Of a stretch of 46,267 bases of DNA, positions 1 through 46,267 are shown piece by piece. The DNA is from Ahrensia sp. (GTDB taxonomy: Bacteria > Pseudomonadota > Alphaproteobacteria > Rhizobiales > Rhizobiaceae), in assembly GCA_002698425.1 (NCBI GenBank), contig NZXU01000109.1:1-46267 (forward strand), written 5' to 3'. How positions within the stretch are numbered: position 1 is the first letter of the stretch; the number at the start of each line of letters is the position of its first letter. Under the pieces are notes generated by a model that saw nothing but the letters and a program-made list of their open reading frames with translations, did no database searches and had not been told where the DNA came from. The position numbers and the translations under genes were made by a program.

Positions 1-1
1 C

Positions 2-100
2 GGGGCGACCTCCGTCGGCACGCTGTCCATCCGCCGCTTCCTCAGACCCGTCTGCTACCAGAACATGCCGCGGGACTTGCTGCCCGACGATCTGGGATAA
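2..100 (+). CDS. C-terminal fragment of an unidentified protein (5' truncated by window edge)
   Basis: An open frame enters from the left edge and ends at a TAA at 98-100, giving 32 residues that finish in RDLLPDDLG. The frame is open throughout and the stop sits just before the convergent LysR gene, which is what a real gene end would look like. I do not recognise the family from this fragment, and no catalytic motif is present. It could be the end of another gene of the neighbouring catabolic locus, but that is only a guess from position. Confidence 0.4.
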   Translation, partial: GATSVGTLSIRRFLRPVCYQNMPRDLLPDDLG

Positions 101-120
101 GGGGAGCGCGCCAGGCTACG

Positions 121-1074
121 TCAATCGCTCCGTTTGCCGGCGGTGGTCGTGCGGCTTTCCCTGACAGTGTCGAGCAGCCAGGTGCGAAAAGCCGCAAGCG
201 GCGGATATCCGGCCATTTCGCGCTGATAGATCAGATAGCCCGTGCTTCGCGCCTGCAGCGAGAAATCCGTGACGGGAACCAGCCGCTTGGCCGACAGGTC
301 GCCCCCGATCAGTTCGATGGGCGCGAAGGCGATGCCCAGACCGCGAATGGCAGCCTGAAACAGCATGGCGTAGCTCTCGAAGGTGAGCGTCGGTTGCGAG
401 CGCAGTGCTGCAAGCTTCGGATCCTTGAACAACCCCGACAGGTTCGCGCGTTCGGAGCTGTGGACGAGCAGGTGGGCGTTGGCGAGCGCCGCCTGGTCCG
501 AATTGGCAATCGCCTCCGTGATCTGGGCCGTCGCGACGGGGCGCAGTTCGAGCTCGATCAGTTTCTCCCACTCTCCGTCCATGCCGGGCGTGTCCGCGAA
601 ATCGATCAGGGCATGCAGATTTCCCAGTCCGGAATGGGGCCGGGACGGAACGCGGGTGGAGAACTCGACCGCGACATCCGGGTAGGCTGCGAAGAAGCTC
701 TGCATCCTCGGTATCAGCCAAAGACTTCCGAATGTGGGCGGGATGCCGAGGCGCAACACTCGTCCGCGGTCGCCGAGCGCGATTGCCTCGGTTGTCGCGG
801 CCGTAAGCTGGGAGAGCATCTGGCGAACCTGTTCGGCGTAGAACGCGCCGGATGCAGTCAGAACGATCTGGCGGCGGCGGTTCGGTTCGAGCAGCGCCAC
901 GCCGAGCAAATTCTCGAGTGAACTCACCTGCCGGCTTACCGCGCTCTGGGTCAGCGCCAGTTCCTCGGCCGCCGCCGTGAAGCTTGCGTGGCGCACCACA
1001 GCCTCGAAGGCGCTGAGCGCCGCGATCGGCGGCATCAGTCGGCGAGGGCGCCGGTGATCATGCAGATTGGTCAT
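121..1074 (-). CDS. LysR-family transcriptional regulator (GcvA-like)
   Basis: A 317-residue protein of usual LysR length. An N-terminal winged helix-turn-helix covers residues about 15-75 (AFEAVVRHASFTAAAEEL, then TQSAVSRQVSSLE), followed by a LysR substrate-binding domain from about residue 105 (GRVLRLGIPPTFGSLWLIPR) to the end. The IPPTFGSLWL segment and overall shape are those of the GcvA-like subgroup. The gene is divergent from the oxidoreductase/VOC/hydrolase run, with only 117 bases between start codons, so it most likely senses the substrate or an intermediate of that pathway and controls the cluster and itself. A T-N11-A element lies 8 bases upstream of its start codon. Met14 is a possible alternative start. 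The inducer cannot be inferred. Confidence 0.9.
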   Translation of the reverse strand: MTNLHDHRRPRRLMPPIAALSAFEAVVRHASFTAAAEELALTQSAVSRQVSSLENLLGVALLEPNRRRQIVLTASGAFYAEQVRQMLSQLTAATTEAIALGDRGRVLRLGIPPTFGSLWLIPRMQSFFAAYPDVAVEFSTRVPSRPHSGLGNLHALIDFADTPGMDGEWEKLIELELRPVATAQITEAIANSDQAALANAHLLVHSSERANLSGLFKDPKLAALRSQPTLTFESYAMLFQAAIRGLGIAFAPIELIGGDLSAKRLVPVTDFSLQARSTGYLIYQREMAGYPPLAAFRTWLLDTVRESRTTTAGKRSD

Positions 1075-1081
1075 AATGCCG

Positions 1082-1096
1082 ATGAGTTAACTTCAT
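1082..1096. promoter_or_regulatory. candidate LysR-box in the divergent promoter region
   Basis: The sequence ATGAGTTAACTTCAT contains inverted ATGA/TCAT arms around a GTTAAC core, and positions 1083-1095 fit the T-N11-A rule for LysR-type operators. It lies in the short region between the LysR gene and the divergent oxidoreductase gene, where such regulators normally bind. Only the pattern and location support it; T-N11-A is a weak motif. Confidence 0.4.
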
Positions 1097-1191
1097 TTGG
1101 ATTGCCTCCCCTCCGAAAGTTATAGACGGGCATTCACGAATGACAAGTTGCGGCTGCCGTGACCGGCGGAACCGCATCGGGAGGAGATGAA

Positions 1192-2232
1192 ATGTCTTAC
1201 CGTGTCGAGCTCCAGCCAAGCGGCAACACCTTCGAAGTGGAGGAGGGAGAGCCCGTTCTGGGTGCCGGTCTGGCCGCCGGATACCAGCTGCCCTATTCAT
1301 GCCGTCGCGGAACATGTGCAACATGCCGATGCCGCATCGTCAGCGGCGAGGTGGACTACGGCCAATATCTGGAATCCATGCTTCCCGAAGAGATGAAGGC
1401 CGAGGGTTACGTGCTCTTGTGCCAGGCCAAGGCGCTCAGCGATCTCGTGCTCGAGGCCCAGGAACTCAAGGTGCAGGCGCAGCAGCCGCGCATCATTCCC
1501 TGCCGTGTCAGGGAGATCCATATGCCGACGCCGGACGTCGCCATCATCCACCTTAGGTTGCCGCAGAACGAAGAGTTCCGGCATGTGGCGGGCCAGTATG
1601 TCGACTTCCTGCTGGCGGACGGCAAGCGGCGGGCCTACTCGATCGCCAATGTGCCGAGCGCGCATGGCGTGATCGACATCGAACTGCATGTGCGCCATTC
1701 CCCTGGCGGGCTTTTCACCGACCACGTGTTCTCCGACATGAAGGTGCGCGAATTGCTGCGCTTCGAGGGGCCGCTCGGCACGATGTTCCTGCGCGAAGAC
1801 AGCGACAAGCCGATCGTCTTCCTGGCCAGCGGAACGGGTTTCGCGCCGATCAAGGCGATCGTCGAATACGCGCTTTCGGAAGGGATCGACCGCCCGATGA
1901 CGCTCTATTGGGGCGGACGCCGGCCGGCCGACCTCTATATGAGCGAGCTTGTCGAGGGTTGGGCGGCGGAATATCCGCAATTCACCTTCGTGCCGGTGAT
2001 TTCCGATGCGGAACCGGAGGACAATTGGACCGGCCGGACCGGTTTCGTGCACAGCGCCGTCCTGAAGGACATCCCGGATCTGTCGGGCCACCAGGTCTAT
2101 GCGAGCGGCAATACGAAGATGGTCGACGCCGCGCGCGATGAATTCCGCCGCCTCGGCGGGCTTCCCGAAGACGAGTTTTTCGCCGATCCGTTCGTTGAGG
2201 AATGGGAAGTGGAAAAGGAATCCGCGGCCTGA
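1192..2232 (+). CDS. 2Fe-2S ferredoxin/FAD/NAD(P)H oxidoreductase (oxygenase reductase component type)
   Basis: A 346-residue electron-transfer reductase. The plant-type ferredoxin domain (residues 1-90) has cluster ligands Cys37, Cys42, Cys45 and Cys77. The ferredoxin-NADP reductase FAD domain follows (RAYSIAN motif for flavin) and then the NAD(P) domain (SGTGFAPIKAI). Domain order matches phenol hydroxylase and AscD/CDP-deoxyglucoseen reductases. It would carry electrons from NAD(P)H through FAD and the 2Fe-2S centre to an oxygenase. The ATG at 1192 is chosen because GGGAGGAG lies 5-10 bases upstream and the ferredoxin fold begins there; an upstream in-frame GTG at 1159 lacks such support. 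No oxygenase gene is visible in the window, so its partner is unknown; it may lie elsewhere. Confidence 0.9.
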   Translation: MSYRVELQPSGNTFEVEEGEPVLGAGLAAGYQLPYSCRRGTCATCRCRIVSGEVDYGQYLESMLPEEMKAEGYVLLCQAKALSDLVLEAQELKVQAQQPRIIPCRVREIHMPTPDVAIIHLRLPQNEEFRHVAGQYVDFLLADGKRRAYSIANVPSAHGVIDIELHVRHSPGGLFTDHVFSDMKVRELLRFEGPLGTMFLREDSDKPIVFLASGTGFAPIKAIVEYALSEGIDRPMTLYWGGRRPADLYMSELVEGWAAEYPQFTFVPVISDAEPEDNWTGRTGFVHSAVLKDIPDLSGHQVYASGNTKMVDAARDEFRRLGGLPEDEFFADPFVEEWEVEKESAA

Positions 2233-2276
2233 CGCCGACAGAAACACAAGCCTATTCTTTCGAGAGGAGAACAAAC

Positions 2277-2747
2277 ATGCTCGACATTGCCGATCCGATT
2301 TTCAAGCCCGACAACCAGGACTCGGTCGTCAAGCCGCTGCTGATGACGCATGGCACGCTGGAGTGCCGCAACCTCGACGAGACGCGAAAGTTCTTCGAGG
2401 AGTTCCTGGGTCTAGAATGCGTTCGCCACAACCCCGACGGCATGCATGCGCGCTGCGGAATGAAGTTCAGCATTGTCTGCCTTCAGGTGGAGAAGAAGGT
2501 GAACACGCTGAGCATTCTCAACCACTGGGGCCTCGACGTCGAAAGCAAGGAAGCTGTCGATGAAGCCCACAAGGCCGCGATCGAGATGAAGGACAAATAC
2601 AAGATCCAGGAGATCACTGATCCGATCATGCGCCACGGTATCTATTCGTTCTATCTTGAAGACCTCGACGGCAATTTCTGGGAAATCGAATATTACGACG
2701 GCGGATCTGTCCACGAGGACGCCTTCGATTTCGGCGACCGGTTCTAG
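2277..2747 (+). CDS. VOC-superfamily protein (glyoxalase/extradiol dioxygenase fold)
   Basis: A 156-residue vicinal-oxygen-chelate protein. Beta-alpha-beta-beta-beta modules start at MTHGTLECRNLDETRKFF and end at YSFYLEDLDGNFWEIEYY. The His of MTHG, the His of MRHG and the Glu of FWEIEYY are placed like metal ligands of this superfamily. The ATG at 2277 follows a GAGAGGAG sequence; the gene lies 44 bases after the reductase and is probably in the same transcript. Members include dioxygenases, isomerases and lyases, so the reaction is not decided by the sequence. In this setting a ring-cleavage or isomerase role on an aromatic or lactone intermediate is plausible but inferred. Confidence 0.85.
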   Translation: MLDIADPIFKPDNQDSVVKPLLMTHGTLECRNLDETRKFFEEFLGLECVRHNPDGMHARCGMKFSIVCLQVEKKVNTLSILNHWGLDVESKEAVDEAHKAAIEMKDKYKIQEITDPIMRHGIYSFYLEDLDGNFWEIEYYDGGSVHEDAFDFGDRF

Positions 2748-2877
2748 CGGCAGTCGGCAAGGAGCGGCGCGCGCATGCTGAAGTGGCGTGGGCCGTTCCC
2801 TATGGGAGGAACGCTTCGGTAAACGGGCGGGCCAGAGTGTGTCCGGCCCGCGTGGCCGATCGAGCGAGGAGGGGTGA

Positions 2878-3612
2878 ATGCCCGAAATCAAGGTGCCTTA
2901 CGAGGTCGACGGACGATCTTTCGAGGGGCTGATCGTTTGCAGCGATACCGCCGCAACTGGCCGGCCGGTACTGTTCATGCAACCGGACTGGTACGGCGTT
3001 TCCCCTGAAACGATCGCCCAGGCCCGCGAGCTCGCGGGCGACCGATATGTCGTCCTGCTAGCCGACATGTTCGGGGCGGGCACCGGCGCGCAGGCGGAAA
3101 CGATGCAGTTCGACGAATTGCTCGGCCGGATGCTCGGAGTGCACAAGAACCTCGCCTTTACGCTCGCCTGTGGAAGCGCGGCCTATGCCGCGATGCTGGC
3201 CGAAGCCGAAAGGCAGGGCCTCGTCGAAAAGGCGGCGCCGAAATTCGCGGTTGGCTATTGCGCTGGCGCGGGCTTCCTAATTGAGCAGGCGCGTTCCGGA
3301 GAAGATTTCGATGCCGTCGTGGCGTTGCATGTCACCAATCCCAATCCGGCGGTGGCCGGCACGCCCTGCAATATCAAGGGAAGGGTCCTGGCGATCCATG
3401 GCGCGGCCGATCCGGTTACGCCGAAAGAGAAGATGGATGCGTTCGAAGAGGAATTGACCGCGGCCAAGGTCGATTGGCAGGTTGTGATGTTCGGAGGCGC
3501 CGTGCACTCCTTCTGCGTGCCCTCGGCCAATTTTCCAGGCGCGCAGTATGACGAGAAGCTGTGCCGCACATCCTACCGGATGATGCATGATTTCTTCGCC
3601 GAAGCGTCTTGA
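2878..3612 (+). CDS. dienelactone hydrolase family protein
   Basis: A 244-residue alpha/beta hydrolase. The nucleophile is Cys128 in a G-Y-C-A-G elbow, Asp178 is in HGAADPVTP and His210 is in GGAVHSF, the Cys-Asp-His triad typical of dienelactone hydrolases. These enzymes open enol-lactones such as dienelactone to maleylacetate. The start at 2878 follows a GAGGAGGGG ribosome binding site. The elbow has Ala where many family members have Leu or Phe. The gene is 130 bases after the VOC gene. A second, distinct family member lies at 9477-10145, so the cluster is bracketed by two lactone hydrolases. The exact substrate is unknown. Confidence 0.88.
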   Translation: MPEIKVPYEVDGRSFEGLIVCSDTAATGRPVLFMQPDWYGVSPETIAQARELAGDRYVVLLADMFGAGTGAQAETMQFDELLGRMLGVHKNLAFTLACGSAAYAAMLAEAERQGLVEKAAPKFAVGYCAGAGFLIEQARSGEDFDAVVALHVTNPNPAVAGTPCNIKGRVLAIHGAADPVTPKEKMDAFEEELTAAKVDWQVVMFGGAVHSFCVPSANFPGAQYDEKLCRTSYRMMHDFFAEAS

Positions 3613-3786
3613 GAGGGACGGCGGCGGGGAACTTCTGATTATGCGATCTTTGCAAGCTGATATTCCAAATCGTCATCGTCTGGGTGAGCAAAGATCATTT
3701 TCGTGGCTGGTCCACGTTTTGTAACTATGTCCTGCAACAAGCCGCATTCTCCGGGAGGGACTGCGCAATAAAATTGGGAGGAGTGA

Positions 3787-3852
3787 ATGCAACTGTCCGC
3801 AGTTCTGCAGCCGCTTGGGCGTGAGTTGGTGCGTTTGGTGGCCCGCTCATGA
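3787..3852 (+). CDS. 21-residue leader ORF translationally coupled to the CoxG-like gene
   Basis: An ATG at 3787 is preceded by a strong GGGAGGAG site at 3776-3783. It opens a 21-codon frame (MQLSAVLQPLGRELVRLVAR plus Ser) that ends in TGA at 3850-3852. That stop overlaps the ATG of the next gene (3849) as ATGA. The next gene itself has no good ribosome binding site, so its translation probably depends on reinitiation from this ORF. The peptide has no recognised domain and is too short for most gene callers. It may be a leader peptide or simply a coupling device; the 174 bases before it could hold the promoter. Confidence 0.5.
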   Translation: MQLSAVLQPLGRELVRLVARS

Positions 3853-4319
3853 AGATCACCGGCCAAGTCACCGTCCAGGCGCCTCGCGAGCGGGTATTCG
3901 AAGCATTGCGCGATGCGGAGTTCTTCGCCAGTTGCGTCGATGGCGTGCAGGATCTCAACGAGATCGACGACACCCATTACACCGCAGTCCTCGAGACGAA
4001 GGTCGCCTATATCCGGTTCCGCTTCAACGTCGAAGTGGACATCACCCGGATCGATTTTCCCAGTCACATCGAGGCGCAGATATCCGGGACGCCGATGGGC
4101 ATCGTCGGACGCCTGACATCGACCTCGACGACGGAGCTTCATGAGAATGGCGACGAGACGGTCATCGATTACGCGATCGATGTGAACCTGACGGGCAAGC
4201 TCGGGAGCATCGGCCAGCCAGTTCTCAAATCGAAGGCCAGGGAGATGGAGCGGGTGTTCACCGAGCGGATGCGCGCGGCGTTTGCGGAGGCAGACCAGAT
4301 GGCGGGAGGAGTGTCATGA
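3849..4319 (+). CDS. coxG: CoxG-like SRPBCC-fold protein
   Basis: A 156-residue protein of the carbon monoxide dehydrogenase subunit G family. It opens MKITGQVTVQAPRERVFEAL, the standard first strand and helix of the SRPBCC/START fold, and ends in a helix after LTGKLGSIGQPVLKSKAREM, typical of CoxG. CoxG proteins accompany Cox-type molybdenum hydroxylases and are thought to help in membrane association or quinone delivery. Its ATG overlaps the stop of a 21-codon leader ORF, and its own stop overlaps the next start (ATGA at 4316), so it is tightly coupled to the hydroxylase genes. It has a shorter C-terminus than CoxG proteins that carry a membrane-anchoring tail. Confidence 0.85.
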   Translation: MKITGQVTVQAPRERVFEALRDAEFFASCVDGVQDLNEIDDTHYTAVLETKVAYIRFRFNVEVDITRIDFPSHIEAQISGTPMGIVGRLTSTSTTELHENGDETVIDYAIDVNLTGKLGSIGQPVLKSKAREMERVFTERMRAAFAEADQMAGGVS

Positions 4320-5191
4320 ACGCATTTGAACTGAAAATGCCGGAGACATTGCAGGGTGCGATAGACCTGCTCGATCCGGAAGACCCGACAGTGCGGCTGA
4401 TATCCGGCGGTACCGGGCTGATGCTGATGATGAAGTCGGATGTGTTTCAGCCGACGCGCCTCGTCAGCCTGAGGAAGATCGAAAAGGACTATTCGACGAT
4501 GGGCCGGTTGCCGGATGGCAGGTTTCGCATCGGCGCGATGGTCACCATGTCGGAGATGCAGAGCGAACAGGCGCTGTTCGAGTTCGCGCCCGTCCTGCGG
4601 CAGACATTGTTGACGCTCGCAAATGTGCGGGTGCGCAATGTCGCGACCGTCGGCGGCGCGCTTGCGCATGGCGATCCCCATATGGATCTGCCGCCGGTTT
4701 TCGCGGCGCTCGACGCCGAGGTCGTGGCCCAATCGCCCAATGGCGAGCGGCGCATCCCGGCCGAGGAGCTTCATGTCGGATACTACGAAACCGTCCTGGC
4801 CGGCGACGAGCTGATCAGGGAAGTGATCATTCCTTCCCAAGAAAATCGCCGTTCGACCTATCTGAAATGCACCACGCGTGCGGTCAAGGACTGGCCGGCG
4901 CTGGGTGTCGCCGTGTCGCTCGGCACGGCCGGCGAGGCGACAGAGGGGGCGCGCCTGGTCATCGGTTCGGTGGCCGAACGCCCGATACGCGTTGCCGCGG
5001 CCGAGGCGGTGCTGAATGGCCGCGCGCTGACGCCTGACATCATGCGCGAAGCCGCCGAGGCCGCTGCCGACACGGTCGAAACGATCCCGGACGAGTTGGG
5101 CTCCGCGGCGTACAAGACGCAACTCGTGCGCGTTTATGTCGAACGGGCCCTGAAGGCTGTCGCCAATCAGAATGCGGAGGTTTCACAATGA
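4316..5191 (+). CDS. molybdenum hydroxylase FAD-binding (medium) subunit
   Basis: A 291-residue CoxM/CutM-type subunit with a PCMH-type FAD-binding domain. FAD motifs are SGGTGLMLMMK near residue 35 and RNVATVGGALAHGDPHMD near residue 105, matching the AGGT and TIGGN motifs of the family. The C-terminal CO dehydrogenase flavoprotein domain starts near residue 175. It takes electrons from the 2Fe-2S subunit and passes them to an acceptor such as NAD or quinone. It overlaps both neighbours by four bases (ATGA at 4316 and 5188), which supports equal synthesis of the subunits. Length is normal. Confidence 0.92.
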   Translation: MNAFELKMPETLQGAIDLLDPEDPTVRLISGGTGLMLMMKSDVFQPTRLVSLRKIEKDYSTMGRLPDGRFRIGAMVTMSEMQSEQALFEFAPVLRQTLLTLANVRVRNVATVGGALAHGDPHMDLPPVFAALDAEVVAQSPNGERRIPAEELHVGYYETVLAGDELIREVIIPSQENRRSTYLKCTTRAVKDWPALGVAVSLGTAGEATEGARLVIGSVAERPIRVAAAEAVLNGRALTPDIMREAAEAAADTVETIPDELGSAAYKTQLVRVYVERALKAVANQNAEVSQ

Positions 5192-7470
5192 ACGAACATG
5201 TCACGCAGCATGTCGGGCAGTCCTATCCGCGGCGGGAAGCCAGGGAAAAGGTCACCGGACGTATCGAATATATCCACAATCTGCGCCTGCCGAACATGCT
5301 CTACGGCAAGATCTTCCGCAGCACGATCGCGCATGGCCGCATCGTCAAGATCGATGTCAGCGCGGCCGCGGCCATGCCCGGCGTGGACTGCGTCATCACC
5401 GGCGAAGATGTCCGCAAGGTCATGCCGGACGTCTATTACGGCGTGATGTTTCACGATCAGCCGGTTCTCGCCGTCGACAAGGTGCGTTTTGTCGGAGAAC
5501 CGGTCGCCATCGTCATGGCCGCCGATCCGAATGTCGCGCATGAGGCAATGTCTCTGATCGAAGCGGAATATGAGGAACTCGATCCCGTCTTCGACGAGAT
5601 GGAAGCCTTGTCGGCGCAGAGTTTCGTGCATGACGAACTCAAGCCCGGCAATCCGCAACTCGGCTTCCTGGCCGGCGTGCGCGACACGAATGTCGGCTTT
5701 CCCTATCAGCTGCGCCATGGCGGCGATGTGGACGAAGCTTTCGAGAAGGCCGATCGTGTTTTCGAGCACATGTTCCGCACACAGGCGTCCGCCCATGTGC
5801 CGCTCGAGCCGCATGTCACTGTGGCCGAGCCGACCAGCACCGGCATCACGCTCCACACCGCCAACCAGAGCCCGCATTTCGTAAGCTTCGAAGTCTCCCG
5901 CCTTCTCGGCTGGCCGCAGTCGAAGGTACGCGTGCGTGTGCCTTATCTGGGCGGCGGCTTCGGATCGAAGCTCTGGCTGAAGCTCGAGGCGATGGCCGCT
6001 GCCGCGGCGCTTCTCGCCAAGAAGCCGGTGAAGATCTCGCTCTCCATGGAAGAGCAGTTCTACATGATCACCAAGCATGCCGCGACGCTGCAGATCAAAA
6101 GCGGTGTCGACAAGGACGGCAAGATCATCGCGCGCAAGTGCAATGTCTTCTGGAACGGCGGCGCCTATGCCGATATCGGTCCGGCGGTTGCCTTTCATGC
6201 CGGCATGACGGCCGCCGGCCCCTATGACATCGAGAATGTCGCGATCGACTCGCTCTCGATGTACACCAACCGGCCGACGGCCGGTGCGCTGCGCGGTTTC
6301 GGCCATCCGCAGCTCGTCTGGGCCTACGAAAATCACACCAACATGATCGCCGAGGAACTGGGCATCGATCCGCTCGAGTTCCGCCGCCGCAATATCCTGC
6401 ATGAAGGCAGCGAGACGGCGACCGGCACAAAACTGACGAATTCCGCGGTTGAACAGGTGTTGGAGCGCGTTGCCGAGAAACTCGGATGGGAGAAGCCCTT
6501 CGATCACGGGGAAGGTACGGTCAAACGCGGCCGGGGCTTCGCCATCGGCATCAAGGCTTCGATTTCGCCATCGACGTCGGAAGCCATTGTCCGGCTGGGT
6601 TCGGACGGATGCGCCACAGTCATCGCCGGCACGGTCGATATGGGGCAGGGCTCCGATACCGCCAATGCGCAGATCGCCGCCGAGGTGCTGAACATTCCCG
6701 TCGAGATGGTCAATGTCGTGCATCCGGACACGCATGTGACGCCTTACGATACGGGCACGCTGGGTTCGCGTTCTCTCTATCACATGGGCAATGCCGTTCG
6801 CCTGGCCGCCGAGGACGCCAAGGCGAAGCTGGAAGCGCTGATGGCGGAGGTCGGCGTCCAGCCGGGTTCCAACGTTCCGATCTGGGAGGTTTTCGCCCGC
6901 AAGAACGGCATGCCCGTCGGCAATGTCACCGGCACGGGCAGTTTCGTGCCGGCCGATCATATCCCGCCGGAGCCGATGACCGGCCAGTCGAGCAACATCA
7001 CGCCGTACTGGATGGTGGGCGCCACCGGGGTCGAGGTCGAGGTCGACACGGAAACCGGCCATGTGCGGGTCCTGAAGATGATCAATGTGGCCGACACGGG
7101 TAACCCGATCAACCCGAAGATCGTCGAGTTCCAGCTCTCCGGCGCGTCCATCATGGCGTTGGGCCAGACGATGACGGAGAAGATGAACTTTGACTCCGGC
7201 CAGGTCACCAACGCCTCCTTCGCGGACTACAAGATCCCCAGCATCCTCGACATTCCAGAGATCGAAAACGATCCGATGGATTGCGGGGAGCCGGACGGAC
7301 CGTTCGGTGCGAAGGGGGTCGGCGAAACCGGCACGTTCGGCGTTGCCGCCGCGATCGCCAATGCAGTCAAGGACGCTGTCGGCGTGCGCGTGACGGAGCT
7401 GCCGATCACGGCGGAAAGCGTTTACCGCGCGATGCGCGCCGCCGCCAACGATCCGCTCGAGGAGGAATAG
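5188..7470 (+). CDS. xanthine dehydrogenase/CODH-family molybdopterin-binding (large) subunit
   Basis: A 760-residue catalytic subunit, a normal length. It has the N-terminal aldehyde oxidase/xanthine dehydrogenase a/b hammerhead domain (about residues 20-125) and the molybdopterin-binding region with LGGGFGSK near residue 256. The active-site loop reads AGALRGFGHPQ, with Arg369 in the position of the xanthine dehydrogenase FRGFG loop, and not the AYxCSFR loop with catalytic Cys of true CO dehydrogenase. Glu713 in GAKGVGETG is the expected catalytic base. It should hydroxylate a carbon of an aromatic, heterocyclic or aldehyde substrate using water. The substrate is not readable from the sequence; CO is unlikely. 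Confidence 0.93.
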   Translation: MNEHVTQHVGQSYPRREAREKVTGRIEYIHNLRLPNMLYGKIFRSTIAHGRIVKIDVSAAAAMPGVDCVITGEDVRKVMPDVYYGVMFHDQPVLAVDKVRFVGEPVAIVMAADPNVAHEAMSLIEAEYEELDPVFDEMEALSAQSFVHDELKPGNPQLGFLAGVRDTNVGFPYQLRHGGDVDEAFEKADRVFEHMFRTQASAHVPLEPHVTVAEPTSTGITLHTANQSPHFVSFEVSRLLGWPQSKVRVRVPYLGGGFGSKLWLKLEAMAAAAALLAKKPVKISLSMEEQFYMITKHAATLQIKSGVDKDGKIIARKCNVFWNGGAYADIGPAVAFHAGMTAAGPYDIENVAIDSLSMYTNRPTAGALRGFGHPQLVWAYENHTNMIAEELGIDPLEFRRRNILHEGSETATGTKLTNSAVEQVLERVAEKLGWEKPFDHGEGTVKRGRGFAIGIKASISPSTSEAIVRLGSDGCATVIAGTVDMGQGSDTANAQIAAEVLNIPVEMVNVVHPDTHVTPYDTGTLGSRSLYHMGNAVRLAAEDAKAKLEALMAEVGVQPGSNVPIWEVFARKNGMPVGNVTGTGSFVPADHIPPEPMTGQSSNITPYWMVGATGVEVEVDTETGHVRVLKMINVADTGNPINPKIVEFQLSGASIMALGQTMTEKMNFDSGQVTNASFADYKIPSILDIPEIENDPMDCGEPDGPFGAKGVGETGTFGVAAAIANAVKDAVGVRVTELPITAESVYRAMRAAANDPLEEE

Positions 7471-7471
7471 G

Positions 7472-7957
7472 ATGCTGGACACACCACAACAGACAATTGA
7501 ATTCACCCTGAACGGCAAACCGGTTTCGGCGCAAATCCAGCCGCAATGGACCCTGGTCGACCTGCTGCAAAACGCGTTCGACCTCTATGGCGCGCGCCAG
7601 AGTTGCGGGCAGGGCCTGTGCGGCTGCTGCAGCGTCGTGGTGGATGGCAAGGCCGTCTCCGGCTGCCTTTACCTGGCGGCCTTCGCCGACGGTTCGACCA
7701 TCGAGACCATCGAGAACGGCGAAGAGGAGCTCGACGCCGTGCAGGAAGCCTTTATCGAAGCCGGGGCGTTTCAGTGCAGTTTCTGCACGCCGGGGTTCAT
7801 CACGATGACCCGGCAGCTGCTCGAGGCCAATCCGGATCCGAGCGTCGACGACATCAAACACTATCTGACCGGCAATCTGTGCCGCTGCGGCACCTATCCG
7901 CAGATCATCGCGGCCGTGCAGATGGCCGCGGGCAAGCTGCAAGCCGCCAAGGCTTGA
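7472..7957 (+). CDS. molybdenum hydroxylase 2Fe-2S (small) subunit
   Basis: A 161-residue CoxS/CutS-type protein with both iron-sulfur clusters intact. The plant-type cluster is bound by Cys45, Cys50, Cys53 and Cys65; the second, helical cluster by Cys102, Cys105, Cys137 and Cys139 (QCSFCTPGF and NLCRCGTY). It passes electrons from the Mo centre to the FAD subunit. It starts one base after the large-subunit stop. Gene order G-M-L-S places the small subunit last; other Cox-type operons use M-S-L. A strong hairpin follows at 7981. Confidence 0.95.
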   Translation: MLDTPQQTIEFTLNGKPVSAQIQPQWTLVDLLQNAFDLYGARQSCGQGLCGCCSVVVDGKAVSGCLYLAAFADGSTIETIENGEEELDAVQEAFIEAGAFQCSFCTPGFITMTRQLLEANPDPSVDDIKHYLTGNLCRCGTYPQIIAAVQMAAGKLQAAKA

Positions 7958-7980
7958 TGATCGGATCACCGATCCTCCCA

Positions 7981-8010
7981 CCCGCCGCGGGTAACCGCGG
8001 CGGGCTTTGA
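7981..8010 (+). terminator. hairpin after the 2Fe-2S subunit gene
   Basis: A perfect 10-bp GC stem (CCCGCCGCGG at 7981-7990 and its complement at 7995-8004) closes on a GTAA loop, followed by CTTTGA. The T tract is short, so it may terminate only in part. The next gene begins at 8044 with its own ribosome binding site, so the hairpin may lower expression of the last two genes relative to the hydroxylase. Confidence 0.6.
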
Positions 8011-8043
8011 CAGTCGTGTGCGAACGCAACGAAGGAACGCGAA

Positions 8044-8475
8044 ATGGAAACAATCGAGCGGCTTGCCATCGAGGCCGACTGCACGCGCCTGATGAATGAA
8101 TTTTCCTGGTGCACGGACACCTTCGAATACGACAAGGCGCTCAGCCTGTTCGTTCCCGATTGCACGCTGCAGCGCGCCGACGAGGTGTTCGAAGGCATCG
8201 ACGGCCTGCGTTCGATCATGGAACGCCGCGCCCCCGATCGCCGGACCTGCCATGTCGTCAGCGGTATCGTGATCGACATCATCGACGACAACCACGCCAG
8301 GGGCAAAGCGAACGCGCTGGTCTTCGGCTATCGTGGCGCGAAACCCGGCGAGGAAGTGCCGCTCGATACGGCGGACTCCATCGTTCGCTTCGAGGGCGAG
8401 TTCCGCCGGACGGATGACGGCTGGAAGATCGCCAAATGGACGATCGGCATGAACTTCCGGAAAGCCGCGCCATGA
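8044..8475 (+). CDS. SnoaL-like / NTF2-fold protein
   Basis: A 143-residue single-domain protein with the cone-shaped NTF2/SnoaL-like fold of polyketide cyclases, ring hydroxylating dioxygenase beta subunits and related small enzymes. The helix ADCTRLMNEFSWCTDTFEYD and the strand GWKIAKWTIGMNF near the end are typical. The ATG at 8044 follows a GAAGGAA site. Its stop overlaps the next ATG (ATGA at 8472). Family members can be isomerases, hydratases, cyclases or non-catalytic, so only the fold is claimed. The coupling suggests it works on the same intermediate as the next enzyme. Confidence 0.8.
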   Translation: METIERLAIEADCTRLMNEFSWCTDTFEYDKALSLFVPDCTLQRADEVFEGIDGLRSIMERRAPDRRTCHVVSGIVIDIIDDNHARGKANALVFGYRGAKPGEEVPLDTADSIVRFEGEFRRTDDGWKIAKWTIGMNFRKAAP

Positions 8476-9431
8476 AGCTCGTAACGATCGACTGCGTCCC
8501 CGGAGGACGGCCCGGAGCCATTCTTCAAAACGGCGACATCCTCCATCTCGAACGCGCCGCCGAGCGCGCAACGATTCAGGCGTGGCTGCCCGCCACGCTG
8601 CGCGGAATTCTCGAAGCCGGTCAGGACGGGCTGGATGTCGTTCGCGGTATCGTCGAGCGCGTGGAGCAAGCCAGCGTTGAGCTGCGCGCCAGCTTGCGGG
8701 ACGAAGGGACCATTTTACCCGCGGACACGCGCCTGCTCGCGCCGGTGCCGAACCCCGCCATGATCGTCTCGGTCGGGCAGGCTTATCACTCGCATGTGCA
8801 GGAAATGAAGGGAAAGCCGCCCGCCGAACCGCACGGATTTCTGAAGGCGCCGTCGGCGGTCGTCGGCCCGGGCGCGGAGATAGAACTGCCGCCGCAACTT
8901 CCCGACGCGGTCGATTTCGAAGGGGAGCTCTGCGCCGTCATCGGGCGGGTTTGCCACAATGTGCGCGAAGAAGACGCCATGCGCCATGTCGCGGGCTACA
9001 CCATCACCAACGATGTCTCGGCGCGCGATGCGGTGCCGCTGATCGGTCAGGCGAAGACCACGGCGGAAGCGCGCACCGCCTGGGATCTCGTCCATATGGG
9101 CAAGCAATTGCCGGGCTTTTCGCCGATGGGGCCGGCGCTCGTGACCGCCGATGAAATCGCCGATCCGGGCCGGCTCAATCTGACGACCCGCGTCAACGGG
9201 GAGGTCATGCAGCAGGCGAATACCAGCGACTTCATTTTCCCGCTCGCCAAGGTCATCGCCTATTTCTCACGCTGGTACACGCTGATGCCGGGCGACATCA
9301 TCAGCACGGGCACTCCGGGGGGCGTCGGCTATGGGCGCGACCCCAAGGTCTTATTGCGTCCGGGCGACGTCGTCGAGGTCGAAGTCGGCGGTATTGGAAC
9401 GCTGTCCAACCGGTTCGTGGAAGCCCGCTAG
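8472..9431 (+). CDS. fumarylacetoacetate hydrolase family protein
   Basis: A 319-residue protein of the FAH/HpcE/acylpyruvase superfamily. The divalent metal is expected at Glu150 and Glu152 (VDFEGELCAVIGR) and Asp181 (TNDVSARD); the GTPGGVGYGRDP loop near the C-terminus is also typical. Such enzymes cleave C-C bonds in acylpyruvates, or hydrate or isomerise muconate-type compounds, at the end of aromatic degradation. The ATG at 8472, overlapping the SnoaL-like gene stop, is chosen over an in-frame ATG at 8436 inside that gene. It is the last plus-strand gene of the cluster and probably the last enzymatic step. Confidence 0.9.
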   Translation: MKLVTIDCVPGGRPGAILQNGDILHLERAAERATIQAWLPATLRGILEAGQDGLDVVRGIVERVEQASVELRASLRDEGTILPADTRLLAPVPNPAMIVSVGQAYHSHVQEMKGKPPAEPHGFLKAPSAVVGPGAEIELPPQLPDAVDFEGELCAVIGRVCHNVREEDAMRHVAGYTITNDVSARDAVPLIGQAKTTAEARTAWDLVHMGKQLPGFSPMGPALVTADEIADPGRLNLTTRVNGEVMQQANTSDFIFPLAKVIAYFSRWYTLMPGDIISTGTPGGVGYGRDPKVLLRPGDVVEVEVGGIGTLSNRFVEAR

Positions 9432-9444
9432 CGATCGGCTTTGC

Positions 9445-9467
9445 GCCGTCCGGCGAAACCGGGCGGC
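9445..9467. terminator. hairpin between convergent genes
   Basis: A 9-bp stem with one G-T wobble (GCCGTCCGG, loop CGAAA, CCGGGCGGC) lies between the convergent FAH-family and dienelactone hydrolase genes. It has no T tract on either side, so termination is plausible from position and stem strength only. Confidence 0.35.
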
Positions 9468-9476
9468 TATTGTCCG

Positions 9477-10145
9477 TCAGGCCAGATTCGTCTCGAACAG
9501 CGCGCGGCTCCGCGACCAGGCCAGCCTGGCTGCGGCCGGTTCGTAGCTCGGGCGTCTGTCGCAGTTGAAGCCGTGGTCGGCGCCTTCGTAGAGATAAAAT
9601 TCCGCGTCGGGCCGGCGGGCCTTCACATCCTCGTAGTTCTCGGGCGGGATGCCGACATCCAGGGCCGCGTAGTGCAGCTGAGTCGGGCATTTCGGGGTCT
9701 CGTCGGCGAAACGCTGGATCAGGCGTCCATAATAACAGGACGCGGCGGAAACGGCGCCAATGCGGGTCGCGCCGAGGAAAGCGATGGTGCCGCCGAGGCA
9801 GAAGCCGATCATGCCGACCTTTCCGTATTCGCCCACTCTCCGGCAGGCGGCCTCGACATCCAGCATGCAGGCGTCGAAATCGAAACCGGGAATGAAGGCG
9901 CGGGCGCGTTCGATTTCTTCGGGCGTGTATCCGGACTGAAAGTCCTTCTCCTGCCGGTCGAAAATCGCCGGCGCGATTGCGGCGTAGCCCTCGCCAGCGA
10001 GCCTGTCGCAGACGTCCCGGATATGGTCGTTGACCCCGAATATTTCCTGAATCACGACAATTCCGCCCCGAGGGGTTGCTTCCGGAACGGCCAGATAGGC
10101 GCCGACGGCCTGTCCGTCACTGGCCGTGATTTCGACATAGGACAT
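9477..10145 (-). CDS. dienelactone hydrolase family protein (second copy type)
   Basis: A 222-residue alpha/beta hydrolase of canonical dienelactone hydrolase length. Catalytic residues are Cys116 in GFCLGG, Asp163 in AALDVG and His191 in GADHGF; Glu34 in IQEIFG is the conserved residue that holds the Cys in its resting state. The start at 10145 (MSYVEITASDG) is chosen because GGGGAGA lies just upstream and the fold begins there; the open frame runs much further upstream without family similarity. It is convergent with the catabolic run and diverges from the CHAT operon. It could act on a lactone from the same pathway. Confidence 0.9.
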   Translation of the reverse strand: MSYVEITASDGQAVGAYLAVPEATPRGGIVVIQEIFGVNDHIRDVCDRLAGEGYAAIAPAIFDRQEKDFQSGYTPEEIERARAFIPGFDFDACMLDVEAACRRVGEYGKVGMIGFCLGGTIAFLGATRIGAVSAASCYYGRLIQRFADETPKCPTQLHYAALDVGIPPENYEDVKARRPDAEFYLYEGADHGFNCDRRPSYEPAAARLAWSRSRALFETNLA

Positions 10146-10420
10146 GGACTTTCTCCCCGCATGATTTCCGTATCGGTGCGGCGCACCTCGGGTCTTTTCC
10201 CTTCGCGTTCGGGCAATTTCAAATGAGTGTTTGGAATAAGTCGCGGCATAACCGGTCCTGGTGAGAACCCGGCAGTGCCGCAGCGCAGTCCCGGCATTGC
10301 GTGGTCGTTCGACATGTCCGCGAGCCGATTTGGAAAGTTCGGGGATCGCGATGGCGAAGCGCCTTTTCATCGCCGCTTTGGCTGCTAGATTGCACTGGCG
10401 AATTTGCAGGGGGTCTTTTC
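10146..10420. other. divergent intergenic region upstream of protease operon A
   Basis: About 275 bases separate the dienelactone hydrolase start (minus) from the start of the first CHAT gene (plus). It must hold promoters for both directions. I see no clear -35/-10 pair, long inverted repeat or RNA structure. An open frame enters the CHAT gene from a GTG at 10301, but it lacks a ribosome binding site and its residues look unlike a signal peptide. Confidence 0.4.
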
Positions 10421-13400
10421 ATGCTTGTGCGTTTGGTCGGCATCGTCGCGGTTGCGGTCCTGGCCGTTGGATCCGCAACGGCGCGAAGTCAGGCGCAGGA
10501 AGCTCTCCGGGACTGGAGGTCCGCGCTGGAATCGGCCTCCTGTCCCGGATCTTACGGGCAACCTGCCACTTACGACCTCGATACGATTATCGCAGTGGCC
10601 GCGAGCTATTCGACATCCAGCGTGGCCGACTTCGCGCTCAGAGCCCGCGTGAATGTCGTCGACTATCTGATGTCCGGCTCCAGTCTGGCCCGCGCGCAGG
10701 ATGGCGAGGGGTATGCCGACCGCATACTCGCTGCCAATCCGGGCGGGCTTCAGCTTCTCCGCTCGGACATCGCGCGCTATGGCGAAAGGCTCTGCCCGCT
10801 GATTGGCGTGATCGAAACCGAGGGGCTCGGCGAGATCACGCGCAAACAGATCGAAGTGCGGGATTACTATCAGCCGCAATCGCGCCTCGCTCAGGCGATG
10901 CTCAACCTGCATGGCTGCGGAGCGGGCGAGGCTGACGGGCTTTTCGGAAAGGGCAGCGTTGCGGCCTGGAACCGTGCCGCCGATGGTTCCGGGTTGGCGC
11001 TCAAGGACGAAGGCGGGCTTCCAACGCCGGGCGACATTCTTGCGCTGGCGGAGGCCGGGGAAGGCCGCCCCCTTTGCGCCGCGAACCCGGCGCAGGCGAA
11101 ACGCTTCGATGCGCCGATGCTGCTGCGTACGCTTACCGCCTGCCATGCGGGCAAGGCTCCGGAAACCGCCTGGGCGCCGATCGGATGGCAACTCGCGGCG
11201 CTGGCAAGCGAAGGCGACGTCATCGACGCGGACCGGCTGGAAACCGTTTTGGGCGAGGTGTTCGGCGCCTGCTCCAGCCAGATGGCTCCCACGGAGGAAA
11301 CCGACCGCGAAAGCCGTTCCGATCAAGTCCAGCCATTCCTCAAAACCGTGTTTGCGGCGCTTCCGGACTGGCCGGCGGATCTCGCGTCGATCGAGGCGAT
11401 CTCCAAGGCGACCCGCAAGTCGATATGGAAGGCAACCGGTCTTCCGGAAGAGGATGACGAAGGCCGCTGGAAGACCGCGCTCAGTTCGCTTGGCCTCGGC
11501 TATTATGAGGGCAATGGCCTGCCGCGCCGACCCGATGTCGGTGTCTATCTGGTCGGTCTTGCCAATGAGGGTACGGATCGCTGGACCGGCGGCGACGTCG
11601 CCCTTGTGCGCGGTGCGGTGGCTGGCGTCCTTCCCGACACGCTGCCGGAAGGCATGCGCCAGGCGCTGGCCGATTTGCTGCAGAAGGACGATGCCGGGTC
11701 TGATGAACCGTATAACGACGATGGGGAAGCCGAGCTCGGCGCGTATGCCTATATCGAGCCCTTCTGGGCCGGCGAGAATAACAAGGCGACCGTCGAGCAG
11801 ATCGCGCTCGATTTCAGCGTCCCGATCAGCACCGCGAACAGCGCGGTCGAGCTTGCAAAATCCGTGGCCGACGATCCCGCATTCTCCGTGAAATTACGTG
11901 CCGAGGGCAGCCCCCAGGCCAATGCGATCGTCGCGACACTGCTGCTGGAAGGGTTCGTCGACGGCAAGAAAAATCTACCGCTCGCGTTGCATCACTTCCG
12001 GGCCGCGGCGGACAAAGGCAACAGTTTTGCTCTTCTGAGACTCGCTCAAATGCATGAGCAGGGCTACGGCGTGCCGCAGGATATCGAAGCGTCGCTCGAC
12101 TTTTATCGCGAAGCGGCGGATCAGGGGCAGACGGCGGCAAGCCTCGCGCTGGCGCGGTTTTACGAGACCGGAACCCATGTGCCGCGCGATTGGGACAAGG
12201 CGCTTGCCTATTACCGTGCCGGTCTCGGCCTTGATGACGAAAGCGGCCGGCTGACCGACGGCGCGGCCGGCGTGATCCAGAGACGCCTGTTGAACGGCAG
12301 CGACTTCTTCACCGACGGTCCGGGCCGTTCGGTCCTCGAAGAAGCACTGGTAATCATCGCGACGGTCCGACGCGAAGATATGGGCTGGAACATGCAAGCG
12401 ACCTATGTCGAGTTTGCGATAGCCCTCGGCGATGCCTTTGCAGGTCTCGATGGCGGGCCGACCGTCGATCTCGGAAAGGCTGCCGAATGGTATCGCATCG
12501 CGGATGACGAGGACGCGGATGCCAAACTGATACGCATCCTGCTGGCGCAACCGGAGTTGCAGGCAGACGAAAGCGAGCTTGCCCGGCTGACGCAGGGAAC
12601 GCTTCTCGGGCTCTATCGCACAGCGCCGGGGATCGATGCGTTCAAGGCGGCAGTCGACGAAATCTGCCGGCCTGCCGTGCAGGGCTTCGTCGATTGCGTC
12701 GAGTTCCACCGCGTTGCGGCCCTTGGCGGTTTCGATCCGAATATCGTCGCCTATGCCCATGACTGGCTCGCGCAGGCGGCGGCCGACGAGGAGACGGAGT
12801 TGCGCGAACAGGGGCGGCTGGCCCCTTATGAGAGCTCGATGAAGACGCGCCCGGCTTATGCGATCGCCGGCTGGGTGGATGTGCTCTCCTATTACGGCGA
12901 CCATGCCGGAGCGTTGGAGCCGCTGCGCCTGGTTCGCAACCTCCCCGGAGAAGGCGAAGTCGGCGCATCGCGGGGAGCCGCGTTCCGCCGTGCGCTCGCC
13001 CGCCACCTGGATGGCGGTCCCGAGGCGGTGTGGGAGCCGCTTGCACGCCTGCTGCAGGCGCTTGCGTCGCGTGGCGACGAAGCGGCGCGCGATCTTCTCG
13101 AACTGGCGTCGACCGCGAACGGGCCGAAGCCGGACATCGCGGTCGACATCGATGCGGCCCGCGAACGTTTCGCACTGGCCGAGGGACTTGCCGGCAACAC
13201 GATGGGGCTGGCGTTGTCCGCGCGGCAACTGGCGAAGCTGGAGGCGGATGCCGGCAACAGGCTGCGCGCCGTCGAACTGGAGCTGGTCGCGCTGAATGCC
13301 GACATGGCGCGCTATGCCGTCACCGCTGTCTGGAATGGCCCCATCGAGGCGTCGCTCGGCCGGGTCTGTTCGCTCTCCAAGGCGAGCGAGCAGCTATATG

Positions 13401-15088
13401 CGCTCGACGAGGCGGCAATGGCGCTGACGCTGGCGAAACGCGCGGTCAACGAACTTCAGGATGTACGCCGGCGCATTTCCGGACTGCCGGAACATCTGCA
13501 GTTGTGCTTCCGCGACACGATCTCCGATCACTATCGCTGGCTTGCCGATCTCTTCATCAGCCAGGACCGCCCGGCGGAGGCATCGACCGTTCTCGGGATG
13601 CTCAAATCCTTCGAGACCTTCGAATTTCTCGGCCGTGATACGGAGTTCGCGGGCGACGCCTTCGCGCCGCTGGAGATGAGCCCTGTTGAAGAGGCGCTAT
13701 CCGCGGAGATCGACGCCGTCCGCCCGACCGTGACCGCGATGAAGATAAGGCGGCGCGAATTGCTGCTCAATCGCAAGAAAGGCGAACTGACCGGCGCGGA
13801 AGAAACCGAACTGGCCTCGTTGACCGACACGCTGGTCGCCTCGCGCGAGGAGATGGAGAAGGAACTTGAAGGGCTGATCGCGGCCTCCGACGCGGTGCAC
13901 AGCACGGTCGTCGAGGATCTGGCGCGCAATGTCAGTTCGGTGCGGGCGCATTTGCGCCGCGCCTTCGACGGCAAGGCGGCGGCGATCCAGTATGTCGTCC
14001 TGCCGGACCGGATCGGCGCAATCCTGACCACGGCTGTATCCGAAAGGGTGTTCAGCTGGACCGAGTGGGAAGGCGTGCCGTTCACCGAGGAGCGGCTGAA
14101 TGCGGGGATCGAGGATCTGCGCAAAGCGCTTCAGAACCCGGGCGCCGATCCAAAACCCGCCTCGAAGGCCCTGCACGATCTGGTGTTGCCGGAGGCGCTG
14201 ATGCGCGAATTGAAGGATGCCGGCGCGCAGACGCTGATCCTGTCGCTGGACCGCCGGCTGCGCTACGTGCCTTTCGCCGCGCTCTATGACGGTGATGATT
14301 ATCTCGTCGAGAATTTCGACCTGACACATGCGACCGAAACGCGGTCCGTCGGCGGGGGCGGGGCGTCGCCCGACCGTATCGCAGGATTCGGAACGACCCA
14401 ATCCTGGTACGGTCTCTCGCCTCTTCCGGGGGTCGCCGACGAACTCGCCTCGATCGTACGCGAGGGCGGGGAGGACGCGCAGGGCGTGGTCGAGGGCACG
14501 ATCCATGCCGATGCGGACTTCACGCGCGACACGATGGCGAGCGCGATGATTTTCGGCGACTTCGACGAACCTGCGCTCGGGATCGTCCATCTCGCCTCGC
14601 ATTTCATCCTCGGCAGTTCGGAGGACGATTCCTACCTGTTGCTCGGCGATGGCGACCGGCTGACCGTCGCCGATATCAAGGACAGTTTCGGGATGGATCT
14701 CGATTTCGCCGAGGTCGGCGTGCTGACCCTGTCGGCCTGCGAAACCGCCTATAGCGGGCAGGAGGCGGACGGGCGGGAACTGGAGAGCTTTGCCGCCGTC
14801 GCCCAGCAGAAAGGCGCGCTCGAAATCGTCGCCACGCTCTGGCCGATCAACGACCGGTCGACGGCGGTGTTCATGCAGGAATTCTACCAGCAGCAGATCG
14901 ACAACGGCCTGTCCGTCGCGAGCGCGCTTGCGCAAGTCCAGCGCCAGTTCCTGCGGGGCGAGCACAAGGGCGCCGGCTCGGCATTCCGCTCCGCCAAATC
15001 CAAGCAGAAGGGCGCCGGCATGATCGTGCCGGACGAGACCCATCCCTATTACTGGGCTCCGATTGTCGTTATGGAGGGCACGTCCTGA
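10421..15088 (+). CDS. exported Sel1-repeat CHAT-domain protease
   Basis: A 1555-residue protein. The start at 10421 follows AGGGGG and yields a clear Sec signal peptide (MLVRLVGIVAVAVLAVGS, cleavage near ARSQA-QE). Residues about 156-188 look like a peptidoglycan-binding-1 helix bundle (LHGCGAGEADGLFGKGSVAA). Sel1-like repeats lie around residues 500-610 (EQGYGVPQDIEASLDFYREA) with more helical repeats after them. The C-terminal CHAT (caspase HetF associated with TPRs) domain spans about 1190-1553, with catalytic His1394 in VHLASHF and Cys1440 in LSACETA. It should be a Cys peptidase in the periplasm or outside. It is the first gene of a three-gene operon, and its CHAT half resembles that of the protein at 30777-33605. 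Confidence 0.9.
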   Translation: MLVRLVGIVAVAVLAVGSATARSQAQEALRDWRSALESASCPGSYGQPATYDLDTIIAVAASYSTSSVADFALRARVNVVDYLMSGSSLARAQDGEGYADRILAANPGGLQLLRSDIARYGERLCPLIGVIETEGLGEITRKQIEVRDYYQPQSRLAQAMLNLHGCGAGEADGLFGKGSVAAWNRAADGSGLALKDEGGLPTPGDILALAEAGEGRPLCAANPAQAKRFDAPMLLRTLTACHAGKAPETAWAPIGWQLAALASEGDVIDADRLETVLGEVFGACSSQMAPTEETDRESRSDQVQPFLKTVFAALPDWPADLASIEAISKATRKSIWKATGLPEEDDEGRWKTALSSLGLGYYEGNGLPRRPDVGVYLVGLANEGTDRWTGGDVALVRGAVAGVLPDTLPEGMRQALADLLQKDDAGSDEPYNDDGEAELGAYAYIEPFWAGENNKATVEQIALDFSVPISTANSAVELAKSVADDPAFSVKLRAEGSPQANAIVATLLLEGFVDGKKNLPLALHHFRAAADKGNSFALLRLAQMHEQGYGVPQDIEASLDFYREAADQGQTAASLALARFYETGTHVPRDWDKALAYYRAGLGLDDESGRLTDGAAGVIQRRLLNGSDFFTDGPGRSVLEEALVIIATVRREDMGWNMQATYVEFAIALGDAFAGLDGGPTVDLGKAAEWYRIADDEDADAKLIRILLAQPELQADESELARLTQGTLLGLYRTAPGIDAFKAAVDEICRPAVQGFVDCVEFHRVAALGGFDPNIVAYAHDWLAQAAADEETELREQGRLAPYESSMKTRPAYAIAGWVDVLSYYGDHAGALEPLRLVRNLPGEGEVGASRGAAFRRALARHLDGGPEAVWEPLARLLQALASRGDEAARDLLELASTANGPKPDIAVDIDAARERFALAEGLAGNTMGLALSARQLAKLEADAGNRLRAVELELVALNADMARYAVTAVWNGPIEASLGRVCSLSKASEQLYALDEAAMALTLAKRAVNELQDVRRRISGLPEHLQLCFRDTISDHYRWLADLFISQDRPAEASTVLGMLKSFETFEFLGRDTEFAGDAFAPLEMSPVEEALSAEIDAVRPTVTAMKIRRRELLLNRKKGELTGAEETELASLTDTLVASREEMEKELEGLIAASDAVHSTVVEDLARNVSSVRAHLRRAFDGKAAAIQYVVLPDRIGAILTTAVSERVFSWTEWEGVPFTEERLNAGIEDLRKALQNPGADPKPASKALHDLVLPEALMRELKDAGAQTLILSLDRRLRYVPFAALYDGDDYLVENFDLTHATETRSVGGGGASPDRIAGFGTTQSWYGLSPLPGVADELASIVREGGEDAQGVVEGTIHADADFTRDTMASAMIFGDFDEPALGIVHLASHFILGSSEDDSYLLLGDGDRLTVADIKDSFGMDLDFAEVGVLTLSACETAYSGQEADGRELESFAAVAQQKGALEIVATLWPINDRSTAVFMQEFYQQQIDNGLSVASALAQVQRQFLRGEHKGAGSAFRSAKSKQKGAGMIVPDETHPYYWAPIVVMEGTS

Positions 15089-15768
15089 TGCCTCGTATCG
15101 CTACAACCTTTGCGGCCATCGCCATTTCCATTCCGCTTGCGGGGGGCACAGCCGAAGGGGCGGAACCGGCAAGCTGCTACACGCTGGAAAAGGGATCGCC
15201 GGATGCTGGCGTCGGCATGATGACCATCGACCGGGACGGATCGATCACTTTTGCGACCACCGTCAATCCCTATGCGGCCTACACGGATTCCTGCGAATTT
15301 CCCGAGAACGGCCCGGTCGAATGTTCGCTTGGATGCGATGGCGGGCGCATCACGCTGATGCGGGCGGGCGAAGGCTTGCTCGCGGATTTTTCCGGCCGGC
15401 GTATCGAGTCTATCCGCATGGAAAGCGTGGTCACCGCGCTCGGGACCATGGAAGCGGACGGCGCCGATCTGTCCGGCAGTTTCTACCTGAAGCCGGCGCC
15501 TGAATCGGTCTGCCAGGCCTCCGACAACCTCGCCCAGCCGCTTCTGCTTGAACCCGGCGACCTCTATCCCGCGGTCAAAAGGCTGGAGAAGTATCTGCTC
15601 GTCGGCGGGTATTTCGCGGATGCCCCGGACTGGTACTACACGGCCGAAACCGCGGAGGCCGTGAAGCTTTTCCAGAGCGAAATCGGCGTCGAACCGACCG
15701 GCAAGACCGACCGCGAGCTGCTCGCGCTTATCGGCGTTCACGCCTCCTACGCGTTCGGGGGATGCTGA
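15088..15768 (+). CDS. secreted protein with C-terminal peptidoglycan-binding domain
   Basis: A 226-residue protein with a Sec signal peptide (MPRIATTFAAIAISIPLAGG, cleavage near AEGA-EP). The middle is a cysteine-containing region I do not recognise. Residues about 150-215 match a peptidoglycan-binding-1 domain: YPAVKRLEKYLLVGGYF, then TAETAEAVKLFQSEIG and PTGKTDRELLALI. The start codon overlaps the CHAT gene stop (TGATG), so the two are translationally coupled, and the caspase gene follows after 13 bases. It may anchor the operon's proteases to the cell wall or sense wall damage; that is inference from domain and operon. No catalytic motif is visible. Confidence 0.8.
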   Translation: MPRIATTFAAIAISIPLAGGTAEGAEPASCYTLEKGSPDAGVGMMTIDRDGSITFATTVNPYAAYTDSCEFPENGPVECSLGCDGGRITLMRAGEGLLADFSGRRIESIRMESVVTALGTMEADGADLSGSFYLKPAPESVCQASDNLAQPLLLEPGDLYPAVKRLEKYLLVGGYFADAPDWYYTAETAEAVKLFQSEIGVEPTGKTDRELLALIGVHASYAFGGC

Positions 15769-15781
15769 GTCCCGGCAAGCG

Positions 15782-18700
15782 ATGCAGGTGTTCTCCCCGA
15801 TCCATTCATTAGCCGGCCTTTTCCGCAGCCTGACGGCAAACGCGCTCGTCGCAATGACTGTAGCCCTTTGCGGCTTCGCGGGGCAGACACTGGCTTCGTC
15901 CGCCGATGGAAGCAGCGGATCGTCCGTCACCTTTCATTATGCGGACGAAGCGGAAAACGATGAGGTGGTGATCTATCTCCGGGCCGTCCGGCGCTACATC
16001 ACCGCGCCAGCCGAGGATGGCTTTTCCACGGCACCCGACGTGACCACCGCCATCGCACGGTATGGCTCCGTTCAAAAAAGGGAAGATGGCGCGCTCGTCA
16101 CGGATATCACCGTCAACCGGCAAAATGTCAGGCGGGGTTCGAACCCGGAGAGCGAGACGATGGACCCGTTCTATCCGGTCAGGACAGGGCGGTACCGGAT
16201 CGAGGGAACGGATACGGACGACAAGGCGCTTCGCTATCTCGAAAAGGGCGCAGACGGGACGTTTGTCGAGGCCGATCTTCCGGAGGACGAGGCTGCCAAG
16301 GCGCTGGCGTTTCTGGGCGGTGCGCCGTTCTACGAGCGCTTCGGACACTATCTCGACGACAAGACCTTCCAGGTCGGAGAAGCGGTCGATCCGGGGCCGA
16401 CGTTCAACGACGTTCTGGGCGACAACACGACCTGGCGGACGCTCACCCTGGAGGACGTGGGCACACGCTGGGGGCGCGAAATCGCGCGGTTTTCCATTGA
16501 AGCCGGCGCCGAGGGCAGCGTGCCGCTGTCCGTGCGATGGATGGCCAATGTCGATGTCGAAACGGGCCGCACCGTCAGCTTCAGCCGCGAAATCACCTCC
16601 GATAAGCCGTCTTCGATCAAGCAGGGCGACGGAAGCGACACATTTCTGCATGTCGCCTGGCAATTCGACACGCAATACCGTCATTCCTTAGTGCCGGTCG
16701 ATCGCTCGACAGTCGAGGTGGTGAACCCGGCATTCATGGCGCCGGGAGGCGACAGGCTGGCCGATATCGCCTTCGTACCATCAAGCGGATCCCTGATCCT
16801 GCTGGAGCAGGCGGCGCCCGGCGTGTCCGGCAAGAGCCGGCAGACGCTCGGGATCTGGAATGTCAGAAGCCAGAAGGTGACGAAAGTCATTCACTCGGAT
16901 TTCGGCGGGCGCATCTTCGGATCCTCCACCGCCCCGCTTCTGCTGCAGGCGGATGACGATCTGTCGATCAAGGGCTTCATGATCCAGAAGGACGGGTTCG
17001 AAGGCTTTGGCCATTTCCTTCGCTTTTCCACCGAGCAAGACTTCACCGCTATGGATGTTCTCGGGGTCTACGCGGCGGTCGGAACCAATCTGGGGGAAAT
17101 AGGGTTCGTGAATGCGGGCCATGACGAGGAGATGGGGCTGTACGACGTCTCGACGGAGCCCGTCATCGCCGTCTCCGTGTCGGCGTCGGCAAAGCGCATC
17201 GCCAGCGTCGATCGCGCAGGGGTTCTGCGGGTCGACATGCTCGATTTCCCGGATCGGTGCGGACGCGGGGATTTCCTGTCGGCCTATTGCGGCGGGGGCC
17301 GGATTTCACTCGGGCCCAGGGTGGCCGAAAAGCCGCTCGGCGCCAGCCAATGCCTGGAGGTGAGCGCGCGAAGCCTGCGCATGTCGCCTGACGGCGCCTT
17401 GCTGGCCTGGGCGGAGCCGGGTGTCGGACCCGATTGCCGTGCGGGCGGGCGGATCATCATCGAAGCGCTCGATACGGGTATCCGGCGGATGGTCAGGGGG
17501 ACGGTGTTTGCGTTTTCCAAAGACAGCGCACGTCTCGTCACGGAGGCCGGCGTTTACGAACTCGGAGTGGCCGACCCGCAGGCCGAAGCATTCGATCACG
17601 CCATCGAGGGTGCGAGAAAGCTGGTCGTCGCGGATGATGCGGCGCTGGCCTTTGTTCTTGGGGGCGATGACTCCGTCTTCATGGTCGATCTGAAAACCCG
17701 CTCCGTCCTTGGCGATCTTGTTTCCGAGGCGGGCTATGAGGACGTCTCCGCCATTCTGGGGCGCGCAATCATCGACAATCGCCTCTGGTCCGTCACCGCC
17801 AACGGGATCGTGATCGCCGAAGAACCCGAGACGAACCGGACGGAATATCAGGACGTTCTCGCGCTGGCGGGTGCGAAAGCTGGCGGTGCGCGGCTGACGG
17901 ATGCCGAAATCCGGCGGCAGGGACAGCAAATCATTCTGGCCTATACGGTCAGTGGGCCGGGCGGTGAGCGGACGCATCTTGCCCGAATGACGCGGCGGGG
18001 CTGGCGGCATCTTGGAGACTTCGAGACTTCGAAGCTGCCGCTGGCGCGCGCGCTCGTCGTGGCGGAAGGGCAGGTGTTCCTGCTCGCCGGCGACGGGCTC
18101 GCGGTTCTGGATGACGAGGGGCTCGTGGTCAGCAGACTGCCAGAGGATACCGGTGCGGCGGAAGTCACTGACCTGAAAGCCGGGCGAGGGCCGTGGAAGG
18201 GCCGTCCCATCTTTGTCCGGAATACGGATCCGGGCGGGTATCTCCAGTCCGTCAGTCTCGCGATCGGCCATTTGGACGGGGATGCGGTGACGGTCGAAAA
18301 AAGCTTCCCGCTGCACGAGCCGGATCGCTGGAACTTCACCAGCGATACGCCGCTCGCCATAAGCCCGGACGGGCGATATGCGGCCGTGGCGAATATGCGG
18401 GCGCCCGACAACGGGAAATGGTCGGAAAATGTCTCGCTCATCTTCATCATGGACCTCGCCAACGGTGCGCGCATCGCAGAGATCTTTCCCGGCTGGGCGG
18501 GGAATGTCACCGCTTTGGCTTTCGATGCCACGGGCCGGACCCTGGGGATCGGGACCGATAGCGGCCGTGTGGTCCTGGAGGATCTGCGCACCGGGGCCGT
18601 CCGCCAGTCCTTCCAGGCGCATGATGCCGCCGTCGCGTCGTTGTCCTGGGACGGGACCGGTCTTGTCACGCGGGGGCGAGAGGGCGTGATCCGGATGTGG

Positions 18701-20206
18701 GATGCCGCCGATATCGACCTCGATTACGCCACGCCGGACTATGAAGACCGGTTCTACGATATCGCCTTCGGCACACCGGGCAATGACCAGATGGTCGCCG
18801 CGATCTTCGATCCTCTTTACGGTGCGCGCTCGAAACGGTTCGAGGGCAGCGTCGTCCTGACTTCGGACGGCTATTATGCGGGCGACAAGAACCGGCTCCG
18901 GCGTCTGAGCTTTATCGATAGCTGGGGCGGCAGCGTAGACCTTCTCGAAGCCGATATTTTTCGCAACCGGCCGGATATCGCGCTGTCGCGAGCAGGACTG
19001 ATCACACCTGATCGTCAGCTTCTGCTGGCGCGGCTGCATGAAAAGAGGCTTCTCGAAACCGGAAGCGGCGGCAGGGCGCCGACCATGACGCTCTCCGCCG
19101 CGGCAGAGTTGAACGTTGTCCAGAAGACCGATGCGATCACCGGATCGGACGCGGCGGAATTCGCCCTGTCTTCCGCCGGGCAAGCCGGTCTGCGGAAAGT
19201 CGAGCTGCTCAATAACGGTATCGTTCTGGATAGGCTCAGCGTTTCCGGAGGGTCGAACGGCGAAACCATAAATGTGCCGCTGGAGCCGGGGCTGAACCGG
19301 ATCCGCTTCACGGATACCGATACCCGAGGGAGCGAGCGGACGCTGTTCAGGACGACCATACGCCGTGCGGCGCCGGAGGATATCGCTCCGCCGAAACTCT
19401 ATGTGTTCGCTGTCGGCGTCTCGGATTACAGCGACAATGCGCTCGACCTGACCTATGCGGCCAAGGATGCGCGCGATATCGGCGCCTATTTTGGTGAGAA
19501 AGCCAATGCGATCGTGCATGTCAGCACCGATGGCGCGGCGACCGCCGATCTGGTCGGCGAGGCGAGACGATTTTTCTCCCAGGCCCGGCCGCAGGACAAG
19601 ACGCTCTTCTTCTTCGCCGGACACGGGCTGCTCGACGACGACTATGGCTATTATCTGGGAAGTCACGAAACCGATGTGAACGATCTGGCGGACACGGCGA
19701 TCTCGTTTAAGAGGCTGGAATCGATTTTCGACGACACGGACTCGCTGCACCGCGTGATGCTGATCGACGCCTGCCATTCCGGCGTCATCGATCCCAGCCT
19801 GAAAACCGACGAACGCGTCGCCTTTGCGAGCGGAGCGGTCGTCGCGCGCGATGCACGCGGCGCGGTGCCATTGGCCCGCAGGAAGAACACGGTATCGCTC
19901 GAGGACAGCTACGAGGTCCTAAGGGCGAATTTCCTCGATACGAAATCGCGGTCGGGAGCGAACATCATCTCGGCTTCCGGCGGTTTTCAGTTTGCCTTCG
20001 AAAATCCCGAAGTCGCCAATGGCCTGTTCACCCATGTGCTTCTTGACGGATTGCGAACCCGCAAGGCGGACAGCAATGGCGACGATGCGGTGGAACTCAG
20101 CGAGCTGTTCCGGTATGTCAGCGCCAATGTACTGGAACTATCCGGCGGACGTCAGATGCCGTCCGTGCGCAGCGAGCCGCAATACAGCCAGTTCACCCTG
20201 CAGTGA
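15782..20206 (+). CDS. exported beta-propeller (WD40-like) caspase-family protease
   Basis: A 1474-residue protein. The N-terminus carries a signal peptide with a long n-region (hydrophobic core ALVAMTVALCGFAG, cleavage near TLAS-SADG); Met25 is an alternative start. Residues 40-300 are an unrecognised domain. Residues about 300-1050 are beta-propeller blades, clearest at ALAFDATGRTLGIGTDSGRV and GREGVIRMWDAADIDL. A beta-sandwich segment precedes the caspase (C14) domain at about 1205-1470, with His1281 in FFAGHGLLD and Cys1331 in LIDACHSG. Asp1329, two residues before the Cys, is the acidic pocket residue seen in metacaspases and suggests cleavage after Arg/Lys. It is the third gene of operon A. 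The propeller is a probable sensor or substrate-docking module. Confidence 0.9.
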   Translation: MQVFSPIHSLAGLFRSLTANALVAMTVALCGFAGQTLASSADGSSGSSVTFHYADEAENDEVVIYLRAVRRYITAPAEDGFSTAPDVTTAIARYGSVQKREDGALVTDITVNRQNVRRGSNPESETMDPFYPVRTGRYRIEGTDTDDKALRYLEKGADGTFVEADLPEDEAAKALAFLGGAPFYERFGHYLDDKTFQVGEAVDPGPTFNDVLGDNTTWRTLTLEDVGTRWGREIARFSIEAGAEGSVPLSVRWMANVDVETGRTVSFSREITSDKPSSIKQGDGSDTFLHVAWQFDTQYRHSLVPVDRSTVEVVNPAFMAPGGDRLADIAFVPSSGSLILLEQAAPGVSGKSRQTLGIWNVRSQKVTKVIHSDFGGRIFGSSTAPLLLQADDDLSIKGFMIQKDGFEGFGHFLRFSTEQDFTAMDVLGVYAAVGTNLGEIGFVNAGHDEEMGLYDVSTEPVIAVSVSASAKRIASVDRAGVLRVDMLDFPDRCGRGDFLSAYCGGGRISLGPRVAEKPLGASQCLEVSARSLRMSPDGALLAWAEPGVGPDCRAGGRIIIEALDTGIRRMVRGTVFAFSKDSARLVTEAGVYELGVADPQAEAFDHAIEGARKLVVADDAALAFVLGGDDSVFMVDLKTRSVLGDLVSEAGYEDVSAILGRAIIDNRLWSVTANGIVIAEEPETNRTEYQDVLALAGAKAGGARLTDAEIRRQGQQIILAYTVSGPGGERTHLARMTRRGWRHLGDFETSKLPLARALVVAEGQVFLLAGDGLAVLDDEGLVVSRLPEDTGAAEVTDLKAGRGPWKGRPIFVRNTDPGGYLQSVSLAIGHLDGDAVTVEKSFPLHEPDRWNFTSDTPLAISPDGRYAAVANMRAPDNGKWSENVSLIFIMDLANGARIAEIFPGWAGNVTALAFDATGRTLGIGTDSGRVVLEDLRTGAVRQSFQAHDAAVASLSWDGTGLVTRGREGVIRMWDAADIDLDYATPDYEDRFYDIAFGTPGNDQMVAAIFDPLYGARSKRFEGSVVLTSDGYYAGDKNRLRRLSFIDSWGGSVDLLEADIFRNRPDIALSRAGLITPDRQLLLARLHEKRLLETGSGGRAPTMTLSAAAELNVVQKTDAITGSDAAEFALSSAGQAGLRKVELLNNGIVLDRLSVSGGSNGETINVPLEPGLNRIRFTDTDTRGSERTLFRTTIRRAAPEDIAPPKLYVFAVGVSDYSDNALDLTYAAKDARDIGAYFGEKANAIVHVSTDGAATADLVGEARRFFSQARPQDKTLFFFAGHGLLDDDYGYYLGSHETDVNDLADTAISFKRLESIFDDTDSLHRVMLIDACHSGVIDPSLKTDERVAFASGAVVARDARGAVPLARRKNTVSLEDSYEVLRANFLDTKSRSGANIISASGGFQFAFENPEVANGLFTHVLLDGLRTRKADSNGDDAVELSELFRYVSANVLELSGGRQMPSVRSEPQYSQFTLQ

Positions 20207-20218
20207 TCTCGCGCATAT

Positions 20219-20809
20219 TCAGTCCCGCGTTGTTTCGTCATGCAGTTCGAGCATGGCCTCCGCATATCGCGGACGGCTCTCCTGCATCTGGCTGATTTGA
20301 TCGCCGAACACATCGATGAAGGTGTCGAGCGTGTCCTGGAAGAAGACCTCGGCCGTTTTCTGCGAACAGAGGCTCGCCTCGACGCAGAGGCCCAGGCGGT
20401 TGAAGAAGTAGACGACTTCGCCGAAGGCGTTCGCATTCTCCTCCTCGCGAAGCACGATCGCGGCGACCTTGTTGCTGACCACACGGGCGAGCGCGGGATC
20501 GTTTGCGGCAGCGGCCATGTCGGCGGCCGGTACCTGGGCGAAGCCGGAAGCGATCTCGTTCGACAGCCGCTCATAGGCCGCGCGGGCGCCGCGCGTCTCC
20601 CAGACGTCGATCAGGGCCAGCGTTTCGCTGGCTTTCGACGCTTCGACGCGCTGCTTGTATTCATAGATGCCGAACAGCGCGGCGAGGACGCCGAGCACTG
20701 AGAAGAACCCGCCGAGCGCGTCCCACCACCAGACATCGATGAAGAGAAAGCGGTGTTCCCGCTCGCCCTTTCCAGGATCGCCGGACGTGTTCTCGGGTTC
20801 GTCGCTCAT
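20219..20809 (-). CDS. single-pass membrane protein of unknown function
   Basis: A 196-residue protein: a charged N-terminal tail (residues 1-22), one membrane helix (DALGGFFSVLGVLAALFGI, about 30-50), then a long alpha-helical soluble domain. The layout is like DUF4760-type proteins, though I claim no family. Its start overlaps the stop of the upstream small secreted protein gene by ATGA (20806-20809), so the two are coupled. It is convergent with operon A, 12 bases from the caspase stop. Two Cys (GLCVEASLCSQ) lie in the soluble part. Function unknown. Confidence 0.75.
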   Translation of the reverse strand: MSDEPENTSGDPGKGEREHRFLFIDVWWWDALGGFFSVLGVLAALFGIYEYKQRVEASKASETLALIDVWETRGARAAYERLSNEIASGFAQVPAADMAAAANDPALARVVSNKVAAIVLREEENANAFGEVVYFFNRLGLCVEASLCSQKTAEVFFQDTLDTFIDVFGDQISQMQESRPRYAEAMLELHDETTRD

Positions 20810-21210
20810 TTCGGACAGTTCTTGGCGAGGTCGAATTGCGCGTCCGGATCGAACGGGCCGTCATAGGTCTCGAGAAGCCCTTTCAGGCAGGTGGCCGTTG
20901 CGTCATCCAGCGTGTATCGCGCCTTGGCCTTCGGCGCGGCATTCGCCATGCCGCCAATCGTGGGCATGAGGGAAAGACCGCCGCGCGGCTTTTCCGCGTC
21001 GGGATCGATGCAACTCGTCGTGTCGAACTCAATGCGCTTGCCATCCGCGTTCGATGACGCCGCGGCAAAGGATTCGAATTTCTCCAGGAAACAGGTCGCC
21101 GCCTGCCTGTCGAGGACGACGAGGTCGTCGCAGACATAGCATTCCGCGGAAGCATTGTGGCTCGAAATGGCGAGCAACCCCGACAGGGTTGCCAAAAGGA
21201 CGGGTCTCAT
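20806..21210 (-). CDS. small secreted cysteine-rich protein
   Basis: A 134-residue protein with a Sec signal peptide (MRPVLLATLSGLLAISSHNA, cleavage near ASA-EC). The mature part has six Cys, starting with a C-x2-C (ECYVCDD) and ending in NCPK, which suggests disulfides and a periplasmic or external location. The start at 21210 is chosen because GGAGG lies 5 bases upstream; a longer frame reaches 21354 without a signal peptide start. It is coupled by ATGA to the downstream membrane protein gene, so the pair may form a complex. I do not recognise a family. Confidence 0.75.
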   Translation of the reverse strand: MRPVLLATLSGLLAISSHNASAECYVCDDLVVLDRQAATCFLEKFESFAAASSNADGKRIEFDTTSCIDPDAEKPRGGLSLMPTIGGMANAAPKAKARYTLDDATATCLKGLLETYDGPFDPDAQFDLAKNCPK

Positions 21211-21419
21211 TGGGCCTCCAAACATCAATCCGCTATCCGCTTGGCCGTAATTTGCGATCAATTGATGTCTATGAGGGGGCACGCAAACTGACAAGCCTTG
21301 CTTGCTCTTGATTCCCATGGCCAAAATCGTGGATATCCGCATTTCGGCGACCATGCCCGGAGGGACCTCTTGGAAAATCGATATCCTGGCGGCATCGCCG
21401 CGCGGCGGGCTTGACGTCG

Positions 21420-21704
21420 ATGGTCGCGCTTCTCGCTTATGCCGGCATCGTCGGACTCGTAGTCAGTTTCGTCGTCGGGATTGTCGGCTTCGTGATGGCG
21501 GTTCGGCCATGGCCGGCCTATGTCGCCTATTGCCGGAAGGAGGGCATTCGCCCCGGTTTCCTCTGGTCGAGCCGGTATCTCGACGCGATCGAACCCGAAT
21601 CCCGGCGTCGTACCGCCAAGAGAGGCATCGCGCTGCACGGGGCGGGGCTCGCCGGTGCGGTGATCTTCTTTCCCCTCGTGCTTCTTGCGGGCGTCGCGTC
21701 TTGA
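21420..21704 (+). CDS. small membrane protein, unknown function
   Basis: A 94-residue protein with two predicted membrane helices (MVALLAYAGIVGLVVSFVVG at the N-terminus and GAGLAGAVIFFPLVLLAG at the C-terminus) joined by a basic loop containing CRKEGIRPGFLW. The ATG at 21420 is preferred over an in-frame TTG at 21411; neither has a strong ribosome binding site. It starts a plus-strand run of four small genes (21420-23571). No family recognised. Confidence 0.6.
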   Translation: MVALLAYAGIVGLVVSFVVGIVGFVMAVRPWPAYVAYCRKEGIRPGFLWSSRYLDAIEPESRRRTAKRGIALHGAGLAGAVIFFPLVLLAGVAS

Positions 21705-21735
21705 GCCGCCCCACCGTCTCCGCCGAGGCCTGACC

Positions 21736-22671
21736 ATGAAGCTGTTGAGACGAGTACTCTTCGGCGGCATCGCGCTGATCATATGGCTGGCCGTGTGGCT
21801 TGTCGGCGAACCGCCCGCGATCTCGATTTTCTGGCAGAAGGCCGACGCCATCATCGCCTCGCATGAGACGCGTGAGGTCTATGACGGGCTGGGCATCGTC
21901 CAGCGCACCGATCCGATCATCGAGGTGGAGGGCCGCAACGGCCGGCGGGGGCCGTTGAGGCTGATCGTCGAAGACGCGGTCGCCGACCGGGACGCCGCGA
22001 TCAGCCGGTGGCCGGTGGGACTGACGGTTCCGGTGCGGGTTTCTCCGGCCGGCAACATCGCCTATCCGTCGGGCCAGTCGCCATTCATGCTGATCCCTGC
22101 GCTCGCGCTGACGATCGTCCTTGCGGTCCTGGCTTTCATTGTCTTCAAGCCCTTCCACGAAACGCGATGGCGCGCCCAGGGCGGCGACACCGTTCGCAGG
22201 AACGCCGGAATGTCGTTCAGACCGATCGCGTTTTTGTTCGGGGTCGCCTTTACCGGTGTTCCGCTGGTGCTGGCGTATTCCTTCTGGACCTTCGGCGATC
22301 CGCCGCCCTATTCGATCGCATGGCCGCGATCCGACATGAAGGTCACTTCCTCGACGGTTCGGCCTCACCAGGTCGGCAACGGCACGACCGCCGCTTATCT
22401 GGACGTCATGGTGACGTCCCCCGACCGGGTCGACAATGGCGGCAATCCTCTTGAGGGTATCACCTGGGGCTGGGTCCCGATCCCCGAGGCGGAGGAATTG
22501 CGCGAAGCCCGCTACATGCCGGGCGAAACAGTCCGCGTCATGCAATCGCCGGACGGCAAGCTCTACGCCGTGCGCTGGCGGTTCGCCGATTTCCTGGCGC
22601 TGATCATCATTCCGCTCGGACTGATCATGGTGCCGGCCGGGCTGTTCGCCTTCCGGCTGGCCTTCGGTTAG
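21736..22671 (+). CDS. membrane protein with two DUF3592-like modules
   Basis: A 311-residue protein with four membrane helices: residues about 6-24, 114-134, 165-187 and 288-308. Between helices 1 and 2, and again between 3 and 4, lies a small extracytoplasmic beta domain whose layout resembles DUF3592 (a T/S-rich strand, a valine-rich strand, then GETVRVMQSPDGKLYAV just before the next helix). The tandem arrangement suggests internal duplication. The ATG at 21736 is the first that gives an intact first helix. Function unknown; such modules are common in bacterial surface proteins. Confidence 0.65.
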   Translation: MKLLRRVLFGGIALIIWLAVWLVGEPPAISIFWQKADAIIASHETREVYDGLGIVQRTDPIIEVEGRNGRRGPLRLIVEDAVADRDAAISRWPVGLTVPVRVSPAGNIAYPSGQSPFMLIPALALTIVLAVLAFIVFKPFHETRWRAQGGDTVRRNAGMSFRPIAFLFGVAFTGVPLVLAYSFWTFGDPPPYSIAWPRSDMKVTSSTVRPHQVGNGTTAAYLDVMVTSPDRVDNGGNPLEGITWGWVPIPEAEELREARYMPGETVRVMQSPDGKLYAVRWRFADFLALIIIPLGLIMVPAGLFAFRLAFG

Positions 22672-22681
22672 GGCTGGCGCA

Positions 22682-23161
22682 ATGTCGGATCCGGATAAGC
22701 ATGAGCGTATCGTTCGAGAGGCGACATGGTTGGCCCCGCTGGCCGGTTTCGTGGCGAGCACCTTGGCCGTGCTGTTCGTCAACGAGGATATCGTCGCGGA
22801 TCCCGAAATGATGATGCTCGCGTCCGGCGCGATCATTGGCGCCACGGTGACCATGCCGCTTTTCTGGCGCTGGCTGGTTCCGGTGCCGGACGGGTTCGGC
22901 ATTGTCCGTTCCGTTTTCGCGGGCGCGTTGTCCGCGATCTCGGCTTCGATCCTGATGTGGCCTGCCGCGCTGGTGCTGCTGGCGGGCGACGGGTTCGACG
23001 TTGATGTTTCGCTTATCGGAGCGATACGGCGCGGGGCCGCCGTATCGCTCTACTTCGCGCTCCTCACCAATATCTTTTTCGGCTGGATCACGATCCCGCT
23101 CGGAATGATTGCGTCCGTGCTCGTCACCCTTTGGGCAAGGCGGCAGGTCATCACTACGTGA
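22682..23161 (+). CDS. polytopic membrane protein, unknown function
   Basis: A 159-residue hydrophobic protein with about four or five membrane helices (APLAGFVASTLAVLFV, then MMLASGAIIGATVTMPLFW, then ALSAISASILMWPAALVLLA, then a long last segment). It starts 10 bases after the DUF3592-like gene, so it is probably co-transcribed. No catalytic or transport motif is visible. Confidence 0.65.
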   Translation: MSDPDKHERIVREATWLAPLAGFVASTLAVLFVNEDIVADPEMMMLASGAIIGATVTMPLFWRWLVPVPDGFGIVRSVFAGALSAISASILMWPAALVLLAGDGFDVDVSLIGAIRRGAAVSLYFALLTNIFFGWITIPLGMIASVLVTLWARRQVITT

Positions 23162-23256
23162 AGTGACTGTTCGGGCGCCAGCCACCGCCCTGTTCCCAGG
23201 CTGAAAACCGCCTAAGATGGGCCTTCGGGTATCGATCGCGGCGATTGCGAGGACAT

Positions 23257-23571
23257 ATGAAAATTCAGTGCGAATGCGGCCACCTGATCCATGACGGCAC
23301 TGACGGGATCAGCAACAAGGGGCACATGATCCCCGACCGACGCTGGAACGAACTGGCCGATGCGATCGACGATGCCATCGAGAAAGGCGAGTCGCCCCGC
23401 CAACGCGAAGCGTCGGCGATGCGTATTCGCATGTTATTGAGCGACATGGCCCGCACGGCGTGGCAGTGCAATGCCTGCGGCAGGATCTACATGGAAGACG
23501 CGCATCGTAAGCTTCGCGCATTTCGTCCGGCAGAGGACGAGGATGTCTTCGGCATTCTCTCGGGCCGGTAG
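23257..23571 (+). CDS. small zinc-ribbon protein
   Basis: A 104-residue cytoplasmic protein with two Cys pairs: CEC near the start (MKIQCECGHLIHD) and C-x2-C later (WQCNACGRIYMED). Together they form a probable zinc ribbon split by an acidic helical insert (residues 28-65). The ATG at 23257 follows GCGAGGAC; an upstream TTG at 23245 is less likely. Such proteins bind zinc and may regulate or scaffold; no family is recognised. It is the last gene of the plus run before the convergent small secreted protein gene. Confidence 0.65.
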   Translation: MKIQCECGHLIHDGTDGISNKGHMIPDRRWNELADAIDDAIEKGESPRQREASAMRIRMLLSDMARTAWQCNACGRIYMEDAHRKLRAFRPAEDEDVFGILSGR

Positions 23572-23586
23572 CCGGCTGCCGAAGCG

Positions 23587-23620
23587 AAAAGGAAAGCCGC
23601 ACCGGCGGGGCCGATGCGGC
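23587..23620 (-). terminator. terminator for the small secreted protein gene (minus)
   Basis: A 6-bp stem (GCCGCA/TGCGGC) extends through a C-A mismatch into a 4-bp GC stem with a three-base loop. On the minus strand it is followed by TTTCCTTTT, giving a good rho-independent terminator for the gene ending at 23680. It lies just after the zinc-ribbon stop on the plus strand and may act there too. Confidence 0.6.
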
Positions 23621-23679
23621 GCGGAACTTCCGGACATGCGAGGCGGCCAGGCTTGACGCCTCAGGCCCGGTTAATCCGA

Positions 23680-24072
23680 TCAGTTCGCGAATTGCGAGCC
23701 CGGCGGGCAGGAAAAGGCTCCGGTGCCGCCGTTCCAGTTGTAGCAGCCGCGCGAACTCGCGGCGTCGATGTCGTCGGCGATTCCCTGCAAATCGGCACGG
23801 TCACCGGCATACATCTTGGCTTCTTCCATCAAGTCGCTCTTGTCCGGAATGTCGCCGGCCTCGCCGATCGGATCGTTGGTGATGTTGTTGCGCAGATGCG
23901 CACCGGCGAGGACGAGGATGGCATCCTTGCGCTCGCGGCCGAGCGCGATCAACTGGTCGGAGAGCTCCATCTGCTGCTTCGCGCCTTCCGACATTTCATC
24001 GGCGGCATAGGCCTGCGGGGCCATCATGCCGACCATGCAAGCTGCCAGTGCGATTTTCCTTGCTGAGATCAT
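23680..24072 (-). CDS. small secreted protein, paralogue of the 27352-28023 product
   Basis: A 130-residue protein with a Sec signal peptide (MISARKIALAACMVGMMAPQ, cleavage near AYA-AD). The mature helical region (LSDQLIALGRERKDAILVLA and LQGIADDIDAASSRG) aligns with the N-terminal half of the protein encoded at 27352-28023 (HDRAIETSDPVLMLSAARLR and IAGLAEDIRTSRSKG). The C-terminus has two Cys in GCYNWNGGTGAFSCPPG, perhaps a disulfide loop. It is divergent from the middle CHAT gene, with 240 bases between start codons. Function unknown; position suggests it is a partner, substrate or inhibitor of that protease. Confidence 0.8.
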   Translation of the reverse strand: MISARKIALAACMVGMMAPQAYAADEMSEGAKQQMELSDQLIALGRERKDAILVLAGAHLRNNITNDPIGEAGDIPDKSDLMEEAKMYAGDRADLQGIADDIDAASSRGCYNWNGGTGAFSCPPGSQFAN

Positions 24073-24312
24073 ATTCGGGTTCCTCCTCGTTCATGATCTG
24101 AAAAAGGGATGGCACGGCGCCGCCCCCGAAAACGTTACTTTGCGATCCAGCCATAAAAGTGGCTTTAGTTCCAGCATGTTGGGCGATTATCGGGCCATTT
24201 CGGCGCGGGGCACAGGATTGCGACGACAAAGCGGCGTAAATACTGGAATATCTTCGGCAATCGTCTAACATTTCTCTTTGCGAGGGTTGGGAGCGGAGCA
24301 GGGGAGGCGCCG

Positions 24313-27300
24313 TTGGTTTTCAGATGCGCGAAAGGGGCGCGGGCCGTCCTGTTGCTGTTGTGCCTGGTCGGGGCTCCCTGCCTGAGCGTCAATGCCCAAA
24401 CGCTTTCCGAAGACGATCTCATCAGAAAAACCTTCGACCTGACGATGCAGGGGCGCGCCCTTGTCGAGGCCGGTAATTTCGCGGAGGCCGAAAGGCTGTT
24501 TCGCGATGTGTTGCAGATGCAGCGGCAGGCGGCGACGCCGTCGCCGCTCTCGGTGGCCTCTGCGCTGCACAATCTGGCGGCGGTGGTCGCCCGGCAGGGC
24601 CGGATCGCCGAGGCTGAGCCGATGGCGCGCGATGCGCTGGCAATGCGCGAGGCCAATGGCGCCGTCGACAATGCCCTGGTGCAGTCCTGGCAATTGCTGG
24701 CATCGATCCTGAAGGATAGCGGACGATTGGCGGAAGCCGAGGAGATGGCGGCCAAGGCGGTCGATCGAACCCTGAACGGTTCCGATGTCGACCGCACCGA
24801 CCTGATCAGGAACGCGGCGACGCTTGCCGCGCTGCAGGCGGAAAACGGCGATCTCGGCGCGGCCAACCAACTGCTCGGCCAGCTGATGCCGATGCTGCCG
24901 GATCTTTCCGGTCACGACCGGGTGCAGGTGCTCAATGTCGCCGGCCGGATCGCGTCGCTGGGCGGCGACACCGCGAACGCCGAGACCTGGTATCGCGAGG
25001 CGTTGTCGCAGGCGGCCGGCCTGCCGCGAACGAAGGACTGGACCGCACAGGATGAGGCGACGCTGCTCAACAATCTCGGCGCGCTCTTGTCCCAACAGGG
25101 CCGGCTGGCGGATGCGCAAGGCCTGTTCGCCGACGGCGCCCGGGTCCTGGCGGAAGCGGGGCTCGGGCAAACGCCGCTTGCCGCCACCATTTTCGACGGG
25201 CTCGGCGAGGTCTATCGCGGGCAGTTTCTTTATCAGGAGGCCTACGACACGCAGCGCAAGGCGCTCGATATCCGCATCGCCATCTTCGACTCGCCGCATC
25301 CGGAGATCGGCGTTTCCTTTTCCAATATCGGGCTGACCTTGTTGCGCGCCGGCGAGGTCGAATATGCGGTCGCCTCGCTCGAACAGGCCGTCAGGATCCA
25401 GCGTGCGACCGGCGATATCCTGCGGCTCGCCCGGGCGGAATCGAACCTCTCCGCCGCCTATTTTCTTCTCGGGCGCGCGCAGGACGCGATCGGCGTCTCC
25501 CGCGAGGCGAGCGTGATCTTCGAGGAAAACCGGCCGACGGGGCATTCGGATGTCGTTACGTCGCTTTTCAACCTTGCCTGGCTGCAACTGAGCGCCGGCG
25601 AGGCGGCGCCCGCGCGCGACGTCGCCCGAAAGGCGCTCGATCTGTACAAGCTCAACACAGCGCGGCTCGGCGCGGACGAAACGATCGGCGCGGCGGAACT
25701 GCGCGAAAAGCGCCGGCAGGTCATGGCGGTGGTCGCCGCGCTATGGGAGACCGATCCGGCGACCGGTCTCGACGAGGCCTTCCGCGCGGCGCAATGGGCG
25801 CAGTCATCAACGGCGGCGCAGGTCGTTCGCCGCGTCGCGGCGCGATTTGCGGCCGGCGAGGGCGCTATCGCCGATCTGGCGCGGCGCAAGCAGGACCTGG
25901 TCAATGAATGGCGGGCGGCGGACAGGCAGTTTCTCAACGCCGTCGGCACATCCGGCGCCGCGAACAAGGTTTCCGTCACCCTGCAGGGCCGCATCGATGC
26001 GATCACCGCGAACATCAGGACGCTCGATGACGAGATCGAGGCGCGTTTTCCCGATTACGCCCGGCTGACCCAGCCCGACGTGCTGTCGATCGCCGACATC
26101 CAGGCCTTGCTCGGGCCGGACGAGGCGTTGTTGATGCCGGTCACGACTTCGGACGAGACCTATGTCTTCGCGATGAGCCGCGATGCGGCGAAATGGGCGC
26201 AGACCCCGCTGTCGGAGGAGGATCTCGACCGAGAGATCCGGGCGTTGCGCAAGGATCTCGATCCGCTCGGAGCCGCCCGCGCCGCCAAGCGCCTGAAACA
26301 ACCAATGGCCGTCAGCGGGCCGACATTCGACCGTGCGACGGCGCATGATCTCTACAGAAAGCTGATAGCGCCTGTTGCCGACGTACTGGACGATCGCGGG
26401 ACGGTATTCGTCGTGAAGGAAGGGGCGCTCGCCGGCCTACCTTTGTCGGTGCTGGTCGCTTCGCCGCCGCAAGGCGCGGATACCGATCCGCTGGCGCTTC
26501 GCGATACCGACTGGCTCGCCCGCCATCATGCGTTCGCGACACTGCCCTCGGCGATGAGCCTGCAGACGCTGCGCCGTTTTTCCAATCCGCGGCAGGCCGA
26601 GGCGGCCTTCGCGGCGTTCGGCGATCCGGATTTCGCCGGAAACGAGGAGACGGAACAGCCGGTCCAGATCGCCGGCTACTTCAACCGCGGCGTCGCCGAT
26701 ACGCGCGCGGTGCGTTCATTGCCGCCGCTGCCGGGAACGCGGCGCGAGGTGCAGGGACTGGCAACGCTGCTTGGCGTTTCCGACGATGCGATCCGCCTTG
26801 GCGGGCAAGCGACCGAGGAGGCCGTGAAGCGTTCGCCGCTGGTCTCGAAGGCGGCGATCGTCACGTTCGCCACGCATGGGCTGGTCGCCGGCGATCTCGA
26901 CGGTCTCGCCGAGCCGGCGCTTGCCTTTTCGGCCCCGCAGACGCCAAGCGAGCTCGATGACGGGCTGCTCACGGCGTCGGAAGCCGCCGAACTCGACCTG
27001 GCCGCCGACTGGGTGATCCTGTCGGCCTGTAACACCGCGGCACCGGACGGAACGCCGGGCGGGGAGGGGCTGTCCGGCCTCGCCAGCGCCTTCCTCTATG
27101 CCGGCGCGCGCTCGCTGCTGGTGTCGCATTGGCCGGTGCGCGACGACGCCGCGGCTTTGCTGACGCAGGGCGCGATCGCGGCACGCGCGAAGGATGCCGA
27201 TATCGGTCACGCCGAGAGTCTGCGGCGCTCGATGCTGGGCTTGCTCGACGACCCCGATTTGCCGGGCGGTTCCCATCCCTCGGTCTGGGCGCCATTCGTG

Positions 27301-27318
27301 GTCGTCGGAGCCGACTAA
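24313..27318 (+). CDS. exported TPR CHAT-domain protease
   Basis: A 1001-residue protein. It begins at a TTG with a full GGGGAGG site at 24301-24307; no in-frame ATG would give the signal peptide (ARAVLLLLCLVGAPCLSVNA, cleaved before QT). Tetratricopeptide repeats fill residues about 35-460 (for example ALHNLAAVVARQGRIAEAEP), a coiled segment follows, and the CHAT domain covers about 640-1000. Catalytic His855 is in FATHGLV and Cys906 in LSACNTA. The GGEGLSGLASAFLYAGARS and SHWPV segments are textbook CHAT. It is a monocistronic gene between two minus-strand genes for related small secreted proteins, and its CHAT domain is less like the other two. Probable periplasmic Cys peptidase. Confidence 0.9.
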   Translation: MVFRCAKGARAVLLLLCLVGAPCLSVNAQTLSEDDLIRKTFDLTMQGRALVEAGNFAEAERLFRDVLQMQRQAATPSPLSVASALHNLAAVVARQGRIAEAEPMARDALAMREANGAVDNALVQSWQLLASILKDSGRLAEAEEMAAKAVDRTLNGSDVDRTDLIRNAATLAALQAENGDLGAANQLLGQLMPMLPDLSGHDRVQVLNVAGRIASLGGDTANAETWYREALSQAAGLPRTKDWTAQDEATLLNNLGALLSQQGRLADAQGLFADGARVLAEAGLGQTPLAATIFDGLGEVYRGQFLYQEAYDTQRKALDIRIAIFDSPHPEIGVSFSNIGLTLLRAGEVEYAVASLEQAVRIQRATGDILRLARAESNLSAAYFLLGRAQDAIGVSREASVIFEENRPTGHSDVVTSLFNLAWLQLSAGEAAPARDVARKALDLYKLNTARLGADETIGAAELREKRRQVMAVVAALWETDPATGLDEAFRAAQWAQSSTAAQVVRRVAARFAAGEGAIADLARRKQDLVNEWRAADRQFLNAVGTSGAANKVSVTLQGRIDAITANIRTLDDEIEARFPDYARLTQPDVLSIADIQALLGPDEALLMPVTTSDETYVFAMSRDAAKWAQTPLSEEDLDREIRALRKDLDPLGAARAAKRLKQPMAVSGPTFDRATAHDLYRKLIAPVADVLDDRGTVFVVKEGALAGLPLSVLVASPPQGADTDPLALRDTDWLARHHAFATLPSAMSLQTLRRFSNPRQAEAAFAAFGDPDFAGNEETEQPVQIAGYFNRGVADTRAVRSLPPLPGTRREVQGLATLLGVSDDAIRLGGQATEEAVKRSPLVSKAAIVTFATHGLVAGDLDGLAEPALAFSAPQTPSELDDGLLTASEAAELDLAADWVILSACNTAAPDGTPGGEGLSGLASAFLYAGARSLLVSHWPVRDDAAALLTQGAIAARAKDADIGHAESLRRSMLGLLDDPDLPGGSHPSVWAPFVVVGAD

Positions 27319-27351
27319 TCTCGGAACCCGATCGATCCCGGAAGGCTTCGA

Positions 27352-28023
27352 TCAGTTCGTGGTGAGCGCGTAGGTGTCGGCGAAGTCGCTCTTGTTTTCC
27401 AGCGTGACCTCGAAGGGACCGGTCGCGCCCGGCGTCCAGCCGCACTGGTTGATATTGCTCGAATCCGTCTGCGAGCAAACGAGCGCGCCGCGTTTGTCGC
27501 GCACGAACAGGTCGATATCCGCCTTGCCGAGTCCTTCCGAATAGACTTCGGCGAATTCGCCGCCGACGAAGTTCAGATTGCTGTATCTGTGGGTGGAATG
27601 GGCGGCGAGGCGGCCTTCGGTATAGACCGCCTGGCCTTCCAGGCCCTTCGATCTGGATGTGCGGATATCTTCGGCAAGGCCTGCAATCACTTCGCTGCCG
27701 CCGGAAAGCCGCACGGCCTCTTCAAGCCAGCCTTCCCAGGCGAAAGCCTGTCCCGACCTGTCGCCTGCACCGGTTTCACCGTCCTCAAGCGTGCCGAGCT
27801 CGCCGGCGCTCATGCCGGAATCCTTGCGCAGTCGCGCCGCCGAAAGCATCAAAACCGGATCGGATGTTTCGATCGCGCGGTCGTGCAATACACGCGACAT
27901 TCGGATCAGTTTCAGCGCTTCTGCCTGCGGGTCTTCCGGAGCCGACTGGCCGAAACTCGGTGTCGCGATGGCGCTCGCGAGGATCAGCGCGGGAACGGCG
28001 ACCGCGCGCAAGAGGATTTTCAT
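27352..28023 (-). CDS. secreted protein with PPC-like C-terminal domain, paralogue of the 23680-24072 product
   Basis: A 223-residue protein with a Sec signal peptide (MKILLRAVAVPALILASAIA, cleavage near SFG-QS). Residues 35-125 are helical and align with the small secreted protein at 23680-24072. Residues about 150-223 look like a bacterial pre-peptidase C-terminal (PPC) beta-sandwich: KADIDLFVRDKRGALV, then GPFEVTLENKSDFADTYAL. PPC domains are found on secreted peptidases, where they aid export or substrate contact. Here it stands on a separate protein convergent with the middle CHAT gene, 33 bases away. A role as substrate or adaptor of the CHAT protease is inferred from position only. Confidence 0.8.
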   Translation of the reverse strand: MKILLRAVAVPALILASAIATPSFGQSAPEDPQAEALKLIRMSRVLHDRAIETSDPVLMLSAARLRKDSGMSAGELGTLEDGETGAGDRSGQAFAWEGWLEEAVRLSGGSEVIAGLAEDIRTSRSKGLEGQAVYTEGRLAAHSTHRYSNLNFVGGEFAEVYSEGLGKADIDLFVRDKRGALVCSQTDSSNINQCGWTPGATGPFEVTLENKSDFADTYALTTN

Positions 28024-28167
28024 ATTTTGTAGCTCCAGCCTTCACTTGCCCGGACGATCAATCATCCGCCAGAATTCGGCACTAAAAGGGCAGAGAATGC
28101 AACCGGTTGGCAGCCGCCGCGCTTTGGCCTAGAAAAGTCGCGGGGCTGCAGGGGAGTTGGACACCGC

Positions 28168-29613
28168 ATGTCGCGATCGACAATGTTGCGCCGCATTGCG
28201 GGATTGGCCGCGGCGACCATGCTGGCAGGCTGTGTCTCGGTCAATGACACGCTGAATTCTTTCTCCGAAATCCAGCTCGAGGAAACGCCGGGTTTGACGG
28301 CGCAAGCCGACGACATGAGCGCCGACAGCGATTTCGTCGCACTCGCCTTTTCCGGCGGTGGCACGCGCGCGGCGGCCTTCGCCTATGGTATTCTCAGCGA
28401 AATGCAGGAGACCGGGATCCCCGGAAAGGACGGTGTTTCGGCCTTCGACGAAATCCGGTTCCTCTCGGGCGTCTCGGGCGGATCGGTGACCGCTGCCTAT
28501 TTCGGTCTCAAGGGCGAGCGCGGCTTCGCCGACTTCAAGCAGAATTTCCTCGTCAGGAACGGCGAGGAATATATGCGGACCTCGAAGCTCGACCCGGTCA
28601 ATCTGCTGCGTGCGGCGAGCGGCGGCGTAAACAGCCGGCAAGGGTTCGGGCGCTGGCTGGACGAGAACCTTTTCAAGGGCGCGACCTTCGCCGACCTCTA
28701 TCGCAACAAGCAGATCACCACCTGGATCAACGCGTCGGACATCTACAACCGGACGCCGTTCACTTTCGAGCCGGAGACGTTCCGCGCTCTGTGCAGCGAC
28801 CTGAACAGGCTGCCGGTCGCCGAGGCTGTCGCGGCGTCGGCCGCGGTGCCCATCGTCTTCTCGCCGATCGTGCTGGAAGCCTACGGGCCGCGTTGCACTT
28901 ACGAACCGCCGGCATGGCTGACCACGGCCGCCTACAACACCGAGGCCTCGGCCTCGCTGCGCGCCTACGCACGGGCGCTGCGCAACTACCGAGACCCGGA
29001 GAAGATGCGCTACGTCAAGCTGCTCGATGGCGCGGTGACCGACAATTTCGGCTTGACCGGCATCTCGATCGCGCGCGGCCGGGCGCAGACACGTCACGCC
29101 CCCTTCAGCGAGGAGGAGGCGGTGGCGCTGGAGCGCATGGTCTTCATCGTCTCCAATGCCGGGCGCGAGCTCGACGGCGACTGGGCGAACGAGGTCGCCG
29201 GTCCGGGCGGTCTCGACCTTGTGTCGGCGATCGCGGATACGGCGATGGCCTCCGCGACACGCGAGGGCTTCGACGCCTTCAAGGCCGCGATGGAGCGCTG
29301 GCAGCAGGATCTGATCGCCTATCGCTGTTCCCTGAGCAATTCGGAGGTCAGGAAATTCGGCGGCGACCCGCGCAAATGGAATTGCCGCAACCTGAAGCTC
29401 TATGTCGCCGAACTGCGCTTCGACCAATTGGACAGCCAGATGGAGGCGAAGCTGAACGAGGTTCCCACCCGTTTGAAGCTGCCGCGCGAGCAGGTCGATC
29501 TGTCGATCGAGGCGGGCCGCCTGGCGGTGCGCCAGCACCCGGTCTACCGCAATTTCCTGCGCTCCTATGAGGGGATTTCCGCCAAGGGCAAGCGCCGCAT
29601 TTCCCCGGACTGA
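28168..29613 (+). CDS. patatin-like phospholipase lipoprotein
   Basis: A 481-residue protein with a lipoprotein signal peptide: lipobox TMLAGC, lipidated Cys22. The patatin domain begins near residue 55 with the oxyanion motif FSGGGTRAAAFAYG, then the nucleophile Ser103 in GVSGGS, and the catalytic Asp287 in LLDGAVTDN (DGA type). It should be an acyl hydrolase of membrane lipids, anchored in the outer or inner membrane facing the periplasm. The region after residue 350 is helical and unrecognised. The ATG at 28168 follows GGGGAG. It diverges from the PPC-like gene and is convergent with the serine protease. Its placement inside the protease island suggests a lipid-attacking effector, which is inference. 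Confidence 0.9.
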   Translation: MSRSTMLRRIAGLAAATMLAGCVSVNDTLNSFSEIQLEETPGLTAQADDMSADSDFVALAFSGGGTRAAAFAYGILSEMQETGIPGKDGVSAFDEIRFLSGVSGGSVTAAYFGLKGERGFADFKQNFLVRNGEEYMRTSKLDPVNLLRAASGGVNSRQGFGRWLDENLFKGATFADLYRNKQITTWINASDIYNRTPFTFEPETFRALCSDLNRLPVAEAVAASAAVPIVFSPIVLEAYGPRCTYEPPAWLTTAAYNTEASASLRAYARALRNYRDPEKMRYVKLLDGAVTDNFGLTGISIARGRAQTRHAPFSEEEAVALERMVFIVSNAGRELDGDWANEVAGPGGLDLVSAIADTAMASATREGFDAFKAAMERWQQDLIAYRCSLSNSEVRKFGGDPRKWNCRNLKLYVAELRFDQLDSQMEAKLNEVPTRLKLPREQVDLSIEAGRLAVRQHPVYRNFLRSYEGISAKGKRRISPD

Positions 29614-29616
29614 CAC

Positions 29617-29645
29617 AAAAAAGGGCGGCGGAAAATCCGCCGCCC
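29617..29645 (-). terminator. rho-independent terminator between patatin and serine protease genes
   Basis: A perfect 10-bp stem (GGGCGGCGGA at 29623-29632 and TCCGCCGCCC at 29636-29645) with a three-base loop. The six A at 29617-29622 become a T run on the minus strand, so it terminates operon B after the serine protease. The stem may also slow transcription from the patatin side. Confidence 0.85.
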
Positions 29646-29671
29646 GTGATGCCGTTTCGGAAAAAGCCGGC

Positions 29672-30721
29672 TTACTTGTAGCCGAGCTTGGTCAGCACCC
29701 AGTCGGCGTAATTGCCGGTGCGGGTATAGGCGGAGAACTTGGCGTCGCGGTTGCAGCCCACGCCATCCATCGAAGCCAGCCCCCAGCTGACGATGCCAGC
29801 CTGGATGTATTTGCCTCCACCGACGCCGATGACCAGCGGTCCACCGCTGTCGCCGTCGCAGGCACCGCGCGGGCCTTCCGGCGTGCCCGAGCAGATCATG
29901 TTCTCGGTGAGCGGAACCGGGACCCTGCCGATCATCTCGTCCCAAATCGCGTTGGCGTCGTTGCCGGAAAGAGCGAGCGCGTTGGCCGCCTGCTGAAAGT
30001 AATTGGCCGCCGCCTTCATCGGGCCGGCGAGAAGGGCCGCGTTGCAGACATTGCGATCGATGATCTCGATGCGGCCTTCGCGCAGTTCACGCGACGGCGT
30101 GCCGGCTTCCGTTCGGCCCCAGCCGGTCACGATCGTTTCGGTGTTCGGCTTTTCGAGGATATCGGCATATTCGCCAGTCGGAATGGTGATCGTCTTGAAA
30201 TTGGCGTTCGGCACGCGTGCGAGCTTGATCAACGCGATGTCGTTGTCGAAACCGTTCGGATTGTAGTTCTCATTGACGATGATCTGCGCAACCTCGACGA
30301 AATCGCCCTCATTGGAGATGCGGTTCGTGCCGACCATGATGCGGGTCTTGGCGGGATCGATGATGTAGTAGCCGTCCTGGCGCTGCTCGACCACGCAGTG
30401 GGCCGCCGTCAGGACCCAGTCGTTCTGGATCATCGAGCCGCCGCAGAACTGCGAGAGAAGGTCACGCTCGACGTCGACGCGCATCAGCGCGACCTGCCAC
30501 GGCCAGGCGCCATCGGCGGCGATCTTGCCGTTCAGGACGCGCGACCGTTCCTCTTCGGAAGAGCCTTCCAGCAGCGCGGCCTTTTCCGGGCTTGCCGCGA
30601 AGTTGAACGGCATGTCCGGCGACCCTTCCTTTTTCTCCCACATCGGTTCCGCCGACGCCATCGCCGGCAGAATAAGGGCGATCGCCACGGCGCCGGCGAT
30701 CTTGCTCAGTGTTTTCCTCAT
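29672..30721 (-). CDS. secreted chymotrypsin-fold (S1) serine protease with zymogen-like activation site
   Basis: A 349-residue protein with a Sec signal peptide (MRKTLSKIAGAVAIALILPA, cleavage near ASA-EP). A pro-segment of about 37 residues ends at Arg61 before VLNG, the layout of trypsinogen-type activation (R before IVGG). The triad is His108 (TAAHC), Asp161 (DNDIAL) and Ser292 (GDSGGP), with Asp291 ready to pair with a new N-terminal Val62. The residue six before Ser292 is Gly286 (GACDGDSGG), not the Asp of trypsin, so specificity is more likely for neutral side chains. It is the last gene of operon B, 55 bases after the CHAT gene, and is followed by a strong terminator. Confidence 0.93.
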   Translation of the reverse strand: MRKTLSKIAGAVAIALILPAMASAEPMWEKKEGSPDMPFNFAASPEKAALLEGSSEEERSRVLNGKIAADGAWPWQVALMRVDVERDLLSQFCGGSMIQNDWVLTAAHCVVEQRQDGYYIIDPAKTRIMVGTNRISNEGDFVEVAQIIVNENYNPNGFDNDIALIKLARVPNANFKTITIPTGEYADILEKPNTETIVTGWGRTEAGTPSRELREGRIEIIDRNVCNAALLAGPMKAAANYFQQAANALALSGNDANAIWDEMIGRVPVPLTENMICSGTPEGPRGACDGDSGGPLVIGVGGGKYIQAGIVSWGLASMDGVGCNRDAKFSAYTRTGNYADWVLTKLGYK

Positions 30722-30776
30722 CGTCAGTCCTTTCAGGGTTGCGATTGTGTTGCCTCTAGCGGGTACGCGGAAACCG

Positions 30777-33605
30777 TCACAGCCAGTTTCCGATCAGGAT
30801 GAAGGACGACCAGAAATAGGGATGGGAAAATCCCGCTGACGTGTCGGCCTTGCGTTTCTGTTTCGACAGGGCGGCGCGCTCGCCGCCTTTGGATGCGACA
30901 AGCGTTTCGCCGCCACGCATCATGGCGATCTGGGCGGCGCGCAGCGCATCGGCTTTCGACATGCCGCCGCGCATCATGTTGTCGTAGAAGTCTTCCATCA
31001 GCTTCGCCGTCGCTTCATCTGCGACGGGCCATAGCGACGCCATGACGGCGGAGGCTCCGCTCATCTGCGCGGTGGTGCCGAAGCCTTCGATTTCGGATCC
31101 GTCGCCGCCGCCGCCGCGGGCGGTCTGGCAGGCGGACAGGGTCACGAGGTCTATGCCCTTGAAGGAGAGCGCGCGCTTGTTGCGGATATCGGAAAGCGGA
31201 AGATGCGCGCCATCGCCGAGCAGCAGGAACGAGTTGTCGATCTGGCCCGGCATCAGGTTGAAATGGCTGGCGATATGCAGGATTTCCGGCTTCTTCAACA
31301 GGGTGAGGCGCAGGCTCTTTTCGGAGAATGCGTCGTCGAATTCGGCCGGGCCCTCAAGTATGCCGGCGTCGTCCTCGCCGGCGAAGATCCGTTCGATCTC
31401 GCGCTTCACGCCAGGCAGCGGAGAAAAGCCCGGATGCGCGGCGGTGACCCCGAAGCCGGCGCTTTTCGCGGCGAGCCGGTCGCCCCGGCGGAACTGCGTC
31501 GGCACGGAGGGCGTGTAGAGCGCTACCGCGTAATCCTCGACGAAATAACGTTCGCCGTCGTAAAGCGCCGCGAAGGGCAAATAGCGCAGGAAGCCGTCGA
31601 GGTTGAGCATGACGACTTCGACGCCGGCTTCTTCCAGGTCCTGTGCGACAGGTCGGACGACCACGTCATAAAGCGCCTTCAGCTTGTCGGTCGTATCGGC
31701 GCTGCGGGCCTCGATGGCGACCAGCGCCTCGAATGTCATGCGGGATAGCTCGACCTTCGAGACGTCGGACTGTTTATGCAGCGTGACGCTGGGCAGGGTG
31801 ACGAAAATATGCGTCGCCTTGTCGATCGCGGCGACCTGCAGGATCGCGGTCTTCTGCTCGAAGTTCTCGAGGATCGCCTGCTGGCTTCCAACCGCATCGA
31901 ACTGGCTTTCGAAAGACTGTTTGCGGTCTTCCTCGACATCCGCGAGGAAGGCGTCGACCTGCTGGTCGAAATTCTCCGCCGCCCGGTCGATGCTTGCCTG
32001 CAGGACGTCGATCTTCTCGATATCCTCGTCGGTCGCCTCGTCGCGCTCGATCTTGCCGATCAACTGATCGAGTTCGCGCGCGGCGGCGAGCGGGAATTCC
32101 GACAGGGCGGCGATCTTCACCTCCTCGTCCTGTTCGGAGTCATTGAGCAGCGCGCGTGTATCGCGCAGGTCGGCGGAGGCGTCGCGGCGCAGGAATTCGA
32201 AGACTTCCTGCTCCTTTTCCATGTTGAGGACGGCCTGGGCTTCCGTAAAGCGGCCTTCCTCGATCAGCATGTCGGCGAGGTGCTGGTAAAGCCAGCGCCA
32301 TTCGTCTTTCAGTTCCTTGCTTTCGCCTTCCGACAGCGACTTGTTCGCCGAGCGAATGGATTGCTGCGCATTGACCGCGAGCTTGGCGAAAGCGATGGCC
32401 CGTTTCGGATCGCCCTTGGCGCGAAAGGCGCGCGCGAATGTGTCGAAGGCCCAGCGCTGTTCCTCCAGCGTGATCTCGTTGTTGGCCTTGATGTAAGGCA
32501 TCGCCTTCATGGTCCAGCGGATCGCCGAATCCTGATTGCCGAGATAGTGCTCGATGATGCCGATATTGATCGCGACGATACCGGCATTGCGCGAATAGCG
32601 GCCTTCGTGACGCGCGATGATCGTCTCGGCCTTGAGGAACCAGCGTTTCGAGACCTCGTAGCTTTCGAGGCGGCGATGCACCCAGCCGATATTGTTGGCT
32701 GTCCAGCCGATCTGCATCGCATCCGGTCCGAGTGCCTCGTTGTAGCGCAGCAGTGCCTCGGTATAGACATCGAGCGCTTCTTCGTAGCGGTGCAGTCCCT
32801 CGAGGCTGATGCCCTCGTCGAGATAGGTGTCGGCGACTTCGCTGCTCATGTCGCCGAACTCGTTGATGCGCACTGTCCGCGCCTGCCGGAACATCATGAT
32901 GGCCTGTTCGTATTTCGACAGACCCTGCAGAGCGGCGCCCCTGCTTTCGAGCGCCGTGGCGACACCCGCGGCGTCGCCGGCCATGGCGGAAATCGTCATG
33001 GCCTGTTCATAGATCTCCATCGCCTCGGTGAAATGGGCGGTGTTGAGGCTGACATCGCCGAGCATGAACAGGATCGCGGCCTTCCACTTCCGGTCCTCGC
33101 CCTCGGCGTCCGCGTAGAGATCGAGCGCCATCTTCAGATATTCGCGTGCGCGCTCGAGATTTTCGGCGTCGCCCTTGCTGCGGTATATCCAGCCGAGATT
33201 ATAGAGCGCCGGCTTCAGGCCGCCGATATCCTCGCCGTCCGTCAGACCATAGGTCTCGACCGCGCGGCGATAGTAGTCGGCCGCTTCGTCGTATCCGTCG
33301 GCGCCTCGCTGCATATGGGCGTAGCCGAGGGCCGAATAACTCTCGGCCTTCCATTTGAGGCTGTCTTCTCCAGCGGCGTTTTCGAATGCGTCGGCCGCCT
33401 TGAGGAAGGTGGTCGACGCGGACCCCAGTTCCTCGCGCTCCAGATAGGCCCAACCGAGATCGTAAAGCGCGCTGGCGTCGCCGCTCTCGGCGGATTTGAG
33501 CAGGGCCCGGTCGATGGGCGCCTCGCTCTCCGCTTCCTGCGCGAGGGCAGGGCCGGCCAGCACGAGGCCCAGTAGCAGAATTGCCGATGCGAGTGTCGTC
33601 TTCAT
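30777..33605 (-). CDS. exported TPR CHAT-domain protease
   Basis: A 942-residue protein. The start at 33605 gives a clean signal peptide (MKTTLASAILLLGLVLAG, cleaved at ALA-QE) after GGGGAG; the open frame extends upstream without sense. TPRs fill residues about 30-470 (ALYDLGWAYLEREELGSAST), a charged coiled-coil region follows (about 500-580), and the CHAT domain occupies about 590-942, with His781 in LHIASHF and Cys826 in LSACQTA. The CHAT half shares RYLPFAALYDG, FSPLPGV and LLLGDG with the Sel1/CHAT protein of operon A. It lies 22 bases after the metacaspase gene and 55 before the serine protease gene. It is a probable periplasmic Cys peptidase in a three-protease operon. Confidence 0.9.
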   Translation of the reverse strand: MKTTLASAILLLGLVLAGPALAQEAESEAPIDRALLKSAESGDASALYDLGWAYLEREELGSASTTFLKAADAFENAAGEDSLKWKAESYSALGYAHMQRGADGYDEAADYYRRAVETYGLTDGEDIGGLKPALYNLGWIYRSKGDAENLERAREYLKMALDLYADAEGEDRKWKAAILFMLGDVSLNTAHFTEAMEIYEQAMTISAMAGDAAGVATALESRGAALQGLSKYEQAIMMFRQARTVRINEFGDMSSEVADTYLDEGISLEGLHRYEEALDVYTEALLRYNEALGPDAMQIGWTANNIGWVHRRLESYEVSKRWFLKAETIIARHEGRYSRNAGIVAINIGIIEHYLGNQDSAIRWTMKAMPYIKANNEITLEEQRWAFDTFARAFRAKGDPKRAIAFAKLAVNAQQSIRSANKSLSEGESKELKDEWRWLYQHLADMLIEEGRFTEAQAVLNMEKEQEVFEFLRRDASADLRDTRALLNDSEQDEEVKIAALSEFPLAAARELDQLIGKIERDEATDEDIEKIDVLQASIDRAAENFDQQVDAFLADVEEDRKQSFESQFDAVGSQQAILENFEQKTAILQVAAIDKATHIFVTLPSVTLHKQSDVSKVELSRMTFEALVAIEARSADTTDKLKALYDVVVRPVAQDLEEAGVEVVMLNLDGFLRYLPFAALYDGERYFVEDYAVALYTPSVPTQFRRGDRLAAKSAGFGVTAAHPGFSPLPGVKREIERIFAGEDDAGILEGPAEFDDAFSEKSLRLTLLKKPEILHIASHFNLMPGQIDNSFLLLGDGAHLPLSDIRNKRALSFKGIDLVTLSACQTARGGGGDGSEIEGFGTTAQMSGASAVMASLWPVADEATAKLMEDFYDNMMRGGMSKADALRAAQIAMMRGGETLVASKGGERAALSKQKRKADTSAGFSHPYFWSSFILIGNWL

Positions 33606-33627
33606 GAGATCAACTCCCCGGGCAGCC

Positions 33628-35745
33628 TTACTCGGCCGTCGAGCCTGGCGGCAGGATGTCGAGGGCGACCTGCGCGATGCCGGAGCCGTCGTCCTCCTTC
33701 GTCTTGCGTCGCGCCGCGCGTGTCTTCTCGCCAAAGCCCGCCTCGGCCAGCATGTCCCGGAACCCACCGCGCGAGGCGCCGGCGGCGCGGGTTCGCCCGA
33801 TCGCCGGCTGGGCGAGCCATGAGAAATCGGCCAGCGCGGTCTGCGGTTCGGCGGGCGTGACGATGCTGATCAGCCTTTCGCGTCCATATTCGCCCTCGAT
33901 GATCTCGAGCAGGCCGTCCCGCAGCGTCTCGCCGGGATTGATGCGCCCGTTATACATGAAGTCGATGGAATAGCTGACGCCGACATAAAGGATGTTCAGA
34001 TCGAGCGGGCGGTTCGAGGTGTTCCTGGCTTCGAGATACATCTCGTCGCCCGGTTCCAGCCGCGGGATGGCCGGGGGAGCCACCGGCGTGCGCTCTCCGG
34101 TTTCGGCGGACTGTATGTAGTAGGTCACCTCCAGCCCGCCGCCGCGGCTCGAGAAGGAATCCCCGAGCTTGAGGAGGTTGGCGACGCGGGCGATGCGCGC
34201 GAGGCTCTCGGAAAGGATGTTCACGGTCTCGCCGCTGTCGCGGGTCGTGTAGGAAATCGAGATCGTCTTGTCGGTGCCTTCCTCGATGCGCTCGGCGCCG
34301 GCCGGAACCAGCCAGAGCGATCCGCCGGCCACCTGAAGATAGATGTCGGCGCGGTCCTCGGCCGGGACCAGTTCGAGCCTCAGGCCCTCGCGGTCGGCGG
34401 CTTGCAGGCCTTCCATGACCGCCTGGACAGCGTCGCGCTGATCGTCGGAAACGGTTGCCGGGTCCGGCATGGCGACGGTGACGCCGAAGCTCATCTCCTC
34501 GGCGGCTTTGCGGGCGTAGTAGCCCGGCTCGATCATCACGAAACCGCCGTCGACGATCTCGAATTCCGACTGGAAGTCGTCCGTGCCGGTCACCCGGATC
34601 GTCGCCACCTTGTCGTCGTCGCTTGCCGCCGGGCCGGGCAGGAGGGTCAGTTCGTCGCCGACCGAGAGACCATGGAGCCTGCCGCCGGAGAAGATGCGCT
34701 TGCCGCCTTCCTGCTTGACCGGCCATTGCTGGACCCTGCCGCCATGGCCGATATCGGCTCCGAAGACCGGATTGTCGAGCGCGCCCTCGAAGAGCGGCGT
34801 CGGCTGGACACGGTAGCCGGTGGTGTAGCGGCGCAGGATTTCCTCGCCGAGCTGGCGGTAGGTCAGGGCCGGGTTCTGCGACAGCGCCTCGAACAGGGTG
34901 AAAGTGAACAGCCCGTGCGAGACACGGTCCGGATCGCCCTGGGGCAGGCGCATTTCCGGGGTCGTCTGGTTTGTCTGCGCCGCATAGAAATAGACGAACT
35001 GGCCTTCGCCGGTTCCGGACGTTTCGAGTGTTGCTGCTTCGGGAGCAGGCGAGCCCGAGCGGGTGCGGACCGGCTCGACCGCGTCCAGCACGTCTTGCGG
35101 AATGCCGAGCGCGGTCGCGCCGAGCTTGCGCGACTTTTCCACGTCCAGCGGATCGCCCGACGGGCCGGCGCGGGTGACCGTGCCGGAATGGCAACTGTCG
35201 AACACGGCCCAGACATTGGCGCCCTTGTCGATGATCCGGTTGATCATCTCGCCGAGATCATCATCGACAAGCGCGTTCGGGATCGTACCCGTGCTCATGT
35301 CCCAGTTGGAGATGTCGGAGGGCAGGAAGAGTTCGTCGAGACCGTCCTGTTCCTCGCCCTCGACGCGGGCCGGCGCCTGTGAGCCATGGCCGGAAAAATG
35401 CAGGAAGACGAAATCGCCGGCCTCCGCTTTTTCCGCAAGGGCGGCGAAGGCTTCCTGAATGTGGGCGTTGGTGGGAGCGGCAGCCCCGTCAATGCCGTCG
35501 GCGAGCAGGGTTATACCGTCTTCGGTGAAGTCGATCGGCGCGCCGTCGAGCAGATATTCATGCACCAGCTTCGCGTCGTTCACGGGACCGGCGAGCCAAA
35601 GGGTCTCGTCCAGGTTCTCGTATTTCGACACGGCGACCACCAGCGCATAGTTGTTTTGCGCGAGCGCCGGAAACGCCAGCAAAACTCCGAACGCCACGTT
35701 TGCGGCCAGTGCGACGCCGCACTTGCGAAGAAACCTGTTTGTCAT
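33628..35745 (-). CDS. exported metacaspase-like (C14) protease with C-terminal DUF4384-like region
   Basis: A 705-residue protein. It has a Sec signal peptide (hydrophobic core VALAANVAFGVLLAFPA, cleaved at ALA-QN) and a metacaspase domain over about residues 30-290. His120 is in FLHFSGHGSQ and Cys185 in VFDSCHSGT; Asp183, two before the Cys, and the segment EEQDGLDELFLPSD are typical of type I metacaspases, which cut after Arg or Lys. Residues 320-420 look like a small beta domain, and about 540-660 resemble a DUF4384 domain (RLEPGDEMYLEARNTSNRPL). The C-terminal 50 residues are basic and disordered-looking. First gene of operon B. Probable activator of the downstream protease, inferred from specificity and gene order. 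Confidence 0.9.
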   Translation of the reverse strand: MTNRFLRKCGVALAANVAFGVLLAFPALAQNNYALVVAVSKYENLDETLWLAGPVNDAKLVHEYLLDGAPIDFTEDGITLLADGIDGAAAPTNAHIQEAFAALAEKAEAGDFVFLHFSGHGSQAPARVEGEEQDGLDELFLPSDISNWDMSTGTIPNALVDDDLGEMINRIIDKGANVWAVFDSCHSGTVTRAGPSGDPLDVEKSRKLGATALGIPQDVLDAVEPVRTRSGSPAPEAATLETSGTGEGQFVYFYAAQTNQTTPEMRLPQGDPDRVSHGLFTFTLFEALSQNPALTYRQLGEEILRRYTTGYRVQPTPLFEGALDNPVFGADIGHGGRVQQWPVKQEGGKRIFSGGRLHGLSVGDELTLLPGPAASDDDKVATIRVTGTDDFQSEFEIVDGGFVMIEPGYYARKAAEEMSFGVTVAMPDPATVSDDQRDAVQAVMEGLQAADREGLRLELVPAEDRADIYLQVAGGSLWLVPAGAERIEEGTDKTISISYTTRDSGETVNILSESLARIARVANLLKLGDSFSSRGGGLEVTYYIQSAETGERTPVAPPAIPRLEPGDEMYLEARNTSNRPLDLNILYVGVSYSIDFMYNGRINPGETLRDGLLEIIEGEYGRERLISIVTPAEPQTALADFSWLAQPAIGRTRAAGASRGGFRDMLAEAGFGEKTRAARRKTKEDDGSGIAQVALDILPPGSTAE

Positions 35746-36184
35746 CCCACACCCTCAGTTTTAGCCGGCGTTCCGGAGGGACCGGACCACACGGGCATGT
35801 CAGAAAGCATCGTTGCAAGCATGGAAAAAATTGGGCGATGCTCGCAAATTCTTTCAAGGAGTAACGGATGGTGAGCATCGGCCGGGTGGATTCGTGTCGA
35901 TCCGCGGCACACGCGATGGTTCAATTCCAGCCTCCCAACCCCCTGAAAACTTGGCATTCGCACGTTAGCGGCGACGCCGCGGCATGCAACCTCGCAGAAT
36001 AATATTTTTGGAGTTAGTTTTTGCGGTTTGGCCTGTTGGTTAACGGGTCTGCGACCAGCGCCCTATCATGTTTGTGGCAGAAAACGGGCAATAAGGCAGG
36101 GCTTTTGAGCGCTGCTATGGCGTTTAACGGCTTGCACATTCCGCGTCCGTACAGCGATAAAACGGATGTGCGGGCCTCTTATCG
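35746..36184. promoter_or_regulatory. 439-base divergent intergenic region of operon B
   Basis: The longest gap in the window, between the metacaspase start (minus) and a membrane protein gene (plus). It is AT-richer than its surroundings, most at 36000-36030 (AATAATATTTTTGG). It holds an inverted repeat GATGCTC/GAGCATC at 35837-35843 and 35873-35879, and a possible 44-codon ORF at 35868-36002 with AGGAG upstream. Promoters for operon B and the membrane protein gene must lie here; no confident -35/-10 pair is seen. Confidence 0.5.
35868..36002 (+). CDS. possible 44-residue ORF, doubtful
   Basis: An ATG at 35868 with AGGAG at 35857-35861 opens a frame of 44 codons (MVSIGRVDSCRSAAHAMVQF onward) ending in TAA at 36000-36002. 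The residues show no hydrophobic segment or known motif. The second arm of a GATGCTC inverted repeat lies inside its first codons, which could hide or expose the start. Good spacing of the ribosome binding site is the only positive evidence; it may be chance. Confidence 0.15.
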   Translation: MVSIGRVDSCRSAAHAMVQFQPPNPLKTWHSHVSGDAAACNLAE

Positions 36185-37135
36185 ATGGCAAGTCTAACCG
36201 TAATGTTCGACGCCTATCTTTCCGAGTTGTTCGGCTTTCCAGGCATCGTGCTGGCCGCGATTGGCGCGTTCTACCTATTCGCCGGTCTCGTGCTGGCGCG
36301 CCAGATGATCCTTGACCGGGTCTTGTCGCGCGCCATCGAGATGATCTCCCTTGAGCGGCAAAGCCGCGTCGAGACGCTCCAACAGGTCTGGATGACCGTC
36401 AGCGCGATCCTGATATTCGCCGCCGGCGCGACCCTGCTTTGCCTGTCGCGGCTGGCGGTTTGGCTGTTCGCCGCGGCCCTGCTGCAGCAGGTGCTCTACC
36501 TGACATGGGCCGCCCCGCGTTACTTCGATGTGGAAGACGAGCCCGATCCTACCGGCCGGCGTCAGTCGACGAATGCGACGATCCTCTTCGGTGCGGTGAC
36601 GCTTGCTGTTGTTGCCGCAGCGACCAATGGGGTGCTGCTTCCCCTGTCCGGCGCGGGATTGCCGTCTCTGTTCGTGTCGGGCGCGCTCACGGCGGCTTTC
36701 GCGGTCTGGATACTCATGCGGTTGCGGATGCCGCTTCGGCCCGGCGCGCATGCCATGCCGGAGATCGACGATTTCGAGGAGGAACCGGTCGATATGGCGG
36801 AAGTCGATGGCCTGCGGCTTTCGGCGGAATGGTACGAGCTTCCGGTGATGGCATTGTTTGCCGATGGCGAAACGAGTTTCGTAACGCCCGGGCAGATCGG
36901 CCTCTCGAATGCGCTCGGGCAGGAACTCGATGCGTGGCAGAGCGCCTACAATGCGATCTGCGAGAATGATGAAAGCGAGATGGCGCCGGTTTGGACCGAG
37001 GAGCAGAAGACCGCGCATTTCGAACAGGCGGCGGCGCTCGCGGGTCGGATACGCAGTGAAATACGGGCCGCCGGCCACGAACGGATCGCGATATCCTGGC
37101 AGACCGCCGATGGAACGATCGTCCCAGTGGATTAG
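36185..37135 (+). CDS. polytopic membrane protein with soluble C-terminal domain
   Basis: A 316-residue protein with about five membrane helices in the first 180 residues (IVLAAIGAFYLFAGLVLA, then VSAILIFAAGATLLCL, WLFAAALLQQVLYL, ILFGAVTLAVVAAATNG and LFVSGALTAAFAVWIL). An acidic soluble domain of about 130 residues follows, starting at MPEIDDFEEEPVDMAEVDG. Met7 is an alternative start; neither ATG has a good ribosome binding site. It diverges from operon B. No family is recognised; the C-terminal part has a short repeat-free alpha/beta look. Confidence 0.7.
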   Translation: MASLTVMFDAYLSELFGFPGIVLAAIGAFYLFAGLVLARQMILDRVLSRAIEMISLERQSRVETLQQVWMTVSAILIFAAGATLLCLSRLAVWLFAAALLQQVLYLTWAAPRYFDVEDEPDPTGRRQSTNATILFGAVTLAVVAAATNGVLLPLSGAGLPSLFVSGALTAAFAVWILMRLRMPLRPGAHAMPEIDDFEEEPVDMAEVDGLRLSAEWYELPVMALFADGETSFVTPGQIGLSNALGQELDAWQSAYNAICENDESEMAPVWTEEQKTAHFEQAAALAGRIRSEIRAAGHERIAISWQTADGTIVPVD

Positions 37136-37253
37136 ATGCGCACGGATTGCCATGCCGCGAAAATCGGGAAAACCTGTCAGTATCGGCTTTCGGAGCAACC
37201 ATCATAGCCGCATCCGCCTGGTCCGACTTGGATACTTTTTGGAGGAGAAGCGT

Positions 37254-37688
37254 TTGAATAGTCTGGCCCGATCGCTGCGTTTCGCTGGCGCGACATTATC
37301 AGGCTGCCTGGCGCTTGCCGGCTGCGTGAACGGTTTCGGCCTGTCCGGGCCGAGCCTCGAGGAGAGCCTGACCGGCCATACTGTCGTGTTCGACGCGCCC
37401 GAGGGGCTGCCGGCCGAGCGCGAGACCTATCACGCGGACGGAACGCTCACGCGCATGTTCCGCCCATGGCTCTTTCCCGAGACCCTTTCCAAGGGCTCCG
37501 GCTATTGGTGGATCGAGGACGGGCGGTACTGCACCTCCGGCAACATCCGCGAGGAAGCCGATGGCGGGTCGTGTAACACCGTGAAGATCAGCGGCGACCG
37601 TATTCGTTTCACGCCGTGGAGCCCGCCGCAACTGATCGAGGTCTTCCCGGAACTGCGTCGCGTGCGAACGGGGCGGTTGATCGACTGA
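37254..37688 (+). CDS. small lipoprotein of unknown function
   Basis: A 144-residue protein starting at a TTG at 37254, with GGAGGAG at 37241-37247. From this start the N-terminus is a lipoprotein signal peptide with lipobox LALAGC (Cys24). The mature part (SLEESLTGHTVVFDAPEGLP, then SGYWWIEDGRYCTSGN) looks like a small beta-sheet domain with two further Cys. The frame is open upstream into the preceding gene, but only the TTG gives a signal peptide. Likely anchored in the outer membrane. Family not recognised. Confidence 0.75.
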   Translation: MNSLARSLRFAGATLSGCLALAGCVNGFGLSGPSLEESLTGHTVVFDAPEGLPAERETYHADGTLTRMFRPWLFPETLSKGSGYWWIEDGRYCTSGNIREEADGGSCNTVKISGDRIRFTPWSPPQLIEVFPELRRVRTGRLID

Positions 37689-37706
37689 CGCCTTTATGGC
37701 GAGGGT

Positions 37707-38336
37707 TCACCGCCCGTCAGGCGCACTGTTTGCACTCGACTCGGAAAAGGCCTTGGCGAACAGCGTCACCGGTACGCGCGGCCTGGGCCGCCAGGGCGCA
37801 TTCGACCAGGCGAAATAGAGACCGAAGAGCAGCAGGGCCGCGACCGGAACAAGCGCTTCTCCCGCAAGCGCATCGCCGCGACCGCCCGCAAGCGCGCCGA
37901 ACGAGATACCGAGCGCAAAGAGAGCCGCCACCACGCCGATGAGAAAAATCCATAACCTCGCCCGCCCATATTCGCCGATGGTAACGGGGAGATTCGGCCT
38001 CGCTGTCGCGAGCCGGTCGAGAAAGGCCGCAACCGTATCGCGGAAAGCAAGATAGTCCGGGTCGGACCCCGGATCGGCCGCGGTGGAATTGCAGCCGAGC
38101 GAGCGTGTTGCGGCGCGGTCTTTCGTCAGGAAGTCGAGTCGGCTCATCCGTGCGCCGCGTATGCGATGTTCGACAAAGGCCAGCCGCTCGATATCCGCTG
38201 GGGCGAGACGCCATTTCTCCGAACCTTCACTGTCGGTGCAGACGAGGTGGGTATCGGTGAACTCAACGAATTGCCGTCCGACCAGAAGGGCGGGTTTGTA
38301 ACCGAAGCGTTTTCGGGCCTTTGTCAGTTGGTTCAT
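37707..38336 (-). CDS. membrane protein with N-terminal PH-like domain, unknown function
   Basis: A 209-residue protein. The N-terminal 70 residues (KPALLVGRQFVEFTDTHLVC, then KWRLAPADIERLAFVEH) look like a small PH-like beta domain. A variable linker with one Cys follows, and two membrane helices lie near the end (LWIFLIGVVAALFALGISFG and VPVAALLLFGLYFAW). The ATG at 38336 is preferred, though a TTG at 38369 would add 11 residues; neither has a good ribosome binding site. It is convergent with the lipoprotein gene, 18 bases apart. Function unknown. Confidence 0.65.
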   Translation of the reverse strand: MNQLTKARKRFGYKPALLVGRQFVEFTDTHLVCTDSEGSEKWRLAPADIERLAFVEHRIRGARMSRLDFLTKDRAATRSLGCNSTAADPGSDPDYLAFRDTVAAFLDRLATARPNLPVTIGEYGRARLWIFLIGVVAALFALGISFGALAGGRGDALAGEALVPVAALLLFGLYFAWSNAPWRPRPRVPVTLFAKAFSESSANSAPDGR

Positions 38337-38537
38337 GCGACCGGCGTTTTTCGGTTCCAATAAAGACAAGTCGGGTGCAAAGCCGAGACCGGAAGCTATG
38401 GGCCTCGCCCGCGAAAGGCAATCCGGTCCGTGTTTCGCCGGGACTTCACGGTGTCGCCCTCTTTCCGGGGGCCCGTAAATATGGACAAGGCTGTCGCTGG
38501 CGCATAGCGTGGCGCACCTTCAATCGACAGAGCCCAT

Positions 38538-39242
38538 ATGCCAGAATTCCTTCCCGGCGCCACGTTCAGCGGCATAATGACAGTCCTGTTCGTGATCGCC
38601 TGGCGCGTGCGTGCCGGCAAGCCGCGCTGGCCTGTATGGAAACTGGCGCTGATCGGTATCCTGTCGGCCTTCCTCATGCCTCGGGCGCTTGCACTTTCGA
38701 TGAGCGCATGGCGGTCTGTGCCCGGACTGCCGGATTTGCCCGTGGTCAGCTTCGACCAGGTGTTCATCGGCGCGTTGGTGGCGCTTCTTGTCTTCGCGTC
38801 CAGCCATCGCCCCGGCGGCAAGCCGCGCATGCCGCTTTGGGCGAGCCTTCTCAGCGGCGCAGTGGTGGCCGCCGTGCTGCCGCCGCTTCTGTTCCTCGTG
38901 ACCGGCAGCTATCAGCGCGCCTCTTTGCGGGCGGACGTTAACCAATGCACCCGCGGCATGATCGGGCAGGTGCAGCCTCGTGACATCGAAAATATCTGCG
39001 ACGAGCCGATCGCGGTGGGCCTCTGCCTGCCGGGAGAGACCAATCCCGCGCCCTGTGCGCAGACAGAAATCCTACAGCCCGGCGAGGTCGCGCATTTCGA
39101 TCCCGGCGACGCGCGGCTGTCGTCCTTGCCGTCCAATCCCGGTGGCTTGACGGTCGTCGCCTGCCGCCCGCCGGCGAGGCCGTCGCGAATGGGGACCGCC
39201 ATCGGGCGAGGCCATGAGGGCGTCTGCCTGCCTCCCGGTTGA
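38538..39242 (+). CDS. membrane protein with cysteine-containing extracytoplasmic tail
   Basis: A 234-residue protein with about four membrane helices in the first 125 residues (GIMTVLFVIAWRV, LALIGILSAFLMPRALALS, FIGALVALLVFAS and LLSGAVVAAVLPPLLFLVTG). A tail of about 105 residues follows with six Cys (QCTRGM, NICDEP, GLCLPG, APCAQT, VACRPP, GVCLPP). The tail holds ILQPGEVAHFDPGDARL, a motif style seen in small secreted beta domains. Disulfide bonding outside the cytoplasm is likely. It is divergent from the PH-like gene. Family not recognised. Confidence 0.65.
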   Translation: MPEFLPGATFSGIMTVLFVIAWRVRAGKPRWPVWKLALIGILSAFLMPRALALSMSAWRSVPGLPDLPVVSFDQVFIGALVALLVFASSHRPGGKPRMPLWASLLSGAVVAAVLPPLLFLVTGSYQRASLRADVNQCTRGMIGQVQPRDIENICDEPIAVGLCLPGETNPAPCAQTEILQPGEVAHFDPGDARLSSLPSNPGGLTVVACRPPARPSRMGTAIGRGHEGVCLPPG

Positions 39243-39289
39243 GCCGTTTTTGCGGCACCCTATCCGGGCAGCAGTGCGCTGATCAAAGA

Positions 39290-39314
39290 TTGGCCAGTTG
39301 CCCATTTTTAGGGT
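39290..39314. promoter_or_regulatory. candidate MocR operator, copy 1
   Basis: TTGGC-N5-GCCCA at 39290-39304 runs into ATTTTTAGGGT. The same layout (TTGGC-N5-GCCAA then TTTTTGGG) recurs at 43392-43414 upstream of the binding-protein gene. The shared 13-base core is TTGCCCATTTTTA here and ATGCCAATTTTTG there. A shared pattern at two promoters of one locus suggests a common regulator. Confidence 0.4.
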
Positions 39315-39372
39315 CGCTCTTCGTCGTATTCGTTTCCAGTTTTCGACCGGTAATCCCGCGGTTTACGGGGTT

Positions 39373-39413
39373 TTGGCGTATTTCTTTCCTTTCGGCCGGT
39401 TGGCGCATTTCTT
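39373..39413. repeat. 14-bp direct repeat upstream of the MocR regulator gene
   Basis: TTGGCGTATTTCTT at 39373-39386 and TTGGCGCATTTCTT at 39400-39413 agree at 13 of 14 positions and start 27 bases apart. They lie 15-55 bases upstream of the MocR gene start. MocR-family regulators usually bind direct repeats near their own promoter, so this is a fitting autoregulatory operator. The core TTGSC..ATTT resembles the elements at 39298 and 43400. Confidence 0.55.
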
Positions 39414-39427
39414 GCGTCGCGAGATGC

Positions 39428-40924
39428 ATGAATTTTCAACCGGCCCCCGCACAGAAACTCTATCCGGACATCGTCTGGAAGCGGCTGTTTGCCGAGCTGG
39501 ATCGCGACGGGCAGGGCCTGAATATCCAGATCCGGCGAACGATCGTCTGCGCGATCGAGCAGGGTGTCCTGACGAACGGAACCCGGCTGCCGTCAAGCCG
39601 CCGGCTTGCGGTGTTGCTGGGGGTTGCTCGCAACACGGTCACGGCGGCCTATCAACTGCTGATCGATGAAGGCTTTCTCGCTTCGCGCGAACGGAGCGGG
39701 ATTTTCGTCGCGGCCTCCACATCGGGGATCGCGGCCGGTCCGGAGCGCCAGGATGCTGGCGACGGACAATGGGCGAACCGCTTCGCCATCCGCCCGTCCG
39801 ACCTGCGGCAGATCGACAAGCCGCGCGACTGGCTCGACTATCCCTATCCGTTCCTGTTCGGCCAGTTCGATCCGGCGATCTTTCCGACCAACAATTGGCG
39901 CGAGGCGATGCGGGCGACCTCCAGCGTCAAGGAAATATACGGCTGGGCCGGTGATCGCGTCGACGATGACGATCCCGATCTCGTCGAACAGCTCCGGCTG
40001 CAGGTGCTTCCCAAGCGCGGGATTTTCGCCGAGCCGGACGAGATCATCGTCACGATCGGCTCCCAGCACGCGCTATCGATGCTGGTTCAGCTCTTCGTCG
40101 GGGCAGGAACGGTCGTCGGAGTGGAGGACCCCGGCTACACGGATATTCGCAACATGGCGGAGATGGCGACGTCGAATGCCCACATGCTCAACGTCGACCG
40201 CCACGGCGTCGTGCCCGACGCGACGTTGTCGGAATGCGAGATCGCGCTGCTCACGATCGGCCATCAGTGCCCGACGACAGCGGTCATGCCGTTGCAGCGC
40301 CGCAAGGACCTGCTCGAGACGGCGGAGCGGGACGATATTATCCTTGTGGAGGACGACTACGAGGCCGACCTGCTTCTCGAAGGCGAGGCTGAATTGCCCT
40401 GTCTGAAGAGCCTCGATGAAAACGGCCGGGTGATCTATGTCGGCAGTTTCTCCAAGGCGCTCGCGCCGGGACTGCGCATCGGCTACATCGTCGCGCCGCG
40501 CTCGGTGATCGCCGAATTGCGCGTCTTGCGGCGCATCATGCTGCGCCATCCGCCAACCAACAACCAACGCATTCTGGCGACCTTCATCGCGCTCGGTCAC
40601 TACCGGCTGCACCTGAAGAAGACGGGCGCCATTCTGCGCCGCCGGGCCGACCTGATCTCCGGCCTTCTGCCGGAAGTTCTTCCGGGGTTCCGCTGGCGCA
40701 GGGATGCGGGCGCGAAGAGTTTCTGGATCGAGGGGCCGCCGGATTTCGATAGCGGAGACCTGGCGCGCGCGGCGCGGGAAAAGGGCGTGCTCATCGAACC
40801 GGGCGACATCTTCTTCGCAGATCCCGATACTGGCCGCCGTTTCTTCCGGCTCGGCTTCACCGCTATCGGCGAGGCGAAGATCGAGGCTGGCCTTCGCCTT
40901 CTCGGCGATCTCGTGCCCCGCTGA
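39428..40924 (+). CDS. MocR-family regulator (GntR-type HTH plus aminotransferase-like domain), TauR/GabR-like
   Basis: A 498-residue regulator. The N-terminal GntR winged helix covers residues about 25-100 (LPSSRRLAVLLGVARNTVTA is the recognition region), followed by an aminotransferase class I-like domain with PLP-binding Lys343 in VGSFSKALAPGLRIGY and conserved EDDYEADL. These proteins sense an amine or PLP through the aminotransferase domain and activate catabolic genes. The ATG at 39428 starts just before the HTH; a longer frame from 39239 lacks a ribosome binding site and family similarity. The next gene on the same strand is a class III aminotransferase, the usual target of TauR/GabR types. 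Ligand not decided. Confidence 0.9.
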   Translation: MNFQPAPAQKLYPDIVWKRLFAELDRDGQGLNIQIRRTIVCAIEQGVLTNGTRLPSSRRLAVLLGVARNTVTAAYQLLIDEGFLASRERSGIFVAASTSGIAAGPERQDAGDGQWANRFAIRPSDLRQIDKPRDWLDYPYPFLFGQFDPAIFPTNNWREAMRATSSVKEIYGWAGDRVDDDDPDLVEQLRLQVLPKRGIFAEPDEIIVTIGSQHALSMLVQLFVGAGTVVGVEDPGYTDIRNMAEMATSNAHMLNVDRHGVVPDATLSECEIALLTIGHQCPTTAVMPLQRRKDLLETAERDDIILVEDDYEADLLLEGEAELPCLKSLDENGRVIYVGSFSKALAPGLRIGYIVAPRSVIAELRVLRRIMLRHPPTNNQRILATFIALGHYRLHLKKTGAILRRRADLISGLLPEVLPGFRWRRDAGAKSFWIEGPPDFDSGDLARAAREKGVLIEPGDIFFADPDTGRRFFRLGFTAIGEAKIEAGLRLLGDLVPR

Positions 40925-40948
40925 GCGGCGGCCTTTCTCCCGACAAGG

Positions 40949-40959
40949 ACTGGACCAGT
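40949..40959. promoter_or_regulatory. short palindrome upstream of the aminotransferase gene
   Basis: ACTGG-A-CCAGT, a perfect 5-bp palindrome around one base, lies about 95 bases upstream of the aminotransferase start in the 129-base gap after the MocR gene. As I remember it, TauR of Rhodobacter uses CTGGAC-type direct repeats; the CTGGACC here would fit one half, but no second copy is seen. Weak evidence. Confidence 0.25.
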
Positions 40960-41053
40960 TTCCGTTTTCGATGGTGCCAGCGGCGTTCGGCCCGTCACAG
41001 GGCGCGGCGAATATGCTAGGTCGCAAGGATTGCCGCGCCAAGGAGAGACGCCC

Positions 41054-42436
41054 ATGGGCATCGTCGAGAATCCGAACGATATCGGTCATGTCGTCGAAGC
41101 AGACCGGGAGCATGTCTGGCATCACCTGACCCAGCACAAGCCTTTCGAAAGCGCCGATCCGCGCATTTTCGTCGAGGGCAAGGGCATGCGGCTGTGGGAT
41201 GCGACGGGACGCGAATATCTCGACGGCGTCTCGGGCGGCGTCTGGACCGTCAATGTCGGCTATGGCCGCGAGAGCATCGCCGATGCGGTGCGCGACCAGC
41301 TCGTCAAGCTCAACTATTTCGCCAATTCCGCCGGCTCCATTCCCGGCGCGCTGTTTGCCGAGAAGCTGATCGAGAAGATGCCGGGCCTGAGCCGAATCTA
41401 TTATTCCAACTCCGGCTCCGAGGCGAACGAAAAGGTCTTCAAGATGGTTCGCCAGATTTCGCATCGCCATCACGGCGGGCGGAAATACAAGATCCTCTAT
41501 CGCGACCGCGACTATCACGGCACGACGCTCGGCTGCCTGGCGGCCGGCGGGCAGGCGGAACGCAAGGACCAGTACGGCCCGCTGCCGGAAGGGTTCGTGG
41601 AGGTGCCGCACTGCCTCGAATATCGCGGCCAGTATGGCGATATCGACAATTACGGCGAGCGCGCCGCCGACGCGATCGAGGAAGTGATCCTGCGCGAAGG
41701 GCCGGACACGATCGGCGCGCTGTGCCTCGAGCCGGTCACGGCGGGCGGCGGCGTCATCACCCCGCCCAAGGGCTACTGGGAGCGCGTTCAGGAGATCTGC
41801 CGGCGCTACGACATCCTCCTCCATATCGACGAGGTGGTGTGCGGGGTTGGGCGGACCGGAAAGTGGTTCGGTTACCAGCATTTCGGCATCGAACCGGATT
41901 TCGTCACCATGGCGAAGGGTGTGGCATCGGGCTATGCGGCGATTTCCTGCATGGCGACGACAGAAGAAGTGTTCGAACTGTTCAAGGACGATCCTTCCGA
42001 CCCGATGTCCTACTTCCGCGATATCTCCACATTCGGCGGATGCGTCGCGGGGCCGGCGGCGGCGCTGGAGAACATGCGCATCATCGAGGAGGAAAACCTG
42101 CTCGAAAACACGGCCGCGATGGGCGAACGGCTGATCGCCAATCTCCGCGATCTGCAGGACAAGCATGCGGTGATCGGGGATGTCCGCGGCCTCGGGCTGT
42201 TCTGCGGCGCGGAGCTCGTCGCCGACCGGCAGACGAAAGAACCGGTGGACGAAAAGAAGGTTCAGGCTGTCGTCGCCGACTGCATGGCGCAGGGCGTGAT
42301 CATCGGCGCGACCAACCGGTCGATCGCCGGCTTCAACAACACGCTGTGCCTGAGCCCGGCCCTGATCGCGGGCGAGGACGACATCGACGCGCTGACGGCG
42401 GCGATCGACTCTGCTTTGACCAAGGTCTTCGGTTGA
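41054..42436 (+). CDS. class III omega-aminotransferase (taurine/polyamine/beta-alanine type)
   Basis: A 460-residue PLP enzyme of the ornithine/omega-aminotransferase class. PLP-binding Lys288 is in TMAKGVASGY, Asp259 in LLHIDEVVCGVGRTG and the cofactor phosphate loop in YSNSGSEANEKVF. The start at 41054 follows CAAGGAGAG. It transfers the amino group from an omega-amine to a keto acid, giving an aldehyde. The pairing with a MocR gene resembles tauR-tpa (taurine-pyruvate aminotransferase), while the PotD-type importer downstream would also fit putrescine or another diamine. Substrate is therefore open. It is convergent with the short-chain dehydrogenase gene. Confidence 0.9.
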   Translation: MGIVENPNDIGHVVEADREHVWHHLTQHKPFESADPRIFVEGKGMRLWDATGREYLDGVSGGVWTVNVGYGRESIADAVRDQLVKLNYFANSAGSIPGALFAEKLIEKMPGLSRIYYSNSGSEANEKVFKMVRQISHRHHGGRKYKILYRDRDYHGTTLGCLAAGGQAERKDQYGPLPEGFVEVPHCLEYRGQYGDIDNYGERAADAIEEVILREGPDTIGALCLEPVTAGGGVITPPKGYWERVQEICRRYDILLHIDEVVCGVGRTGKWFGYQHFGIEPDFVTMAKGVASGYAAISCMATTEEVFELFKDDPSDPMSYFRDISTFGGCVAGPAAALENMRIIEEENLLENTAAMGERLIANLRDLQDKHAVIGDVRGLGLFCGAELVADRQTKEPVDEKKVQAVVADCMAQGVIIGATNRSIAGFNNTLCLSPALIAGEDDIDALTAAIDSALTKVFG

Positions 42437-42444
42437 CGGGATGA

Positions 42445-42458
42445 GGCGCGGCCGCGCC
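42445..42458. terminator. perfect GC palindrome between convergent genes
   Basis: GGCGCGGCCGCGCC, a perfect 14-base palindrome, sits in the 24-base gap between the aminotransferase and dehydrogenase stops. Its stem has almost no loop and the T run is only GTTT, so termination in either direction is possible but unproven. Confidence 0.3.
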
Positions 42459-42460
42459 GT

Positions 42461-43222
42461 TTACGACGCCTGTTCGCGGTGGATCTGGAACGGCGCCCAG
42501 GACTGGCTGAGCGGCATGATCTCGATCGTGTTGATATTGACATGCGGGGGCAGGGACGCCGCCCAGCAAATGCTTTCGGCGATGTCTTCCGGTTGCAGCG
42601 GATCGGCGCCGGCATAGAGCTTGTCATAGGCGTCCTTGTTGCCGCCGGTGCGCACCAGCGTGAATTCGCTTTCCGACAGGCCGGGTTCGATCGACGTCAC
42701 CCGAACGCCGGTTCCGAAGAGGTCGGAGCGCAGCCCCAGCGAGAACTGCCGGACGAAGGCCTTGGTGCCGCCATAGACATTGCCGCCAGGATAGGGCCAG
42801 CTGGCCGCGATCGATGCGAGGTTGACGATGATCGCCTTGCTCTCGATCAGCCTGTCGATGAGGAGGCGCGTGATCGTCACCAGCCCGGTGACATTGGTGT
42901 CGATCATCGTCTTCCATTCTTCGAGGTCGCAATTCTGGATCGGGCCGGTGCCGAGCGCCAGCCCGGCGTTGTTGACCAGCGCATCGATGGTTCCGAAGGC
43001 TTCCGGCAGCGATTGAAGCGCCTCGCGCGTGGCGTCTTCGTCGCGGATGTCGAAGCACAAGGAATGTGCCCGCTGCGGACCGCCGAGGTCTTCGACGAGC
43101 GCGTCAAGCCGATCCGCGCGGCGTCCGGTGACGATGACGTTCCAGCCTTCCTTCACGAAGCGGCGTGCGATGGCATCGCCGAAACCGGAGGTCGCTCCCG
43201 TGATCAGTGCGGTTTTCGGCAT
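42461..43222 (-). CDS. NADP-dependent short-chain dehydrogenase (YdfG/IsfD-like)
   Basis: A 253-residue SDR. The cofactor loop is TGATSGFG at residues 8-15, followed by NNAG at 84-87; the basic VTGRRADRLD after strand 2 points to NADP(H). The catalytic residues are Ser137, Tyr150 and Lys154 (NVYGGTKAF). The closest group by motif is YdfG (3-hydroxy acid dehydrogenase), to which sulfoacetaldehyde reductase IsfD also belongs. The start at 43222 (MPKTALITG) is chosen over a long upstream extension. Facing the aminotransferase gene, it probably reduces the aldehyde made by transamination, for example sulfoacetaldehyde or an aminoaldehyde. This role is inferred. Confidence 0.88.
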   Translation of the reverse strand: MPKTALITGATSGFGDAIARRFVKEGWNVIVTGRRADRLDALVEDLGGPQRAHSLCFDIRDEDATREALQSLPEAFGTIDALVNNAGLALGTGPIQNCDLEEWKTMIDTNVTGLVTITRLLIDRLIESKAIIVNLASIAASWPYPGGNVYGGTKAFVRQFSLGLRSDLFGTGVRVTSIEPGLSESEFTLVRTGGNKDAYDKLYAGADPLQPEDIAESICWAASLPPHVNINTIEIMPLSQSWAPFQIHREQAS

Positions 43223-43374
43223 GGCTCGTCTTCCTTTCAAATCCTTGCGCCGCACAGAACGGAATGCCTGATGCAGCAAATCACCGCCCTGACATAGGCG
43301 GCGAATTCCCTGCCCGAAAGGGCCAGCGGCCCGAAGGCATGGAGCCACGCCGGTTCATGGTCGCGCAGACTGGC

Positions 43375-43417
43375 ACCCTAAAAAGCCCGGGTTGGCTCTA
43401 TGCCAATTTTTGGGCAT
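43375..43417. promoter_or_regulatory. candidate MocR operator, copy upstream of the binding-protein gene
   Basis: Within the 300-base gap before the ABC binding-protein gene lies ACCCTAAAAA (43375-43384), the inverse of TTTTTAGGGT at 39305-39314. It is followed by TTGGC-TCTAT-GCCAA (43392-43406), a perfect spaced inverted repeat, and by ATTTTTGGGCAT. These match the elements upstream of the MocR gene and suggest that the importer is under the same control. The rest of the 43223-43522 gap shows no gene. Confidence 0.4.
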
Positions 43418-43522
43418 GCCGTTTAATTGTGCACTGCGGGATGAGCGGGGCGCGATATGCCTTCAGCGCAGTGTCCCGCTGCGATGTGGCAAAGGCCCGA
43501 AATAACCAAAAGGGAAACTCAC

Positions 43523-44665
43523 ATGACGAAGAGAATTCTGAAAGGCGCACACAGCCGGCGCACAGTGCTGAAAGGCGGCGCGGCGGTCGCCGGCGCGTTG
43601 GCCATGCCGGCGGTTATCAGTTCGAAGGCGCTGGCCTCGTCGGGCGAAATCAACATCCTGATGTGGTCCGACTATCTGCCGGAAACCTTCCTGAAGACGT
43701 TCCAGGACGGGACCGGCATCAAGGTGAACTACACCGGCATCGGCTCCAACGAGGAAATCATCAACAAGATGAAGGCCACCAAGGGCCGCGGTTTCGATAT
43801 CGTGTCGCCGACCAACAACCGGTCGCTGCAGTGGGGCCCGCTGGAAATCCTCCAGCCTTTCGACATGTCCAAGGTCGATATCGACATGGTCAATCCGGCG
43901 ATGGCCAAGATCGGCTCCACCGAATGGGCGTTCACCGAGGGCGACATCTACTGGGTGCCGCATATCTGGGGCACCGAAGGCATCGCCTGGCGCACGGACA
44001 TGTTCACGCCCGGCGGCGAATTGCCGAGCTATGGCGACGTCTGGAAGGAAGAGAATGCCGGCAAGACCATGGGGCGCGGCCATTCGATGATGCTCGGCGC
44101 CGGGCTCTACATGGAGGCGATCGGCGATCTCGAGCCGGGTTCGGTCTGGAAGGCCTATGAATCGCCGGAAGCGATGCAGCCGATCTGGACGAAGATCACC
44201 GAGTGGTGCGTCGCCCGCAAGGGTAACATCAAGCTCATCTGGAACGATGCCGACACGCAGAAGAACGGCCTGCTGAATGAAGGCGTCATTGTCGGCCAGA
44301 CCTGGGACGGCCCGCCGCTGGCGCTTAAGAACGACGGCGAGCCGGTCATGTACGCCGCGCCGGTCGAAGGCGCGATGGCCTGGGTCGACGGCATGGCGAT
44401 CCCGACGGGCGCGGAGAATATCGACGCGATCTACGAGTTCCTGAAATACGCCTTCACGCCGGAATATGCCGGCGAGGCGATCGACCATCACGGTTACAAT
44501 TCGCCGGTCCTCGGCGCCGACAAGTTCGCCGGCGAGACCTATGCGAAGAACTTCGCGGAAGCCTATCCGGGCGAGGCGCTGGCCAATCTCAATCCCTGGC
44601 CGGCCGAACCGCAGTGGTATGCCGACGCGCGCACGGAATTCGTGAACAAGTTCCTCAGCGCCTGA
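43523..44665 (+). CDS. ABC transporter periplasmic binding protein, PotD/PotF type, Tat-exported
   Basis: A 380-residue solute-binding protein of the spermidine/putrescine family. The N-terminus SRRTVLKGGAAVAGALAMPA is a twin-arginine signal, cleaved near ALA-SS. The mature start EINILMWSDYLPETFLKTF followed by GSNEEIINKMKA matches the first lobe of PotD-like proteins. The ATG at 43523 follows AGGG. It should bind an organic amine in the periplasm for the ABC importer encoded next. Family membership does not prove a polyamine ligand; taurine-like or choline-like amines also occur in this class. Tat export implies folding before export. Confidence 0.9.
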   Translation: MTKRILKGAHSRRTVLKGGAAVAGALAMPAVISSKALASSGEINILMWSDYLPETFLKTFQDGTGIKVNYTGIGSNEEIINKMKATKGRGFDIVSPTNNRSLQWGPLEILQPFDMSKVDIDMVNPAMAKIGSTEWAFTEGDIYWVPHIWGTEGIAWRTDMFTPGGELPSYGDVWKEENAGKTMGRGHSMMLGAGLYMEAIGDLEPGSVWKAYESPEAMQPIWTKITEWCVARKGNIKLIWNDADTQKNGLLNEGVIVGQTWDGPPLALKNDGEPVMYAAPVEGAMAWVDGMAIPTGAENIDAIYEFLKYAFTPEYAGEAIDHHGYNSPVLGADKFAGETYAKNFAEAYPGEALANLNPWPAEPQWYADARTEFVNKFLSA

Positions 44666-44673
44666 TCCATGCA

Positions 44674-44706
44674 AGCCCCCGGTCCGGACAGGCCGGGGGC
44701 TTTTTC
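44674..44706 (+). terminator. rho-independent terminator/attenuator after the binding-protein gene
   Basis: AGCCCCCGG at 44674-44682 pairs with CCGGGGGCT at 44693-44701 around a 10-base loop, followed by TTTTTCC. This is a canonical intrinsic terminator. Because the ATPase and permease genes follow on the same strand, it most likely attenuates, giving more binding protein than membrane components, as is usual in ABC import operons. Confidence 0.85.
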
Positions 44707-44742
44707 CTATTCGAATACAGCCCGTACCGGTCCGGAGTATCG

Positions 44743-45837
44743 ATGACGAAAGACATAACGCTGGATCATGTCTCCGTGTCCTTCGGCGACTACACGGCCG
44801 TCGATGATGCCCATCTGACGATTGCGGGCGGCGAGTTCTTCTCTTTTCTCGGTCCGTCCGGCTGCGGCAAGACGACCTTGCTGCGATGCATTTCGGGCTT
44901 TCAGGAGCCGAGTTGGGGCGAGGTTCGCATCGGCGGCAAGAACATGGCCGGCGTCGGTCCGAACAAACGGCCGACAGCCCTGATCTTCCAGAACCTGGCG
45001 CTGTTTCCGCTGATGTCGGTTGCCGATAACATCGCCTTTCCGCTCGAGGTGCGCGGCGCCGACCGGAAAACGCGGCGCAAGCGCGCCGATGAACTGCTTG
45101 AACTGATTGCGCTGTCCGGTCAGGGCGACAAGAAGGTCAGTGAATTGTCCGGCGGCCAGAAGCAGCGTGTCGCCATCGCCCGCGCGCTTGCCGTCGAACC
45201 CGATATCCTGTTGCTCGACGAGCCGTTATCGGCGCTCGACCTGAAACTGCGCCAGCACATGCGCCGCGAACTGCGTGCGATCCAGCAGCAAGTCGGCCTC
45301 ACCTTTATCTACATCACCCATGACCAGGGCGAGGCGCTGACCATGTCCGACCGGGTCGCGGTGATGAGCCGCGGCAAGATCGAACAGGTCGCCGATCCGC
45401 GAACGGTCTACGATCAGCCGGCTTCGAGCTTCGTCGCCAGTTTCGTCGGCGAAAACAACGCCCTGCCAGGTAAAGTTCTGGAAAGCGGCGAAGGCCGGAT
45501 GGTGATCGATATCGGGCTTTCGGCGCCCGTCACGGTGGCGACCGGCGAGGGGCGGGGCCGCAAACTGAAGGTGGGCGAGGACTGCCATGTCTTCGTGCGT
45601 CCCGAAAGCGTTGGCATCAATGGCGAAGACGGGACCAACCGCTTCGACGCGACCGTCATTCGCGAGGAATTCGAAGGGCAGGTGCGTCACCTGATCGTCA
45701 AGTCGAGCGAGACCGAATTGCGCGTCACGCAGGTCGGGTATGGAAACGGCGCGTCGGGACCCGGGGCCTCGGTCGCGATGTCCTTTGCGCCCGAACTGGC
45801 GGTTCCGCTTCCCGTCGGCCATCTGGCCAGCGCGTAG
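44743..45837 (+). CDS. ABC importer ATP-binding protein, PotA type
   Basis: A 364-residue ATPase. Walker A is GPSGCGKTTLL, the Q-loop is in ALIFQNLALFP, the signature LSGGQKQRVAIARAL, Walker B ILLLDEPLSALD and the switch His is in YITHDQGEALTMSDRVA. A C-terminal TOBE domain (about residues 280-360) is typical of the spermidine/putrescine and maltose subfamily. The ATG at 44743 lies after a terminator-like hairpin and has the weak site CGGAG. It energises uptake with the permeases downstream. The next gene starts 11 bases after its stop. Confidence 0.93.
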   Translation: MTKDITLDHVSVSFGDYTAVDDAHLTIAGGEFFSFLGPSGCGKTTLLRCISGFQEPSWGEVRIGGKNMAGVGPNKRPTALIFQNLALFPLMSVADNIAFPLEVRGADRKTRRKRADELLELIALSGQGDKKVSELSGGQKQRVAIARALAVEPDILLLDEPLSALDLKLRQHMRRELRAIQQQVGLTFIYITHDQGEALTMSDRVAVMSRGKIEQVADPRTVYDQPASSFVASFVGENNALPGKVLESGEGRMVIDIGLSAPVTVATGEGRGRKLKVGEDCHVFVRPESVGINGEDGTNRFDATVIREEFEGQVRHLIVKSSETELRVTQVGYGNGASGPGASVAMSFAPELAVPLPVGHLASA

Positions 45838-45848
45838 GAACGCCGACC

Positions 45849-46267
45849 ATGCGCGAGATCGGACGCTTCTTCTCCGGATTTGCCAGCCGCAACGGGCTGC
45901 CCGTCGCGATCTATCTGCTCGTCGCGGTCTCGATCTGGATCTTCGTACTGGTGGTCTTGCCCCAGCTCACGATGTTCGACTTCTCCTTCCGGCACAATTT
46001 GCCGCCGCCGAAAATCGGCGGACCGGAAGACGTCCACACGCTCGAGCAATACCGCTACTTCCTGATGGGCAACGAGATCACGGGCGGCGGCGTCAATACG
46101 CTCGATATCGCCGTCCTGTTCAAGACGCTCGTCGCGGCCGTCTTCGTCACGATCATCGATCTCGTGATCTGCTATCCGGTGGCCTATCTGCTGGCGCAGT
46201 CCTCCGAGGGCAGCGCCAAGCGACTACTCGTGCTCGCACTGATCGTGCCCTTCTGGGTCAACGAGAT
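45849..46267 (+). CDS. ABC importer permease, PotB type (3' truncated by window edge)
   Basis: The first 139 residues of a membrane permease. One helix near the N-terminus (AIYLLVAVSIWIFVLVVLP) is followed by the periplasmic segment QLTMFDFSFRHNLPPPKIGG and helices that begin the transport core (LFKTLVAAVFVTIIDLVICY, then RLLVLALIVPFWVNE). The PFWVN segment is typical of PotB-like subunits. A second permease gene (PotC type) would be expected beyond the edge. The ATG at 45849 follows GGAACG. Confidence 0.9.
   Translation, partial: MREIGRFFSGFASRNGLPVAIYLLVAVSIWIFVLVVLPQLTMFDFSFRHNLPPPKIGGPEDVHTLEQYRYFLMGNEITGGGVNTLDIAVLFKTLVAAVFVTIIDLVICYPVAYLLAQSSEGSAKRLLVLALIVPFWVNE

Follow-up and report, generated by a model that had tools for sequence, protein, structure and literature searches.

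A stretch of 46,267 nucleotides from Ahrensia sp. (contig NZXU01000109.1), hereafter the window, carries five intact caspase-fold genes between positions 10421 and 35745, three of the CHAT family and two of the C14 family, which raises the question of whether these proteases form one system and whether that system works outside the cytoplasm. An earlier note on this DNA had described two operons with a third TPR-CHAT gene between them and had proposed a periplasmic proteolytic cascade; its observation is confirmed here, and its interpretation is partly supported. If a conserved set of this kind is exported, caspase-type signalling would be placed in the envelope, a compartment in which little work has been done on bacterial caspases. 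The functional literature on bacterial C14 and CHAT proteases found here, as far as its accessible parts go, deals with enzymes inside the cell, and a search of titles and the beginnings of abstracts, with subscription papers mostly outside its reach, returned no description of such an exported set.

Gene content of the island

Gene calls and Pfam searches placed operon A (A1, A2 and A3), operon B (B1, B2 and B3) and the intervening TPR-CHAT gene, M, where the earlier note had put them. A1 (10421..15088, + strand) is a protein of 1555 aa with Sel1 repeats (57 bits), a CHAT domain (163.5 bits, cut-off 24) and a Sec signal score of 17. A peptidoglycan-binding domain within A1 itself, suspected from a motif, had no Pfam match at E values up to 1 and was dropped. 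The start of A2 (15088..15768, + strand, 226 aa), an exported PG_binding_1 protein (Pfam score 36.2), overlaps the A1 stop, and A3 (15782..20206, + strand, 1474 aa) joins a propeller, with weak WD40-type matches, to a Peptidase_C14 domain (48.3, cut-off 21.4). The signal score of A3 (12) is the lowest of the five caspase-fold proteins, while its Ahrensia orthologue scores 17. M (24313..27318, + strand, 1001 aa) contains TPRs and a CHAT domain of 169.6 bits, and its signal (score 19) depends on the TTG start at 24313, just upstream of which lies GGGGAGG. B2 (30777..33605, - strand, 942 aa, signal score 16) is likewise a TPR-CHAT protein, with 196.2 bits for CHAT. A1, M and B2 thus belong to the CHAT family (PF12770) by both score and His/Cys dyad.

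The first gene of operon B, B1 (33628..35745, - strand, 705 aa), encodes an exported metacaspase (Peptidase_C14 62.9, cut-off 21.4) that has its own conserved C-terminal region. Its dyad, H120/C185, is invariant in an alignment of 20 sequences, and its closest solved structure by sequence is yeast Mca1 (E 4e-18), with which it aligns across acidic residues that we take to be the metacaspase calcium site, although such residues are not universal in the 37 C14 domains aligned. Both aspartates of what is presumably the S1 pocket for Arg/Lys, Asp57 and Asp183 in B1, are kept in all 37. By these residues, B1 is a type I metacaspase/orthocaspase (peptidase C14B) of predicted Arg/Lys type. The EACC1-associated caspase model NF047832 (cut-off 140 bits) was not reached by either A3 (82.7) or B1 (26.7).

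B3 (29672..30721, - strand; Pfam Trypsin 164.6) is an exported S1A serine protease zymogen, carrying the catalytic triad and a basic activation site (SR|VLNG) before the I/V-x-G/N-G motif of S1A chymotrypsins. It lacks trypsin specificity, having neither Asp189 nor an acidic residue 226 but Gly189/Ser226 in the pocket, as numbered by alignment to kallikrein. With an Arg activation site and no Asp189 trypsin pocket, B3 probably cannot activate itself. The activation site carries Lys or Arg in each of 13 distinct S1 homologues, seven of which, the window B3 included, have Gly189/Ser226; serine proteases with Asp189 at two loci (L145 and L240) could activate themselves. A terminator-like hairpin after B3 (29623..29645, - strand), with ten pairs, nine of them G-C, and a T run, is probably the end of operon B.

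Several further genes lie in the island. A patatin-like phospholipase (28168..29613, + strand; Pfam Patatin 53 bits), a lipoprotein with the lipobox LAGC, and Y1 (27352..28023, - strand, 223 aa) extend the list of exported genes given before. Y1 consists of four helices followed by an eight-stranded jelly roll (AlphaFold2, pLDDT 82), which gave Foldseek matches to 3afg (the best), 3jqw and 5sv5, among others, and also to GOLD domains; in the model, this jelly roll resembles the kind present at the C-terminus of secreted proteases. A small Y1-like exported protein (23680..24072, - strand, signal score 14), read from a start 12 codons upstream of that given by the gene caller, matches 47% of the Y1 profile at E 1e-8. 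The pair X2/X1 (20219-21210) had been overlooked. X2 (20806..21210, - strand, signal score 14) is a small exported Cys-rich protein, and its partner X1 (20219..20809, - strand, 196 aa) is of the DUF4760 type according to its homologues and alignments; a single membrane helix stands at its N-terminus, and a pair of Cys residues is conserved. PF15956 (DUF4760) was assigned to 25 of 40 X1 homologues, while the window X1 itself has no Pfam match; its predicted structure is helical (pLDDT 85), and the best match to the PDB had an E value of 1.1.

Export signals and catalytic residues

Every protein in the alignments (46 CHAT and 37 C14) keeps the His/Cys dyad; the five from the window are among them, as had been claimed. 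Signal peptides were assessed with a home-made, rule-based score for Sec signals and lipoboxes, by which the Sec signals ascribed earlier to all five caspase-fold proteins are likely. A2, B3 and Y1 also scored for a Sec signal, and the patatin for a Sec signal or lipobox. With a free choice of in-frame start, a signal was found in 38 of 46 CHAT and 35 of 37 C14 proteins versus 81 of the 327 genes from the control stretches, many of which are probably truly exported or membrane proteins; the free-start score also gives false calls, such as the MocR-type regulator at 39428-40924. At the start chosen by the gene caller, the counts were 19/46, 21/37 and 45/327, respectively. In Sulfitobacter THAF37, a B1 homologue and a hydrolase have no signal score at their annotated starts. 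Overall, the parts of the island are very likely exported, as far as their N-terminal sequences can tell.

Conservation in relatives

The absence of these genes' co-occurrence in relatives had been set beforehand as a refuting test, and the neighbourhood of metacaspase and CHAT gene proved to be conserved. Beyond the close Ahrensia locus, B1, a TPR-CHAT gene, the S1A zymogen, the patatin and Y1 are kept together in two relatives, and the synteny B1-CHAT-serine protease-patatin-Y1 was observed at L127, L129 and L130. At least one partner family was found at 23 of 25 loci chosen by B1, versus none of 18 control stretches, which were hand-picked at round coordinates in 11 genomes, mostly B1 carriers, and are not random; the profiles were refined on the very loci counted. 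All ORFs were used for these counts, as the gene caller, trained on the window, under-called AT-richer contigs. The 25 loci comprise 23 loci in 19 genomes from a search of 121 relatives and two (G493 and G289) from a search of the class; short caspase-only matches, contig fragments and a genome matching less than half of the profile (G125) were left out, and L240 and the plasmids stand outside the set. Y1 occurs at eight of the 25, and the X2-X1 pair adjoins a B1-type caspase at nine. Since the serine protease and the patatin are present at only five and four of them, respectively, neither is obligatory.

For nine island genes, a set without M, X2 and the membrane pair, dN/dS against the Ahrensia orthologues is 0.06-0.20, which indicates purifying selection. 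The sequences at hand indicate that the gene set is kept together in several alphaproteobacterial lineages; the set on the island is not a product of chance. Matches to B1 were obtained in 32 of the 121 relatives, many of them to the caspase domain only, and any match to the B1 profile in 57 of 385 genomes of the class, with more than 470 of the 710 profile positions covered in three.

The earlier note had also seen a repeated layout of CHAT, caspase and accessory gene, which is overstated, and operons A and B are not duplicates of one arrangement. The A1-A2 order was found at L180 and, according to annotation, at L262 and L264 without A3, which is full-length in the Ahrensia genome only, other relatives among the 121 searched matching parts of it, while in Sulfitobacter THAF37 an A3 homologue (41%) adjoins B1 and CHAT homologues. 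M lies apart from operon B at L129 and L130, and a C14 ORF was found at only four of 38 CHAT loci away from B1 (L151-L188) and at none of the other 34. This count understates the link between CHAT and C14, because CHAT genes at eight B1 loci and at L128 were left out, together with fragmentary CHAT matches; with these nine loci counted in, a C14 gene is present at 13 of 47 CHAT loci. The presence of CHAT alone is no predictor of a caspase neighbour.

X1 was rejected as a strict marker: in the class, its profile matched two of 385 genomes, and in the order nine of 297. The three strong X1 matches (G001, G078 and G661) adjoin caspase or CHAT genes, two of them at loci already in the collection, and seven weak DUF4760 matches (G447, G595, G684, G682, G589, G524 and G559) have no partner family nearby.

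Occurrence on plasmids and in phages

Going beyond what the earlier note had claimed, the same families recur in another order on a plasmid of Pseudosulfitobacter pseudonitzschiae (Rhodobacterales), where B1 is 41% identical. Eleven genes were counted as parts there. A signal or lipobox was scored in ten of them, and in the remaining one, which encodes a TPR protein, a signal is visible by eye; the cluster also contains a two-component pair and a PDZ protease labelled HtrA-like from its sequence. Y1 matched 48 of 72,556 plasmids, 46 from Pseudosulfitobacter and two from Sinorhizobium, and the B1 search gave the same counts for both genera. For the plasmid set, CHAT genes were found in one record; the stretch examined of the DSM 107133 plasmid has none. 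Many plasmid carriers are marine, with diatom cultures, sea water and a plastic particle as recorded sources. Among 50,697 phage records, B1 had a single match, spanning 23% of the protein.

Proposed mechanism and alternatives

We put it at somewhat under an even chance that the island encodes a conserved extracytoplasmic proteolytic system centred on the exported, predicted Arg/Lys-type metacaspase B1 and acting as a cascade, for which we infer the order of cleavage, the trigger and the phenotype. A TPR- or Sel1-CHAT protein would be the initiator, sensing a ligand or damage in the envelope, with A2 tethering the CHAT protein A1 to peptidoglycan. The metacaspase B1 would then become active and cut the Arg site of the B3 zymogen, which B3's own non-trypsin pocket should not cut, and active B3 and the patatin lipoprotein would serve as executioners on envelope proteins and phospholipids. 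Y1 may be a docking or restraint factor, given the likeness of its jelly roll to accessory domains in secreted proteases. The weakest step is the role itself, a putative response to a breach of the envelope that would lead to damage limitation or lysis. As S1A zymogens commonly carry a basic activation-site residue, the Arg of B3 does not single out B1 as its activator; other host proteases could act on it. It is doubtful, though worth stating, that the whole amounts to an envelope zymogen cascade in which a CHAT sensor and an Arg-specific metacaspase switch on a non-trypsin S1A protease and a phospholipase, that is, a prokaryotic equivalent of complement or clotting, driven by caspases, kept on chromosomes and spread on marine plasmids. 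The set is a ready system for testing the roles of exported prokaryotic metacaspases, and it makes a clear prediction for purified proteins, namely an Arg cut in a serine protease presumably incapable of cutting itself.

The exported appearance of the parts, the marine plasmid carriers and an exported lysozyme found among exported caspases in Rhizobium leguminosarum would also suit a nutritional or offensive set of exoenzymes, whose members would be released to break down proteins and lipids of algae or bacteria and would be clustered for co-regulation. We consider this unlikely: metacaspases and CHAT proteases are narrow and regulated in the cases studied and those of the island carry large repeat regions as well, the 19 window proteins scanned with Pfam include none for type II secretion, and the patatin, as a lipoprotein, would be membrane-bound. 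Quite unlikely is a periplasmic suicide response, in which damage by a phage or predator would trigger the cascade and the cell would lyse, as an envelope counterpart of caspase-based abortive infection. A protease activating a pro-effector is established logic in intracellular defence, e.g., canu (PMC12799240, as far as its accessible part goes), and plasmid carriage and reshuffling point the same way, but for ten island proteins PADLOC (2023) matched no known anti-phage system beyond generic caspase and TPR domains, with weak matches to LmuA (B3, 23.8 bits) and Effector phospholipase (patatin, 18.8 bits). Moreover, at eight of ten loci (L133-L142) a polA homologue, named by Pfam for one of them, is found close to the X2-X1 type, with no defence island apparent, and the named neighbours in the window are metabolic or regulatory genes. 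Housekeeping breakdown of damaged proteins in the periplasm is very unlikely, for although the two-component pair and HtrA-like protease of the plasmid cluster and the conserved chromosomal place of the X2-X1 type near polA favour it, such a function would be spread more evenly than the patchy B1 (32/121 relatives; 57/385 in the class, three over more than 470 of 710 positions).

Comparison with known systems

Several known systems come close to the preferred reading, an extracytoplasmic proteolytic system round B1. In canu caspase-nuclease loci and in Hachiman and AVAST trypsin-nuclease pairs, a protease stands beside the dormant effector that it activates (PMC12799240, in the part available), and the island resembles them in its caspase- or trypsin-type protease beside a dormant effector and in its TPR partners. 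Their effector is a nuclease with an anti-phage role, however, whereas the island has signal peptides and no nuclease, and hence no linked gated nuclease, which together with an Ig-like domain marks canu, among the 19 window proteins scanned. Craspase, in which a type III-E CRISPR gRAMP is joined by TPR-CHAT, shares the TPR-CHAT architecture and the partner-controlled activity, as far as the accessible descriptions go, but no CRISPR gene, gRAMP/Cas7-11 included, was found among the 19 scanned proteins, and the TPR-CHAT proteins here are apparently exported and accompanied by a metacaspase and a serine protease. Bacterial gasdermin operons encode caspase-like, CHAT or trypsin-like proteases. 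In the parts of their descriptions available, they are like the island in mixing caspase- and trypsin-fold proteases in one operon and in a membrane endpoint, while the island shows predicted export, a patatin lipoprotein and no Pfam match to gasdermin among the scanned window proteins, bacterial gasdermins being divergent in sequence. The nearest solved structures of B3 are secreted S1A proteases of the animal coagulation and complement cascades, which, like it, are zymogens with Arg at the activation site and are probably switched on by another protease; the candidate activator in the island is a metacaspase, and homology is limited to the S1A domain.

Gingipains and clostripain are secreted caspase-fold proteases with Arg/Lys specificity. 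They share this fold with the island, as well as the specificity and extracytoplasmic location predicted for it, but belong to other peptidase families, and we know of no comparable gene set around them. The earlier statement that described systems act in the cytoplasm was therefore too sweeping, the more so as exported bacterial metacaspases have been suspected in print (PMC3501461, in its accessible part). Accounts of bacterial metacaspases and orthocaspases, in the parts available, mention alphaproteobacterial operons with several metacaspases and note that signal peptides and extracellular domains may occur (PMC3501461, PMC4933709). The island shares with them the C14 domain and the multi-metacaspase operon, and differs from what these parts describe in its CHAT, S1A zymogen, patatin and Y1 partners.

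Gene content and lineage of the island

The window, 46,267 bases in length with a GC content of 63% and no tRNA found in it, is alphaproteobacterial as judged from its proteins, since X1 (a DUF4760-type protein) is 91% and 92% identical to proteins from Ahrensia sp. and Oricola sp., respectively, Y1 (an exported helix and jelly-roll protein) is 87% identical to an Oricola sp. protein, and the Ahrensia MAG SAT55 (L001) is a close relative, with B2 being 89% identical in the best segment. All seven genes claimed in the earlier note are real. A1 (Sel1-CHAT), A2 (PG-binding) and A3 (propeller-C14) lie in that order on the plus strand, with A2 overlapping A1, while X1 and its small Cys-rich partner X2 are convergent to A3. 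Ahead of the TPR-CHAT gene M lie a pair of membrane-protein genes and a short gene resembling Y1. B1 (metacaspase), B2 (TPR-CHAT) and B3 (S1A protease) occupy the minus strand, separated by 22 and 55 bases, and B3 is followed by a strong hairpin resembling a terminator (29645-29623). Two exported genes absent from the earlier note, Y1 and a patatin-like lipoprotein, were located between M and B3. The adjacent membrane-protein genes (21736-23161), neither of which has a Pfam match, have homologues adjoining operon B in L129 and L130 too, and a GntR/aminotransferase (MocR-type) regulator was observed downstream of the island (39428-40924).

Export and integrity

A rule-based score predicted Sec-type signals for A1, A2, A3, M, B1, B2, B3, X2 and Y1 and a lipobox for the patatin, and scored no signal for neighbours such as a LysR regulator and dehydrogenase subunits, though it wrongly flagged the MocR-type regulator. 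The proposal that all five caspase-fold proteins (A1, A3, M, B1 and B2) carry Sec signals thus agrees with this prediction, and the catalytic residues, which had been described as intact, are indeed kept, with His and Cys present in 46/46 CHAT and 37/37 C14 proteins of the fetched loci. When any in-frame start was allowed, 38 of the 46 CHAT and 35 of the 37 C14 proteins passed as exported, compared with 81 of the 327 genes from control stretches; with the gene caller's starts, the counts were 19, 21 and 45, respectively. In L127, L129, L130 and L131, every B1, CHAT, serine protease and patatin gene and every full-length Y1 gene passes with a free start, apart from a cut M copy in L127; a small Y1-like gene of L129 likewise fails. 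For nine island genes, dN/dS against the Ahrensia orthologues lies between 0.06 and 0.20, which shows that they are under purifying selection.

Conservation of the operon B set in relatives

Of 121 relatives, 35 have CHAT, 69 have C14 and 32 have B1-like proteins. The order B1-CHAT-serine protease-patatin-Y1 is kept in L127 (G001), L129 (G005) and L130 (G006), where B1 is 93%, 71% and 68% identical to that of the window, respectively, and L131 retains B1 (47% identical), CHAT and the serine protease. M adjoins this set in L127 only, and not in L129 or L130. Of the more distant B1 homologues, the one in L145 has CHAT and three serine proteases as neighbours, the one in L146 has patatin, CHAT and Y1, and those in L149 and L150 have CHAT and an exported gene common to both loci, which in L150 matches the DUF900 hydrolase family; others sit with X2 and X1, some also with a second caspase, such as the A3-like propeller-C14 protein of L137. 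At the 25 loci picked by B1 match, the partners were CHAT (9), serine protease (5), patatin (4), Y1 (8), X2-X1 (9) and a second C14 (10), with at least one family at 23 loci, the exceptions being L132 and L144. None of these families was found in the 18 control stretches (20 kb each), one of which contains a PG-binding protein. A polA homologue lies near the B1 locus in 8 of the 10 loci L133-L142 (Pfam names polA for one), which suggests a chromosomal site inherited vertically within one clade. Clusters of five, three and four C14 ORFs within 20 kb were also observed (L251, L252 and L253, respectively; G005 and G078).

Independent recurrence on plasmids

The plasmid unnamed9 of Pseudosulfitobacter pseudonitzschiae H46 harbors, within ~25 kb and interspersed with unrelated genes, two each of caspases, CHAT proteins and Y1 proteins, together with an S1 zymogen that has an Arg activation site, a patatin lipoprotein, an HtrA-like PDZ protease, a two-component pair and two other exported proteins. 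Two membrane proteins of this stretch, the kinase and a subunit of cytochrome oxidase, are flagged by the score as well. The B1 homologue is 41% identical to B1. The examined stretch of the DSM 107133 plasmid contains caspases, serine proteases, patatin, Y1 and a two-component pair, with no CHAT found there. In Sulfitobacter THAF37, a TPR-CHAT gene is accompanied by genes for a B1 homologue, a hydrolase, a mechanosensitive channel and a caspase of 1472 aa, whose identity to A3 is 41% over 84% of the length; the CHAT and long caspase score as exported, and the B1 homologue and hydrolase score negative at their annotated starts. A caspase flanked by two Y1-like genes was found on the Sinorhizobium meliloti plasmid L260, and gene sizes and a Y1 match point to the same arrangement on L263. 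Y1 matched 48 of 72,556 plasmid records (Pseudosulfitobacter 46, Sinorhizobium 2), four of which were examined for gene content, and the B1 search returned the same per-genus counts.

Other caspase loci were observed on plasmids. On Rhizobium leguminosarum pRLTp73_3 (L261), a row of five genes annotated as caspase family members surrounds a lysozyme gene; the lysozyme scores as exported, as does each of the four complete caspases. Rhizobium gallicum pRGM101b (L258) has a B1 homologue split over two successive ORFs, a pseudogene or a sequencing error, with a trypsin-like ORF and a C14 ORF next to it. On Azospirillum brasilense p3 (L265), two long CHAT genes stand in tandem, a caspase gene lies close by, and transposase genes border one side.

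Operon A and CHAT without caspase

All three genes of operon A were found together only in the window and its Ahrensia relative. The A1-A2 pair recurs in L180 (G005) and, as judged from annotation, on Pseudosulfitobacter pSMR1-1 and on a plasmid of Roseateles XES5, with the match to A1 in Roseateles spanning two annotated genes preceded by an OmpA-family gene; A3 is not adjacent in any of the three. The CHAT protein of L186, which comes after an X2-X1 pair, itself has PG_binding and PAN domains, so the link between CHAT and the cell wall recurs. A C14 ORF is absent from 34 of the 38 loci that were chosen for CHAT outside the B1 loci, and is present in L153, L175, L187 and L188, which disfavours a simple rule pairing CHAT with a caspase.

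Proposed activation step

The active-site part of B1 aligns with the yeast metacaspase Mca1, sharing Asp residues, which we take to be the basic-residue pocket, and an acidic stretch, presumably the calcium site. Among the best-scoring solved relatives of B3 are plasma kallikrein, complement factor I and MASP-2. B3 has R|VLNG as its activation site, with Gly at position 189 and Ser at 226, and the same pocket with an Arg-type site was observed in L127, L129, L130, L131 and both Pseudosulfitobacter proteases. Across 13 distinct B3 homologues, the activation site is Lys or Arg in all, and residue 189 is Gly in seven, Ser in two, Asp in three and unreadable in one. With the Gly189/Ser226 pocket, B3 should not cut itself at its Arg site and would therefore need another protease, for which the Arg/Lys-type metacaspase B1 of the same operon is the candidate activator. 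By analogy, the CHAT protein may act as initiator, the patatin as membrane effector and Y1 as a docking or restraint factor. The predicted Y1 model (pLDDT 82) contains a jelly roll best matched in the PDB by the C-terminal part of a secreted subtilisin; next in rank are accessory domains of collagenases, GOLD domains and carbohydrate-binding modules. All these matches cover the model partially, so the fold is common and this reading is loose.

Comparison with known systems

Caspase-fold proteases that are secreted, gingipains among them, are already known. The export of some prokaryotic metacaspases has been suspected since 2012 (PMC3501461), and phage defence offers known cases of effectors activated by a protease (PMC12799240). 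Judged by titles and the opening lines of abstracts, our literature search did not find the combination of exported parts present in the window. The set belongs to the caspase-type proteolytic systems, and there is a fair chance that experiments would prove it to be a new kind.
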